64,000 nt of DNA from Atherinomorus stipes (Eukaryota; Chordata; Actinopteri; Atheriniformes; Atherinidae): assembly GCA_023101725.1 (NCBI GenBank), contig JALJCO010013399.1:115200-179199 (forward strand), written 5' to 3'. The translations under genes and the position numbers were made by a program. Positions 1 through 64,000 of the stretch are shown piece after piece. Within the stretch, counting starts at the first letter, position 1; each line of letters starts with the position of its first letter. The notes below the pieces were generated by a model. That model ran no database searches. It had not been told where the DNA came from and saw nothing but the letters and a program-made list of their open reading frames with translations.

Positions 1-184
1 TTTTCAGTCCAGTTCTTGTTTGGGTGCTTCACCTCTTCATTATAAGACCTATTTTTCTGCCCCTTGTCTAAAATGGAAGATCTAAAATAAATGAATATAT
101 TTAAAACTACAAGGCGGTATGCATAATTCTGGTCTCTGCACAAAGACGCGTTTGTTACTCTTGCTGTTACTCTTGTGTTTTTAG

Positions 185-400
185 TCAAGATAAGGAAATT
201 AGGGGTTGGATGTTATCCTTCCAGTTTTCAATAATGTGTTGGACAGTTCTGAATCCAGTTTTAGTAGTTTCTGCATCTCCTTGGATGTTCTCTCTGCTTG
301 ATGCTGCCAATGATTTGACCCTTCTCAGACAGACATCTTTTCCACGACCATGGATGTGTCTTTCCACATACTTGTTGAAGGAATGAGAAGCAAGTCATTG
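185..400 (-). pseudogene. Tc1-like transposase, N-terminal fragment (left arm)
   Basis: The minus-strand frame reads MERHIHGRGKD, KSLAASS and FRTVQHIIENWKDN, which resembles the helix-turn-helix start of teleost Tc1-like transposases (a K-H-GRGKDV start followed by RTVQRIIKNWK in intact relatives). Only the DNA-binding part remains; there is no DDE domain next to it. The matching right-arm fragment is at about 33776-33991. A C-terminal fragment of the same type lies at 36716-37269. Confidence 0.6.
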
Positions 401-587
401 CACCAGTTGGGGTTAAATAACTTGTTGCAGCTGAACGCTATTTGCACATGCAGTAATTATCCAATAGGAGGCTAGCTACCTATTTGCTTATTTAAATCCA
501 GGTAGCCACTTTTTGGGGGGCCAGACGATGTATGTAAAGCACTTAATGTTTCCCTTGGCATGAAAAGCGCTTGATAAATAAAGTTTG

Positions 588-973
588 TCATCATGTCAGT
601 CATTTTCTGTACCGCTTATCCAGTTCAGGGTCGCGGGGGTTGCTGGAGCCCATCCCAGCTGTTATCAGGCGAGAGGCGGGGTACACCCTGGACAGGTCGC
701 CAGTCTGTCGCAGGGCCAACACAGAGAGACAAACAACCATTCACACTCACATTCATTCCTAGGGGCAATTTGAGAGTGATCAATTAACCTAACATGCATG
801 TCTTTGGATGGTGGGGGGGGGAGGGCCCGAGAGCCCACGCATAACAGGGGAGAAAATAAAACCCCCCAGGAGGCCGGGGGCCCGGGGGGGACCCCAGGAA
901 TACAGGGGGGGAAAAGGAAACCCCCCCCAGGGAGGGCACAGTTGGAATTGTTCGAACCCCCTCCCCAGCCGGG
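588..973 (-). mobile_element. 5'-truncated SINE-like insertion, left arm only
   Basis: The reverse complement matches the body and tail of the full-length element at 40537-40942 but lacks its tRNA-like head, stopping at cccggctgggg. It is flanked by a perfect 12-bp target duplication, aaataaagtttg, at 576-587 and 974-985. The right arm (around 33590) has a single uninterrupted copy of that site, so the insertion is present in one arm only. Bases about 805-960 are full of G and C runs and contain a near-tandem duplication of roughly 45 bp compared with the other copy. Confidence 0.85.
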
Positions 974-1179
974 AAATAAAGTTTGATTTGATTAAATTTG
1001 ATTTGACATGTGAGAGTAGTACTATAGAAGTATCAGAATCAAGATATGTTACTGCGTCAGAGTAAATTCACCTGGAACACAGTAGAAAGTGTAAATGTTA
1101 TCTCCTCATAAAATAAAAACACATTACTTTAAGTGGAATCCAGAGAAAAGCAGCCCAGTTCATCTGGGAATGTGCAAAG

Positions 1180-2009
1180 CAGAGGTGTCAAACTCATTTT
1201 AGTTCAGGGGCCACATACGGCACAATTTCATCTCAAGTGGGCCGGACCGGGAAAATGATCAGACAATAACCTATAAATAACAATAACTGCAAATGTTTCC
1301 TTTTATTTTATTTCCTTTTATTTGTCAAGATGTTTATATTTAACGAACTTTCCTTTTAGAAAAAATGAACATGAAATTTATTGAGTAAGATGGATGGTTT
1401 CAACAATATTTTGCCTCATTTGTTTATATTTTTTCTTTATTCATTTTATGTATTAAAATCAGTCAACATTTTATTGTATATATGAAATTTATATTCATAT
1501 ATATTTTAATATAAACTCATATAAATATGAATTTATAAATTAATTTTCCCTCAAAACTTCTCAAATATTGAATATTTTTAATATATGAATTTTTATATTT
1601 CTACTTTTATCATTGTCATTATCAAGTCATTCAAATACAACACTACATGTTTATTGTAACTTTCAGATCACAATGGATGTACAAAATCACTTACTGTAAT
1701 ATTGAATCACAGGTATCTGGAACTAAAAAATACAGTATTTCACATTATGACTTTTTAAGAGAAATAATATTTCCTCATGTGTGAAGTAATCCAGACCTTA
1801 TGATATAAACCATGAGGTAAAATCTGTAAAGTATTATTGAAATACTTCATATTTAGATATTAAAAAGATTCCAAGCTCTGGTGGACCAATTAGAAACTAT
1901 AGCTTGTTTTATTGTTTTAAAAGTGACATTTTATAATTCACCTCGCGGGCCAGACTGGACCCTTTGGCGGGTGAGTTTTGGCCCCCGGGCCTTATGTTTG
2001 ACACCCCTG
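1180..2009. mobile_element. hAT-type MITE (left arm)
   Basis: This 830-bp AT-rich element has terminal inverted repeats CAGAGGTGTCAAAC and GTTTGACACCCCTG and is flanked by 8-bp direct repeats gtgcaaag and gtgtaaag (one mismatch), the target size of hAT transposons. No transposase is visible, so it is non-autonomous. Sub-terminal GC-rich blocks (gggccggaccgg, gggccagactgg) frame an AT-rich core. Confidence 0.8.
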
Positions 2010-2017
2010 GTGTAAAG

Positions 2018-3500
2018 TAATCATAGGAATGAGGAAAATCATCCCAGGGTTGTGTAAAGTATTTCCGGAAAGGATATGTTCCCTTTTAATTGTTGTGGTC
2101 TGAACTGTGTTTGGTTTGTATGCTGACACTTGGCAGAGTCGTTTAGCTGAGCTTCTCCTGTCATGTTGTCATGATGCATGTTAGCATTGATGCTACATGT
2201 TAGCACTGATGCTTCCTGTTGTCTGCAGATGTCTTCTGGACTGGGGGACTTCACACTGAATCCTGTACAGGGGTTAACCTAACCTGAGGTTTCCCCCATG
2301 GGGGGACGTTGAGAACAGGTGCCCGGCCAATCCAAATTGCCATTTTGGAGACATCTCGTGAACTATCTGTAGTTAAACCTCTAATCTGGTTGTGCTTTTG
2401 TTGATCAGACTTGTTCTTTGCAGAGATAATGTACCTGTATTGTTCTGTGGTCTGATGGCGTTTTAGAGCTACAGCTGCATCATTCCAGATTTTCCATCTT
2501 CATCATGTTTATTTTCTGTCATTTTGTTTTTATCTCTTTATCTTATCTTACTCTTTACCCTTTGTTTTTTGTTCATTGTTTTACTTTTGTTTGCTTTTTC
2601 CTGGAGCTGGAACCAATCCGATCCAATATTGATATTGGCCTCTGATTTTGACCCCAATCATGGATCTGATTTTGGCCTGAATTCCTTGATCCACCTCACC
2701 AATCCACAGAGGGACCTTTCAGGTCTGGTGTTTACAAAGTATAAGTATTATGCAGCTTTAAAGGCATATGCCACCTCTGGGAGAAATTTAGCCTACCCCC
2801 GCAGTCCCCTGAGGGGACCGACCCAGTCATTCTCTGCATCTGGCAGCACTGACTTTAGCTTAGCTTAGCATAGTTGCTGTAATCTGGCAGATCCAACAAG
2901 CACCACTTGGCGAAAGTGAACAAATTAACTTGAGATTTTTTTTCCAATTACTTTTTGTGACCTGCACATTCTGATCGAGTACAAACGAGAAGCTGATTTC
3001 ACATCAAAGGACTGACTAGGTGGCATTCAATAGGAGAACTGTATGTCGCGGAAGTACAGGCCAATCACAGGCGAAGCCCTGCGGATAGTAACAAAGGCAG
3101 CACGCATGTGCAGCATCCGGTGGTAACACTGTTTACAGAAGTTGGGGATGCTGCGTTTTCCACTGAATCTGCCCATGATAGAGCGCAATGTGAATTGAAA
3201 TTGTAATTTACAACAGGGGCAATCATTATTTATATGTGTTTGTAAATTTACACAGTCGAGAGCATGTGTAGAGTTTGTTAGTAGCCACGAACAGATTGGA
3301 GCTACTAAAATATTAATGAATGCCAGATTCATGTAAATTTACGTTTACTAACAGTTTACACAGAAATTCACTCTGCTCACGTTTCATGAATGAGACCCAG
3401 CGTGATGACATCACCCTTCACATCCTATTTCCTCCCATCATTAATTGGAATATATTTGGGTCATGAAACATAAAGAAGATGACAGCTTGCAATGTGGAAC
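2018..3500. other. Unassigned intron sequence (left arm)
   Basis: I see no exon or well-defined transposon here. There are modest open frames (for example 2524-2868 plus and 3027-3332 minus) without recognisable domains. Around 3050-3130 the sequence is richer in CpG and contains gcggaagt and ccaatca motifs, which could be a remnant of a promoter-bearing repeat. The right-arm equivalent is about 31084-32566. Confidence 0.4.
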
Positions 3501-3504
3501 AGCC

Positions 3505-4377
3505 AAGGTTTCCAGGTTTCAGGGGTCCAAGGTTTTAAGTGTCCAGCTGCCTGGGGTCCAGGGGTCTAAGGTAGGTTGACAGGGTTCCAGATTTCAGGGG
3601 TCCAGGGTTCTAGGTTTACAGGTTTCTAGGTTACAGGTTTCTAGGTTACAGGTTTCAGGCGTACAGGGTTGTAGTTTCTAGATTCCAGGTTTCAGGGGTG
3701 CAAGGCTCTAGGCTTATAGATTTCCAGGTTTCAGGTTTCCAGGGTTCTAGGTTTCCAGGTTTCTAGGTTTCCATTCTAGGTTTAAAGGTTTCGGGGGTCC
3801 AGGGTTCTAAGTTTACAGGTTTCTAGGTTACAGGTTTCAGAGGTACAGGGTTCTAGGTTTCTAGATTCCAGGTTTCAGGGGTCCAAGGCTCTAGGCTTAT
3901 AGGTTACAAGTTTCAGGTTTACAGGGTTCTAGGTTTACAGGTTTCTAGATTCCAGGTTTCAGGGGTCCAGGATTCTAGGTTTATAGATTCCAGGTTTACA
4001 GAGTTTTAGGTTTGCAGGTTTCAGGAGTCCAGGGTTCTAGGTTTACAGGTTTCTAGGTTCCAGGGTTCTAGGTTTCAAGTTTACAGGTTTCAGGGGTCCA
4101 GGGTTCTAGGTTTACAGGTTTCTAGGTTCCAGGGTTCTAGGTTTCAAGTTTACAGGTTTCAGGGGTCCAGGGTTCTAGGTTTACAGGTTTCTAGATTTCA
4201 GGGGTCCAGGGTTCTAGGTTTACAGGTTTATAGGTTTCAGGGGTCCAGGGTTCTAGGTTTACAGATTTCTAGGTTCCAGGTTGCAGGGGTCCAGGGTTCT
4301 AGGTTTACAGATTTCTAGGTTCCAGGTTTCAGGGGTCCAGGGTTCTAGGTTTACAGGTTTATAGGGTTATAAAGGGT
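3505..4377. repeat. Minisatellite A, short allele (left arm)
   Basis: About 0.87 kb of irregular tandem repeats is built from modules such as ggttctaggtttacagg, tttcaggggtccag and tttctaggttcc. Units vary in length because modules are shuffled. The right-arm counterpart is nearly three times longer. Confidence 0.9.
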
Positions 4378-5080
4378 TGTGCAATATTTTCCTGCCATCA
4401 GTCCAACGGTTTATGATCGCTGATGTATTCACAAAGGTGTGTGGGAAGTTCTCTGAATTTTCTGTCTTTTTTTTCAATGCCAACCGTGAAATGGCTTACT
4501 GGGGGAAAAAAACAAACTTTTAAACATAAATTATAAAGTAAAAGCCTAAAAAAAACTTCTTTTCATTATTGCCGACATACAGCATGTTGTGCACCTGCCA
4601 ACTCTCCTGCATGCTAGATGGTCCTCAGGTAGAAATACTTTAGATATGCTCTGATAATGGACTACAGGTTGCTATCATGCTAGGTCTTCTGCTGCTGCAG
4701 CCTGTCTGCTTCAAGGTTGTTGTTCATACTGATAATGCCATTTCACTGGTTGCCTTCTTTCTGACATACACTACAGTTTGCAATATGAAAAACAGCATCA
4801 ATTATATACATCAGTAGAAATTCATAACGAGCCAGCAAGAACTGGACTGATAATAAGTTAGACTCATGCTGACATTATCGAGAAACCAACTAAGGGTGTC
4901 GCCCTCCACGGAATCAGGGAGTCTGAGGGATCTCTATCGAAGGTCTCCTGGTCTGGAGAAATGAGTGGGGTCTTCTTCAGAACTGAAGCAGGACACAATG
5001 TCTGTGTCCACGGACATGATTTCATCTCTGTGGACACAAGATTCAGCAGTTGAAAATCTGTCATCTGAACTACTGAAATT
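4378..5080. other. Unassigned intron sequence (left arm)
   Basis: No exon, terminal repeat pair or RNA gene could be identified. A short minus-strand frame at 4864-5064 has no recognisable domain. The right-arm partner is about 27937-28638. Confidence 0.4.
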
Positions 5081-5083
5081 TAC

Positions 5084-5503
5084 ATGGTGTTGGTGCGTGC
5101 TCCGTCAAAAATAGAGCTGGTGTATAGATTTAGTGCAGTGGCGCGACATGACGAAGCGACGATGGACAGCTCACTCACTGCGGTGGGCTCGATGAAAGTC
5201 AAACCATTGACAACAACGAGAGTGATTCGGTGCGCATGGTGTAACACTGTTGCACTCACAGACCTGGTGTAAAGCCGGGCCAAGATTTTTGTGTTCATTT
5301 ACAGAAGAAGTAGTAAAAGTGGTATAAGGCAATTAGTGGAAAAGGGAAAGACTGAATCCCCAACAAAGGAACAATATGTGGCAGTTAATGAGGAAATCTA
5401 CAAAATGGAGACACTGAAACATAAACTTAGACTACAAGAGATTAAAATGGAAAATAAATGGAAAAAATGGACTTACTATAAAACACATACAAGGACTAGA
5501 TAA
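5084..5503 (+). other. Two small open frames of unknown origin (left arm)
   Basis: Frames at 5084-5272 (62 codons) and 5291-5503 (70 codons) lie close together on one strand. The second is lysine-rich and helical in character (KMETLKHKLRLQEIKMENKW), resembling the basic coiled-coil tails of transposon-derived proteins, but I cannot assign a family. They are probably a decayed mobile element within intron 1. The right arm carries near-identical frames at 27513-27936. Confidence 0.35.
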
Positions 5504-5600
5504 AATAATCATAATCCCTGGCACATTGTTTTCTTATGTCATGGAAATGTGTGGAAAAAGGTCGTCAGTAACCACCAATAGAGAAATCTTAGGGGAGGGG

Positions 5601-8328
5601 AGGCTTCAGATTCAGATGCTTCATGGTCAGATTCAGATGGTTCAGGGTCAGATTCAGATGATTCATGGTCAGATTCAGATGGTTTACGGTCAGATTCAGG
5701 TGGTTCAGGGTCAGATTCAGGTGGTTCAGGGTCAGATTCAGATGCTTCAGGGTCAGATTCAGATGGTTCATGGTCAGATTCAGATGGTTCAGGGTCAGAT
5801 TCAGATGGTTCAGGGTCAGATTCAGATGGTTCAGGGTCAGATTCAGATGGTTCATGGTCAGATTCAGATGATTCATGGTCAGATTCAGATGGTTCATGGT
5901 CAGATTCAGATGGTTCATGGTCAGATTCAGATGGTTCAGGGTCAGATTCAGATGATTCATGGTCAGATTCAGATGGTTCATGGTCAGATTCAGATGGTTC
6001 AGGGTCAGATTCAGATGGTTCAGGGTCAGATTCAGATGGTTCAGGGTCAGATTCAGATGGTTCATGGTCAGATTCAGATGGTTTACGGTCAGATTCAGGT
6101 GGTTCAGGGTCAGATTCAGGTGGTTCAGGGTCAGATTCAGATGGCTCAGGGTCAGATTCAGATGCTTCAGGGTCAGATTCAGAAACTTCAATGTCAGATT
6201 CAGATGATTCATGGTCAGATTCAGATGGTTCATGGTCAGATTCAGATGGCTCAGGGTCAGTTTCAGATGGTTCATGGTCAGATTCAGATGGTTCAGGGTC
6301 AGATTCAGATGGTTCATGGTCAGATTCAGATGGTTCAGGGTCAGATTCAGATGGTTCAGGGTCAGATTCAGATGGTTCAGGGTCAGATTCAGATGGTTCA
6401 GGGTCAGATTCAGATGGTTCATGGTCAGATTCAGATGGTTCAGGGTCAGATTCAGATGGTTCATGGTCAGATTCAGATGGTTCAGGGTCAGATTCAGATG
6501 GTTCATGGTCAGATTCAGATGGTTCAGGGTCAGATTCAGATGGTTCATGGTCAGATTCAGATGGTTCAGGGTCAGATTCAGATGGTTCATGGTCAGATTC
6601 AGATGGTTCAGGGTCAGATTCAGATGGTTTACGGTCAGTTTCAGGTGGTTCAGGGTCAGATTCAGATGCTTCAGGGTCAGATTCAGAAACTTCAATGTCA
6701 GATTCAGATGATTCATGGTCAGATTCAGATGGTTCATGGTCAGATTCAGATGGTTCAGGGTCAGATTCAGATGGTTTACGGTCAGTTTCAGGTGGTTCAG
6801 GGTCAGATTCAGGTGGTTCAGGGTCAGATTCAGAAGTTTCAGGGTCAGATTCAGAAACTTCAATGTCAGATTCAGATGATTCATGGTCAGATTCAGATGG
6901 TTCATGGTCAGATTCAGATGGTTCAGGGTCAGATTCAGATGGTTTACGGTTAGTTTCAGGTGGTTCATGGTCAGAATCAGATGCTTCAGGGTCAGATTCA
7001 GAAACTTCAATGTCAGATTCAGATGATTCATGGTCAGATTCAGATGGTTCATGGTCAGATTCAGATGGTTCGGGGTCAGATTCAGATGGTTTACGGTCAG
7101 TTTCAGGTGGTTCAGGGTCAGATTCAGGTGGTTCATGGTCAGATTCAGATGGTTCAGGGTCAGATTCAGATGGTTTACGATCAGTTTCAGGTGGTTCAGG
7201 GTCAGATTCAGATGCTTCAGGGTCAGATTCAGAAACTTCAATGTCAGATTCAGATGATTCATGGTCAGATTCAGATGGTTCATGGTCAGATTCAGATGGT
7301 TCAGGGTCAGATTCAGATGGTTTACGGTCAGTTTCAGGTGGTTCAGGGTCAGATTCAGGTGGTTCAGGGTCAGATTCAGAAGTTTCAGGGTCAGATTCAG
7401 GTGGTTCAGGGTCAGATTCAGATGGTTCATGGTCAGATTCAGATGGTTCAGGGTCAGATTCAGATGGTTTACGGTCAGATTCAGATGATTCATGGTCAGA
7501 TTCAGATGGTTCATGGTCAGATTCAGATGGTTCAGGGTCAGATTCAGATGGTTTACGGTCAGTTTCAGGTGGTTCAGGGTCAGATTCAGGTGGTTCAGGG
7601 TCAGATTCAGAAGTTTCAGGGTCAGATTCAGGTGGTTCAGGGTCAGATTCAGAAACTTCAATGTCAGATTCAGATGATTCATGGTCAGATTCAGATGGTT
7701 CATGGTCAGATTCAGATGGTTCGGGGTCAGATTCAGATGGTTTACGGTCAGTTTCAGGTGGTTCAGGGTCAGATTCAGGTGGTTCAGGGTCAGATTCAGA
7801 AGTTTCAGGGTCAGATTCAGGTGGTTCAGGGTCAGATTCAGAAGTTTCAGGGTCAGATTCAGATGGTTCAGGGTCAGATTCAGATGGTTTACGGTCAGAT
7901 TCAGATGGTTTACGGTCAGATTCAGGTGGTTCAGGGTCAGATTCAGATGGTTCAGGGTCAGATTCAGAAGTTTCAGGGTCAGATTCAGGTGGTTCAGGGT
8001 CAGATTCAGAAGTTTCAGGGTCAGATTCAGATGGTTCAGGGTCAGATTCAGATGGTTTACGGTCAGATTCAGGTGGTTCAGGGTCAGATTCAGAAGTTTC
8101 AGGGTCAGATTCAGATGGTTCAGGGTCAGATTCAGATGGTTTACGGTCAGATTCAGGTGGTTCAGGGTCAGATTCAGATGGTTCAGGGTCAGATTCAGAT
8201 GGTTTACGGTCAGATTCAGGTGGTTCAGGGTCAGATTCAGATGGTTCAGGGTCAGATTCAGATGCTTCAGGGTCAGATTCAGAAACTTCACGGTCAGATT
8301 CAGAAGTTTCAGGGTCAGGTTCAGATGT
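5601..8328. repeat. 21-bp minisatellite, long allele (left arm)
   Basis: Roughly 130 copies of a 21-bp unit fill 2.7 kb; one frame translates as repeated SDSDGSG with variants such as DGLRSVSG and ETSMSDSD. Because 21 is a multiple of three, several frames on both strands stay open for hundreds of codons. It lies in pde5a intron 1 sequence about 250 bp upstream of exon 2. Recurring multi-unit blocks (those with gaaacttcaatgtc) show higher-order amplification. It is not a gene. Confidence 0.95.
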
Positions 8329-8410
8329 GACAGGGCACCATGTTGTCCTCCATGGCTTAGAGTTTTGTCATACCAAGCTAGATCTTGGTTTTTATGTCAT
8401 GCACTCAGTA

Positions 8411-8545
8411 GGGCTGGATGATTGTGGAAAAAATTATAATCAGGATTATTTTGACTGATATTGAAATCACGATTAATATACACGATTATTCATTGGTTTT
8501 ATAAAAAGTGTTTATTGAACCACCAAAAAATTAATTGTCCAGCCC
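8411..8545. mobile_element. MITE with GGGCTGGA ends, internally deleted (left arm)
   Basis: Both ends carry the inverted motif GGGCTGGA...TCCAGCCC flanked by TA. Only 135 bp remain; the right-arm copy is 393 bp. The missing 258 bp are internal, so the deletion arose after insertion. The element ends 34 bp before the exon 2 acceptor. Confidence 0.7.
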
Positions 8546-8579
8546 TAGTACTCAGACACTTTCTTTTCTGTTTCAACAG

Positions 8580-9078
8580 GGAGATGGTGAATGCCTGGTT
8601 TGCTGAGCGAGTCCATACCATCCAATCATCTAAAGACACCTCTTCCCAGCAGAGGGCCTTCCAGTCCTCCACAGATCTCAGCCTCCCCTCAGGCTCCACC
8701 ATCCTGCCCCCCACACTGCTGGAGAACCGCTGCCCATCCCCAGCTTCAGTCCCCAGTCCAGCTCCTGGCACCCCTACTCGCAAAATCTCAGCATCAGAGT
8801 TCGACCGGCCACTCAGACCCATCGTGGTTAAAGACTCAGAGGGATCTCTGACATTTCTGAGTGACCGTGAAATCGTTCCTCTTCGGGGCTCGGTGATGGG
8901 TGAGGGTGGCAGCGGAAGTGGTAACGGAGGCAGTGGCGGCAGCAGCAGGGACCGTTGTGCAAGGCTACTGGAGCTGGTAAAGGATGTGTCGAGCCACCTG
9001 GATGTGACGGCGCTCTGCCATAAGATCTTCCTCCACATCAATGAGCTGATTGCTGCTGATCGCTACTCACTTTTTCTG
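8580..9078 (+). CDS. pde5a: PDE5A exon 2, inverted copy (left arm)
   Basis: This is a plus-strand copy of the 499-bp pde5a exon 2, encoding [14 protein letters not shown], the RKIS phosphorylation-site block and the start of GAF-A. Reading frame and both splice sites (tttcaacag and CTG|gtagga) are intact. It differs from the minus-strand copy by a single base giving Thr instead of Ser in the Ser/Pro linker. Relative to the native gene it is antisense, and no plus-strand exon 1 is visible upstream in the window. It cannot make PDE5 unless a promoter and exon 1 lie left of base 1, and its own downstream exons are missing because the palindrome centre follows exon 3. It is either a very recent duplicated fragment or a second haplotype joined in reverse. 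Confidence 0.9.
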
Positions 9079-9104
9079 GTAGGAAGTTCTGGTAGAATTT
9101 CACC

Positions 9105-10665
9105 TTTTATCCGAGCTCCTGGAATGTATGTCCTCCATCATAAACTGGCTGTTCTCAAACTACCTTCAAATTAATTCAAGTAAAACAGAAACATTGATCA
9201 TTGCTCCTGAAAAAAAAAGATCCCCCTGATCAAGAACCACCTTGGTGCTCTGGGCTCGTCTATCCAAGCTAGCCTTAGGAACCTTGGTGTGGTGTTTGAC
9301 CAGGTGGGAGGGTCATTCCCGACAGCTGACCAAAAGCTGCTTTTATCATCTAAGAACTGTCTTAAAAGTCAGGAAAATGTCGTCAAGGGCAGAACTTGAA
9401 ATCATCATTCATGCTTCTATCTCATCTCGTATTGATTATTGCAATTATGTTTTTACTTTTTTTTAATAAGAGGACACTCAAAAGACTCCAGTTAGTCCAG
9501 AATTCTTCTGCTGGACTTTTATCAGGTTCACCCAGAACGGTCCACATCACCCCTATTCTGTCTAATCTTCAGCTCCCAGTTAAAGGATAACTTTCTTTCT
9601 TTCCAACCTGGACCTTATTTCTAGAAGTATATACGTGCATTTACTTACCGGTAAAGTTTCTCCATCGCTTTGAGTCCTTTGGAAGATATTACGTTGAGTT
9701 GCCCTTCGGTGTGTGTCCAGAAAAATGGGGTAGTCACTATATAAGACATTATCTGCAGCAAAACACCTTGATTTTCACCAATACTTTAATCAGAATGAAC
9801 GAACAAAGGAGTACTATTGTCCCTTGAGTCCAGATTTTGGTTTCCGTTATTTATCAGGGTGTTCTTCACACTTTTCGGGGCCGTGAGTTCACGATGTGCG
9901 CTTCCTTAGTACAGCTGAGGGGAGCAGCTCACTACCCAGACAACAACAAAAACACAATCTGAGAAACTCAGAACTCACAGGTCAATAGTGCTCATTCGTT
10001 CATTCATTCTACTTAAAGCATTGATGAAATGAAGAAGTTTTACTGCAGATAAGGTCTTATATAGTAGCTGCCCCGTCTCCGCTATGATACTGGACGTCCT
10101 CAAAGGGCAACTTAACAAAATATCTTCCGAAGGACTCAAAGTGATGCAGAAACTTTACCGGTGAGTAAATGCACGTATGAACTCCTAGAAATAAGGTCAG
10201 GTTAAAAAAAAGAAAGTTATCCTTTAAATTTCGAATTGATTTTAAAATCTTAACCTTGACCTTCCAGGCGCTGCATGGCCCCCGATATATTATTGATCTG
10301 CTGTGTCCTATACACTTAAGGGCGCACCCTTCGTTCCTCAGGCCAGAGTCTCCTGAAGGTCGTTTTAAAGGACTCGTTTTAAAACTCATGGGGACCTGGC
10401 TTTTGAGACTGTAGCCCCCTAGATTCTGGAATGACCTCCCCCGTCCCTCCATCTGGTCGACTGTGTGGAATCCTTTAAAAAGCAGCTGAAAACGTATTTA
10501 TTTAGGAAAGCTTTTGGTTAATTTGATTATGATTGACTGGGTTTGATCATTTTATTTCTGTTTGCTATTATTTTTTTCCTTTTAATATGTTAATTATGTC
10601 TTTTTGTTGTACCAGTTTTTTTTTTTTTTAATCTGTGAAAAGCGCTTTATAAATTAATTTTACTT
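9105..10665 (+). mobile_element. L2-like LINE 3' end, split by a foldback MITE (left arm)
   Basis: Frames at 9105-9579 read [17 protein letters not shown] then LRNLGVVFDQ and FISSRIDYCN, the C-terminal part of an L2/Rex1-type reverse transcriptase. After the MITE at 9580-10227 the coding remnant resumes (FQALHGPRYI, RFWNDLP, KTYLFRKAFG) and ends in a tail with gcgctttataaat, typical of L2-like 3' ends. Stops and frameshifts make it dead. The 5' end is truncated, beginning within about 35 bp of the exon 2 donor. Confidence 0.75.
9580..10227. mobile_element. Foldback MITE with TTAA target (left arm)
   Basis: TTAA is duplicated at both ends, followed by inverted termini AGGATAACTTTCTTTC. The inverted similarity extends well over 100 bp inward from each side (ccttatttctag, gtgcatttactta, aaagtttctgcatc, aagatatt), so the element can form a long hairpin. 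A TTAA target fits piggyBac- or Kolobok-type mobilisation; no transposase is present. Confidence 0.75.
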
Positions 10666-10669
10666 CCTT

Positions 10670-11655
10670 GCTTACTTACTAGGGATGAACAGGCTGTGTC
10701 TGCGTAACTGTATGTTTAAACTGGAGCTCTGCCATCACCACAACAAGAGGAAGGAAGACATGATCATACCTCTTTACTCTGGCAGCATGAAACCCTCTTA
10801 TTTTAACTGGTCGCACCACCAAACACCATATTCTCAGGAATGAGTGGTTAGATGGTGAATGACTTGGTTTTATGCACTTATTTGAAACATAAACATTTTC
10901 TCAGATTTTCATGTAACAGAGAGGGAAGTCATTTTTGTAAAGTCCTACTGAAACCACAAGCTCTCTTTTCTACCACTGCTGGTCCTCAGATTTCAACATG
11001 GAAGATAAATTGGATTCATTTGTTTGCTTTGGTGAAACTGAACGAAGACTTGCTGACTCTCCTCCCCCAGTAAGCTTATTTACTGTCTGGTGATGTGTGG
11101 TGATTTTCTTCCACTATCGTTCTTTGTGAAAAATGAAACAATCTTATCTGAACTAGTGAACACACGATCTGAAAGACCCTGGTCATAAAGAAAGACTGAG
11201 TGTGTGAATGTCCTGCCCCAAGTCCGGTCTGACCTCAAAAATACAAACTTAGTATTTATAAAGCCACTTCATAGCAGCGAGGTGCGTTTGTTTGTTTTAC
11301 CTGCACTAACAGCAAAGATGTTCCAACTTGAGTCAATCTTTGAAGTTGGTTTATGACCAAGTAGCTTCAGCGGAAAATGAGCCTCATACTTTAGCAAACA
11401 AAGTGTTTGAGTCAGTGTTAGCTGATAGATAACGGCACAAACAGTATGATTGTCCACACAGACCACGTTTACCAGTGTCAACTGAGAAATATAAGCTTAT
11501 ATAAGGCAAATCCTCCCATGCTGAAAAATATTAGTAGAAACAAAGCATTTATTTCCATGCTAGCTAAGGAGATTTATGTCCATGCTAGCCAAGGAGATTA
11601 GCAAAAACAAAACACATTGATTGGTGCTAGCTGACTAATATTAGCAAATGTAAGT
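10670..11655. other. Unassigned intron 2 sequence (left arm)
   Basis: No coding signal or element boundary was found. Around 11560-11640 the motif tgctagc with tattagc recurs, as in many fish repeats, without clear ends. The right-arm partner is about 22634-23635. Confidence 0.4.
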
Positions 11656-11657
11656 CT

Positions 11658-12328
11658 GAATGACTTTTCACACTGGGACCGATGCGAAAATAACGGCACG
11701 AAATTGCGAACAATTCGGGGAAGAAATATTGACGGCGCATTTGTCTATACACACCTGCTCTTAAGCGAAATTAGGAAAATGCAAAAACAAACTCGCTTTT
11801 GTTATTCCAGAGGAACGTGAGCACACGCATCAGTGACGGAGGGAGGTAAACTCCTGGATGCTGAAAACAGCTGATCTCACCGTGGAGATGCCAAATGGGG
11901 ATTTTAAATAGAACACATGTAGCTAATAACCTCAAATGGCCACAAAAAACACTGCTACTTCAGCTGTGACACCCCCAAACCCCCGTTTGCCAAATGAGAG
12001 TGCTGCGACACAAAGGTGATAACACCTGTGCCATAATGATGCAGTAACAGCGACCAAGCGACACTGCTCTCTTTTCCTTTCTCTTTTTGCTTGCGACCAG
12101 CTCTGTGACGGTCAGAGCGCCTTCTCTGATTGGTGGATTGTGTATCTGTTGGATGCGAATATTAAGAAAATCGACCTCAGTTAGAAAAAATAAACGTCGC
12201 AAAATCGCAAGACGAAATTTTGTCACTGATGTGAACGCTTCCGTTGACTTTATATAAATTTGATTCAAGCTTTTTGCCGTGCGAATCTTTCAGACGAAAT
12301 ATTCGGAGTAGGTGTGTAAAGGCCTTCA
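11658..12328. mobile_element. MITE with GAAGGCCTTT ends (left arm)
   Basis: The ends are inverted: tgacttttcacactggg on one side and gtgtgtaaaggccttca on the other, clearer in the right arm (gaaggccttt / aaaggccttc). The interior has CpG-containing blocks (ggcacgaaattgcgaac, cgacgaaat) but no transposase. The family is uncertain. Confidence 0.55.
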
Positions 12329-12434
12329 CTTGTCCATGCTGATGAATATTGGCAAAGCAAAAGCAGATATGTCTGTGATGACAAATTTTAGCTATGATGG
12401 TACATACATAAAGAGTAAACCTGCTAAATATTAG

Positions 12435-13226
12435 CAGGGTTCCCATACATCCTGGAAAACCTGGAAAATGATTTAACATTTTTCCAGTCATGGAAAACAC
12501 ATGGAAAATGAGAACAAGAGTCAAATGTCCTGGAAAATTATTTTTCCTACCACTGCTTCGTCGCTGCTTCGTCGCTACTTCGTCGCTACTTCGTCGCTAC
12601 TTCATCGCTACTTTGTTGCTGCTTCGTCGCTACTTCGTCGCTGCTTTGTCGCTGCTTTTTCGCTGCTTTGTCGCTGCTTTGTCGCTCCTTCATCTCTGCT
12701 TCATCTCTGCTTCGTCGTTGCATCGTCGCTATTTCATCTCTGCTTCGTCGCTGATTCGTCGCTGCTTCGTCGCTGCTTCGTCGCTGCTTTGTCGCTGCTT
12801 TGTCGCTCCTTCATCTCTGCTTCGTCGCTGCTTTGTCGCTGCTTTGTCGCTCCTTCATCTCTGCTTCGTTGCTGCTTTGTCGCTGCTTTGTCGCTCCTTC
12901 ATCTCTGCTTCATCTCTGCTTCGTCGCTGCTTCGTCGCTGCTTTGTCGCTGCTTTGTCGCTGCTTTGTCGCTGCTTCGTCGCTGCTTCGTCGCTGCTTTG
13001 TTGCTGCTTTGTCGCTGCTTTGTCGCTCCTTCATCTCTGCTTCGTCGCTGCTTTGTCGCTGCTTTGTCGCTCCTTCATCTCTGCTTCGTCGCTGCTTCGT
13101 CGCTGATTCGTCGCTGCTTCATCGCTGCTTCGTCGCTCCTTCATCTCTGCATCATCTCTGCACCGTCGCTGATTCATCGCTTGAAAAGTCCTTGAAAATA
13201 ACTTCAAGAAAATAGTGGGGACCCTG
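12435..13226. mobile_element. Transposon with CAGGGTTCCCA ends and 11-bp repeat core (left arm)
   Basis: The termini cagggttccca and tggggaccctg form inverted repeats. Inside each end are the motifs cctggaaaacctggaaaa and gaaaagtccttgaaaat. The core (about 12550-13185) is an 11-bp tandem repeat (tcgctgcttcg with variants tcgctgctttg and tctctgcttca). Eleven-base periodicity keeps frames open in 33-bp supercycles, giving spurious frames rich in SLLRRCFVAA. Related elements lie at 21207-21855 and 61924-62565. Confidence 0.7.
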
Positions 13227-13443
13227 ATCAGTAATACAACCAGTCTGCTGTTAGCATTTTAGCATGCAAGTGTCTACTTTCACCCCAATACATGATTGTT
13301 TTCTCCCTTTTTTTTAAAAAAAAAAAAAGAAAGAAAAAACTTCTTCTAATCTCTAAACTTGTGTTGTTGTTGTTTTGTGTTGTTTTCACCATTTAACTTT
13401 GTTTCCCTTCCATAAGTCACTGGGTATGGGTTTGTGCTTCCAG

Positions 13444-13617
13444 GTGGGCGAGGACAGCTCCAACAGAAAGTTCCTGGTCAGCCGGCTGTTCGACGTGGCG
13501 GAGGGATCCACGCTGGAGGAATCCTCCAGCAGCTGCATCCGGCTGGAGTGGAACAAAGGCATTGTGGGGCACGTCGCTGCAACCGGACAGCCGCTCAACA
13601 TCAAGAACGCATACCAG
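13444..13617 (+). CDS. pde5a: PDE5A exon 3, inverted copy (left arm)
   Basis: This is a plus-strand copy of exon 3 encoding part of GAF-A, from VGEDSSNRK to NIKNAYQ. The acceptor (gtgcttccag) and donor (CAG|gtcata) are intact, and only two synonymous third-position changes separate it from the right-arm exon. It lies 4.4 kb downstream of the left-arm exon 2 in the expected order. No exon 4 follows: about 3.1 kb further on the sequence enters the palindrome spacer. The exon is real by homology, but its role as part of a transcribed gene on this strand is doubtful. Confidence 0.9.
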
Positions 13618-13639
13618 GTCATACCTTAGCTCCATTTCT

Positions 13640-14030
13640 TTCTCTGAAACCAGGTGTGTTTCAGGTGTGTCAGCATGGACACTGTTGGTTTGTACTGTGT
13701 GTCCCGGTGTGTGTGCTGAAACCAGGCTGATGTTTGCTCAGGGGGAATTTGACGGTTCTTGCTGACAGAGCTCAGACCGGGACCACAGGCCACAGGAGAG
13801 AAACCAAAGTAGGGAAGCAGGCCAAAGTGCTTCTGTGGAGGGTTCAGCATCACCGAACACACACAGACGCTTCCGGCTCTTTCATTTTGCTGTCTCTGAT
13901 GACATTTTACACCTTAACACATTCATTGTAGTGACCCATGGAGAGATCACATTTCTTTTCCTCTCAATTCAAGGACTTAACCAATCTGACTTTGACATCG
14001 GATTTACAGTCCCATCCTTTATTTGGTGAG
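13640..14030. other. Intron 3 sequence after exon 3 copy (left arm)
   Basis: No exon 4 homology (the DPRF-type continuation expected for PDE5A) or other gene signal was seen. The equivalent in the right arm is 20416-20815. Confidence 0.45.
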
Positions 14031-14032
14031 GA

Positions 14033-15498
14033 TGTTCAAGTTCACTTTATTTCTAAAGCACTCTGACAAAGACAGATCAAGGTGCTTTACAACAATAAAA
14101 CATAATAAAAAATCACCAAAAATAAACAGAATAAAAAATCTAAAAACAGTAAAAACAACATTAAATTTTACAAACGTTCTCTCAAAAGTACAATATTGGT
14201 CTTTATGAGGCCAGAAGTACCTATATACTATGAAAAAGGGTCCAAAGTAATATAAAGTACACATTTGTACCATTTCAACCGTAAGGGTACCTGCAGCATT
14301 GAAAAATGTGTGTAGCTTGTACAATAACTATAAATAGGAGTACTTCTAAACAGTAGCATAACTATAGTTATTATATTATGATTTTCATAATAATCATAGT
14401 AATCATAGTAATAATTATGTATAATTATATATGTGTTTGGCCTAATATTTATATAATAATAATTTATTATCAGCATCTTTGATTGTTGTCATAATCTCTA
14501 TTTTATTGACTTTTATTCATCATCTTTAATTGGTTTAATTGTACTTTATTAACTCATACAGCTTGATAAGGTACAAAAATGGACCATGAAGGTACAGAAA
14601 TGTCTTTCAGAAAGGAACCCCCCCAACAACAAGCTTTGTACCCTTTTAAGTACAAATTGGTACCTCTATGTTTGAGTGTGTAGGAGTTAAGTACGAAAGG
14701 CTTTATGAAATAAAAATGTTTCAGTAATGTTTTAAAAGCAGTAAGGGACTCAGCAGACCTGACTGACTGCGGTAAAGTGATCCAGAGAGGAGAGCAAACA
14801 CAGAGAAGGCTCTAACACCTTTGTTTTGTAACAGGGCTTTGATTCAACACGCAAGATGGCAGATGAGGATCTTAAGGATCTAGGGGGGACATACCGGATA
14901 CATAAGTCTGAAAGATAAGGGGGGGCAAGATCATGTAAAGCCTTGAAGACAAGCAGGAGAGTTTTCTAAATGATACAGGGAGCCAGCGTAGGCTAGCCAG
15001 GACGGGGTGATGTGGTCACGCTGACGTTTACCAGCCAGTAGATGAGCTGCTGCATTCTGGGCCACCTGCAGCCTCGACTATCATTTTTTATTAAGGCGTT
15101 GGTAAAGAGAGTTCCAGTGATCTAATCTCAACATAATCAGCAAGTGGATTACCTTTTCCAGTTCAGGTTTAGGCAAGCCTTAGGTGGTAAAAAATACACT
15201 TAATCACTGCATTGACTTTTAGTCAAGTTTCAAAGAGCTGTCAATAATAACCCCCAGACTTTTAACAAAATGGAGGGTAGATGAGGATGAGGGAAACAGG
15301 GAAGCGAGAGTCGATGTTAGATTGTTGGGAACTGTGGCAAAGCCAAAAGCAATCACCTCTGTCTTCATTCAAAAGAAGAAAGTTCTGGGACATCCAAACC
15401 TTGAAATCCCCAATGCATTTAACCAGGTTGCAAATGGAAAAGTCCACAGAATCAACAGAGATATAAAGCTGTACATCATCTGCATAGCAGTTTATTAA
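14033..15498 (-). mobile_element. L2-like LINE 3' half, interrupted by a MITE (left arm)
   Basis: Read on the minus strand this is the reverse-transcriptase C-terminal region and 3' tail of an L2-like LINE, the partner of 18866-20415. Many stops interrupt it. The MITE at about 14186-14685 splits it, and one end of that MITE (about 70-80 bp) is deleted here compared with the right arm. Confidence 0.7.
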
Positions 15499-15965
15499 GT
15501 TTCACTTTTTGTTTTTTAAGTCAGTTAGTTTTAGTTAGTTTTTTGAGCAGCTTTGCTGGTTTTTATTTTTGGAAAATGCTTAGTTTTAGCTCAGTTTTTA
15601 ATAGTTTCATTGTCGGTTTTAGGTGTTTTTTTGTTAATTATACAAATTTGTCTGGTTTGACATTCAAAATCATCAGAAAGTCACTCGGAGTAAAATTGGT
15701 AGAGCAAAATAAATTAATCAAATAGAAATATATTTCATATCAATCCAAACGGCTGATGTATTAAATACATAATTTACAAAGACTAAAACTATGGATGTTT
15801 TTTCAATAATTTTTGTTTTAGTTAGTTTTGTAATAACACGATACAGTTTCAGTTAGTTATCGTTTTAAAAAATTTCATTTTTATCTTTATTTCAGTTAAC
15901 AAAAATAGTTTTTTAATTTTAGTTTTTGTTTTTTCATTAGTTTTAGTTAACTATAATAACCTCGG
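15499..15965. mobile_element. AT-rich MITE with AACTAAAAC motifs (left arm)
   Basis: The region is bounded by inverted-looking ends (agtcagttagttttagttag and ttagttttagttaactata) and filled with ttttagtt words. It contains no coding sequence. The right-arm partner is about 18400-18865. Confidence 0.5.
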
Positions 15966-16130
15966 AATGCACCTTAGAGAGGATGACTGCTTTCTAAACC
16001 CAAACTAGGAGCTGGTTCCATGAGGGAGGGGCCCAGTAACCGAAGGTTCTACCTTTGCCCAGTACTGCATCTAACTGTTGAGGACTTGGACGGGAACTTT
16101 GGATAACTGAAAACCAAAAACCAAGTGTCA

Positions 16131-16710
16131 TTATAAAACCTATCAGGGTCGGACTTCATCAGCCTTAAAACTGAGTATCGGACATCGGCTACCCCACCGA
16201 TATTTAACCGATCAGCTTGCTGTTTCCAAAGTCTTAAAAAATCCAAAAACGTCTTCCTCAAAAAACTTCTTTTTTTACAGACTTTAAAACTTCTAAAGAA
16301 AAAATATCGATACATTGAAATATCGCAATATTTTCATATGCTGATGTCATATTGACATTTAAAAATGTGGTATTGATCTATTTTACTTACAAAATCTCAC
16401 CATATTTCATCGTTCTGTTGTGAAATCTCGCGAGAATTCACAAAATAACGTGCGATTTATAACAGAACGATGAAATCTCGTGAGATTTTGTAAGTAAAAT
16501 AGATCGATATCGCATTTTTAAATACTGATTTGATATCGGCATCTGAAAATATTGCGATTTTTAAGTGAATCGAAATTTTTTCCCACCCCTATTTTTCAAA
16601 GTGTCGGATAACAAAACTGCTATTTGCAATGACTGATTTTTTTTTTTTCAGCTTTAATATAGGTTTTAATATCAGTTATCGGTCACATGAGTTTTAAAAT
16701 ATTGGCATAT
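16131..16710. mobile_element. TATCGG-type transposon remnant, truncated at palindrome centre (left arm)
   Basis: Contains ccgatatttaaccgatc, tatcgatacattgaaat and a self-complementary block (gaaatctcgcgagaatt) shared with the element at 34815-35654. It lacks about 604 bp present in the right arm and the last 35 bp of the element, stopping exactly where arm identity ends. Confidence 0.65.
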
Positions 16711-17036
16711 CGCAGCTCTGCGTGCCTCTTGGGGGGTTTGCGAGGCCTGGGGATGTTGGGCCGGTGACTCTGGCCCCTCCGCCGACCCTTTCCGCTCCCG
16801 TCCCTTTTCCCCCCTCCCTGGCCTGGCGTGGTCGAGCGCCCCCAGGGGCCGAGGCTGGCCCCTCTGTGGTGAACGCCGGACGCCGGGCCGTGGGGGCGGC
16901 CATGCCTGCCCCCTTCTGCCCTGGGGGGATCCCGGGAGGCAGGGGTACCTAATGCTCGGTAACGGCTCTTCTTCCAGGGGGAATTCATACCCCCCTGGTC
17001 TCCGATGCACAATATTGGAATTTTGGCCGATATCCA
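16711..17036. other. Palindrome spacer, GC-rich
   Basis: These 326 bp are the only sequence between the arms that is not shared. Most of it (about 16715-17000) is strikingly GC-rich in an otherwise AT-rich setting, with runs such as ggggggtttgcg and cgccgggccg. The last 35 bp (from about 17002) are the end of the transposon remnant that continues into the right arm, so the left arm breaks 35 bp short of that end. Short open frames here look like compositional artefacts. I do not recognise the GC-rich piece. Confidence 0.75.
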
Positions 17037-18228
17037 ATATGCCAATATTTTAAAACTCATGTGACCGATAACTGATATTAAAACCTATATTGAAGCTGAA
17101 AAAAAAAATCAGTCATTGCAAATAGCAGTTTTGTTATCCGACACTTTGAAAAAAATAGAGTGGGAAAAACTCGATTCACTTAAGAATATCGCAATATTTT
17201 CAGAGAGCCGATATCAAATCAGTATTTAAAAATCAAAAATCGATCTATTTTACTTACAAAATCTTCATGAGATTTCATCGTTCTGTTATAAATTCGGACG
17301 TTATTTTGTGAATTCTCGTGAGATTTCGTAACAGAGCGATGAAATATGGCAAGATTTTGTAAGTAAAATAGATCAATACTATCGTTTTTAAATGTAATAT
17401 GAATCAGATATGAAAATATTGATATTTCAATGTATCGATATTTTTCCCACACCTAGTCTTTAGAAGTTTTAAAAGTTGTATCGTGGTCATTTCATTAATA
17501 TTGTACTCTATTATTATTGAATGCATTCTGCATCATTTCTGTTTTAAAAAAACCTTCTGGTATCTTTGTATCCAGCTGTATTTGTATACTAGAAGAGAGG
17601 CTTGTGGTCCAACGGCAGCTTTTTCCGGGAAAGTCCTTCTCATGAATTTCCGTCTGATTGGCTGGCTACCGTCAGTGTATGAAGGAAAGTTCGCCCTCCG
17701 CTCTTATTTCGCTACAGACAGGAAATAGAGTCGACAAACAAGTTTGTTCCGCCATGCTAACAAACAGTTAGCTAATTAGCTTCTCAACTCCGAAGCTAAG
17801 CAGTCGTGCCGTCTTTACTTCTAGTGTGTAGTGGAGGGTTACCTGCCTTCCAATGGACAGATAGAAACCCCATCGTGGGATACGCTTATTTGCAATGTTA
17901 CGTAGAAGTGCAAGGCTGTTCCCGATTCGCTTTTCTTCGTATTGTTTCTCTGATGAGAAAGCACAGCCACTGGGGGCAACGCAACGCTAGCAAGTCAGCA
18001 TGCAAGTAAACAAGGGGAAACCGTCCGTATTTCCAGAAGGAGCAAGTTAAATCTGGGTTTTAAGTGGAAGGAGGCCTTTAAAGTCTGTAAAAAAGAAGTT
18101 TTTGAGGGAAGACGTTTTTGGATTTTTTAAGACTTTGGAAACAGCAAGCTGATCGGTTAAATATCGTGGGGTAGCCGATGTCCGATACTCAGTTTTAAGG
18201 CCGATAAAGTCCGATCCTGATCGGTTTT
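17002..18228. mobile_element. TATCGG-type transposon remnant, longer copy (right arm)
   Basis: This copy of the same family runs from gatgcacaatattggaat to the tatcgg-rich other end near 18228. Between about 17475 and 18078 it carries about 604 bp absent from the left arm, including tgattggctgg and a cluster of gctaac/gttagc words. No transposase is visible. Confidence 0.65.
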
Positions 18229-18399
18229 ATGACACTTGGTTTTTGGTTTTCAGTTATCCAAAGTTCCCGTCCAAGTCCTCAGCAGTTAGATGCAGTACTG
18301 GGCAAAGGTAGAACCTTCGGTTACTGGGCCCCTTCCTCATGGAACCAGCTCCTAGTTTGGGTTTAGAAAGCAGTCATCCTCTCTAAGGTGCATTCGGAG

Positions 18400-18865
18400 G
18401 TTATTATAGTTAACTAAAACTAATGAAAAAACAAAAACTAAAATTAAAAAACAATTTTTGTTAACTGAAATAAAAATAAAAATGAAATTTTTTAAAACGA
18501 TAACTAACTGAAACTGTATCGTGTTATTACAAAACTAACTAAAACAAAAATTATTGAAAAAACATCCATAGTTTCAGTCTTTGTAAATTATGTATTTAAT
18601 ACATCAGCCGTTTGGATTGATATGAAATATATTTCTATTTGATTAATTTATTTTGCTCTACCAATTTAACTCCGTGACTTTCTGATGATTTTGAATGTCA
18701 AACCAGACAAATTTGTATAATTAACAAAAAAACCTAAAACCGACAATGAAACTAATAAAAACTGAGCTAAAACTAAGCATTTTCCAAAAAATAAAAACCA
18801 GCAAAGCTGCTTAAAAAACTAACTAAAACTAACTGACTTAAAAAACAAAAAGTGAAACTTAATAA
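18400..18865. mobile_element. AT-rich MITE with AACTAAAAC motifs (right arm)
   Basis: This is the partner of 15499-15965, starting ttatagttaactaaaact and ending near aactaaaactaactgac. It is non-coding. Confidence 0.5.
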
Positions 18866-20415
18866 ACTGCTATGCAGATGATGTACAGCTTTATATCTCT
18901 GTTGATTCTGTGGACTTTTCCATTTGCATCCTGGTTAAATGCATTGGGGATTTCAAGGTTTGGATGTCCCAGAACTTTCTTCTTTTGAATGAAGACAGAG
19001 GTGATTGCTTTTGGCTTTGCCACAGTTCCCAACAATCTAACATCGACTCTCGCTTCCCTGTTTCCCTCATCCTCATCTACCCTTCATTTTGTTAAAAGTC
19101 TGGGGGTTATTATTGACAGCTCTTTGAAACTTGATAGAAAAGTCAATGCAGTGATTAAGTGTATTTTTTACCACCTAAGGCTTGCCTAAACCTGAACTGG
19201 AAAAGGTAATCCACTTGCTGATTATGTCGAGATTAGATCACTGGAACTCTCTTTACCAACGCCTTAATAAAAAATGATTGTCGAGGCTGCAGGTGGCCCA
19301 GAATGCAGCAGCTCATCTACTGGCTGGTAAACGTCAGCGTGACCACATCACCCCGTCCTGGCTAGCCTACGCTGGCTCCCTGTATCATTTAGAAAACTCT
19401 CCTGCTTGTCTTCAAGGCTTTACATCATCCTTGCCCCCCTTACCTTTCAGACTTATGTATCCGGTATGTCCCCCTGGATCCTTGAGATCCTCATCTGCCA
19501 TCTTGCGTGTTGAACCAAAGCCCTGTTACAAAACAAAGGTGTTAGAGCCTTCTCTGTGTTTGCTCTCCTCTCTGGATCACTTTACTCCCATCAGTCAGGT
19601 CTGCTGGAGTCCCTTACTGCTTTTAAAACATTACTGAAACATTTTTATTTCATAAAGCCTTTCGTACTTAACTCCTACACACTCAAACATAGAGGTACCA
19701 ATTTGTACTTAAAAGGGTACAAAGCTTGTTGTTGGGGGGTTCCTTTCTGAAAGACATTTCTGTACCTTCGGTCCTGGTCCATTTTTGTACCTTATCAAGC
19801 TGTATGAGTTAATAAAGTACAATTAAACCAATTAAAAATGATGAATAAAAGTCAATAAAATAGAGATTATGACAACAATCAAAGATGCTAATAATAAATG
19901 AATAATTATTATAGAAATATTAGGCCAAACACATATATAATTATACATATAATTATGATAATTACTATGATTATTAAGAAAATCATAATATAATAACTAT
20001 AGTTATGCTACTGTTTAGAAGTACTCCTATTTATAGTTATTGTACAAGCTACACACATTTTTCAATGCTGCAGGTACCCTTAGGGTTGAAATGGTACAAA
20101 TTTGTACTTTATATTACTTTGGACCCTTTTTCATAGTATATAGGTACTTCTGGCCTCATAAAGACCAATATTGTACTTTTGAGAGAACATTTGTAAAAGT
20201 GTTACAGGTACAGAAATGTTCCTGTCTTGTACCTCTGTTTTTGAATGTGTAATAATCTTTTACTTTAATTTATTATTTGATGTTGTTTTTACTGTTTTTA
20301 GATTTTTCATTCTGTTTATTTTTGGTGATTTTTTATTATGTTTTATTGTTGTAAAGCACCTTGATCTCTCTTTGTCAGAGTGCTTTAGAAATAAAGTGAA
20401 CTTGAACATCCTCAC
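18866..20415 (+). mobile_element. L2-like LINE 3' half with YADD box, interrupted by a MITE (right arm)
   Basis: The remnant starts with CYADDVQLYI, the YADD catalytic box of reverse transcriptases, followed by a WMSQNFLLLNEDR-like segment and LQVAQNAAAHLL, typical of L2-type elements. Coding is broken by many stops and small gaps. A MITE (19677-20250) separates the coding remnant from the 3' tail (aagcaccttgatctctc, ctttagaaataaagtg). The 5' half is absent. Confidence 0.75.
19677..20250. mobile_element. MITE with ACACTCAAA ends (right arm)
   Basis: The ends are inverted: cacactcaaacatagaggt and acctctgtttttgaatgtg. Sub-terminal stretches repeat gtac-containing words (gtaccaatttgtact, ggtacaaatttgtac) and the core is AT-rich. 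The left-arm equivalent is about 14186-14685, lacking one terminus. Confidence 0.65.
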
Positions 20416-20819
20416 CAAATAAAGGATGGGACTGTAAATCCAATGTTAAAGTCAGATTGGTTAAGTCCTTGAATTAAGAGGAAAAGAAATGTGATCTCTC
20501 CATGGGTCACTACAATGAATGTGCTAAGGTGTAAAATGTCATCAGAGACAGCAAAATGAAAGAGCCGGAAGCGTCTGTGTGCGTTCGGTGATGCTGAACC
20601 CTCCACAGAAGCACTTTGGCCTGCTTCCCTACTTTGATTTCTCTCCTGTGGCCTGTGGTCCCGGTCTGAGCTCTGTCAGCAAGAACTGTCAAATTCACCC
20701 TGAGCAAACATCAGCCTGGTTTCAGCACACGCACCGGGACACACAGTACAAACCAACAGTGTCCATGCTGACCCCGAACACACCTGGTTACAGAGAAAGA
20801 AATGGAGCTAAGGTATGAC

Positions 20820-20993
20820 CTGGTATGCGTTCTTGATGTTGAGCGGCTGTCCGGTTGCAGCGACGTGCCCCACGATGCCTTTGTTCCACTCCAGCCGGAT
20901 GCAGCTGCTGGAGGATTCCTCCAGCGTGGATCCCTCGGCCACGTCGAACAGCCGGCTGACCAGGAACTTTCTGTTGGAGCTGTCCTCGCCCAC
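20820..20993 (-). CDS. pde5a: PDE5A exon 3 (native orientation, right arm)
   Basis: Fifty-eight codons, phase 0 at both ends, continue the GAF-A domain: [21 protein letters not shown], then [28 protein letters not shown] is the allosteric cGMP-binding domain of PDE5, and this part contributes the central strands of the fold. The acceptor is gtgcttccag and the donor follows CAG as gtcata. Vertebrate PDE5A continues with the next exon beginning near DPRF; nothing like that is found on this strand before the palindrome centre or in the left arm. The left-arm copy differs by two bases, both synonymous (GCC/GCG and ATC/ATT). The exon itself is secure; whether it is spliced to a downstream exon outside the window cannot be seen. 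Confidence 0.93.
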
Positions 20994-21206
20994 CTGGAAG
21001 CACAAACCCATACCCAGTGACTTATGGAAAGGAAACAAAGTTAATGATGAAAACAACACAAAACAACAACAACACAAGTTTAGAGCTTAGAAGAAGTTTT
21101 TTCTTTCTTTTTTTTTTTAAAAAAAGGGAGAAAACAATCATATATTGGGGTGAAACTAGACACTTGCATGCTAAAATGCTAACAGCAGACTGGTTGTATT
21201 ACTGAT

Positions 21207-21855
21207 CAGGGTCCCCACTATTTTCTTGAAGTTATTTTCAAGGACTTTTCAAGCGATGAAGCAGCGACGGTGCAGAGACGATGCAGAGATGAAGGAGCGA
21301 CGAAGTAGCGACGAAGCAGTGATGAAGCAGCGACGAAGCAGCGACGAAGCAGCGACAAAGCAGCGACGAATCAGCGACGAAGCAGCGACGAAGCAGAGAT
21401 GAAGCAGAGATGAAGGAGCGACAAAGCAGCGACAAAGCAGTGACAAAGCAGCGACGAAGCAGAGATGAAGGAGCGACAAAGCAGCGACAAAGCAGCGACA
21501 AAGCAGCGACAAAGCAGCGACGAAGCAGCGACGAAGCAGCAACGAATCAGCGACGAAGCAGAGATGAAATAGCGACGATGCAGCGACGAAGCAGAGATGA
21601 AGCAGAGATGAAGGAGCGACAAAGCAGCGACAAAGCAGAGACGAAGCAGAGACGAAGCAGCAACAAAGTAGCGACGAAGCAGAGACGAAGCAGCAACGAA
21701 GCAGCAACAAAGTAGCGACGAAGCAGCGACGAAGCAGTGGTAGGAAAAATAATTTTCCAGGACATTTGACTCTTGTTCTCAGTTTTCATGTGTTTTCCAT
21801 GACTGGAAAAATGTTCAATCATTTTCCAGGTTTTCCAGGATGTATGGGAACCCTG
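21207..21855. mobile_element. Transposon with CAGGGTTCCCA ends and 11-bp repeat core (right arm)
   Basis: This is the partner of 12435-13226, about 140 bp shorter because the 11-bp array is shorter. The terminal motifs cagggtcccca and tgggaaccctg are preserved. Confidence 0.7.
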
Positions 21856-21962
21856 CTAATATTTAGCAGGTTTACTCTTTATGTATGTACCATCATAGCT
21901 AAAATTTGTCATCACAGACATATCTGCTTTTCCTTTGCCAATATTCATCAGCATGGACAAGT

Positions 21963-22633
21963 GAAGGCCTTTACACACCTACTCCGAATATTTCGTCTGA
22001 AAGATTCGCACGGCAAAAAGCTTGAATCAAATTTATATCAAGTCAACGGGAGCGTTCACATCAGTGACAAAATTCTGTCTTGCGATTTTGCGACGTTTAT
22101 TTTTTCTAACTGAGGTCGATTTTCTTAATATTCACATCCAACAGATACACAATCCACCAATCAGAGAAGGCGCTCTGACCGTCACAGAGCTGGTCGCAAG
22201 CAAAAAGAGGAAGGAAAAAGAGAGACGTGTCGCTTGGTCGCTGTTACTGCATCATTATGGCTCAGGTGTTATCACCTTTGTGTCGCAGCACTCTCATTTG
22301 GCAAACGGGGGTTTGGGGGTGTCACAGCTGAAGTAGCAGTGTTTTTTGTGGCCATTTGAGGGTATTAGCCACATGTGTTCTATTTAAACGCCCCATTTAG
22401 CATCTCCACGGTGAGATCAGCTGTTTTCAGCATCCAGGAGTTTACCTCCCTCCGTCACTGATGCGTGTGCTCACGTTCCTCTGGAACAACAAAAGCGAGT
22501 TTGTTTTTGCATTTTCCTAATTTCGCTTAAGAGCAGGTGTGTATAGACAAATGCGCCGTCAATATTTCTCCCCCGAATTGTTCGCAATTTCGTGCCGTTA
22601 TTTTCGCATCGGTCCCAGTGTGAAAAGGCCTTC
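21963..22633. mobile_element. MITE with GAAGGCCTTT ends (right arm)
   Basis: This is the partner of 11658-12328, with ends gaaggcctttacacacc and gtgtgaaaaggccttc intact. It is non-coding. Confidence 0.55.
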
Positions 22634-23635
22634 AGACTTACATTTGCTAATATTAGTCAGCTAGCACCAATCAATGTGTTTTGTTTTTGCTAATCTCCTT
22701 GGCTAGCATGGACATAAATCTCCTTAGCTAGCATGGAAATAAATGCTTTGTTTCTACTAATATTTTTCAGCATGGGAGGATTTGCCTTATATAAGCTTAT
22801 ATTTCTCAGTTGACACTGGTAAACGTGGTCTGTGTGGACAATCATACTGTTTGTGCCGTTATCTATCAGCTAACACTGACTCAAACACTTTGTTTGCTAA
22901 AGTATGAGGCTCATTTTCCGCTGAAGCTACTTGGTCATAAACCAACTTCAAAGATTGACTCAAGTTGGAACATCTTTGCTGTTAGTGCAGGTAAAACAAA
23001 CAAACGCACCTCGCTGCTATGAAGTGGCTTTATAAATACTAAGTTTGTATTTTTGAGGTCAGACCGGACTTGGGGCAGGACATTCACACACTCAGTCTTT
23101 CTTTATGACCAGGGTCTTTCAGATCGTGTGTTCACTAGTTCAGATACGATTGTTTCATTTTTCACAAAGAACGATAGTGGAAGAAAATCACCACACATCA
23201 CCAGACAGTAAATAAGCTTACTGGGGCAGGAGAGTCAGCAAGTCTTCGTTCAGTTTCACCAAAGCAAACAAATGAATCCAATTTATCTTCCATGTTGAAA
23301 TCTGAGGACCAGCAGTGGTAGAAAAGACAGCTTGTGGTTTCAGTAGGACTTTACAAAAATGACTTCCCTCTCTGTTACATGAAAATCTGAGAAAATGTTT
23401 ATGTTTCAAATAAGTGCATAAAACCACGTCATTCACCATCTAACCACTCATTCGTGAGAATATGGTGTTTGGTGGTGCGACCAGTTAAAATAAGAGGTTT
23501 CATGCTGCCAGAGTAAAGAGGCATGATCATGTCTTCCTTCCTCTTGTGGTGGTGATGGCAAAGCTCCAGTTTAAACATACAGTTACGCAGACACAGCCTG
23601 TTCATCCCTAGTAAGTAAGCAAGGAAGTAAAATTG
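22634..23635. other. Unassigned intron 2 sequence (right arm)
   Basis: This is the partner of 10670-11655. The small frames at 22810-23022 and 23218-23439 have no recognisable domain. Confidence 0.4.
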
Positions 23636-23639
23636 ATTT

Positions 23640-25195
23640 ATAAAGCGCTTTTCACAGATTAAAAAAAAAAACTGGTACAACAAAATGACATAATTAACAT
23701 ACTAAAAGGAAAAAAATAATAGCAAACAGAAATAAAATGATCAAACCCAGTCAATCATAATCAAATCAACCAAAAGCTTTCCTAAATAAATACGTCTTCA
23801 GCTGCTTTTTAAAGGATTCCACACAGTCGACCAGATGGAGGGACGGGGGAGGTCATTCCAGAATCTAGGGGGCTACAGTCTCAAAAGCCAGGTCCCCATG
23901 AGTTTTAAAACCAGTCCTTTAAAACGACCTTCAGGAGACTCTGGCCTGAGGAACGAAGGGTGCGCCCTTAAGTGTATAGGACACAGCAGATCAATAATAA
24001 ACCGGGGGGCCATGCAGCGCCTGGAAGGTCAAGATTTAGATTTTAAAAATCAATTCGAAATTTAAAGGATAACTTTCTTTTTTTTTAACCTGGACCTTAT
24101 TTCTAGGAGTTCATACGTGCATTTACTCACACGTAAAGTTTCTGCATCACTTTGAGTCCTTCGGAAGATATTTTGTTAAGTTGCCCTTTGAGGACGTCCA
24201 GTATCATAGCGGAGACGGGGCAGCTACTATATAAGACATTATCTGCAGTAAAACTTCTTCATTTCATCAATGCTTTAAGTAGAATGAATGAACGAATGAG
24301 CACTATTGTCCTGTGAGTTCTGAGTTTCTCAGATTGTGTTTTTGTTGTTGTCTGGGTAGTGAGCTGCTCCCCTCAGCTGTACTAAGGAAGCGCACATCGT
24401 GAACTCACGGCCCCGAAAAGTGTGAAGAACACCCTGATAAATAACGGAAACCAAAATCTGGACTCAAGGGACAATAGTACTCCTTTGTTCGTTCATTCTG
24501 ATTAAAGTATTGGTGAAAATCAAGGTGTTTTGCTGCAGATAATGTCTTATATAGTGACTACCCCATTTTTCTGAACACACACCGAAGGGCAACTCAACGT
24601 AATATCTTCCAAAGGACTCAAAGCGATGGAGAAACTTTACCGGTAAGTGAATGCACGTATATACTTCTAGAAATAAGGTCCAGGTTGGAAAGAAAGAAAG
24701 TTATCCTTTAACTGGGAGCTGAAGATTAGACAGAATAGGGGTGATGTGGACCGTTCTGGGTGAACCTGATAAAAGTCCAGCAGAAGAATTCTGGACTAAC
24801 TGGAGTCTTTTGAGTGTCTTCTTATTAAAAAAAGTAAAAACATAATTGCATTAATCAATACGAGATGAGATAAAAGCATGAATGATGATTTCAAATTCTG
24901 CCCTTGACGACATTTTCCTGACTTTTAAGACAGTTCTTAGATGATAAAAGCAGCTTTTGGTCAGCTGTCGGGAATGACCCTCCCACCTGGTCAAACACCA
25001 CACCAAGGTTCCTAAGGCTAGCTTGGATAGACGAGCCCAGAGCACCAAGGTGGTTCTTGATCAGGGGGATCTTTTTTTCAGGAGCAATGATCAATGTTTC
25101 TGTTTTACTTGAATTAATTTGAAGGTAGTTTGAGAACAGCCAGTTTATGATGGAGGACACACATTCCAGGAGCTCGGATAAAAGGTGAAATTCTA
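23640..25195 (-). mobile_element. L2-like LINE 3' end, split by a foldback MITE (right arm)
   Basis: This is the partner of 9105-10665. The frame at 24891-25160 reads [15 protein letters not shown] and NLGVVFDQ more cleanly than on the left. The tail lies near 23640-23720 and the MITE occupies 24062-24711. Confidence 0.75.
24062..24711. mobile_element. Foldback MITE with TTAA target (right arm)
   Basis: This is the partner of 9580-10227 with the same TTAA flanks and long inverted termini, 650 bp. It interrupts the LINE fragment at the same point as in the left arm, so the insertion predates the arm duplication. Confidence 0.75.
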
Positions 25196-25209
25196 CCAGA
25201 ACTTCCTAC

Positions 25210-25708
25210 CAGAAAAAGTGAGTAGCGATCAGCAGCAATCAGCTCATTGATGTGGAGGAAGATCTTATGGCAGAGCGCCGTCACATCCAGGTGGCTCGAC
25301 ACATCCTTTACCAGCTCCAGTAGCCTTGCACAACGGTCCCTGCTGCTGCCGCCACTGCCTCCGTTACCACTTCCGCTGCCACCCTCACCCATCACCGAGC
25401 CCCGAAGAGGAACGATTTCACGGTCACTCAGAAATGTCAGAGATCCCTCTGAGTCTTTAACCACGATGGGTCTGAGTGGCCGGTCGAACTCTGATGCTGA
25501 GATTTTGCGAGTAGGGGTGCCAGGAGCTGGACTGGGGACTGAAGCTGGGGATGGGCAGCGGTTCTCCAGCAGTGTGGGGGGCAGGATGGTGGAGCCTGAG
25601 GGGAGGCTGAGATCTGTGGAGGACTGGAAGGCCCTCTGCTGGGAAGAGCTGTCTTTAGATGATTGGATGGTATGGACTCGCTCAGCAAACCAGGCATTCA
25701 CCATCTCC
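25210..25708 (-). CDS. pde5a: PDE5A exon 2 (native orientation, right arm)
   Basis: This 499-bp exon encodes residues following exon 1: [14 protein letters not shown], a Ser/Pro-rich linker, the block [20 protein letters not shown], a Gly/Ser-rich linker, and the start of GAF-A ([20 protein letters not shown] through ADRYSLFL). RKIS contains the serine known in mammalian PDE5A to be phosphorylated by cGMP-dependent protein kinase, which raises cGMP affinity. The acceptor is tttcaacag and the donor CTG|gtagga. Compared with the human protein as I recall it, both linkers are longer or different. A MITE ends 34 bp before the acceptor and a LINE fragment begins within about 35 bp of the donor, so the exon is closely hemmed in by repeats. 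The left-arm copy differs at one base (Ser here, Thr there in the linker). Confidence 0.93.
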
Positions 25709-25742
25709 CTGTTGAAACAGAAAAGAAAGTGTCTGAGTACTA

Positions 25743-26135
25743 GGGCTGGACAATTAATCGAATTTTAATCGTGATTTCAATTTTGCCTTTTCACAATCAA
25801 AAACACTGCAATCGAAGAAAATCGATTAATCCTGAAGTGAACAGACTGGTGGAGTTACAGGAAGCAAACTGCAGGGAGTATAGAACAGGAATGCATGGAG
25901 ACTGAATATCCATTTTTATTGCTATTATTATTTGAAATAATATTCTTATTTTACTCTGACTCCTTTACTTGTTTTTAATTTATTTCCAGTTTCATCTCTT
26001 TTTAAAGTTATATCTGGAGTTGGTGGTTCAATAAACACTTTTTATAAAACCAATGAATAATCGTGTATATTAATCGTGATTTCAATATCAGTCAAAATAA
26101 TCCTGATTATAATTTTTTCCACAATCATCCAGCCC
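25743..26135. mobile_element. MITE with GGGCTGGA ends, full length (right arm)
   Basis: This 393-bp copy has ends gggctggacaatt and atcatccagccc flanked by TA. It is AT-rich, with no open frame of note. It sits immediately upstream, in gene sense, of the native exon 2 acceptor, whose polypyrimidine tract starts just beyond it. Confidence 0.7.
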
Positions 26136-26215
26136 TACTGAGTGCATGACATAAAAACCAAGATCTAGCTTGGTATGACAAAACTCTAAGCCATGGAGGA
26201 CGATATGGTGCCCTG

Positions 26216-27412
26216 TCACATCTGAACCTGACCCTGAAACTTCTGAATCTGACATTGAAGTTTCTGATCTGACCCTGAAGCATCTGAATCTGACCCTGAA
26301 CCATCTGAATCTGACCCTGAACCATCTGAATATGACCCTGAACCATCTGGATCTGACCCTGAACCATCTGAATCTGACCATGAACCATCTGAATATGACC
26401 CTGAACCATCTGAATATGACCCTGAACCATCTGGATCTGACCATGAACCATCTGGGTCTGACCCTGAACCATCTGAATCTGACATTGAAGTTTCTGATCT
26501 GACCCTGAACCATCTGAATCTGACCATGAACCATCTGAATATGACCCTGAACCATCTGGATCTGACCCTGAACCATCTGAATCTGACCATGAACCATCTG
26601 AATATGACCCTGAACCATCTGAATATGACCCTGAACCATCTGGATCTGACCATGAACCATCTGGGTCTGACCCTGAACCATCTGAATCTGACATTGAAGT
26701 TTCTGATCTGACCCTGAACCATCTGAATCTGACCCTGAACCATCTGAATCTGACCATGAACCATCTGAATATGACCCTGAACCATCTGGATCTGACCCTG
26801 AACCATCTGAATCTGACCCTGAAGCATCTGAATCTGACCATGAACCATCTGAATATGACCCTGAACCATCTGGATCTGACCCTGAACCATCTGAATCTGA
26901 CCCTGAACCATCTGAATCTGACATTGAAGTTTCTGATCTGACCATGAACCATCTGAATATGACCCTGAACCATCTGGATTGCCGCATCTGACCCTGAACC
27001 ATCTGGATCTGACCCTGAACCATCTGGATCTGACCATGAACCATCTGGGTCTGACCCTGAAGCATCTGAATCTGACCCTGAAACATCTGAATCTGACATT
27101 GAAGTTTCTGAATCTGACCCTGAACCATCTGAATATGACCCTGAACCATCTGAATCTGACCCTGAACCATCTGAATCTGACCCTGAACCATCTGGATCTG
27201 ACCATGAACCATCTGAATCTGACATTAAAGTTTCTGAATCTGACATTGAAGTTTCTGAATCTGACCCTGAACCATCTGAATCTGACCCTGAACCATCTGA
27301 ATCTGACCCTGAACCATCTGAATCTGACCATGAAGCATCTGAATATGACCCTGAAGCATCTGAATCTGACCTTAAAGTTTCTGAATATGACCCTGAAGCA
27401 TCTTAATCTGAA
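26216..27412. repeat. 21-bp minisatellite, short allele (right arm)
   Basis: About 57 copies of the same 21-bp unit, 1.2 kb, in the reverse orientation. Sequence variants differ from the left arm (tctgaatatgaccctga and tctggatctgacc are common here), so the two arrays have evolved or rearranged separately. Some 18-bp units occur where gttctgatctgacc lacks three bases. Confidence 0.95.
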
Positions 27413-27512
27413 GCCTCCCCTCCCTAAGATTTCTCTATTAGTGGTTACTGACGATCTTTTTCCACACATTTCCATGACATAAGAAAACAATGTGCCAGGG
27501 ATTATGATTATT

Positions 27513-27936
27513 TTATCTAGTCCTTGTATGCGTTTTATAGTAAGTCCATTTTTTCCATTTATTTTCCATTTTAATCTCTTGTAGTCTAAGTTTATGTTTC
27601 AGTGTCTCCATTTTGTAGATTTCCTCATTAACTGCCACATATTGTTCCTTTGTTGGGGATTCAGTCTTTCCCTTTTCCACTAATTGCCTTATACCACTTT
27701 TATTATTTCTTCTGTAAATGAACACAAAAATCTTGGCCCGGCTTTACACCAGGTCTGTGAGTGCAACAGTGTTACACCATGCGCACCGAATCACGCTCGT
27801 TGTTGTCAATGGTTTGACTTCCATCGAGCCCACCGCAGTGAGTGAGCGGTCCATCGTCGCTTCGTCATGTCGCGCCACTGCACTAAATCTATGCGCCAGC
27901 TCTATTTTTGATGGAGCACGCACCAACACCATGTAA
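27513..27936 (-). other. Two small open frames of unknown origin (right arm)
   Basis: This is the partner of 5084-5503. The lysine-rich frame is at 27513-27725 and the other at 27744-27932. Few residues differ between arms, as expected from the overall arm similarity. Preservation is therefore not evidence of function. Confidence 0.35.
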
Positions 27937-28638
27937 ATTTCAGTAGTTCAGATGACAGATTTTTAACTGCTGAATCTTGTGTCCACAGAGATGAAATCAT
28001 GTCCGTGGACACAGACATCGTGTCCTGCTTGAAGTTCTGAAGAAGACCCCACTCATTTCTCCAGACCAGGAGACCTTCGATAGAGATCCCTCAGACTCCC
28101 TGATTCCGTGGAGGGCGACACCCTTAGTTGGTTTCTCGATAATGTCAGCATGAGTCTAACTTATTATCAGTCCAGTTCTTGCTGGCTCGTTATGAATTTC
28201 TACTGATGTATATAAATGATGCTGTTTATCATATTGCAAACTGTAGTGTATGTCAGAAAGAAGGCAACCAGTGAAATGGCATTATCAGTATGAACAACAA
28301 CCTTGAAGCAGACAGGCTGCAGCAGCAGAAGACCTAGCATGATAGCAACCTGTAGTCCATTGTCAGAGCATATCTAAAGTATTTCTACCTGAGGACCATC
28401 TAGCATGCAGGAGAGTTGGCAGGTGCACAACATGCTGTATGTCGGCAATAATGAAAAGAAGTTTTTTTTAGGCTTTTACTTTATAATTTATGCTTAAAAG
28501 TTTGTTTTTTTCCCCAGTAAGCCATTTCACGGTTGGCATTGAAAAAAAAGACAGAAAATTCAGAGAACTTCCCACACACCTTTGTGAATACATCAGCGAT
28601 CCTAAACCGTTGGACTGATGGCAGGAAAATATTGCACA

Positions 28639-31083
28639 ACCCTTTATAACCCTATAAACCTGTAAACCTAGAACCCTGGACCCCTGCAACCTGAAATCTA
28701 GAAATCTGTAAACCTAGAACCCTGGACCCCTGCAACCTGGAACCTAGAAATCTGTAAACCTAGAACCCTGGACCCCTGAAACCTATAAACCTGTAAACCT
28801 AGAACCCTGGACCCCTGAAATCTAGAAACCTGTAAACCTAGAACCCTGGACTCCTGAAACCTGCAAACCTAGAACTCTGTAAACCTGGAATCTATAAACC
28901 TAGAATCCTGGACCCCTGAAACCTGGAACCTAGAAACCTGTAAACCTAGAACCCTGTAAACCTGAAACTTGTAACCTATAAGCCTAGAGCCTTGGACCCC
29001 CTGAAACCTGTAATCTAGAAACCTAGAACCCTGTACCTCTGAAACCTGTAATCTAGAAACCTGTAAACTTAGAACCCTGGACCCCCGAAACCTTTAAACC
29101 TAGAATGGAAACCTAGAAACCTGTAAACCTAGAACCCTGGACTCCTGAAACCTGCAAACCTAGAACTCTGTAAACCTGGAATCTATAAACCTAGAATCCT
29201 AGACCCCCTGAAACCTGGAACCTAGAAACCTGTAAACCTAGAACCCTGTAAACCTGAAACTTGTAACCTATAAGCCTAGAGCCTTGGACCCCTGAAACCT
29301 GGAATCTAGAAACCTAGAACCCTGTACCTCTGAAACCTGTAACCTAGAAACCTGTAAACTTAGAACCCTGGACCCCCGAAACCTTTAAACCTAGAATGGA
29401 AACCTGAAACCTGGAAACCTATAAGCCTAGAGCCTTGCACCCCTGAAACCTGGAATCTATAAACCTGTAAACCTAGAACCCTGTAAACCTGAAACTTGTA
29501 ACCTATAAGCCTAGAGCCTTGGACCCCTGAAACCTGGAATCTAGAAACTACAACCCTGGACGCCTGAAACCTGTAACCTAGAAACCCGTAAACGTAGAAC
29601 CCTGGATCCCTGAAACCTGGAATCTAGAAACCTGGAAACTTAGAACCTTGGACCCCCGAAACCTTTAAACCTAGAATGGAAACCTGAAACCTGGAAACCT
29701 ATAAGCCTAGAGCCTTGCACCCCTGAAACCTGGAATCTAGAAACTACAATCCTGTACGCCTGAAACCTGGAACCTAGAAATCTGTAAACCTAGAACCCTG
29801 GACCCCTGAAATCTAGAAACCTGTAAACATAGAACCCTGACCCCTGAAACCTGGAACCTAGAAATCTGTAAACCTAGAACCCTGGACCCCTGAAATCTAG
29901 AAACCTGTAAACCTAGAACCCTGTACCCCTGAAACCTGTAAACTTGAAACCTAGAACCCTGGACCCCTGGAACCTAGAAACCTGTAAACCTAGAACCCTG
30001 GACTCCTGAAACCTGTAAACCTAGAACTCTGTAAACCTGGAATCTATAAACCTGTAAACCTAGAACCCTGTAAACCTGAAACTTGTAACCTATAAGCCTT
30101 GGACCCCTGAAACCTGGAATCTAGAAACTACAACCCTGTACCTCTGAAACCTGTAACCTAGAAACCCGTAAACGTAGAACCCTGGATCCCTGAAACCTGC
30201 AAACCTAGAACTCTGTAAACCTGGAATCTATAAACCTAGAATCCTAGACCCCTGAAACCTGGAACCTAGAAACCTGTAAACCTAGAACCCTGGACTCCTG
30301 AAACCTGCAAACCTAGAACTCTGTAAACCTGGAATCTATAAACCTAGAATCCTAGACCCCTGAAACCTGGAACCTAGAAACCTGTAAACCTAGAAACCTG
30401 TAAACCTAGAACCCTGTAAACCTGAAACTTGTAACCTATAAGCCTAGAGCCTTGGACCCCTGAAACCTGGAATCTAGAAACCTAGAACCCTGTACCTCTG
30501 AAACCTGTAACCTAGAAACCTGTAAACTTAGAACCCTGGACCCCCGAAACCTTTAAACCTAGAATGGAAACCTGAAACCTGGAAACCTATAAGCCTAGAG
30601 CCTTGCACCCCTGAAACCTGGAATCTATAAACCTGTAAACCTAGAACCCTGTAAACCTGAAACTTGTAACCTATAAGCCTAGAGCCTTGGACCCCTGAAA
30701 CCTGGAATCTAGAAACTACAACCCTGGACGCCTGAAACCTGTAACCTAGAAACCCGTAAACGTAGAACCCTGGATCCCTGAAACCTGGAATCTAGAAACC
30801 TGGAAACTTAGAACCCTGGACCCCCGAAACCTTTAAACCTAGAATGGAAACCTAGAACCCTGGAAACCTGAAACCTGTAACCTATAAGCCTAGAGCCTTG
30901 CACCCCTGAAACCTGGAATCTGGAAACTACAACCCTGTACGCCTGAAACCTGCAACCTAGAAACCTGTAAACCTAGAACCCTGGACCCCTGAAATCTGGA
31001 ACCCTGTCAACCTACCTTAGACCCCTGGACCCCAGGCAGCTGGACACTTAAAACCCTGGACCCCTGAAATCTGGAAACCTTGG
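28639..31083. repeat. Minisatellite A, long allele (right arm)
   Basis: About 2.4 kb of the same modules in reverse complement (aacctgtaaacctagaac, cctggacccctgaaa). Longer blocks that include cttggaccc and aatggaaacct recur, so there is higher-order structure absent or reduced in the left arm. Confidence 0.9.
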
Positions 31084-32566
31084 CTGTTCCACATTTCAAG
31101 CCGTCATCTTCTTTATGTTTCATGACCCAAATATATTCCAATTAATGATGGGAGGAAATAGGATGTGAAGGGTGATGTCATCACGCTGGGTCTCATTCAT
31201 GAAACGTGAGCAGAGTGAATTTCTGTGTAAACTGTTAGTAAACGTAAATTTACATGAATCTGGCATTCATTAATATTTTAGTAGCTCCAATCTGTTCGTG
31301 GCTACTAACAAACTCTACACATGCTCTCGACTGTGTAAATTTACAAACACATAAATAATGATTGCCCCTGTTGTAAATTACAATTTCAATTCACATTGCG
31401 CTCTATCATGGGCAGATTCAGTGGAAAACGCAGCATCCCCAACTTCTGTAAACAGTGTTACCACCGGATGCTGCACATGCGTGCTGCCTTTGTTACTATC
31501 CGCAGTGCTTCGCCTGTGATTGGCCTGTACTTCCGCGACATACAGTTGTCCCATTGAATGCCACCTAGTCTGTCCTTTGATGTGAAATCAGCTTCTCGTT
31601 TGTACTCGATCAGAATGTGCGGGTCACAAAAAGTAATTGGAAAAAATCTCAAGTTAATTTGTTCACTTTCGCCAAGTGGTGCTTGTCAGATCCGCCAGAT
31701 TACAGCAACTATGCTAAGCTAAGCTAAAGTCAGTGCTGCCAGATTCAGAGAATGACTGGGTCGGTCCCCTCAGGGGACTGCGGGGGGAGGCTAAATTTCT
31801 CCCAGAGGTGGCATATGCCTTTAAAGCTGCATAATACTTATACTTTGTAAACACCAGACCTGAAAGGTCCCTCTGTGGATTGGTGAGATGGATCAAGGAA
31901 TTCAGGCCAAAATCAGATCCATGATTGGGGTCAAAATCAGAGGCCAATATCAATATTGGATCGGATTGGTTCCAGCTCCAGGAAAAAGCAAACAAAAGTA
32001 AAACAATGAACAAAAAACAAAGGGTAAAGAGTAAGATAAAATAAAGAGATAAAAACAAAATGACAGAAAAATAAACATGATGAAGATGGAAAATCTGGAA
32101 TGATGCAGCTGTAGCTCTAAAACGCCATCAGACCACAGAACAATACAGGTACATTATCTCTGCAAAGAACAAGTCTGATCAACAAAAGCACAACCAGATT
32201 AGAGGTTTAACTACAGATAGTTCACGAGATGTCTCCAAAATGGCAATTTGGATTGGCCGGGCACCTGTTCTCAACGTCCCCCCATGGGGGGAAACCTCAG
32301 GTTAGGTTAACCCCTGTACAGGATTCAGTGTGAAGTCCCCCAGTCCAGAAGACATCTGCAGACAACAGGAAGCATCAGTGCTAACATGTAGCATCAATGC
32401 TAACATGCATCATGACAACATGACAGGAGAAGCTCAGTTAAACGACTCTGCCAAGCGTCAGCATACAAACCAAACACAGTTCAGACCACAACAATTAAAA
32501 GGGAACATATCCTTTCCGGAAATACTTTACACAACCCTGGGATGATTTTCCTCATTCCTATGATTA
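31084..32566. other. Unassigned intron sequence (right arm)
   Basis: This is the partner of 2018-3500. No gene is supported. The open frames are short and shared with the left arm simply because the arms are near-identical. Confidence 0.4.
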
Positions 32567-32574
32567 CTTTACAC

Positions 32575-33401
32575 CAGGGGTGTCAAACATAAGGCCCGGG
32601 GGCCAAAACTCACCCGCCAAAGGGTCCAGTCTGGTCCGCGAGGTGAATTATAAAATGTCACTTTTAAAACAATAAAACAAGTTATAGTTTCTAATTTGTC
32701 CACCAGAGCTTGGAATCTTTTTAATATCTAAATATGAAGTATTTCAATAATACTTTACAGATTTGACCTCATAGTTTATATTATGAGGTCAGGAATACTT
32801 CACACATGAGGAAATATTATTTCTCTTAAAAAGTCATAATGTGAAATACTGTATTTTTTAGTTCCAGATACCTGTGATTCAATATTACAGTAAGTGATTT
32901 TGTACATCCATTGTGATCTGAAAGTTACAATAAACATGTAGTGTTGTATTTGAATGACTTGATAATGACAATGATAAAAGTAGAAATATAAAAATTCATA
33001 TATTAAAAATATTCAATATTTGAGAAGTTTTGAGGGAAAATTAATTTATAAATTCATATTTATATGAGTTTATATTAAAATATATATGAATATAAATTTC
33101 ATATATACAATAAAATGTTGACTGATTTTAATACATAAAATGAATAAAGAAAAAAATATAAACAAATGAGGCAAAATATTGTTGAAACCATCCATCTTAC
33201 TCAATAAATTTCATGTTCATTTTTTCTAAAAGGAAAGTTCGTTAAATATAAACATCTTGACAAATAAAAGGAAATAAAATAAAAGGAAACATTTGCAGTT
33301 ATTGTTATTTATAGGTTATTGATCATTTTGCCGGTCCGGCCCACTTGAGATGAAATTGTGCCGTATGTGGCCCCTGAACTAAAATGAGTTTGACACCTCT
33401 T
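32575..33401. mobile_element. hAT-type MITE (right arm)
   Basis: This is the palindrome partner of 1180-2009, with the same terminal repeats and 8-bp flanks ctttacac and ctttgcac. Small substitutions separate the two. No coding capacity was seen. Confidence 0.8.
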
Positions 33402-33775
33402 CTTTGCACATTCCCAGATGAACTGCGCTGCTTTTCTCTGGATTCCACTTAAAGTAATGTGTTTTTATTTTATGAGGAGATAACATTTACACTCTCTACT
33501 GTGTTCCAGGTGAATTTACTCTGACGCAGTAACATATCTTGATTCTGATACTTCTATACTACTCTCACATGTCAAATCAAATTTAATCAAATCAAACTTT
33601 ATTTATCAATCGCTTTTCATGCCAAGGGCAACATTAAGTGCTTTACATACATCGTCTGGCCCCCAAAAAGTGGCTACCTGGATTTAAATAAGCAAATAGG
33701 TAGCTAGCCTCCGATTGGATAATTACTGCATGTGCAAATATCGTTCAGCTGCAACAAGTTATTTAACCCCAACTG

Positions 33776-33991
33776 GTGCAATGACTTGCTTCTCATTCCT
33801 TCAACAAGTATGTGGAAAGACACATCCGTGGTGGTGGAAAAGATGTCTGTCTGAGAAGGGTCAAATCATTGGCATCAAGAGGTGAAAACATCTAAGGAGA
33901 TGCAGAAACTACTAAAACTGGATTCAGAGCTGTCCAACACATTATTGAAAACTGGAAGGATAACATCCAACCCCTAATTTCCTTATCTTGA
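33776..33991 (+). pseudogene. Tc1-like transposase, N-terminal fragment (right arm)
   Basis: This is the palindrome partner of the fragment at 185-400, on the plus strand. It shows the same helix-turn-helix-like coding remnant with small frame-breaking gaps. It ends where, in an intact element, the linker to the catalytic domain would follow. Confidence 0.6.
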
Positions 33992-34175
33992 CTAAAAACA
34001 CGAGAGTAACAGCAAGAGTAACAAACGCGTCTTTGTGCAGAGACCAGAATTATGCATACCGCCTTGTAGTTGTAAATATATTCATTTATTTTAGATCTTC
34101 CATTTTAGACAAGGGGCAGAAAAATAGGTCTTATAATGAAGAGGTGAAGCACCCAAACAAGAACTGAACTGAAAA

Positions 34176-34814
34176 CACATCAAACCTCCAAAGAAAACCT
34201 TGAAAGCCCTTCAGAAAGTCTGGAGATCTACTGGTGAAGGCCACTTTTTCTGCTTGCTTGGAAGCAAAATACCTGTATAAAGACATGAGATATGGCTCTG
34301 GGTTTTTACTGTATCCATGTAGACTAGAGTCTGTTTACATTAGATAAATACACAACGAGGAAGAGCAGCACTCCTCAAAAACCAAGTTTAAACAGTAAAT
34401 CAGATCAACGTAAACCCTGTAATGTTAACACTGCCTGAAAACAGGGCTAAAAAAAGGAAGCATGCAATAATAATATTAGTAATAATAACTATCACTCCCA
34501 CTATTATGTAACATCAAGGCTTTTACGAGGCTCGTGTGTTTGTTTTAACCTCTTGATGGATTTAATGTGGATATTTACTGGAACAAATCCAGTGAGTCAC
34601 TCAGGGTGCATGTTTGAGCAGTAAACTGGATGTCATCACACAGAAAGCCTCTTATCAGCCAACACATATCAGACATGCACTCTGCTGAAGGTCATGTGAC
34701 TCATTCTGACGTTTTCACGCCTCAGAAAGCTTCGGCTCAGCTGACTGGACGCCTTAAACCTGCAGGATAACAACGAATCCTGGTGTCGCCATCCTGTTTT
34801 CAGGCAGACACGCT
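34176..34814. other. Unassigned sequence just beyond the right arm
   Basis: This is intron 1 of pde5a by position. No exon, RNA gene or element boundary was recognised. The palindrome may in reality continue into this stretch, since the left arm is truncated by the window edge. Confidence 0.4.
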
Positions 34815-35654
34815 AGGGATGCACGATAAAATCGGCCCCCCGATCGGTATCGGCCCATATCGGCCTTAAAACTGAGTGTCGGACATCGGCCAGCCAACCG
34901 ATATTTAACCGATCAGGCCGCCGTTTCTAAAATCTAAAGAAACAAAAACTTCTTTAAAAAAACTTATTTTTTTACAGACTGTCAAACTTTTAAAGACAGT
35001 TTCTTTTAGGGTATTCTGTGTGAACGGTTTATACACGCTCATTTGTGTAAATAACCAAATATTAGGGCTGAGAAAAAATATCGACACACTGAAATACCCT
35101 GATAATTTCATATGCAGATTTCATACTGATTTCTGAAAACACAATTTTGATCTATTTTACCTTTGAAATTTCGCAAGAATTTGTCAGTCTCGTGAAAAAT
35201 CACGAGATTTCACAAAAACCCGCGAGATTTCGTAACAGAACAACAAAATCTTGCGAAATTTCGTTAGTAAAATAGATCAATACCGCATTTTTAAATATCA
35301 ATATGATATCAGCATATGGAAATATCATGATATTTCAGTGCATCAATATTTTTTCCCACCCCTACCAAATATCCTGTTTTTGGGTATTGTTTTTTTTTCT
35401 CTTCTTTTTTTTTCTCAGGGAGAAGAAAATCCGGGTGGTTCTAGGATATAACGCACATATCCTATTAGTTTTGTTCGAACTGTGGTTTGACTTGTTATAC
35501 ATAAAACAAGTTGAGGTATTTTTGTTATTTTGCAGAAGGAATGAATATTACATGATTTATTTTTCAGCTTTAATATTGGTGTCGATATCATTTATCGGCC
35601 ACATGAGTTTTAAAATATTGGATATCGGCCAAAATTCCCATATCATCCATTCCT
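34815..35654. mobile_element. TATCGG-type DNA transposon, non-autonomous
   Basis: This 840-bp element begins agggatgcacgataaaatc and ends atatcatccattcct, imperfect inverted termini. It contains repeated atcggcc words near both ends and an internal foldback around 35155-35285 (gaaatttcgcaagaatt against cttgcgaaatttcg, bounded by tctattttac / gtaaaatagat). It belongs to the same family as the remnants at the palindrome centre and a short piece near 59830-59920. Confidence 0.65.
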
Positions 35655-36100
35655 AAAACACACCATGGAAGAGATGATGTCAGAGCCAGTCAGGTGGAGT
35701 CCTTCTCACTCCATCTCCCATCCAACTGCCTGCCGCCCCACAGAGCGACACTAATGTATCCAGCGGAGGTGTGGCCGGATCAATACCTCTCAACTGGAGC
35801 GGCAGAATGGCTGATGTGTGCAAACCTCTTGCATCCTGCATAAACGTTTAAGTTTCATTCCTAAGGAGGACGGAAAATTAAAAATGCTCCCTGACAATAC
35901 AGTACTTCAGATGGAACATAAATCAGCCAGACAGGATGTTTGCTGTTACAAACAAAAAGGTTACCATGGTGATTTAAGTGGTTGAAAGTGAATGAGCCAA
36001 AATGTCCTGATGGATTGCTGCTAATGTTCGGGTGTAACAATTACACTACCACGTTCATTCAACGACCAATGAGCAGACAGCACTGATACAAACTCATCAT
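35655..36100. other. Unassigned intron 1 sequence
   Basis: No gene, repeat or structural RNA recognised. Confidence 0.4.
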
Positions 36101-36114
36101 GTGAAAGCTGTGTC

Positions 36115-36712
36115 GGAAGACCGTACCAGCACCGATCCAGCACCGCACCAGCAAACTATAACCAATCAGGTGCCGTACCAGCACCGAACCATCAGCGATC
36201 CAGCGAACCATCACCAATCAGGCACCAAACCATCAGCGATCCAGCACCACACCAGTGAACCATCACCAATCAGGCGCCGTACCAGCACCGTACCAGCACC
36301 GATACAGCACAGATCCAGCACTGATCCAGCACCGCACCAGCAAACCATAACCAATCCAGCACCGCACCAGCAAACCATCACCAAGCCAGCACCGAACTGG
36401 TACCAATCAGCACCAATCAAGCACTGAACTAGCGCCAATCAAGCACCGAACCAGCACCAATCCAGCACTACACCAGCACCAATCCAGCACCGAACCAGCA
36501 CCAAACCAGCATCAATCAGCACCAATCAGCACCAATCAGCAACAATCCAGCACCAAACCAGCATCAATCAGCACCAATCCAGCAAGGAACCAGCACCAAA
36601 CCAGCCCCAATCAGCACCAATCAGCACCAATCCAGCACTGCACCAGCACCAAACCAGCACCAATCAGCACCAATCCAGCACTGCACCAGCACCTAACCAG
36701 CACCAAACGAGC
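36115..36712. repeat. CAGCACC minisatellite
   Basis: About 0.6 kb of degenerate tandem repeats is built from cagcaccaatcag, ccagcaccgaac and cagcaaaccatca modules of 10-15 bp. Units are irregular. The open frames across it are by-products. Confidence 0.85.
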
Positions 36713-36715
36713 CCT

Positions 36716-37266
36716 GAAGAAATGTGGCCGGAAAGGCAGATGAAGTGATGCAGCATCATCCTAGTGCTACTGTATGAGCCTGTGGGGGCAGTGTGATGAT
36801 CTGGGGTTGCTGCAGTTGCTCAGGTCCAGGTTCAGCAACAGTATGAGCTCAGATAATGAGGTCAGCTGATACCTGAATACACTGAATGACCAGGTTATTC
36901 CATCAATGGATGTTTCTTTCCTGATGGCACGGCCATATTCCAAGATGACCGTGCCAGAATTTATCGGGCTCAGATTGTGAAAGATGGTTCAGGGATCATC
37001 AGACATCATTTTCACACATGGATTGGCCCCCACAGAGTCCAGACCTGAACCCCATTGAGAATCTTTGGGATGTGCTGTGGTCAGACTCTACAATCATCAT
37101 CAAGATCTTGGTGAAAAATTGATGCAACAGGATGCAAATAAATCTGGTGACATTGCAGAAGCTTCTGGAAACACAGTGAATGCTGCCGCCATCAAAGCTA
37201 AAGGTTCCAACCAAATGTTAAATGTTTGACCTTCTTTTTGTTGCCGACTTTTGTTTTGGCCGGGCA

Positions 37267-37269
<3 letters not shown>
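36716..37269 (+). pseudogene. Tc1-like transposase, C-terminal fragment
   Basis: Frame fragments give [26 protein letters not shown] and DLGEKLMQQ, the catalytic half of a Tc1-like transposase with the NPIENLW block that carries the third acidic residue. Several single-base gaps shift the frame. It ends at ggccgggcagtgt, the usual Tc1 3' terminus, directly followed by a TA microsatellite. It begins with gaagaaatgtggcc, which in intact relatives follows closely after the sequence preserved at 33776-33991. Confidence 0.75.

Positions 37270-37345
<76 letters not shown>
37270..37345. repeat. (TA)n microsatellite
   Basis: Thirty-eight uninterrupted TA dinucleotides lie between two Tc1-type elements, both of which use TA as target. 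They probably expanded from a target site. Confidence 0.97.
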
Positions 37346-37352
<7 letters not shown>

Positions 37353-37354
37353 GT

Positions 37355-38577
37355 GTACACACACACACACTTACCGGCCACTTTGTTAGGTACACCTTGC
37401 TAGTACCGGGTTGGACCCCTTTTGCCTTCAGAACTGCCTTAATCTTTGGTGGCATAGATTCAACAAGGTTCTGGAAACATTCCTCAGAGATTTTGCTCCA
37501 TATTGACATGACGGCATCACGCAGTTGCTGCAGATTTGTCGGCTGCACATCCATGATGAGAACCTCCCGTTCCACCACATCCATGATGAGAACCTCCCGT
37601 TCCACCACATCCCAAAGCTGCTCTGTTGGATTGAGATCTGGTGACTGTGGAGAACATTTGAGTAGAATGAACTCATCGTCATGTTCAAGAATCCAGTCTG
37701 AGATGATTCCCGCTTTATGACATCATGGCGCATTATCCTGCTGGAAGCAGCATCAGAGGATGCTACACTGTGGTCTTAAAGGGATGGACATGGTCAGCAA
37801 CAATACTCAGGTAGGCTGTGGTGGTTAAACCACCACGTTGGTACTAAGGGGCCCAATGTGGGCCAAGAAAATCTCTCCCACACCATTACACCACCACCAC
37901 CAAGCTGAACCGTTGATAGAAGGCAGGATGGATCCATGCTTTCATGTTGTTGACACCAAATTCTGAACCTACCATCCGAATGTTGTAGCAGAAATGGAGA
38001 CTCATCAGACAGGGCAACATTTCTCCATCTTCTATTGTCCAATGTTGGTGAGTCTGTGTGAATTGTTGCCTCAGTTTCCTGTTCTTAGCTGACAGGAGCG
38101 GCACCCAGTGTTCCAGGTTGGATGTGTTGTGCATTCAGAGATGCTCTTCTGCATACTTTGGTTGGAACAAGTGCTTATCTGAATTACTGTTGCCTTTCTA
38201 TCAGCTGGAACCAGTCTGGCCATTCTCCTCTGACCCCTGGCATCAACAAGGCATTTGCACCCACAGAACTGCTGCTCACTGGATATTTTCTCTTTTTGGG
38301 ACCATTCTCTGTAAACCCTAGAGATGGTTGTGGGTGAAAATCCCAGTAGATCAGCAGTTTCTGAAATACTCAGACCAACAACCATGCCACGTTCAAAGTC
38401 ACGTAAATCACCTTTCTTCCCCATTCTGATGCTGGTTTGAACTGCAGCAGATCGCCTTCACCATGTCTACATGCCTAAATGCATTGAGTTGCTGCCATGT
38501 GATTGGCTGATTAGAAATTTGCGTTAACAAGCAGCTGGACAGGTGTACCTAATAAGGTGGCCAGTGTGTGTATATTG
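37355..38577 (-). mobile_element. Tc1/mariner element, nearly full length, inactivated
   Basis: Inverted termini ggccactttgttaggtacac and gtgtacctaataaggtggcc delimit about 1.2 kb. Minus-strand frames start MGKKGDLRDFERGMVVG with a helix-turn-helix (ETADLLGFSPTTISRVYREW) and continue in other frames with SDES, QDNAP and SPDLNPTEQLWDV, so all three acidic catalytic positions can be seen. The frame is shifted several times. A 27-bp tandem duplication (VVEREVLIMD twice) lies at about 37552-37608. Both flanks are TA/CA-rich. It is a dead autonomous-type element. Confidence 0.85.
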
Positions 38578-38690
38578 CAGGTGAGCAAAACATTCAGTAT
38601 TTGTATTTGCTGAGGGGGGGAAAGTAGTTGTATGTCAAACCACGTGAATTTATATTTTAAAAAATCATCAAAGACGACACGCATAAAGAC

Positions 38691-38763
38691 TGCCGTGCCT
38701 GGGGATCAAAGCTGCCACCATCCGTTCACTTGGTGGAAACTCTAACCATTGCGCTACACAACA
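38691..38763 (-). tRNA. tRNA-like pseudogene or SINE head
   Basis: On the minus strand a 73-nt stretch begins tgttgtgtagcgcaatgg and ends with ggcacggca. Its first seven bases pair with its last seven (two G-T pairs). An A-box-like tagcgcaatggttagag and a weaker B-box-like gctttgatccc are present. CCACC/GGTGG can form an anticodon-type stem, but the loop is 12 nt and the T stem is poor, so it is not a functional tRNA. It probably derives from a tRNA-related SINE. Confidence 0.45.
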
Positions 38764-38769
38764 GCACCC

Positions 38770-39210
38770 TCAACACACATTCAGCCCAGTTTTCTCCGTC
38801 GTCGTGGGCAGCCTGTGTTGGTTACGATTCACTGCATTTGAAATCACTCTGTTCAAAGCACCTTCACATCTTATTTTAGAAAAATCTGATACAAGAAGAT
38901 GGTTTTGATGGTTTAATTTTTTATCATTATCTGTTTTATTTGGGCTTTTTAGAGCGATCTGAAGCATGGAAGGTCTCCACGTGCTCTAACAGTAAACAGC
39001 TGACAGCGTGTAGACACGTGTTAGCTGATGTAGAGATGTGAGACGTTGACACTATTATTATAAACCACTTTGTACATCTGATCTGAAAGAGTGGCAGGAT
39101 CATTACGACTCCAGCTGAATACATGTATTACACACTGATTATGGCTGAACTCTGCAAGAACACGCTGATTGTTCCTGGATGAATTTGCATAATAGAGGCC
39201 GAGTTGACGA
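38770..39210. other. Unassigned intron 1 sequence
   Basis: No exon, element ends or RNA gene recognised. Confidence 0.4.
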
Positions 39211-39214
39211 GGTG

Positions 39215-40425
39215 TTAAAACCCCCCAGGAAATACCAGATGCCGAAAAAACTCGGCAGTTGGTAGGAACCCTCGGGGGAGCCCAACTAGTTCTGCAGTTG
39301 GTAGTTTAAGTGTTAATCGCCTGATAGCCCTACAAAAAATACATTTGTGCGTTTCTCTGGCGGTAGATTTTCTCGCCATTTTGCCCTTATTTTGCATGAA
39401 ATTATGGGTCATATCATACCAATCGTTTTCTAGTATGCCCCAGGAAAATCTCCGTTTCAAGGGATGGATGGCCCTACAGCTCCCCCTCGGTCTGAACCTT
39501 AATCGGTACACCACCACCCTTTCACATGAACAAAGGGTTAGGACCGAGGGGGGACTGGCGTTCACCTTATGTCATCACAGGCACATTCAGACAGAGAGGT
39601 TCGAGGATCAGTTCCTATAACCCCCCGTCTGGAGTTTAGTTATCAGAACTACCTTCCTCATCAGTCTGCATTGGCACATGAGGGAGGAGCTTGATAGGAA
39701 CCATGTTTGACACAATCGTCTGAGACAGAGACACATTTATGCCCCAGATGATCTGATACAAAACTGAGGTTTCTCATCTCTTTTATTCAACGCTATTATA
39801 AAGCTGCTTACCAGCTTTCCATCATCACGGTCATTTGTATCACGTAACAGAACATCCCCCTGTTGGAAAGCTGCCCTAATAATGTCTTGTTTACCTTTTG
39901 TTGAAATACGCACGGACACTTTAGTGGACGAACCCCGGCCTGTCCACTAAAGTGTCCGGGCGGCAGCCACAGATTCTACTGCCACACTTTGCAGCTGTAT
40001 TTGGGTCAATAAATTAGTATAAAATAATTGCTTTTGGACATTTCAAAGTAGTTATAGATTCGTGACGTGTACCATTGTGATTGATTTAATAATGAATTGG
40101 TACACTCCTATTGTAATAGCTCTTGTTATTATGATCTCGGTAAACAGGTAAACAGCTGTGGGACTTTTTAAATATGGCGAGGCAGCAGAAGCGGAGATCA
40201 TGCAAGGGGCGGGGCTTGCCAGTTCGACCAATCATCAAACATCTATGTATTTCAGTTCCTATGGAACCCTGAAAAGACCCTGCCTCGGAGTAGGAGCTAA
40301 AAAGGTTCTAGGAACTGAGGGCCGAGGTCCCTTGTTCCTATGTGTCCGAATGCGCAAAAAAACGGCCTGGTTCCTGAAAAGGTTCTAGGAACTCCAAAAG
40401 GTTCCTACAGTCTGAAAGCGCCTAA
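39215..40425. mobile_element. Probable non-autonomous DNA transposon region
   Basis: The right end carries aggttcctacagtctgaaag cgccta-type terminal sequence and repeated ggttctaggaact words; the left end has ttggtaggaaccctcgg. The interior includes a CpG-rich stretch and the perfect hairpin at 39913-39958. I could not define exact boundaries or a target duplication. No transposase is visible. Confidence 0.35.
39913..39958. other. Perfect 17-bp inverted repeat (hairpin)
   Basis: cggacactttagtggac at 39913-39929 is followed, after a 12-base spacer, by its exact reverse complement at 39942-39958. It could mark the centre of a foldback element or a cruciform. There is no T-run and no reason to call it a terminator. 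Confidence 0.8.
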
Positions 40426-40536
40426 TCATGAGTGGTTCTATGGTAGAAGGTGAACCTTTGTCGACTTGATTTTTCAGTTTAAAGTTTTCTCTCTGAGTTT
40501 TTCTTGGAAAAATATGTTTTACAATTATGCTGACAC

Positions 40537-40942
40537 GGGCTGCACGGTGGTGTGGTGGTTAGCACCGCAGCCTCACAGTAAGAAGGTCGCTGGTTCGATT
40601 CCCGGCTGGGGAGGGGGGTTCGAACAATTCCAACTGTGGCCTTCCTGTGTGGAGTTTGCATGTTCTCCCCGTGTATGCGTGGGTTCTCTCCGGGTACTCC
40701 GGCTTCCTCCCACAGTCCAAAGACATGCATGTTAGGTTAATTGGTCACTCTAAATTGTCCCTAGGAATGAATGTGAGTGTGAATGGTTGTCTGTCTCTCT
40801 GTGTTGGCCCTGCGACAGACTGGCGACCTGTCCAGGGTGTACCCCGCCTCTCGCCTGATAATAGCTGGGATGGGCTCCAGCAACCCCCGCGACCCTGAAC
40901 TGGATAAGCGGTACAGAAAATGAATGAATGAATGAATGAATG
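40537..40942 (+). mobile_element. Full-length tRNA-headed SINE
   Basis: The 5' head has Pol III A-box-like (ggtgtggtggttagcacc) and B-box (ggttcgattcc) promoters in tRNA spacing. It is followed by a conserved teleost body (gagtttgcatgttctcc, ccgggtactccggcttcc, cctgtccagggtgtacccc) and a (gaat)n tail. A perfect 14-bp target duplication, aattatgctgacac, flanks it at 40523-40536 and 40943-40956. The intact head, tail and duplication indicate a fairly recent LINE-mediated insertion. A 5'-truncated copy lies at 588-973. Confidence 0.9.
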
Positions 40943-40956
40943 AATTATGCTGACAC

Positions 40957-41560
40957 AGTGAAAAAGGGGAATTCCAGGTCTTTGGATTTACTCCAATAAC
41001 TTTAGTCCATTTTACACAATTATTCTACGTTCCCTCTGTAAACATAAATTCATCACCTTTATTTTACATGTTTAGAAAGAATCCTGCATGTAATCATGTT
41101 GACTGAAAAGATTTCAATAGAAAAACTGAAGGTTATTCAATTGTGTCCGTTCACCAGCTATTCCTGCATGTGATGATGCACCCTGGCTACTCAGCCACAG
41201 AGATTTCCCCTCTGGCTGACTGGTGAGCACGTAAGACTCCAATGCGGGAGGCTTGGTTTTCAACCCTGCCAAAGCCGTCCTTGTGTTAAGCTATCTTTAG
41301 CCCAAAAGCACTATTATTGGTCAAGATGGGTGGTGATAATGCTAATTGAAAAAAGTGAAACTGCCTGTTTGTTCAAGTTTCGGAATCTGTAACTTTTCAC
41401 CTAAAACGCCTGAAAAAAAACACACCTAAAGTAAATTCAAAGCTGTTCTTTAACCATTATGAGTACAAACATGGTTGAGGGCTCTTTTGATAGGTAATAC
41501 TCTTAATACTCTTAATTAATGGAAAATACAATGAGGGCACAGCTTGAAGTTTTTTCTCCA
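40957..41560. other. Mostly unassigned intron 1 sequence
   Basis: Apart from the tRNA-like segment at 41206-41280 nothing is recognised. Confidence 0.4.
41206..41280 (+). tRNA. Degenerate tRNA-like sequence
   Basis: tggctgactgg (A-box-like) and ggttttcaacc (B-box-like) are 31 bp apart, with a possible anticodon arm gactccaatgcgggag between. The acceptor stem is not convincing. It may be a SINE head remnant; it is not a functional tRNA. Confidence 0.3.
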
Positions 41561-41599
41561 GGCAGTTCAAATTTGATTATCATACAACATGAAATGAGT

Positions 41600-42130
41600 A
41601 TTTTACAGAAGTTTTTCCAAAGATAGGACCAGGCGAACTAAGACCATGTCCACAAAAAGTCAAAACGAACACGAAACGCTTAGATTGTCCATATTGTCTT
41701 TAAGACGGAGACGTAAAATAAATGTGATCGACCACATGAATGCATGGAAACGCTGCAAAATATATGCCAGGCCTGTAAGTGGCGCTGTGGTGAAAACAGG
41801 CGACGAAATACTGGGCACGTGCAGAAATATGTATACAACGTTAAACAACCAAAGCGAATGCTCCGATCTACGGTTGCGATCCGCCAGAAACCCCAAGAAG
41901 AACAACCAAACCGAAAAGATGGCGGCAAGTACGAATGGGCGAACAGATACGAGCAGCAACCATTCAACCCTGTACGGCACCCTTGTTGTTGTGATGCTGA
42001 GTGTAGCACATGCGTGTTTAGAGGCGAAGCTATGACGCATACGTGTAAGAAAAATAAATTGCGGTCAGAGCTTAAAGATGGAACCGTACAAACGGCGTTC
42101 CAAAATCTTCCCACTCTGATGGCTTAAAAA
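41600..42130. other. CpG-containing repeat-like segment with overlapping frames
   Basis: Open frames on both strands (41646-42035 plus, 41680-42114 minus) overlap, which argues against either being a gene. The base composition (gaaaagatggcggcaag, acgcatacgtg) and placement beside an hAT transposase remnant suggest a terminal part of that transposon. Boundaries could not be fixed. Confidence 0.35.
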
Positions 42131-42299
42131 AAAAAAAGATTGTTTGTAACCCATCAACCAGCATATCAGTGTATTCACAATTCTATTGGTTTATCAATCT
42201 GTCAGTCATTTGTAAAATTTGCCACATGTGGCTTCAGCTTAAAACGAAGGAATAGGGGCGGGTCACTTTTCACACACCTGTCTGGAGTGAAAAAGAAGG

Positions 42300-42735
42300 A
42301 GTTGAAGATGGACAGGAGAAACAAGATGATGAGGCGTCAGAAGACGAAAGTGAGTTAGAAGTGGACTATCAAGATGTGTCTGCTATTTTGGATGATGACT
42401 CGGGTCTGGAGTATCAACTTCCAAGGCACCAAAAGTGTGCATGCCATCTCCTCAAACTTGTATCAACAGTTGATGCCACAGCTGCAGGTGATGGCAGTGA
42501 AACGTAAGAGGTTGTCTCGATCTGCTTTTGCGAAATGCAGTGCTCTGAGGATGAAACCAGCAGGTCAGCCATGGCTTTTGAAACTGTGACACGTGAATGC
42601 AAAATGCAGTTCCTCCCACCCAATCAGACCCGTTGGATCTCTTTTGTCCTCGCTGTCGAAAGGATTGTGCGCGTCCATGGGGAGTGTGAGGCTTGGCCCG
42701 CAGTCTTGGAGGCCAGCACGGAGAAAATGCACGGG
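42300..42735 (+). pseudogene. hAT-type transposase remnant, central part
   Basis: The conceptual product includes DDDSGLEYQLPRHQKCACHL, LVSTVDA, then after a stop and a frame change MQFLPPNQTRWISFVLAVER. The order RHQxCACHLLxLV ... PNxTRWxS is that of hAT transposases of the BED-finger type. The C-terminal part continues at 43590-43915 after an inserted segment. Stops, a frameshift and the insert make it a pseudogene within pde5a intron 1. Confidence 0.7.
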
Positions 42736-42742
42736 AAACCAA

Positions 42743-43346
42743 TGATTGACGTCTCAGTTACTTTATTAACACATTTGATGCATCATAACACCCTACACCG
42801 GCTAACCAGAATGATTGAAACCACCCGCTTAAATAGACCAGCTTAATAGGACCATACCATTCCCCCAGGTTTCCACAGCCAGCTATATGCGGGAAAATGT
42901 GAAAATATTTACAATAAAAGTTTTACAAAACTATACATATATTTACAGAACCTTTAAACTGCTCAATTATTCACCCTAAAATAACCCAACCAATAATTAA
43001 TCAAAAACATACAGAAGTTGCTTTACACAGACTCCCCCTTAATCCCAACCTTTTAGTTCCCTCCCCCGGAACCTATAAAAGGCGCATGGTTCCCTGGGGA
43101 CCTCTTTTGTCCATGCACCACTCCTGGAACAGAAACAAGAGGTGAGTACAAACCCAACTTTTACCACACATCAGAACCATTTCCCAGCTGCCTTGACCAC
43201 CCAATTTCTCTTCATCCCACAGGAACCTTAAAGACTTTGGGCCGCAGCCACTGCAGCTACACACAAACACATACCTAAACCAATAAACAAATAAATCAAC
43301 TAACTTAAACTGGCGGTGTCATTTTACATACAGCCTACATCAATCA
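42743..43346 (+). mobile_element. Possible solo LTR inserted in the hAT remnant
   Basis: The segment interrupts the transposase reading and is bounded by tgattg and caatca, short inverted ends of TG...CA type. It has a TATA-like cctataaaagg at about 43071 and aataaa signals near 43282-43292, the layout of an LTR. A clear target duplication was not found, so the ends may be off by some bases. It is described only as an LTR-like insert; no internal retroelement genes are present. Confidence 0.35.
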
Positions 43347-43589
43347 ATTACTGTCTCTGCTGTCACTAACTTACAGTGAGGTCACGACTGCTTGTGACAG
43401 GGAGCAAGGAGAAATGGCAATCCGCAATGTATGCACAGCATTAAAGATAAAGGTGTAAGTTGAGAAAATAGTCTTTAATTTACTTATATTTATATCATTC
43501 TTACTGAGCATAAACAATGCACAATAGCTGAATAACACCATAAATAGCTGTGATTTGTTTTGGTATTTTTTTGGTTTGTGCGTCTTTTA

Positions 43590-43915
43590 CAGGGTAAATC
43601 CAGCTGAAATGGGGTTTTTGGCTGAGTACACTGCTGTGATGAAGACTATTGGCATGTCACTTAACATCCTCCGAGGGAAATCATCTGTGCACACGGGCTT
43701 CCTGCTGCAAACACTTTAACCTTTGCAGGACGAGCTAAAGAAGTTGGAGTCAACTTGCAAAGTCTGTACACCGCTTGTTACGGATCTCCAGGATGGGATC
43801 CAGAAACGGTTTGGAGAAGTCATGAAAGATCCTGAGCTGATCGCTGCAGCTATACTCCGACCAAAATTCAGAACCTCCTGGGCCAGTGACGAGGGCGTCA
43901 TACAACCTGGTATAT
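43590..43915 (+). pseudogene. hAT-type transposase remnant, C-terminal part
   Basis: The conceptual translation gives NPAEMGFLAEYTAVMKTIG, ILRGKSSVHTGF, then LKKLESTCKVCTPLVTDLQD and KRFGEVMKDPELIAAAIL RPKFRTSW in a neighbouring frame. This is the region before the dimerisation domain in BED-type hAT transposases. One stop or frameshift (near 43715) separates the two halves. The dimerisation domain itself is not found downstream. Confidence 0.7.
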
Positions 43916-43929
43916 GTACTTAGCAAGCA

Positions 43930-44880
43930 TGTAACAATATGAAAGATTCATGTCACAGTTATTGTGACCAAAATGATCACAGTTACTGTAATTATCACAA
44001 CATTGGTAAAGTCTGCTCAAAGTTTTTAAAAGTACTTATACACATACTAAAATCATTTCACCAAGTTTCATAAAAAAACAGTAAAATATTAACAAGCACA
44101 ATGGACTTTCTGTTGGCAGAAACATTAAAGTAATAACATGTAGACATCAAACACATAAATGTGCATTAAAGATGCATCTTCTGACCCTGAGAGAAACCGG
44201 ACTTCGTGTAGATTAGGACCAAGAATACTTTTCTTCATTCAGTCCTCAAGACCTGATCTAGTCCTCCAGATTTCAGAAGAACTGGTCCAGATTGTACACG
44301 TTCACTGTTTCATAGTAGAAATCAGATGTTCATTTCGAAGTAGCAATACCTTATTAAACTAGGTGATGTCAGAAACTATTACTGTAAATAAATATAGTTT
44401 CCTTTGAGTATTCTTTAAAAAAAACCAAAAATGCATTCAGACTTTAGACTCTGTCCTTTTTAGAAGGAAAGAATCTCCAGATCCGTCATGTCTTCAGAGA
44501 CCAAACATTGTAAACGGTGTCTGAGCTGCTGCTTTTCCTGCCAATGAGAAGCATCTCTGTGAGTCTTTCAAAGTGTGATCATCACGGTTTTACAATAATT
44601 AAAATCTGAAATGGTATTATTCTTCTGGAAATATATCACGATTTATCGTTTTATCGGTTATTGTTACATCCCAACTGCTCATGTGAACCAACAGATGTAA
44701 TATTGTCATTCAGGTTTATATGATGTGAGAGACAAAGGGTGCTGAGAGTTACATGTTTCAAGAGCGTTTATGGATCTGTTGCATTTCTCTCCCAATATCA
44801 AGAAACTGTCCCTCAAAAGCCCTATTCTGACTGGATTAGTATGATATAGGGACCTCATGTCATTTGTAATAATTACAGAG
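43930..44880. other. Unassigned intron 1 sequence
   Basis: No exon or bounded element seen. tatcacgatttatcg near 44634-44650 resembles ends of common fish MITEs. Confidence 0.35.
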
Positions 44881-44881
44881 A

Positions 44882-45110
44882 TTGTCTGTGATTTTAATCC
44901 AGTGGGAATCGACCATGTCTGTGATTTGCGATGTAATAATTCCCCCGCAAATTACCTCCTATAATTTGCTAAACTCAGGGTCCTCTGATGATGATAATCC
45001 AGTGCGAATGGACATCTCTGTGATTTGGACAGAAATGACCCGTAATTTTTGGGGGAAAACTGGAGGCTTCAAAATAAGTTTTCCTTCCAAGTTATCATGG
45101 TTATGATAAT
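44882..45110. repeat. Two-copy direct repeat
   Basis: The words taatccagtg-gaat-gacc and tctgtgattt recur about 100-110 bp apart (around 44896-44940 and 44996-45030), indicating a degenerate two-copy repeat or MITE. It is not coding. Confidence 0.4.
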
Positions 45111-45299
45111 ATAGGCTAAAGCATTAGCTTTGCAATCGGAGTGATCAGGGGGGGGGTCACTAGTCCCGTTCCCGCAGCGAGAAACGTTTAGGTTTGGACA
45201 ACATGCTGACACGGTACAAGTTCTTAGGTTACGACTGTTCGTAAGTTATTTAACACATTTGTCTCTGAATGATCATCTGCTGCCGATGGAAACGCAGCT

Positions 45300-46942
45300 C
45301 ATTCTATCCTGAATTCAGACAGGATAGAACCAGAACCAGGACCAGAACCAGGACCAGGACCATGACCAGGACCGACATTCTGGCCTTCATGATGAATTCA
45401 GACAGGATAGAACCAGAACCAGAACCAGAACCAGGACCAGGACCAGGACCATGACCAGGACCGACATTCTGGCCTTCATGATGAATTCAGACAGGAAAGA
45501 ACCAGAACAAGAACCAGGACCGACATCCTGGCCTTCATGATGAATTCAGACAGGATAGAACCAGAACCAGGACCAGAACCAGAACCAGGACCAGGACCAG
45601 GACCGACTTCCTGGCCTTCATGATGAATTCAGACAGGTTAGAACCAGAACCAGGACCAGAACCAGAACCAGGACCAGGACCGACTTCCTGGCCTTCATGA
45701 TGAATTCAGACAGGAAAGAACCAGAACCAGGACCAGAACCAGAACCAGGACCAGGACCAGAACCAGGACCGACATCCTGGCCTTCATGATGAATTCAGAC
45801 AGGTAAGAACCAGAACCAGGACCAGGACCAGGACCAGGACCAGAACCGACATCCTGGCCTTCATGATGAATTCAGACAGGTAAGAACCAGAACCAGGACC
45901 AGGACCAGAACCAGAACCAGAGCAAGGACCGACATCCTGGCCTTCATGATGAATTCAGACAGGTTAGAACCAGAACCAGGACCAGGACCGACATCCTGGC
46001 CTTCATGATGAATTCAGACGGGTTAGAACCAGAACCAGGACCAGAACCAGGACCGACATCCTGGCCTTCATGATGAATTCAGACAGGTTAGAACCAGAAC
46101 CAGGACCAGAACCAGAACCAGGACCAGAACCAGGACCGACATCCTGGCCTTCATGATGAATTCAGATAGGTTAGAACCAGAACCAGAACCAGGACCAGAA
46201 CCAGGACCAGGACCAGGACCAGAACCAGGACCGACATCCTGGCCTTCATGATGAATTCAGACAGGTTAGAACCAGAACAAGAACCAGGACCAGAACCAGA
46301 ACCAGGACCGACATCCTGGCCTTCATGATGAATTCAGACAGGTTAGAACCAGAACAAGAACCAGGACCAGGACCAGAACCAGGACCGACATCCTGAACTT
46401 CATCATGAATTCTGACAGGTTAGAACCAGAACCAGAACCAGAACCAGAGCAAGGACCGACATCCTGGCCTTCATGATGAATTCAGACAGGTTAGAACCAG
46501 AACCAGAACCAGGACCAGAACCAGAACCAGAACCAGGACCAGGACCGACATCCTGGACTTCATGATGAATTCAGACAGGATAGAACCAGAACCAGAACCA
46601 GGACCAGGACCAGGACCAGGACCGACATCCTGGCCTTCATGATGAATTCAGACAGGTTAGAACCAGAACCAGGACCAGAACCAGAACCAGGACCGACATC
46701 CTGAACTTTATGATGAATTCAGACAGGTTAGAACCAGAACCAGAACCAGATCCAGGACCAGAACCAGGACCGACATCCTGGCCTTCATGATGAATTCAGA
46801 CAGGTAAGAACCAGAACCAGGACCAGAACCAGGACCGACATCCTGGCCTTCATGATGAATTCAGACAGGTTAGCACCAGAACCAGGACCAGAACCAGAAC
46901 CAGGACCGACATCCTGAACTTTATGATGAATTCAGACAGGTT

Positions 46943-46974
<32 letters not shown>

Positions 46975-47717
46975 GACCAGAACCAGGACCGACATCCTGG
47001 CTTTCATGATGAATTCAGACAGGTTAGAACCAGAACCAGCACCAGAACCAGGACCAGGACCAGGACCGACATCCTGAACTTTATGATGAATTCAGACAGG
47101 TTAGAACCAGGACCAGGACCAGAACCAGAACCAAGACCGACATCCTGGCCTTTATGATGAATTCAGACAGGGTAGAACCAGGACCAGAACCAGGACCAGA
47201 ACCAGGACCAGAACCAGGACCGACATCCTGGCCTTCATGATGAATTCAGACAAGGTAGAACCAGGACCAGAACCAGGACCGACATCCTGAACTTCATGAT
47301 GAATTCAGACAGGTTAGAACCAGAACCAGAACCAGGACCGACATCCTGGCCTTTATGATGAATTCAGACAGGTAAGAACCAGAACCAGGACCAGGACCAG
47401 GACCAGGACCGACATCCTGGACTTCATGATGAATTCAGACAGGATAGAACCAGAACCAGAACCAGGACCAGGACCAGAACCAGGACCGACATCCTGAACT
47501 TCATGATGAATTGAGACAGGTTAGAACCAGAACCAGAACCAGAACCAGGACCGACATCCTGGCCTTTATGATGAATTCAGACAGGGTAGAACCAGGACCA
47601 GAACCAGGACCGACATCCTGAACTTCATGATGAATTCAGACAGGTTAGAACCAGAACCAGAACCAGGACCAGGACCAGGACCGACATCCTGGCCTTTATG
47701 ATGAATTCAGACAGGTA

Positions 47718-47749
<32 letters not shown>

Positions 47750-50205
47750 GACCAGGACCGACATCCTGGACTTCATGATGAATTCAGACAGGATAGAACC
47801 AGAACCAGAACCAGGACCAGGACCAGAACCAGGACCGACATCCTGAACTTCATGATGAATTCAGACAGGTTAGAACCAGAACCAGAACCAGGACCAGGAC
47901 CGACATCCTGGCCTTCATGATGAATTCAGACAGGTTAAAACCAGAACCAGGACCAGAACCAGAACCAGGACCGACATCCTAGACTTCATGATGAATTCAG
48001 ACAGGTTAGAACCAGAACCAGAACCAGGACCAGGACCAGGACCGACATCCTGGCCTTTATGATGAATTCAGACAGGTAAGAACCAGAACCAGAACCAGGA
48101 CCGACATCCTGACCTTTATGATGAATTCAGACAGGTTAGAACCAGAACCAGAACCAGGACCAGAACCAGAACCAGGACCAGGACCAGGACCGACATCCTG
48201 AACTTCATGATGAATTCAGACAGGTTAGAACCAGAACCAGAACCAGGACCAGAACCAGAACCAGGACCGACATTCTGGCCTTCATGATGAATTCAGACAG
48301 GTAAGAACCAGAACCAGAACCAGGACCAGAACCAGGACCAGGACCAGGACCAGGACCGACATCCTGGCCTTCATGATGAATTCAGACAGGTTAGAACCAG
48401 AACCAGAACCAGGACCAGGACAGACATCCTGGCCTTCATGATGAATTCAGACAGGTTAGAACCAGAACCAGGACCAGAACCAGGACCAGAACCAGGACCA
48501 GGACCATGACCAGAACCAGGACCAGGACCGACATCCTGGCCTTCATGATGAATTCAGACAGGTTAGAACCAGAACCAGGACCAGAACCAGGACCAGAACC
48601 AGGACCAGGACCAGGACCAGAACCAGGACCGACATCCTGAACTTCATGATGAATTCAGACAGGTTAGAACCAGAACCAGAACCAGGACCAGGACCAGGAC
48701 CGACATCCTGGCCTTCATGATGAATTCAGACAGGTTAGAACCAGAACCAGGACCAGAACCAGAACCAGGACCGACATCCTGGCCTTCATGATGAATTCAG
48801 ACAGGTTAGAACCAGAACCAGGACCAGAACCAGAACCAGGACCAGAACCAGGACCAGGACCGACATCCTGGCCTTCATGATGAATTCAGACAGGTTAGAA
48901 CCAGAACCAGGACCAGAACCAGAACCAGGACCGACATCCTGGCCTTCATGATGAATTCAGACAGGTTAGAACCAGAACCAGGACCAGAACCAGGACCGAC
49001 ATCCTGACCTTTATGATGAATTCAGACAGGTTAGAACCAGAACCAGAACCAGGACCAGAACCAGGACCGACATCCTGAACTTTCATGATGAATTCAGACA
49101 GGTTAGAACCAGAACCAGGACCAGAACCAGGACCGACATCCTGAACTTCATGATAAATTCAGACAGGTTAGAACCAGAACCAGAAACAGAACCAGTACCA
49201 GGACCGACATCCTGGCCTTCATGATGAATTCAGACAGGTTAGAACCAGAACCAGGACCAGAACCAGGACCAGAACCAGGACCAGGACCATGACCAGAACC
49301 AGAACCAGGACCGACATCCTGGCCTTCATGATGAATTCAGACAGGTTAGAACCAGAACCAGAACCAGGACCAGGACCGACATCCTGGCCTTCATGATGAA
49401 TTCAGACAGGTTAGAACCAGAACCAGGACCAGAACCAGGACCAGGACCAGGACCAGGACCAGAACCAGGACCGACATCCTGAACTTCATGATGAATTCAG
49501 ACAGGTTAGAACCAGAACCAGGACCAGAACCAGGACCGACATCCTGAACTTTATGATGAATTCAGACAGGTTAGAACCAGAACCAGGACCAGAACCAGGA
49601 CCGACATCCTGAACTTCATGATGAATTCAGACAGGTTAGAACCAGAACCAGAACCAGGACCAGAACCAGAACCAGGACCGACATTCTGGCCTTCATGATA
49701 AATTCAGACAGGTTAGAACCAGAACCAGGACCAGAACCAGGACCAGGACCAGGACCAGGACCAGAACCAGGACTGACATCCTGAACTTCATGATGAATTC
49801 AGACAGGTTAGAACCAGAACCAGAACCAGGACCGACATCCTGGCCTTCATGATGAATCCAGACAGGTTAGAACCAGAACCAGGACCAGGACCGACATCCT
49901 GACCTTTATGATGAATTCAGACTGGTTAGAACCAGAACCAGAACCAGGACCAGAACCAGGACCGACATCCTGAACTTCATGATGAATTCAGACAGGTTAG
50001 AACCAGAACCAGGACCGACATCCTGAACTTCATGATGAATTCAGACAGGTTAGAACCAGAACCAGGACCGACATCCTGAACTTTATGATGAATTCAGACA
50101 GGTTAGAACCAGAACCAGAACCAGAACCAGGACCGACATCCTGAACTTCATGATGAATTCAGACAGGTTAGAACCAGAACCAGGACCAGAACCAGAACCA
50201 GAACC
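45300..50205. repeat. 4.9-kb nested VNTR (hexamer runs between a conserved block)
   Basis: The array alternates a conserved block of about 40 bp (ccgacatcctggccttcatg continuing gatgaattcagacagg) with runs of two interchangeable hexamers, accaga and accagg, of variable length. There are on the order of 65 blocks, each with an EcoRI-type gaattc. Block variants (gaacttcatgatg, acctttatgatg) recur in clusters. It lies in pde5a intron 1. Confidence 0.95.
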
Positions 50206-50319
50206 TGTCTGTCTTTATCTTTAAGTCTGAAAGTCTAACCTGCCGGCTCTCTGAGGTGTAGACGTCCTTTCATTTATGGCTCTGGCCTGTTTGCATGATT
50301 ACAGCCAGCAGAGGAAATG

Positions 50320-50408
50320 TAAGGAAGAGGAAGAGGATGAGGAAGAGGAAGAGGAAGAGGATGAGGAAGAGGATGAGGAAGAGGAAGAGGATGAGGAAGA
50401 GGAAGAGG
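50320..50408. repeat. Purine-rich (GAGGAAGAG/GATGAG) repeat
   Basis: An imperfect hexamer-type repeat of gaggaa and gaggat, all purine on the plus strand except single T positions. A short (ta)-rich stretch follows at 50479-50515. Confidence 0.9.
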
Positions 50409-50571
50409 GCCACGGAGAAAAGGAATAAAATTCTGAGAAAAATCAAAAATTCTGACTTCTTTCCCTCCACATTTAACATATATATATCTATATATAGATA
50501 TAGATATGTGTGTGTATAACTTTTTTTTTCAAAAAGTTAGAATTCTGATCTGCTGAGTGTTTTTCCTTCCA

Positions 50572-53500
50572 GTGTCAAAGGACAGATCTCCCACAGTCCT
50601 ACAGGACAGGACAGATCTCCCACAGTCCTACAGGACAGATCTCCCACAGTCCTACAGGACAGATCTCCCACAGTCCTGCAGGACAGATCTCCCAACAGAT
50701 CTCCCACAGTCCCGCAGGACAGATCTCCCACAGTCCCGCAGGACAGATCTCCCACAGTCCTGCAGGACAGATCTCCCACAGTCCCGCAGGACAGATCTCC
50801 CACAGTCCCGCAGGACAGATCTCCCACAGTCCCGCAGGACAGATCTCCCGACAGTCCCGCAGGACAGATCTCCCAAGCCCGCAGGACAGATCTCCCACAG
50901 TCCTACAGGACAGATCTCCCACAGTCCTGCAGGACAGATCTCCCACAGTCCTACAGGACAGATCTCCCACAGTCCTGCAGGACAGATCTCCCACAGTCCT
51001 GCAGGACAGATCTCCCACAGTCCCGCAGGACAGATCTCCCACAATCCCGCAGGACAGATCTCCCACAATCCCACAGGACGGATCTCCCACAGTCCCACAG
51101 GACAGATCTCCCACAGTCCCACAGGACGGATCTCCCACAGTCCCACAGGACGGATCTCCCACAGTCCCCCAGGACGGATCTCCCACAGTCCTACAGGACA
51201 GATCTCCCACAGTCCTACAGGACAGATCTCCCACAGTCCTACAGGACAGATCTCCCACAGTCCTACAGGACAGATCTCCCACAGTCCTACAGGACAGATC
51301 TCCCACAGTCCTGCAGGACAGATCTCCCACAGTCCTGCAGGACAGATCTCCCACAGTCCCGCAGGACAGATCTCCCTCAATCCTACAGGACAGATCTCCC
51401 ACAGTCCTACAGGACAGATCTCCCACAGTCCTACAGGACAGATCTCCCACAGTCCTACAGGACAGATCTCCCACAGTCCTACAGGACAGATCTCCCACAG
51501 TCCTGCAGGACAGCTCTCCCACAGTCCTGCAGGACAGATCTCCCACAGTCCCGCAGGACAGATCTCCCACAATCCTGCAGGACAGATCTCCCACAGTCCC
51601 TGCAGGACAGATCTCCCACAGGACAGATCTCCCACAGTCCTGCAGGACAGATCTCCCACAGTCCTACAGGACAGATCTCCCACAGTCCTACAGGACAGAT
51701 CTCCCACAGTCCTACAGGACAGATCTCCCACAGTCCTGCAGGACAGATCTCCCACAGTCCCGCAGGACAGATCTCCCACAGTCCTACAGGACAGATCTCC
51801 CACAGTCCTGCAGGACAGATCTCCCACAGTCCCACAGGACAGATCTCCCACAGGACAGATCTCCCACAGTCCTACAGGACAGATCTCCCACAGGACAGAT
51901 CTCCCACAGTCCTACAGGACAGATCTCCCACAGTCCTGCAGGACAGATCTCCCACAGTCCTACAGGACAGATCTCCCACAGTCCTACAGGACAGATCTCC
52001 CACAGTCCTACAGGACAGATCTCCCACAGTCCTACAGGACAGATCTCCCAGAGTCCTACAGGACAGATCTCCCACAGTCCCACAGGACAGATCTCCCACA
52101 GGACAGATCTCCCACAGTCCTGCAGGACAGATCTCCCACAGTCCTACAGGACAGATCTCCCACAGGACAGATCTCCCACAGTCCCACAGGACAGATCTCC
52201 CACAGTCCCGCAGGACAGATCTCCCTCAATCCTACAGGACAGATCTCCCACAGTCCTGCAGGACAGATCTCCCACAGTCCTACAGGACAGATCTCCCACA
52301 GGACAGATCTCCCACAGTCCCACAGGACAGATCTCCCACAGTCCCCGCAGGACAGATCTCCCTCAATCCCACAGGACAGATCTCCCACAGTCCTGCAGGA
52401 CAGATCTCCCACAGTCCTACAGGACAGATCTCCCACAGTCCTACAGGACAGATCTCCCACAGTCCTACAGGACAGATCTCCCACAGTCCTACAGGACAGA
52501 TCTCCCACAGTCCTACAGGACAGATCTCCCACAGTCCCACAGGACAGATCTCCCACAGGACAGATCTCCCACAGTCCTGCAGGACAGATCTCCCACAGTC
52601 CTACAGGACAGATCTCCCACAGGACAGATCTCCCACAGTCCCACAGGACAGATCTCCCACAGTCCCGCAGGACAGATCTCCCTCAATCCTACAGGACAGA
52701 TCTCCCACAGTCCCGCAGGACAGATCTCCCTCAATCCTACAGGACAGATCTCCCACAGTCCTACAGGACAGATCTCCCACAGTCCTACAGGACAGATCTC
52801 CCACAGTCCTACAGGACAGATCTCCCACAGTCCTACAGGACAGATCTCCCACAGTCCTGCAGGACAGCTCTCCCTCAGTCCTGCAGGACAGATCTCCCAC
52901 AGTCCCGCAGGACAGATCTCCCACAATCCTGCAGGACAGATCTCCCACAGTCCTGCAGACAGATCTCCCACAGGACAGATCTCCCACAGTCCTGCAGGAC
53001 AGATCTCCCACAGTCCCGCAGGACAGATCTCCCACAGTCCTACAGGACAGATCTCCCACAGTCCTGCAGGACAGATCTCCCACAGTCCCACAGGACAGAT
53101 CTCCCACAGGACAGATCTCCCACAGTCCTACAGGACAGATCTCCCACAGTTCCCTACAGGACAGATCTCCCACAGTCCTGCAGGACAGATCTCCCACAGT
53201 CCTGCAGGACAGATCTCCCACAGTCCTACAGGACAGATCTCCCACAGTCCTGCAGGACAGATCTCCCACAGTCCTACAGGACAGATCTCCCACAGTCCTA
53301 CAGGACAGATCTCCCACAGTCCTACAGGACAGATCTCCCACAGTCCCACAGGACAGATCTCCCACAGGACAGATCTCCCACAGTTCTACAGGACAGATCT
53401 CCCACAGTCCTGCAGGACAGATCTCCCACAGTCCTACAGGACAGATCTCCCACAGGACAGATCTCCCACAGTCCCACAGGACAGATCTCCCACAGTCCTG

Positions 53501-53650
53501 CAGGACAGGACAGATCTCCCACAGTCCTGCAGGACAGATCTCCCACAGTCCTGCAGGACAGATCTACCACAGTCCTGCAGGACAGATCTCCCACAGTCCT
53601 GCAGGACAGATCTCCCACAGTCCTGCAGGACAGATCTCCCACAGTCCCTC
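50572..53650. repeat. 24-bp minisatellite next to exon 1
   Basis: About 3.1 kb of a 24-bp unit (acagatctcccacagtcc plus tacagg, tgcagg or cccgcagg variants), roughly 125 copies, with occasional 14-bp partial units (cccacaggacagatct). Each unit has a BglII-type agatct. In the minus-strand gene it starts only about 155 bp inside intron 1. One plus-strand frame stays open for over 1000 codons (RSPTVLQD repeats), an effect of the 24-bp period and not a gene. Confidence 0.95.
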
Positions 53651-53805
53651 AGAATCACCTGAACAGTCTCAGACATGCAGTCAGGATGTTTTCATGCACA
53701 TCTGATCAGCACGCGCTCTTCCTGCAGAGAAGTGATGCCTTTAACAAACATCGCGGGTTTTATAGATTTATCTCTCCTGTTTTTTGTTTGTTTGTTTGTT
53801 TTTAC

Positions 53806-53903
53806 CTTGACGCCTTCCTCACAAAGTAGGAGCGCGTGAACTCCAAGTGGTCGTCCAGCCACGCTTCCATCCTCTCGTTTTCCGGGGAACAGCGGTCCTC
53901 CAT
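53806..53903 (-). CDS. pde5a: PDE5A exon 1, coding part
   Basis: Thirty-two codons plus two bases encode the N-terminus of cGMP-specific phosphodiesterase 5. The frame contains MEAWLDDH and RSYFVRKAS, matching the vertebrate PDE5A segment that precedes REMVNAWF. The ATG at 53903-53901 has a good initiation context (G at -3 and +4). The exon ends in AG followed by gtaaaaac, a good donor, and the split Arg codon is completed by the first base of exon 2. The leader is much shorter than in mammalian isoform A1, which has a Gln-rich stretch before this point. Intron 1 begins directly and a 24-bp minisatellite starts about 155 bp into it. The 5' UTR and promoter should lie just above 53903, in GA-rich sequence. 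The match is short but is backed by splice phase and strand. Confidence 0.85.
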
Positions 53904-53988
53904 GGCGCAGAGGCGACGACGCAGTCTCCCCGCCGCGAGCTCCGGTCACAGTCTCCACATGTGCACGCGGAGCGGTGGACAGAGAGAC

Positions 53989-54029
<41 letters not shown>

Positions 54030-54300
54030 AAGAGAAGCGGCTCGGACGGAGGGCTCCTCGCGGACCGGTACGCGGACCGTAAATGAAGCGGTGACTGAGC
54101 GCTTCCTCGTTGGGAGAGCAGATTGGGAGGACGAGTAGGGAGGGAGGGAGAGAGAGGAGGCAGCGGACACCCCCCCCCCCCTCCTCCACGCGCTCCGGAT
54201 GAGGAACGTTACAAACATCAGTCTGCAGAAAGAAGCTGAACTATAAAAATGACTCAGTAAACATTTCATGAAGACAGAGAGGACAAAGACGCGGCTGCAG
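53904..54300 (-). promoter_or_regulatory. pde5a: Probable pde5a 5' UTR and promoter-proximal region
   Basis: This is the sequence immediately upstream of the pde5a start codon. It is CpG-containing and GC-rich near the ATG (ccgccgcgagc on the plus strand), with a (GA)n microsatellite at about 53989-54026, a C-run at 54170-54181 and an AP-1-like tgactca at 54250. No TATA box in minus orientation is seen at a sensible distance. Promoter assignment is by position only. Confidence 0.45.
53989..54026. repeat. (GA)n microsatellite
   Basis: About 19 GA units, 86 bp upstream of the pde5a start codon. Confidence 0.95.
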
Positions 54301-54539
54301 GCTGGACATGCAGACAGAAATCACTGGTGGGGGTTGAATCAAAATGTTTGTCTCACAGCTGCGTTTTTCTTTTCTCTGTCTTTATTTTTTAAGCGTTGGT
54401 GGCTGCATTGATGCCACTCATCCACCAGACATGACCCAAATCTGACTTTTTCTCGCGTCTGGCACTCACACCTCAGTCAAAAGTCATTTGGAGCAGCGAC
54501 ATTTCCACTCAGTTCCACCACATACTGTACAACTGTGTG

Positions 54540-57385
<2,846 letters not shown>

Positions 57386-57394
57386 AGCAACTGT

Positions 57395-60035
57395 GTGATG
57401 CTGTCATGTCAACATAGAGCAGACCTCTGAGGTGTACTCCTGTCTCTGTCTTTCATCTTTGGACAAACTGATTAATCATCATGGTTGCTCAGGTCTGACA
57501 TGTAGATCAATCAATTTGTCCAGTAATGAAAGAGGAGGAAACAAAGACCTGGCTTAAGTTTACACGAAGGAGTGGACTTGTACATAGAGCCTATTGATGG
57601 CTGATTCTGTTTAATAAATGTGTTTTATAGATTTTTAAAAGGTACAAACTTTCTGTTTTTTATTTTAGCAGAGTCACTTGGTGGTAAATAATGTAAAAAG
57701 AATGCTGATTTAATAATGTGTGATATGATGACATCTCTGGGACAAGGCTGAAAACTGAATGGCTGTGATCGTCAGGCCCATAAGTGGAGCTGCTCTGACT
57801 GCCACAAATGCATCAGGATGTTGTGTTGGTAGCCTAGCAACAGCTGACACGATTACGTCACTGGCTGCATCCGCAGCAGCACCAGGTGAGCTATAAACTG
57901 CGACCAGAACAGCAGGTGTAAACTCTCCGGGATGATCTTCATCTGCAAGTCTCTGCAGGTCAACGTGTCCTCACGTAAACATGACAGGTTACCTGCTTCA
58001 CCTTTTATTTAAGCTAGCAGCCAGGTGCTGCTGATCAGGTAGACTGGATTACATCATCATCATCATCAGTGTGAGTCCATTCTGCGTTGTGTATTTGTGG
58101 GTAACTCCTGAAGCTCCTTCTTCAACAGAACCAGCTCAGCCTGGATCCTCCAGGACAGGGTTCAGGTCTACTTTTCCTTTACTGCACCCCCACTAACAGT
58201 CTGCAGGGAAAACTTCAAGGACATTTTCACATGGTTAAAACGTTCCCACACATTCCTCAAAGAAAGATTTACTGAGGTCAAACATGAACACTTCAGAACA
58301 GTTGATCTCTTCCTCTAATAGCATTATGCAATCCAGGAACCTCAGATTACCAGCAGACTGTTAGACCAATGATTCTCATGGGGTCTGAGCTCGGGCCTCG
58401 AGCACTACCAAAATGGCCGCAAAACAACATCCCTTTTCCACATGTGGGCTGCGAGGTCCGTATGTTTACACTGTTATTATGACTGGATGAGTTGCAATGT
58501 AGCCTCCCCCACCTGGTGGCGCTAATTTGTCAGAGTTCAACAAACAAGCTGAAGAAGACACTCAGCTAGATGCTAGCCGGTAGCAAACATTGTAAAAAAT
58601 TATTAAAACTAAATAATAAAGACAAAAATGGTCCCAAACCGCCCCTAAAAAGGCAAAAAATCCACTCCAATTTATTAAATACGGATTAGCAAGTGGAGAA
58701 AACAAAGCAGAGCTGAGAAGTCTGGATGGAACATCAGCTAGCGCTAACGTTAATGCTAACGCTAATGGAAAGCCTGCATCAGCAAGCTTCATCTAGAAAC
58801 AAGCATCTAACACTTGTTTGAAAGAAAGGATTTTAAAGGAAAAAAGATAGAAAATCAGCTGTTGATACAGAAAATGTCTGTTAAGTTTGGAAGTTCTTTA
58901 AAAAATTATAAGAAAAGTTTAAATAAATAAATACTTCAATGAAATTTTTGTGCTTTAATGGCCTGTCTAAACAGATAAAAGTTTTTTTGTTTTTTTATTT
59001 CAAATGTGATCTATTACTGCACCATTTAATTTATTTTTTTAAATCAGTTTCCATCAGTTTTTTTCTGTTGTTCCTCTTTTTGTAGTAAAATGTTGTAGAT
59101 TTTGTGTTTATCGTCTAATTCTGATTTGTTCTTGTAGGAGTCTGATTTTATTCCATGAATTATACGTGTGATATAAATGTGTTTGTAACCATCTCATAAA
59201 ATGTTTTCATATTATGTTATTCATGTTTATCACGCCACGTTTGACAAGGTTCAGTCTGTTAAAGGCAGGTGGATTTGGTTTAGTTGTTAAATAAATAAAC
59301 CAAAAATTACATTATTCCACTAAACAGTTAAATGTGGATGGACCCTGGACCAGTTTGGACTGAAAACTTGGGCCATCATGTAAAAGGTTGGGAACCCCTG
59401 CGTTAGATAACGTAGCTGTGCTCCATCTAAGTATTCGCCACATTAATAATGAGGATAATAAAAAGATGAACTCATTTTCAACGATTTGTGTGGAGGTTTT
59501 TAAAGGAAGCTGGTTCCCACATAAACAGCTGAGTGACAGGAAGCTCCCGCCATGGTGATGGTTTCCAAACCCCAATCAACCTGTCTGGAGTCGTCCTGTC
59601 AAACATGCAATCAAAAACACAAATTTTACTCACAATAAGGTTCAAATTCACTTAGACTGCACCTAAACATAAATAGAAAGTGCAGCATGAAATCAACAAA
59701 TTCCCAAAGTTCTTTAAAGGAATAGTACACCTATACGTTCATTTTCTACTCACCCTCATGCTGACAAGACTGAGCACTTTTTTAATGCAGCCAAAGATTG
59801 GACAAGATACAACCTCACAGTTGTCCTCAGAGATCGGTATCGACTGATATCGAATACTGGAAATTAATGGTTGGACAACATCGGATATCGGTAAAAAAGC
59901 CAATATCAAACATCCCTGTACAGAAACAACTAACCTGGCTAACTCTTAATAATGCTATTTCCTAAGTTGACTTTATATTTGAAATGGTATAATTTCTCAT
60001 GCACAAACAAACCCGCCCTTTATTCCTTCACTCTA
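57395..60035. other. Intergenic or upstream sequence, no gene recognised
   Basis: No exon with homology I can name. A short (cat)n run lies near 58054-58070, gctaacg-type words near 58735-58770, and a short tatcgg-type transposon fragment at about 59830-59920. aataaa signals (57612, 58611) occur but nothing shows a transcript ends here. Confidence 0.35.
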
Positions 60036-60039
60036 AAAA

Positions 60040-60418
60040 CTCCTACTGTGGGATGAAAAAGGGACCAACCCAGAAAACTGGGTAATTTTTTGACCCAACT
60101 TTTGACCTATTTTAACCCAGAAGTTGGGTTATATTGACGACAATGTATGGTTATTTTAACCTTGAAGTTGGGTCATATTGACTACAATGTTGGATTATTT
60201 TAACTTAGAAGTTGGGTCATATTGACTACAATGTTGGATTATTTTAACCCAGAACTTGGGTTATATTGACTACAATGTTGGATTGTTTTAACCCAGAACT
60301 TGGGTTATATTGACTACAATGTTGGGTTATTTTAAACTTAGTAGTTGGCACAACAACCTAAATGTCTGGGTTGAAATAACCCAGAAATGAGTTGGTCCCT
60401 TTTTGACCCAGCAGTTTT
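60040..60418. mobile_element. MITE with internal 60-bp tandem repeats
   Basis: The ends gatgaaaaagggaccaaccc and gttggtccctttttgacc are inverted. Between them about five units of roughly 60 bp repeat gggttatattgactacaatg and ttattttaacccag. It is non-coding. Confidence 0.65.
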
Positions 60419-60864
60419 TCCTCCACCTGTCCTTGTCCAGTCTGCTCTGGGGGCTTTGTGTTTTTATTTCTGCTGTTCATACACCACCCTTTACAAAGAC
60501 CAGACTTCCCCTGGAATTGAAGTGAACCTTTACTCCATGAAGGAGTAAAGGTCTGCTAAACCACCGGAGGCTTCTGCACACAAACGTTGCTAAAATCACT
60601 ATCTTCTAACCCGTTTTTCAACAGGCAGAGGTTTCCAGTTTATAGAACCTAAACCAGTACAGATATTACTGGATTCTTCCAGTTTATCATCTTTATTAAC
60701 TACAAGTGCCTTTAAACAAAATCATTTATATTCTAAGGAAGTATTCATGATTCACACCAGTGCTGCCACGAAACGCTCTGTGATGGACAAATGAAACGGG
60801 AGACAGGACACAGACCATAACAAGAGTAAGGAAGCTGCATCTCTGTTTACCCCCCTCCTGCTTC

Positions 60865-61074
60865 TCACTCTTGAGCTGATAAGGGGTCCTGTTTTCTCTG
60901 ATTTGCTGTGAGCTGTCGGGATGGGGGTTGGAGGTTTGCTGGGGGTTGGGACGACTCCCCTCTGGAGCCACCAGCCACCATCTGCCGGTAAGGTGACACC
61001 TCCAGGGGGACGGGATGTCCAGCTGGGAGGACACTGGAGACCAGTGCAGCAAAGACAGAGAAGGTAAAGGCCAT
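60865..61074 (-). CDS. Small open frame, possible secreted peptide start
   Basis: The 69-codon frame begins MAFTFSVFAALVSSVLPAGH, hydrophobic like a signal peptide, followed by a Ser/Gln/Pro-rich stretch ending SAQE. Near its end the sequence agagtgagaa could serve as a splice donor, so this could be a first coding exon of a small secreted protein. I cannot match it to a known precursor, there is no second exon in view, and a chance frame is equally possible. Confidence 0.15.
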   Translation of the reverse strand: MAFTFSVFAALVSSVLPAGHPVPLEVSPYRQMVAGGSRGESSQPPANLQPPSRQLTANQRKQDPLSAQE

Positions 61075-61079
61075 TAGAC

Positions 61080-61920
61080 TTTGTCAATAAAATCCTGAAG
61101 GTTCTCCAGCTCTGTAATTTCAATATTTTGTTGTTTCTATATCAAATAACTGTTCCAGCTTAGGAGGAATTTAGATTTTCATCCTCATGAGAAGTGCAAC
61201 ATTTTCCTTTAATCTGATTAAACCTCAGATAAATCCTTTCTCAACTGACATGTTGGAGACTGAATGGTCAACATTTTAGTTGAGATTTTGAGTCAGGTTC
61301 CAGATATCTGAGTAAAACTCAACAAAAAGTGTCCTGGAAGTGAGAAATGTAAGATTAAAAGGGGAATTTAGCTTTTTTGAACCTGAGGTCTGTTTTCATT
61401 TGATATATGTGAGTGATTGAGAAAGGAATTTTCCAGATAGCTCCAGTACTTATCTAGCAGCAGCTAGCAGCCCAGCTAATGATAAGTATGGGGCAACTGG
61501 CCCTGCGTCTAAGTCCACCCTAAAAACCTGCTTTTTTTCGACGCTGAAGGGCTCGGATAGTCTAAACGAGTGTCTGACACCATACTAGAAAGGAGAAATG
61601 AACGAAAGTATCTACATTACCTTGCTATTTGTTTTGGTGTTTGTGTCCATATCTCAGGACGCTGAAATCAAATCTCATTCCGAAATCGCACGATAACTCG
61701 CGTCAAAACACCGGTGGGGATTCCGCCATCTGCCTCAGGTCAAGAGAGACAATAGGAGTGATTTTGTGCCAGATTACCTAATAGTTAGTTTATTTCTAAA
61801 TAACAGAGTGAAACGGAGAGCAATGGGTCGTCAGTGCTATTTCCGAGTCGTGGCAACCAAATGGTGCGTTACACTTTGTGCACCTTTCACAAATTACCAT
61901 ACTTGGAGAAGGAAACACTA
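61080..61920. other. Unassigned sequence
   Basis: No gene recognised. The region 61400-61860 has a repeat-like composition (gctagcagcccagctaatg, cctcaggtcaagagag). Confidence 0.35.
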
Positions 61921-61923
61921 AAG

Positions 61924-62565
61924 CATGGTTCCCACTGTTTTTTCTTGAAGATGTTTTTCAGGACTTTTCTAAGACATTTCATTTAGCTGCTTCAGTACGA
62001 GTCAAGTTAGCGCAACATAGACTAATAAATTCCAGCACAAACTTTTGGAGTAGTGTTCTACAATAGTAGCTTATATATTTTTTTTTTTACAGCAATGAAG
62101 TAGCGATGAAGCGAGGAGAGGTGTGGAAGAAGCAAAGACGAAGCGTAGTCAAATCTGAGTCAAAGGACAGAAAGCAGAGACGCAGCGGAGACGAAGCGCA
62201 GACGGAGTTGTGATGAAGTGCAGACAAAGCAGAGATGAAGTATAGATGAAGCAGAGTTAGACGGAGTTAAAATGCAGACAAAGAAGAGACGACGCAGAGT
62301 TGGAAATTACAGACGAAGCCGAGACAAAGCGAACATGAAGCAGAGTTTAAGCGCAAAGAGTGGCAAAGAATCAGCGACGAAGCGTAGCCGAAGCCGAAAC
62401 GAAGCGCAGACAAAGCGGAGTCGAAGCAGAGGGAGGAAAAATCATTTTGCAGGACAACTCAAGCTTTTCCAGGACATTTTCCTCTTTTTCTCATTTTCCG
62501 TTTTCCATGGCCGGAAAATGTTAATTTTCCAGGTTTTCCAGGACGTGTGGGAACCCTGTAAAGTT
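61924..62565. mobile_element. Third copy of the CAGGGTTCCCA transposon with degenerate repeat core
   Basis: Ends catggttcccactg and gtgggaaccctg, inner motifs ttttccaggttttccagg and caggacttttct, and a core (about 62093-62430) of degenerate 11-12-bp units around gaagc-gagac/gaagcg. It is an older relative of the elements at 12435-13226 and 21207-21855. Confidence 0.65.
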
Positions 62566-62635
62566 GTGGCGATCGCCAGGAAAGGACATATGAAAACAGA
62601 AAACAGGTAAAAAAAAAAAAAAAAAGCATGGGCAA

Positions 62636-63420
62636 GAGAGAGGTGGGTATGTGAGAGTAATGAATGAGAGTGTGAAAGAGGAAAGGGGGATGGAGGAAGG
62701 AGTGGCATGCTCGTGAGTGTCTAGTGGGGATGGTCGTGAGGGGCTGAAGGAAGGAAGGGCGGGGAGTGTGATAGGTCAGAGGGATGGGCGGGCTGGACAT
62801 GTAAGGGGGGGACTGTATGGGGTATTGGGGGTATAGGGAGGTGGGGGCGTGTGTGTGGGGGTGGGGGAGGGGTTGGTGCAGTTATGTGGGGGGAGTGCAT
62901 GTGTGTGTTAGAGGGTATGAGGAGGTGGGGGTAGGTGTGGGCGGTAGAGGGAGGAGGTGTTGGGGGTGGAGAGAGGAGTGAGTGTGGGTATGTAAGGTCG
63001 GAAGAGGGGGGGTGGGTGGGTGTATGTGTGTGTGGGGGGGGGGGTACACGGAGGTGTTGGGTAGGAGCTGGGCGGGTGTGGGCGGAGGTTCGTATCTGGG
63101 TATTCGTGCCGGGCCTCTTGGTGTCGGGTGTGGTGGGTGTGGTGCGGGTTGGTTGGGGGCCGGGCGCTTTGGTGGGGGGTGGGGGTGGCACGGCGCTGTC
63201 TCTCCGCTCCGGGCGCCCGGCGCCCGGTGGGGTCGGCAGCTGCTGGTCTTGGTCCGCTGGGGCCCTGGGCCTCCAGACTGCAGGGGGCTCCGGCTGGGGC
63301 CGCCTTTGCCGCCCTTCGGGGGGATGCATGTCCGCTCTTTGGGGGGGGGGGGTGGAATGGGATCTGGGCCTCTGGGGTGGCTGCTGGGGGCCTGGGTGGT
63401 GAGCCTTACAGGGGTTCCTC
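62636..63420. repeat. G-rich low-complexity tract
   Basis: The plus strand is strongly G-rich (ggtgggggtaggtgtgg, gtgtgtgtggggggggggg) grading into a GC-rich part (about 63100-63400, cgggcgcccggcgcccgg). Many closely spaced G-runs of three or more could form G-quadruplexes. The open frames across it on both strands are compositional. Confidence 0.8.
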
Positions 63421-63429
63421 CCTCCTTAC

Positions 63430-64000
63430 GGAGACGAGGCTGCATCTGCATGACTGTATCACTACGGAGCACCCTTTATTATGCATGTTGACACTGTGAC
63501 ACTGCCTTCCCATTGCGCTGACTAGGTTGTACCTCTTCTCTGCGTAGTTCTGCGTGTGTTTGTGTGTGTTTGTATGATCTGAGGATATTTAAGCCACCTG
63601 CAGGTCCTCCTGTAGGGGATTGCTTGTTTTGTTTTCCAACAGAGACCTTGGTTGTTTAGGGATCGCTGTACAGATGTACCAGTGAACTGTGTAAGTGGAT
63701 TCATGTTTTCTCTCCCTCTCTCTTCCTCTTCCTTACTCCCTCTCTCTGTTTCACTTTCTATCATTACCTCTGTTAACTTTCATTTCTCCTTTGTCAGGCC
63801 CAGCAGTATGAAATGGAATGGTGTAATAGACAAATGTTTAAATAAAGAAATAAAATGAATAAACATGATATCAAGTGGAGCCTTATGTTCATAAAGCTCC
63901 GCTTGATAAAGCAAAACTGTTCAACAGAATAAAGCAATCAGATTTCCATTCTGCTTGCTTCGATGCTGGACAGGACAAGTAAAAAAGAAAAAAAAAAAAA
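63430..64000. other. Repeat-like 3' tail sequence, unassigned
   Basis: Pyrimidine-rich tracts (tctctccctctctcttcctc) and aataaagaaataaaatgaat precede an A-rich end. This looks like the 3' part of a fish interspersed repeat continuing from the G-rich tract, but I cannot name it. The last 20 bases are nearly all A. Confidence 0.35.

Follow-up and report, generated by a model that had tools for sequence, protein, structure and literature searches.

Judged from its sequence, the large palindrome in the window (the terminal 64,000 bases of the 179,199-bp contig C7028) is very probably a false assembly join of two pde5a alleles and would not be a structure of the living animal. A preliminary description had offered two readings, a false join of two haplotypes or an inverted duplication kept similar by gene conversion. 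An insertion that is split between two contigs, together with an empty insertion site in one arm, supports the first of these and speaks against the second.

Extent and divergence of the two arms

Self-alignment reproduced the inverted pairing of window positions 1-16,710 with 17,037-34,175 that had been described previously, and indicated that the earlier estimate of arms of at least 16.7 kb was too low. When the 115,199 bases of the contig to the left of the window were added, a check that the preliminary description had itself recommended, the pairing extended to window position 64,000, the last base of the contig, and the left arm was found to start at C7028:85,459. In the alignment of the whole contig, window positions 17,037-64,000 mirror C7028:85,459-131,909, and each arm is 47 kb long. 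No N was found in contig C7028, the join included. The right end of the contig is a run of A, where the match between the arms is still high; this run belongs to the poly-A tail of another member of the repeat family found at the palindrome's center (Table 1). Assemblies commonly break in such poly-A or repeat-bearing places.

The arms had been called near-identical, which holds for part of their length. Several 1-kb bins differ at only 0-0.1% of bases, and some are identical; in selected non-satellite blocks the difference is 1.2-1.9%, with many indels. In non-satellite blocks, which were chosen by the analyst and count about 230 bp at 60.1-60.3 kb twice, 573 of 30,772 aligned bases differ, accompanied by 147 gap events; across 18,077-60,107 the difference is 309/26,269 (1.2%). 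The 1-kb bins from 18 to 59 kb range from 0 to 2.7%, apart from a single bin at the edge of a satellite (5.4% over 296 bases), and the difference climbs to 11% over the final 4 kb. Insertions specific to one arm include those of 77, 258, 398 and 608 bp, and the satellite arrays are unequal in length between arms. Identical bins are also what gene conversion between real arms would give.

Palindromes can be produced when one molecule is read forward and then back, as a hairpin or amplification chimera, and, in the part of the literature consulted, PacBio data are reported to contain false palindromes about as long as a raw read, 7-17 kbp (PMC9516828). The arms described here are 47 kb each, do not carry the same insertions, differ by 1.2-1.9% with large insertions besides, and have the empty site on one side only; the differences contradict an origin from one molecule. 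We consider a fold-back of this kind extremely unlikely, and the presence of the empty site in only one arm was the reason for discarding it.

Several other features of the arms were recorded. The 608-bp insertion (17481-18088), present in the right arm only, adjoins the intronic repeat that we term E; it has no convincing target duplicate, and no match to it was found elsewhere within the window. A 21-bp satellite is present in about 130 copies in the left arm (5606-8327) and 57 copies in the right arm (26219-27411), and its long open frames on both strands look like repeat artefacts. Two large minisatellite arrays lie at 45310-50205 and 50579-53647, and their long open frames, which occur in several reading frames, are spurious. 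Broken pieces of Tc1/mariner-like transposase are located at 37198-38454 (-) and 56155-56544 (+). When seven open frames were compared with Pfam, three contained Tc1/mariner-like relics and four, including two exon pieces, had no match; the transposase pieces matched DDE_3 and HTH_23 under the cut-off, and HTH_Tnp_Tc3_2 over it.

The number of copies of two segments was examined in the complete assembly (1.18 Gb in 7,656 contigs). A 2.1-kb intronic piece of the arm had two full copies, both in C7028, among the 40 candidates scored of 6,576. The sequence just to the left of the palindrome (C7028:82,001-85,600) had one full copy, among 40 candidates scored of 15,857. This single copy indicates that the two haplotypes are not both retained throughout the assembly.

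Distribution of pde5a exons over contigs

Each arm had been reported to contain two coding exons, and these are exons 2 and 3 of PDE5A. A tblastn search, with the human protein as the query, placed exon 1 in each arm as well, and pde5a exons 1-3 lie in order in both arms, directed toward the center. With the same query, at E values up to 1, exons beyond 3 were not found on C7028. The search of the whole genome with human PDE5A returned 51 matches, and 52 of 104 candidates were scored. Among those scored, contig C7591 bears PDE5A residues 247-849, corresponding to exon 4 onwards, and a second set of later exons, from human residue 543 on, is located on contig C1555; the two contigs are 99.1% identical over 1,162 bp at the single place compared. 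Contig C7591 is 110,451 bp long and carries exon 4 at 99,964-100,116 on the minus strand, about 10 kb from the contig end that faces exon 3.

In exons 2 and 3 the arms differ at 3 of 676 bases, compared with 139 of 7,520 in nearby non-coding sequence (one-sided P 0.002), as expected for two working alleles. Our inference is that each arm represents one of the two alleles in a single diploid animal. Since they are matched as alleles by sequence similarity alone, the right arm might instead be a diverged paralogous segment, a segmental duplication from elsewhere that was misjoined here. This is very unlikely, given that two sets of exons 1-3, and two of the later exons starting at human residue 543, were found with allele-like identity, as would be the case for one diploid gene, and that the remaining PDE matches in the same search were far weaker.

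A split insertion and its empty site

The 326 bp at the center of the palindrome had been described as a spacer, and this length does not form one unit, being composed of a 292-bp piece from a repeated element (16,712-17,003) and 33 bp of right-arm sequence (17,004-17,036). The 292-bp segment was matched at 98-99% in 39 places besides the window (40 scored of 7,190 first-look candidates). In seven copies that were fetched, the edge of the repeat family coincides with the element's left edge at 16,712, and the repeat extends beyond the equivalent of 17,003. A full copy on contig C2413 (locus L038:2078-4981) is about 2.9 kb long and has a poly-A end. The repeat is GC-rich, and its fetched copies are 95-98% identical to one another; inspection by eye recognised no protein in the open frames of the full copy, and a search of locus L038 against Rfam gave no match at gathering thresholds. 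This young, apparently non-coding repeat may be a non-autonomous retroposon.

The end of C7591 that faces exon 3 consists of this same repeat, in the same gene orientation. The last 267 bases of the contig match window positions 16,737-17,003 at 98.5% and continue into the rest of the element, the contig starting 25 bases within the repeat, at the equivalent of 16,737. The stop of the element on C7591 was predicted from the full copy, and 1,000 bases were read there. Past the element's poly-A come TATTGGCATATC and, next, the missing part of repeat E, which is interrupted by the element in the left arm. The bases AAAATATTGGCATATC, directly before the element in the left arm, are also found at the end of its poly-A on C7591 (16 bases common to both, or 12 without the A run). 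This shared target duplicate and the remainder of repeat E indicate that the two flanks of one insertion are on two contigs. Because the left arm and C7591 flank a single insertion, they are likely neighbors in the real genome, and they likely belong to one allele.

An uninterrupted site was predicted by joining the two flanks, and it was found in the right arm, with 90 of 92 bases identical. To the right of the insertion, the right arm and C7591 are 97.9% identical over 48 bp. The 25 best hits also include eight further E copies from the contig, at 82-91% over 44-52 bp, and one hit that reaches 96% over 25 bp. The right arm probably represents the second allele, which has no insertion.

Table 1. 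Positions of features in the window (contig C7028), with one feature outside it
Feature	Position	Strand	Remarks
Left arm (probable insertion-bearing allele), part in window	1..16711	+	arm starts at C7028:85,459, 29.7 kb left of the window
398-bp insertion, left arm only	588..985	+	12-base target duplicate (read by eye)
PDE5A exon 1, left copy	C7028:95,997-96,074		outside the window
PDE5A exon 2, left copy	8557..9093	+	match range, splice ends not refined
PDE5A exon 3, left copy	13438..13617	+	match range
Repeat E, intron 3, left copy	16283..16711	+	interrupted at 16,711 by the element
Left target-site copy, AAAATATTGGCATATC	16696..16711	+	same bases end the element's poly-A on C7591
First 292 bp of the ~2.9-kb poly-A-tailed high-copy repeat	16712..17003	+	remainder on C7591
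Likely false join	17003..17004	.	suggested by the split insertion and the empty site
Right arm (probable allele without the insertion)	17004..64000	-	reaches the contig end
Empty insertion site	17004..17095	-	90/92 bases as in the joined insertion flanks
Repeat E, right copy	17037..17473	-	32/421 aligned bases differ from the left copy
PDE5A exon 3, right copy	20820..20999	-	match range
PDE5A exon 2, right copy	25195..25731	-	match range
PDE5A exon 1, right copy	53805..53882	-	match range
Second copy of the element's repeat family	62626..64000	+	in both arms; contig ends in its poly-A tail

In a false join, contig C7028 would follow one pde5a allele into the poly-A-tailed repeat inserted in intron 3 and, from within the repeat, would turn back along the insertion-free allele. 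At 17,003/17,004, the join would then connect position 292 of the element with that allele in reverse orientation, and would fall 33 bp beyond the point where the match between the two alleles stops. It is best accounted for by a read that was chimeric or by an assembly graph that was wrongly traversed at the high-copy repeat. The corrected order would run from exons 1-3 in the left arm through repeat E and the 2.9-kb element to C7591, with exon 4 onwards, leaving the right arm as the parallel haplotype. Some observations count against a false join: the contig is gapless at the join, there is one full copy (among the candidates scored) of the sequence to the left of the palindrome, the divergence of repeat E is far above that of the arms, and some 1-kb bins are identical.

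Repeat E (16283-16711, 17004-17473 and 34901-35643) is itself nearly palindromic, with 81% self-complementarity over about 285 bp, and has many copies in contig C7028. Its two copies beside the join differ by 7.6%, versus 1.2-1.9% for the arms. Most of the changes look private to the right arm (40 versus 7). We considered whether poor consensus at the join could serve as proof of a false join, and dropped this argument because the three controls were mixed, one being balanced (4 versus 7), one leaning the opposite way (2 versus 9), and one leaning the same way (34 versus 8, with 47 undecided).

The older appearance of the central repeat E relative to the arms is like that of a seeding inverted repeat, and we gave serious weight to a real inverted duplication, in which fold-back repaired a break in intron 3, with inverted repeat E as its possible site, and the arms have since diverged by 1-2%. 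The continuity of the contig, which has no N, and the one full copy just left of the palindrome (among the candidates scored) are also consistent with such an event. This explanation was dropped once the insertion was found to be split over two contigs, because the presence of the second flank and the next exon on C7591 would require a third copy of exons 1-3, whereas the 2.1-kb intron piece was found in the two arms only (among the candidates scored), and because the right arm contains the empty site. We now regard a real inverted duplication as improbable; a true palindrome with a collapsed third copy next to it is formally conceivable. Little probability is also assigned to the idea that one haplotype carries a tail-to-tail fusion of pde5a alleles, formed by a crossover inside the heterozygous retroposon and located beside an intact copy. 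If that were true, one haplotype would have only a converging pair of pde5a 5' ends.

The preferred reading, a false join of two alleles, has a practical consequence, in that pde5a should not be counted as duplicated or truncated in this genome. Structures of this type can be tested without reads, since a false join is very likely when the second flank of the central insertion and its target duplicate are on another contig and the empty site is opposite.

Comparison with known palindromes and false duplications

Vertebrate assemblies commonly suffer from false heterotype duplications, as stated in the portions of two reports consulted (PMC8081667, PMC9516828). In those cases, as is likely in the palindrome described here, alleles are kept as paralogues, parts of genes are doubled, the gene is broken, and the copies may be on one scaffold. 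The filled and empty sites and the doubled set of later exons suggest that here, too, two alleles of one locus are present in one haploid assembly. The cases described in these portions have a gap between the copies (PMC8081667, PMC9516828), whereas the copies in C7028 are in inverted order and meet, with no intervening N, within a repeat that one allele alone carries. Such a gap is presented as typical of heterotype copies, and not as required (PMC9516828).

Palindromes of sex chromosomes, which undergo gene conversion, resemble the present structure in having large inverted arms, gene parts and a short spacer, as far as the account consulted describes them (PMC8981503). Their arms are more than 99% identical (PMC8981503), in contrast to the 98-99% identity found here, with large indels, insertions that the arms do not share, and an empty site in one arm.

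Palindromes composed of alleles were reported in the 2013 assembly of Adineta vaga, 23 of them on recount, and, in the excerpts available from the two reports, there was one in a later A. vaga assembly and none in A. ricciae (PMC5916493, PMC7749112). A survey, in the part consulted, noted that scaffolding can yield false palindromes (PMC7953838). Allele palindromes in assemblies have been taken as biology, bdelloid rotifers being one example in these sources. The A. vaga palindromes are like the one described here in that homologous copies are on one scaffold in mirror order; other authors saw in them evidence of an ameiotic mode of life, whereas the center of the palindrome in C7028 can be traced to a split insertion.
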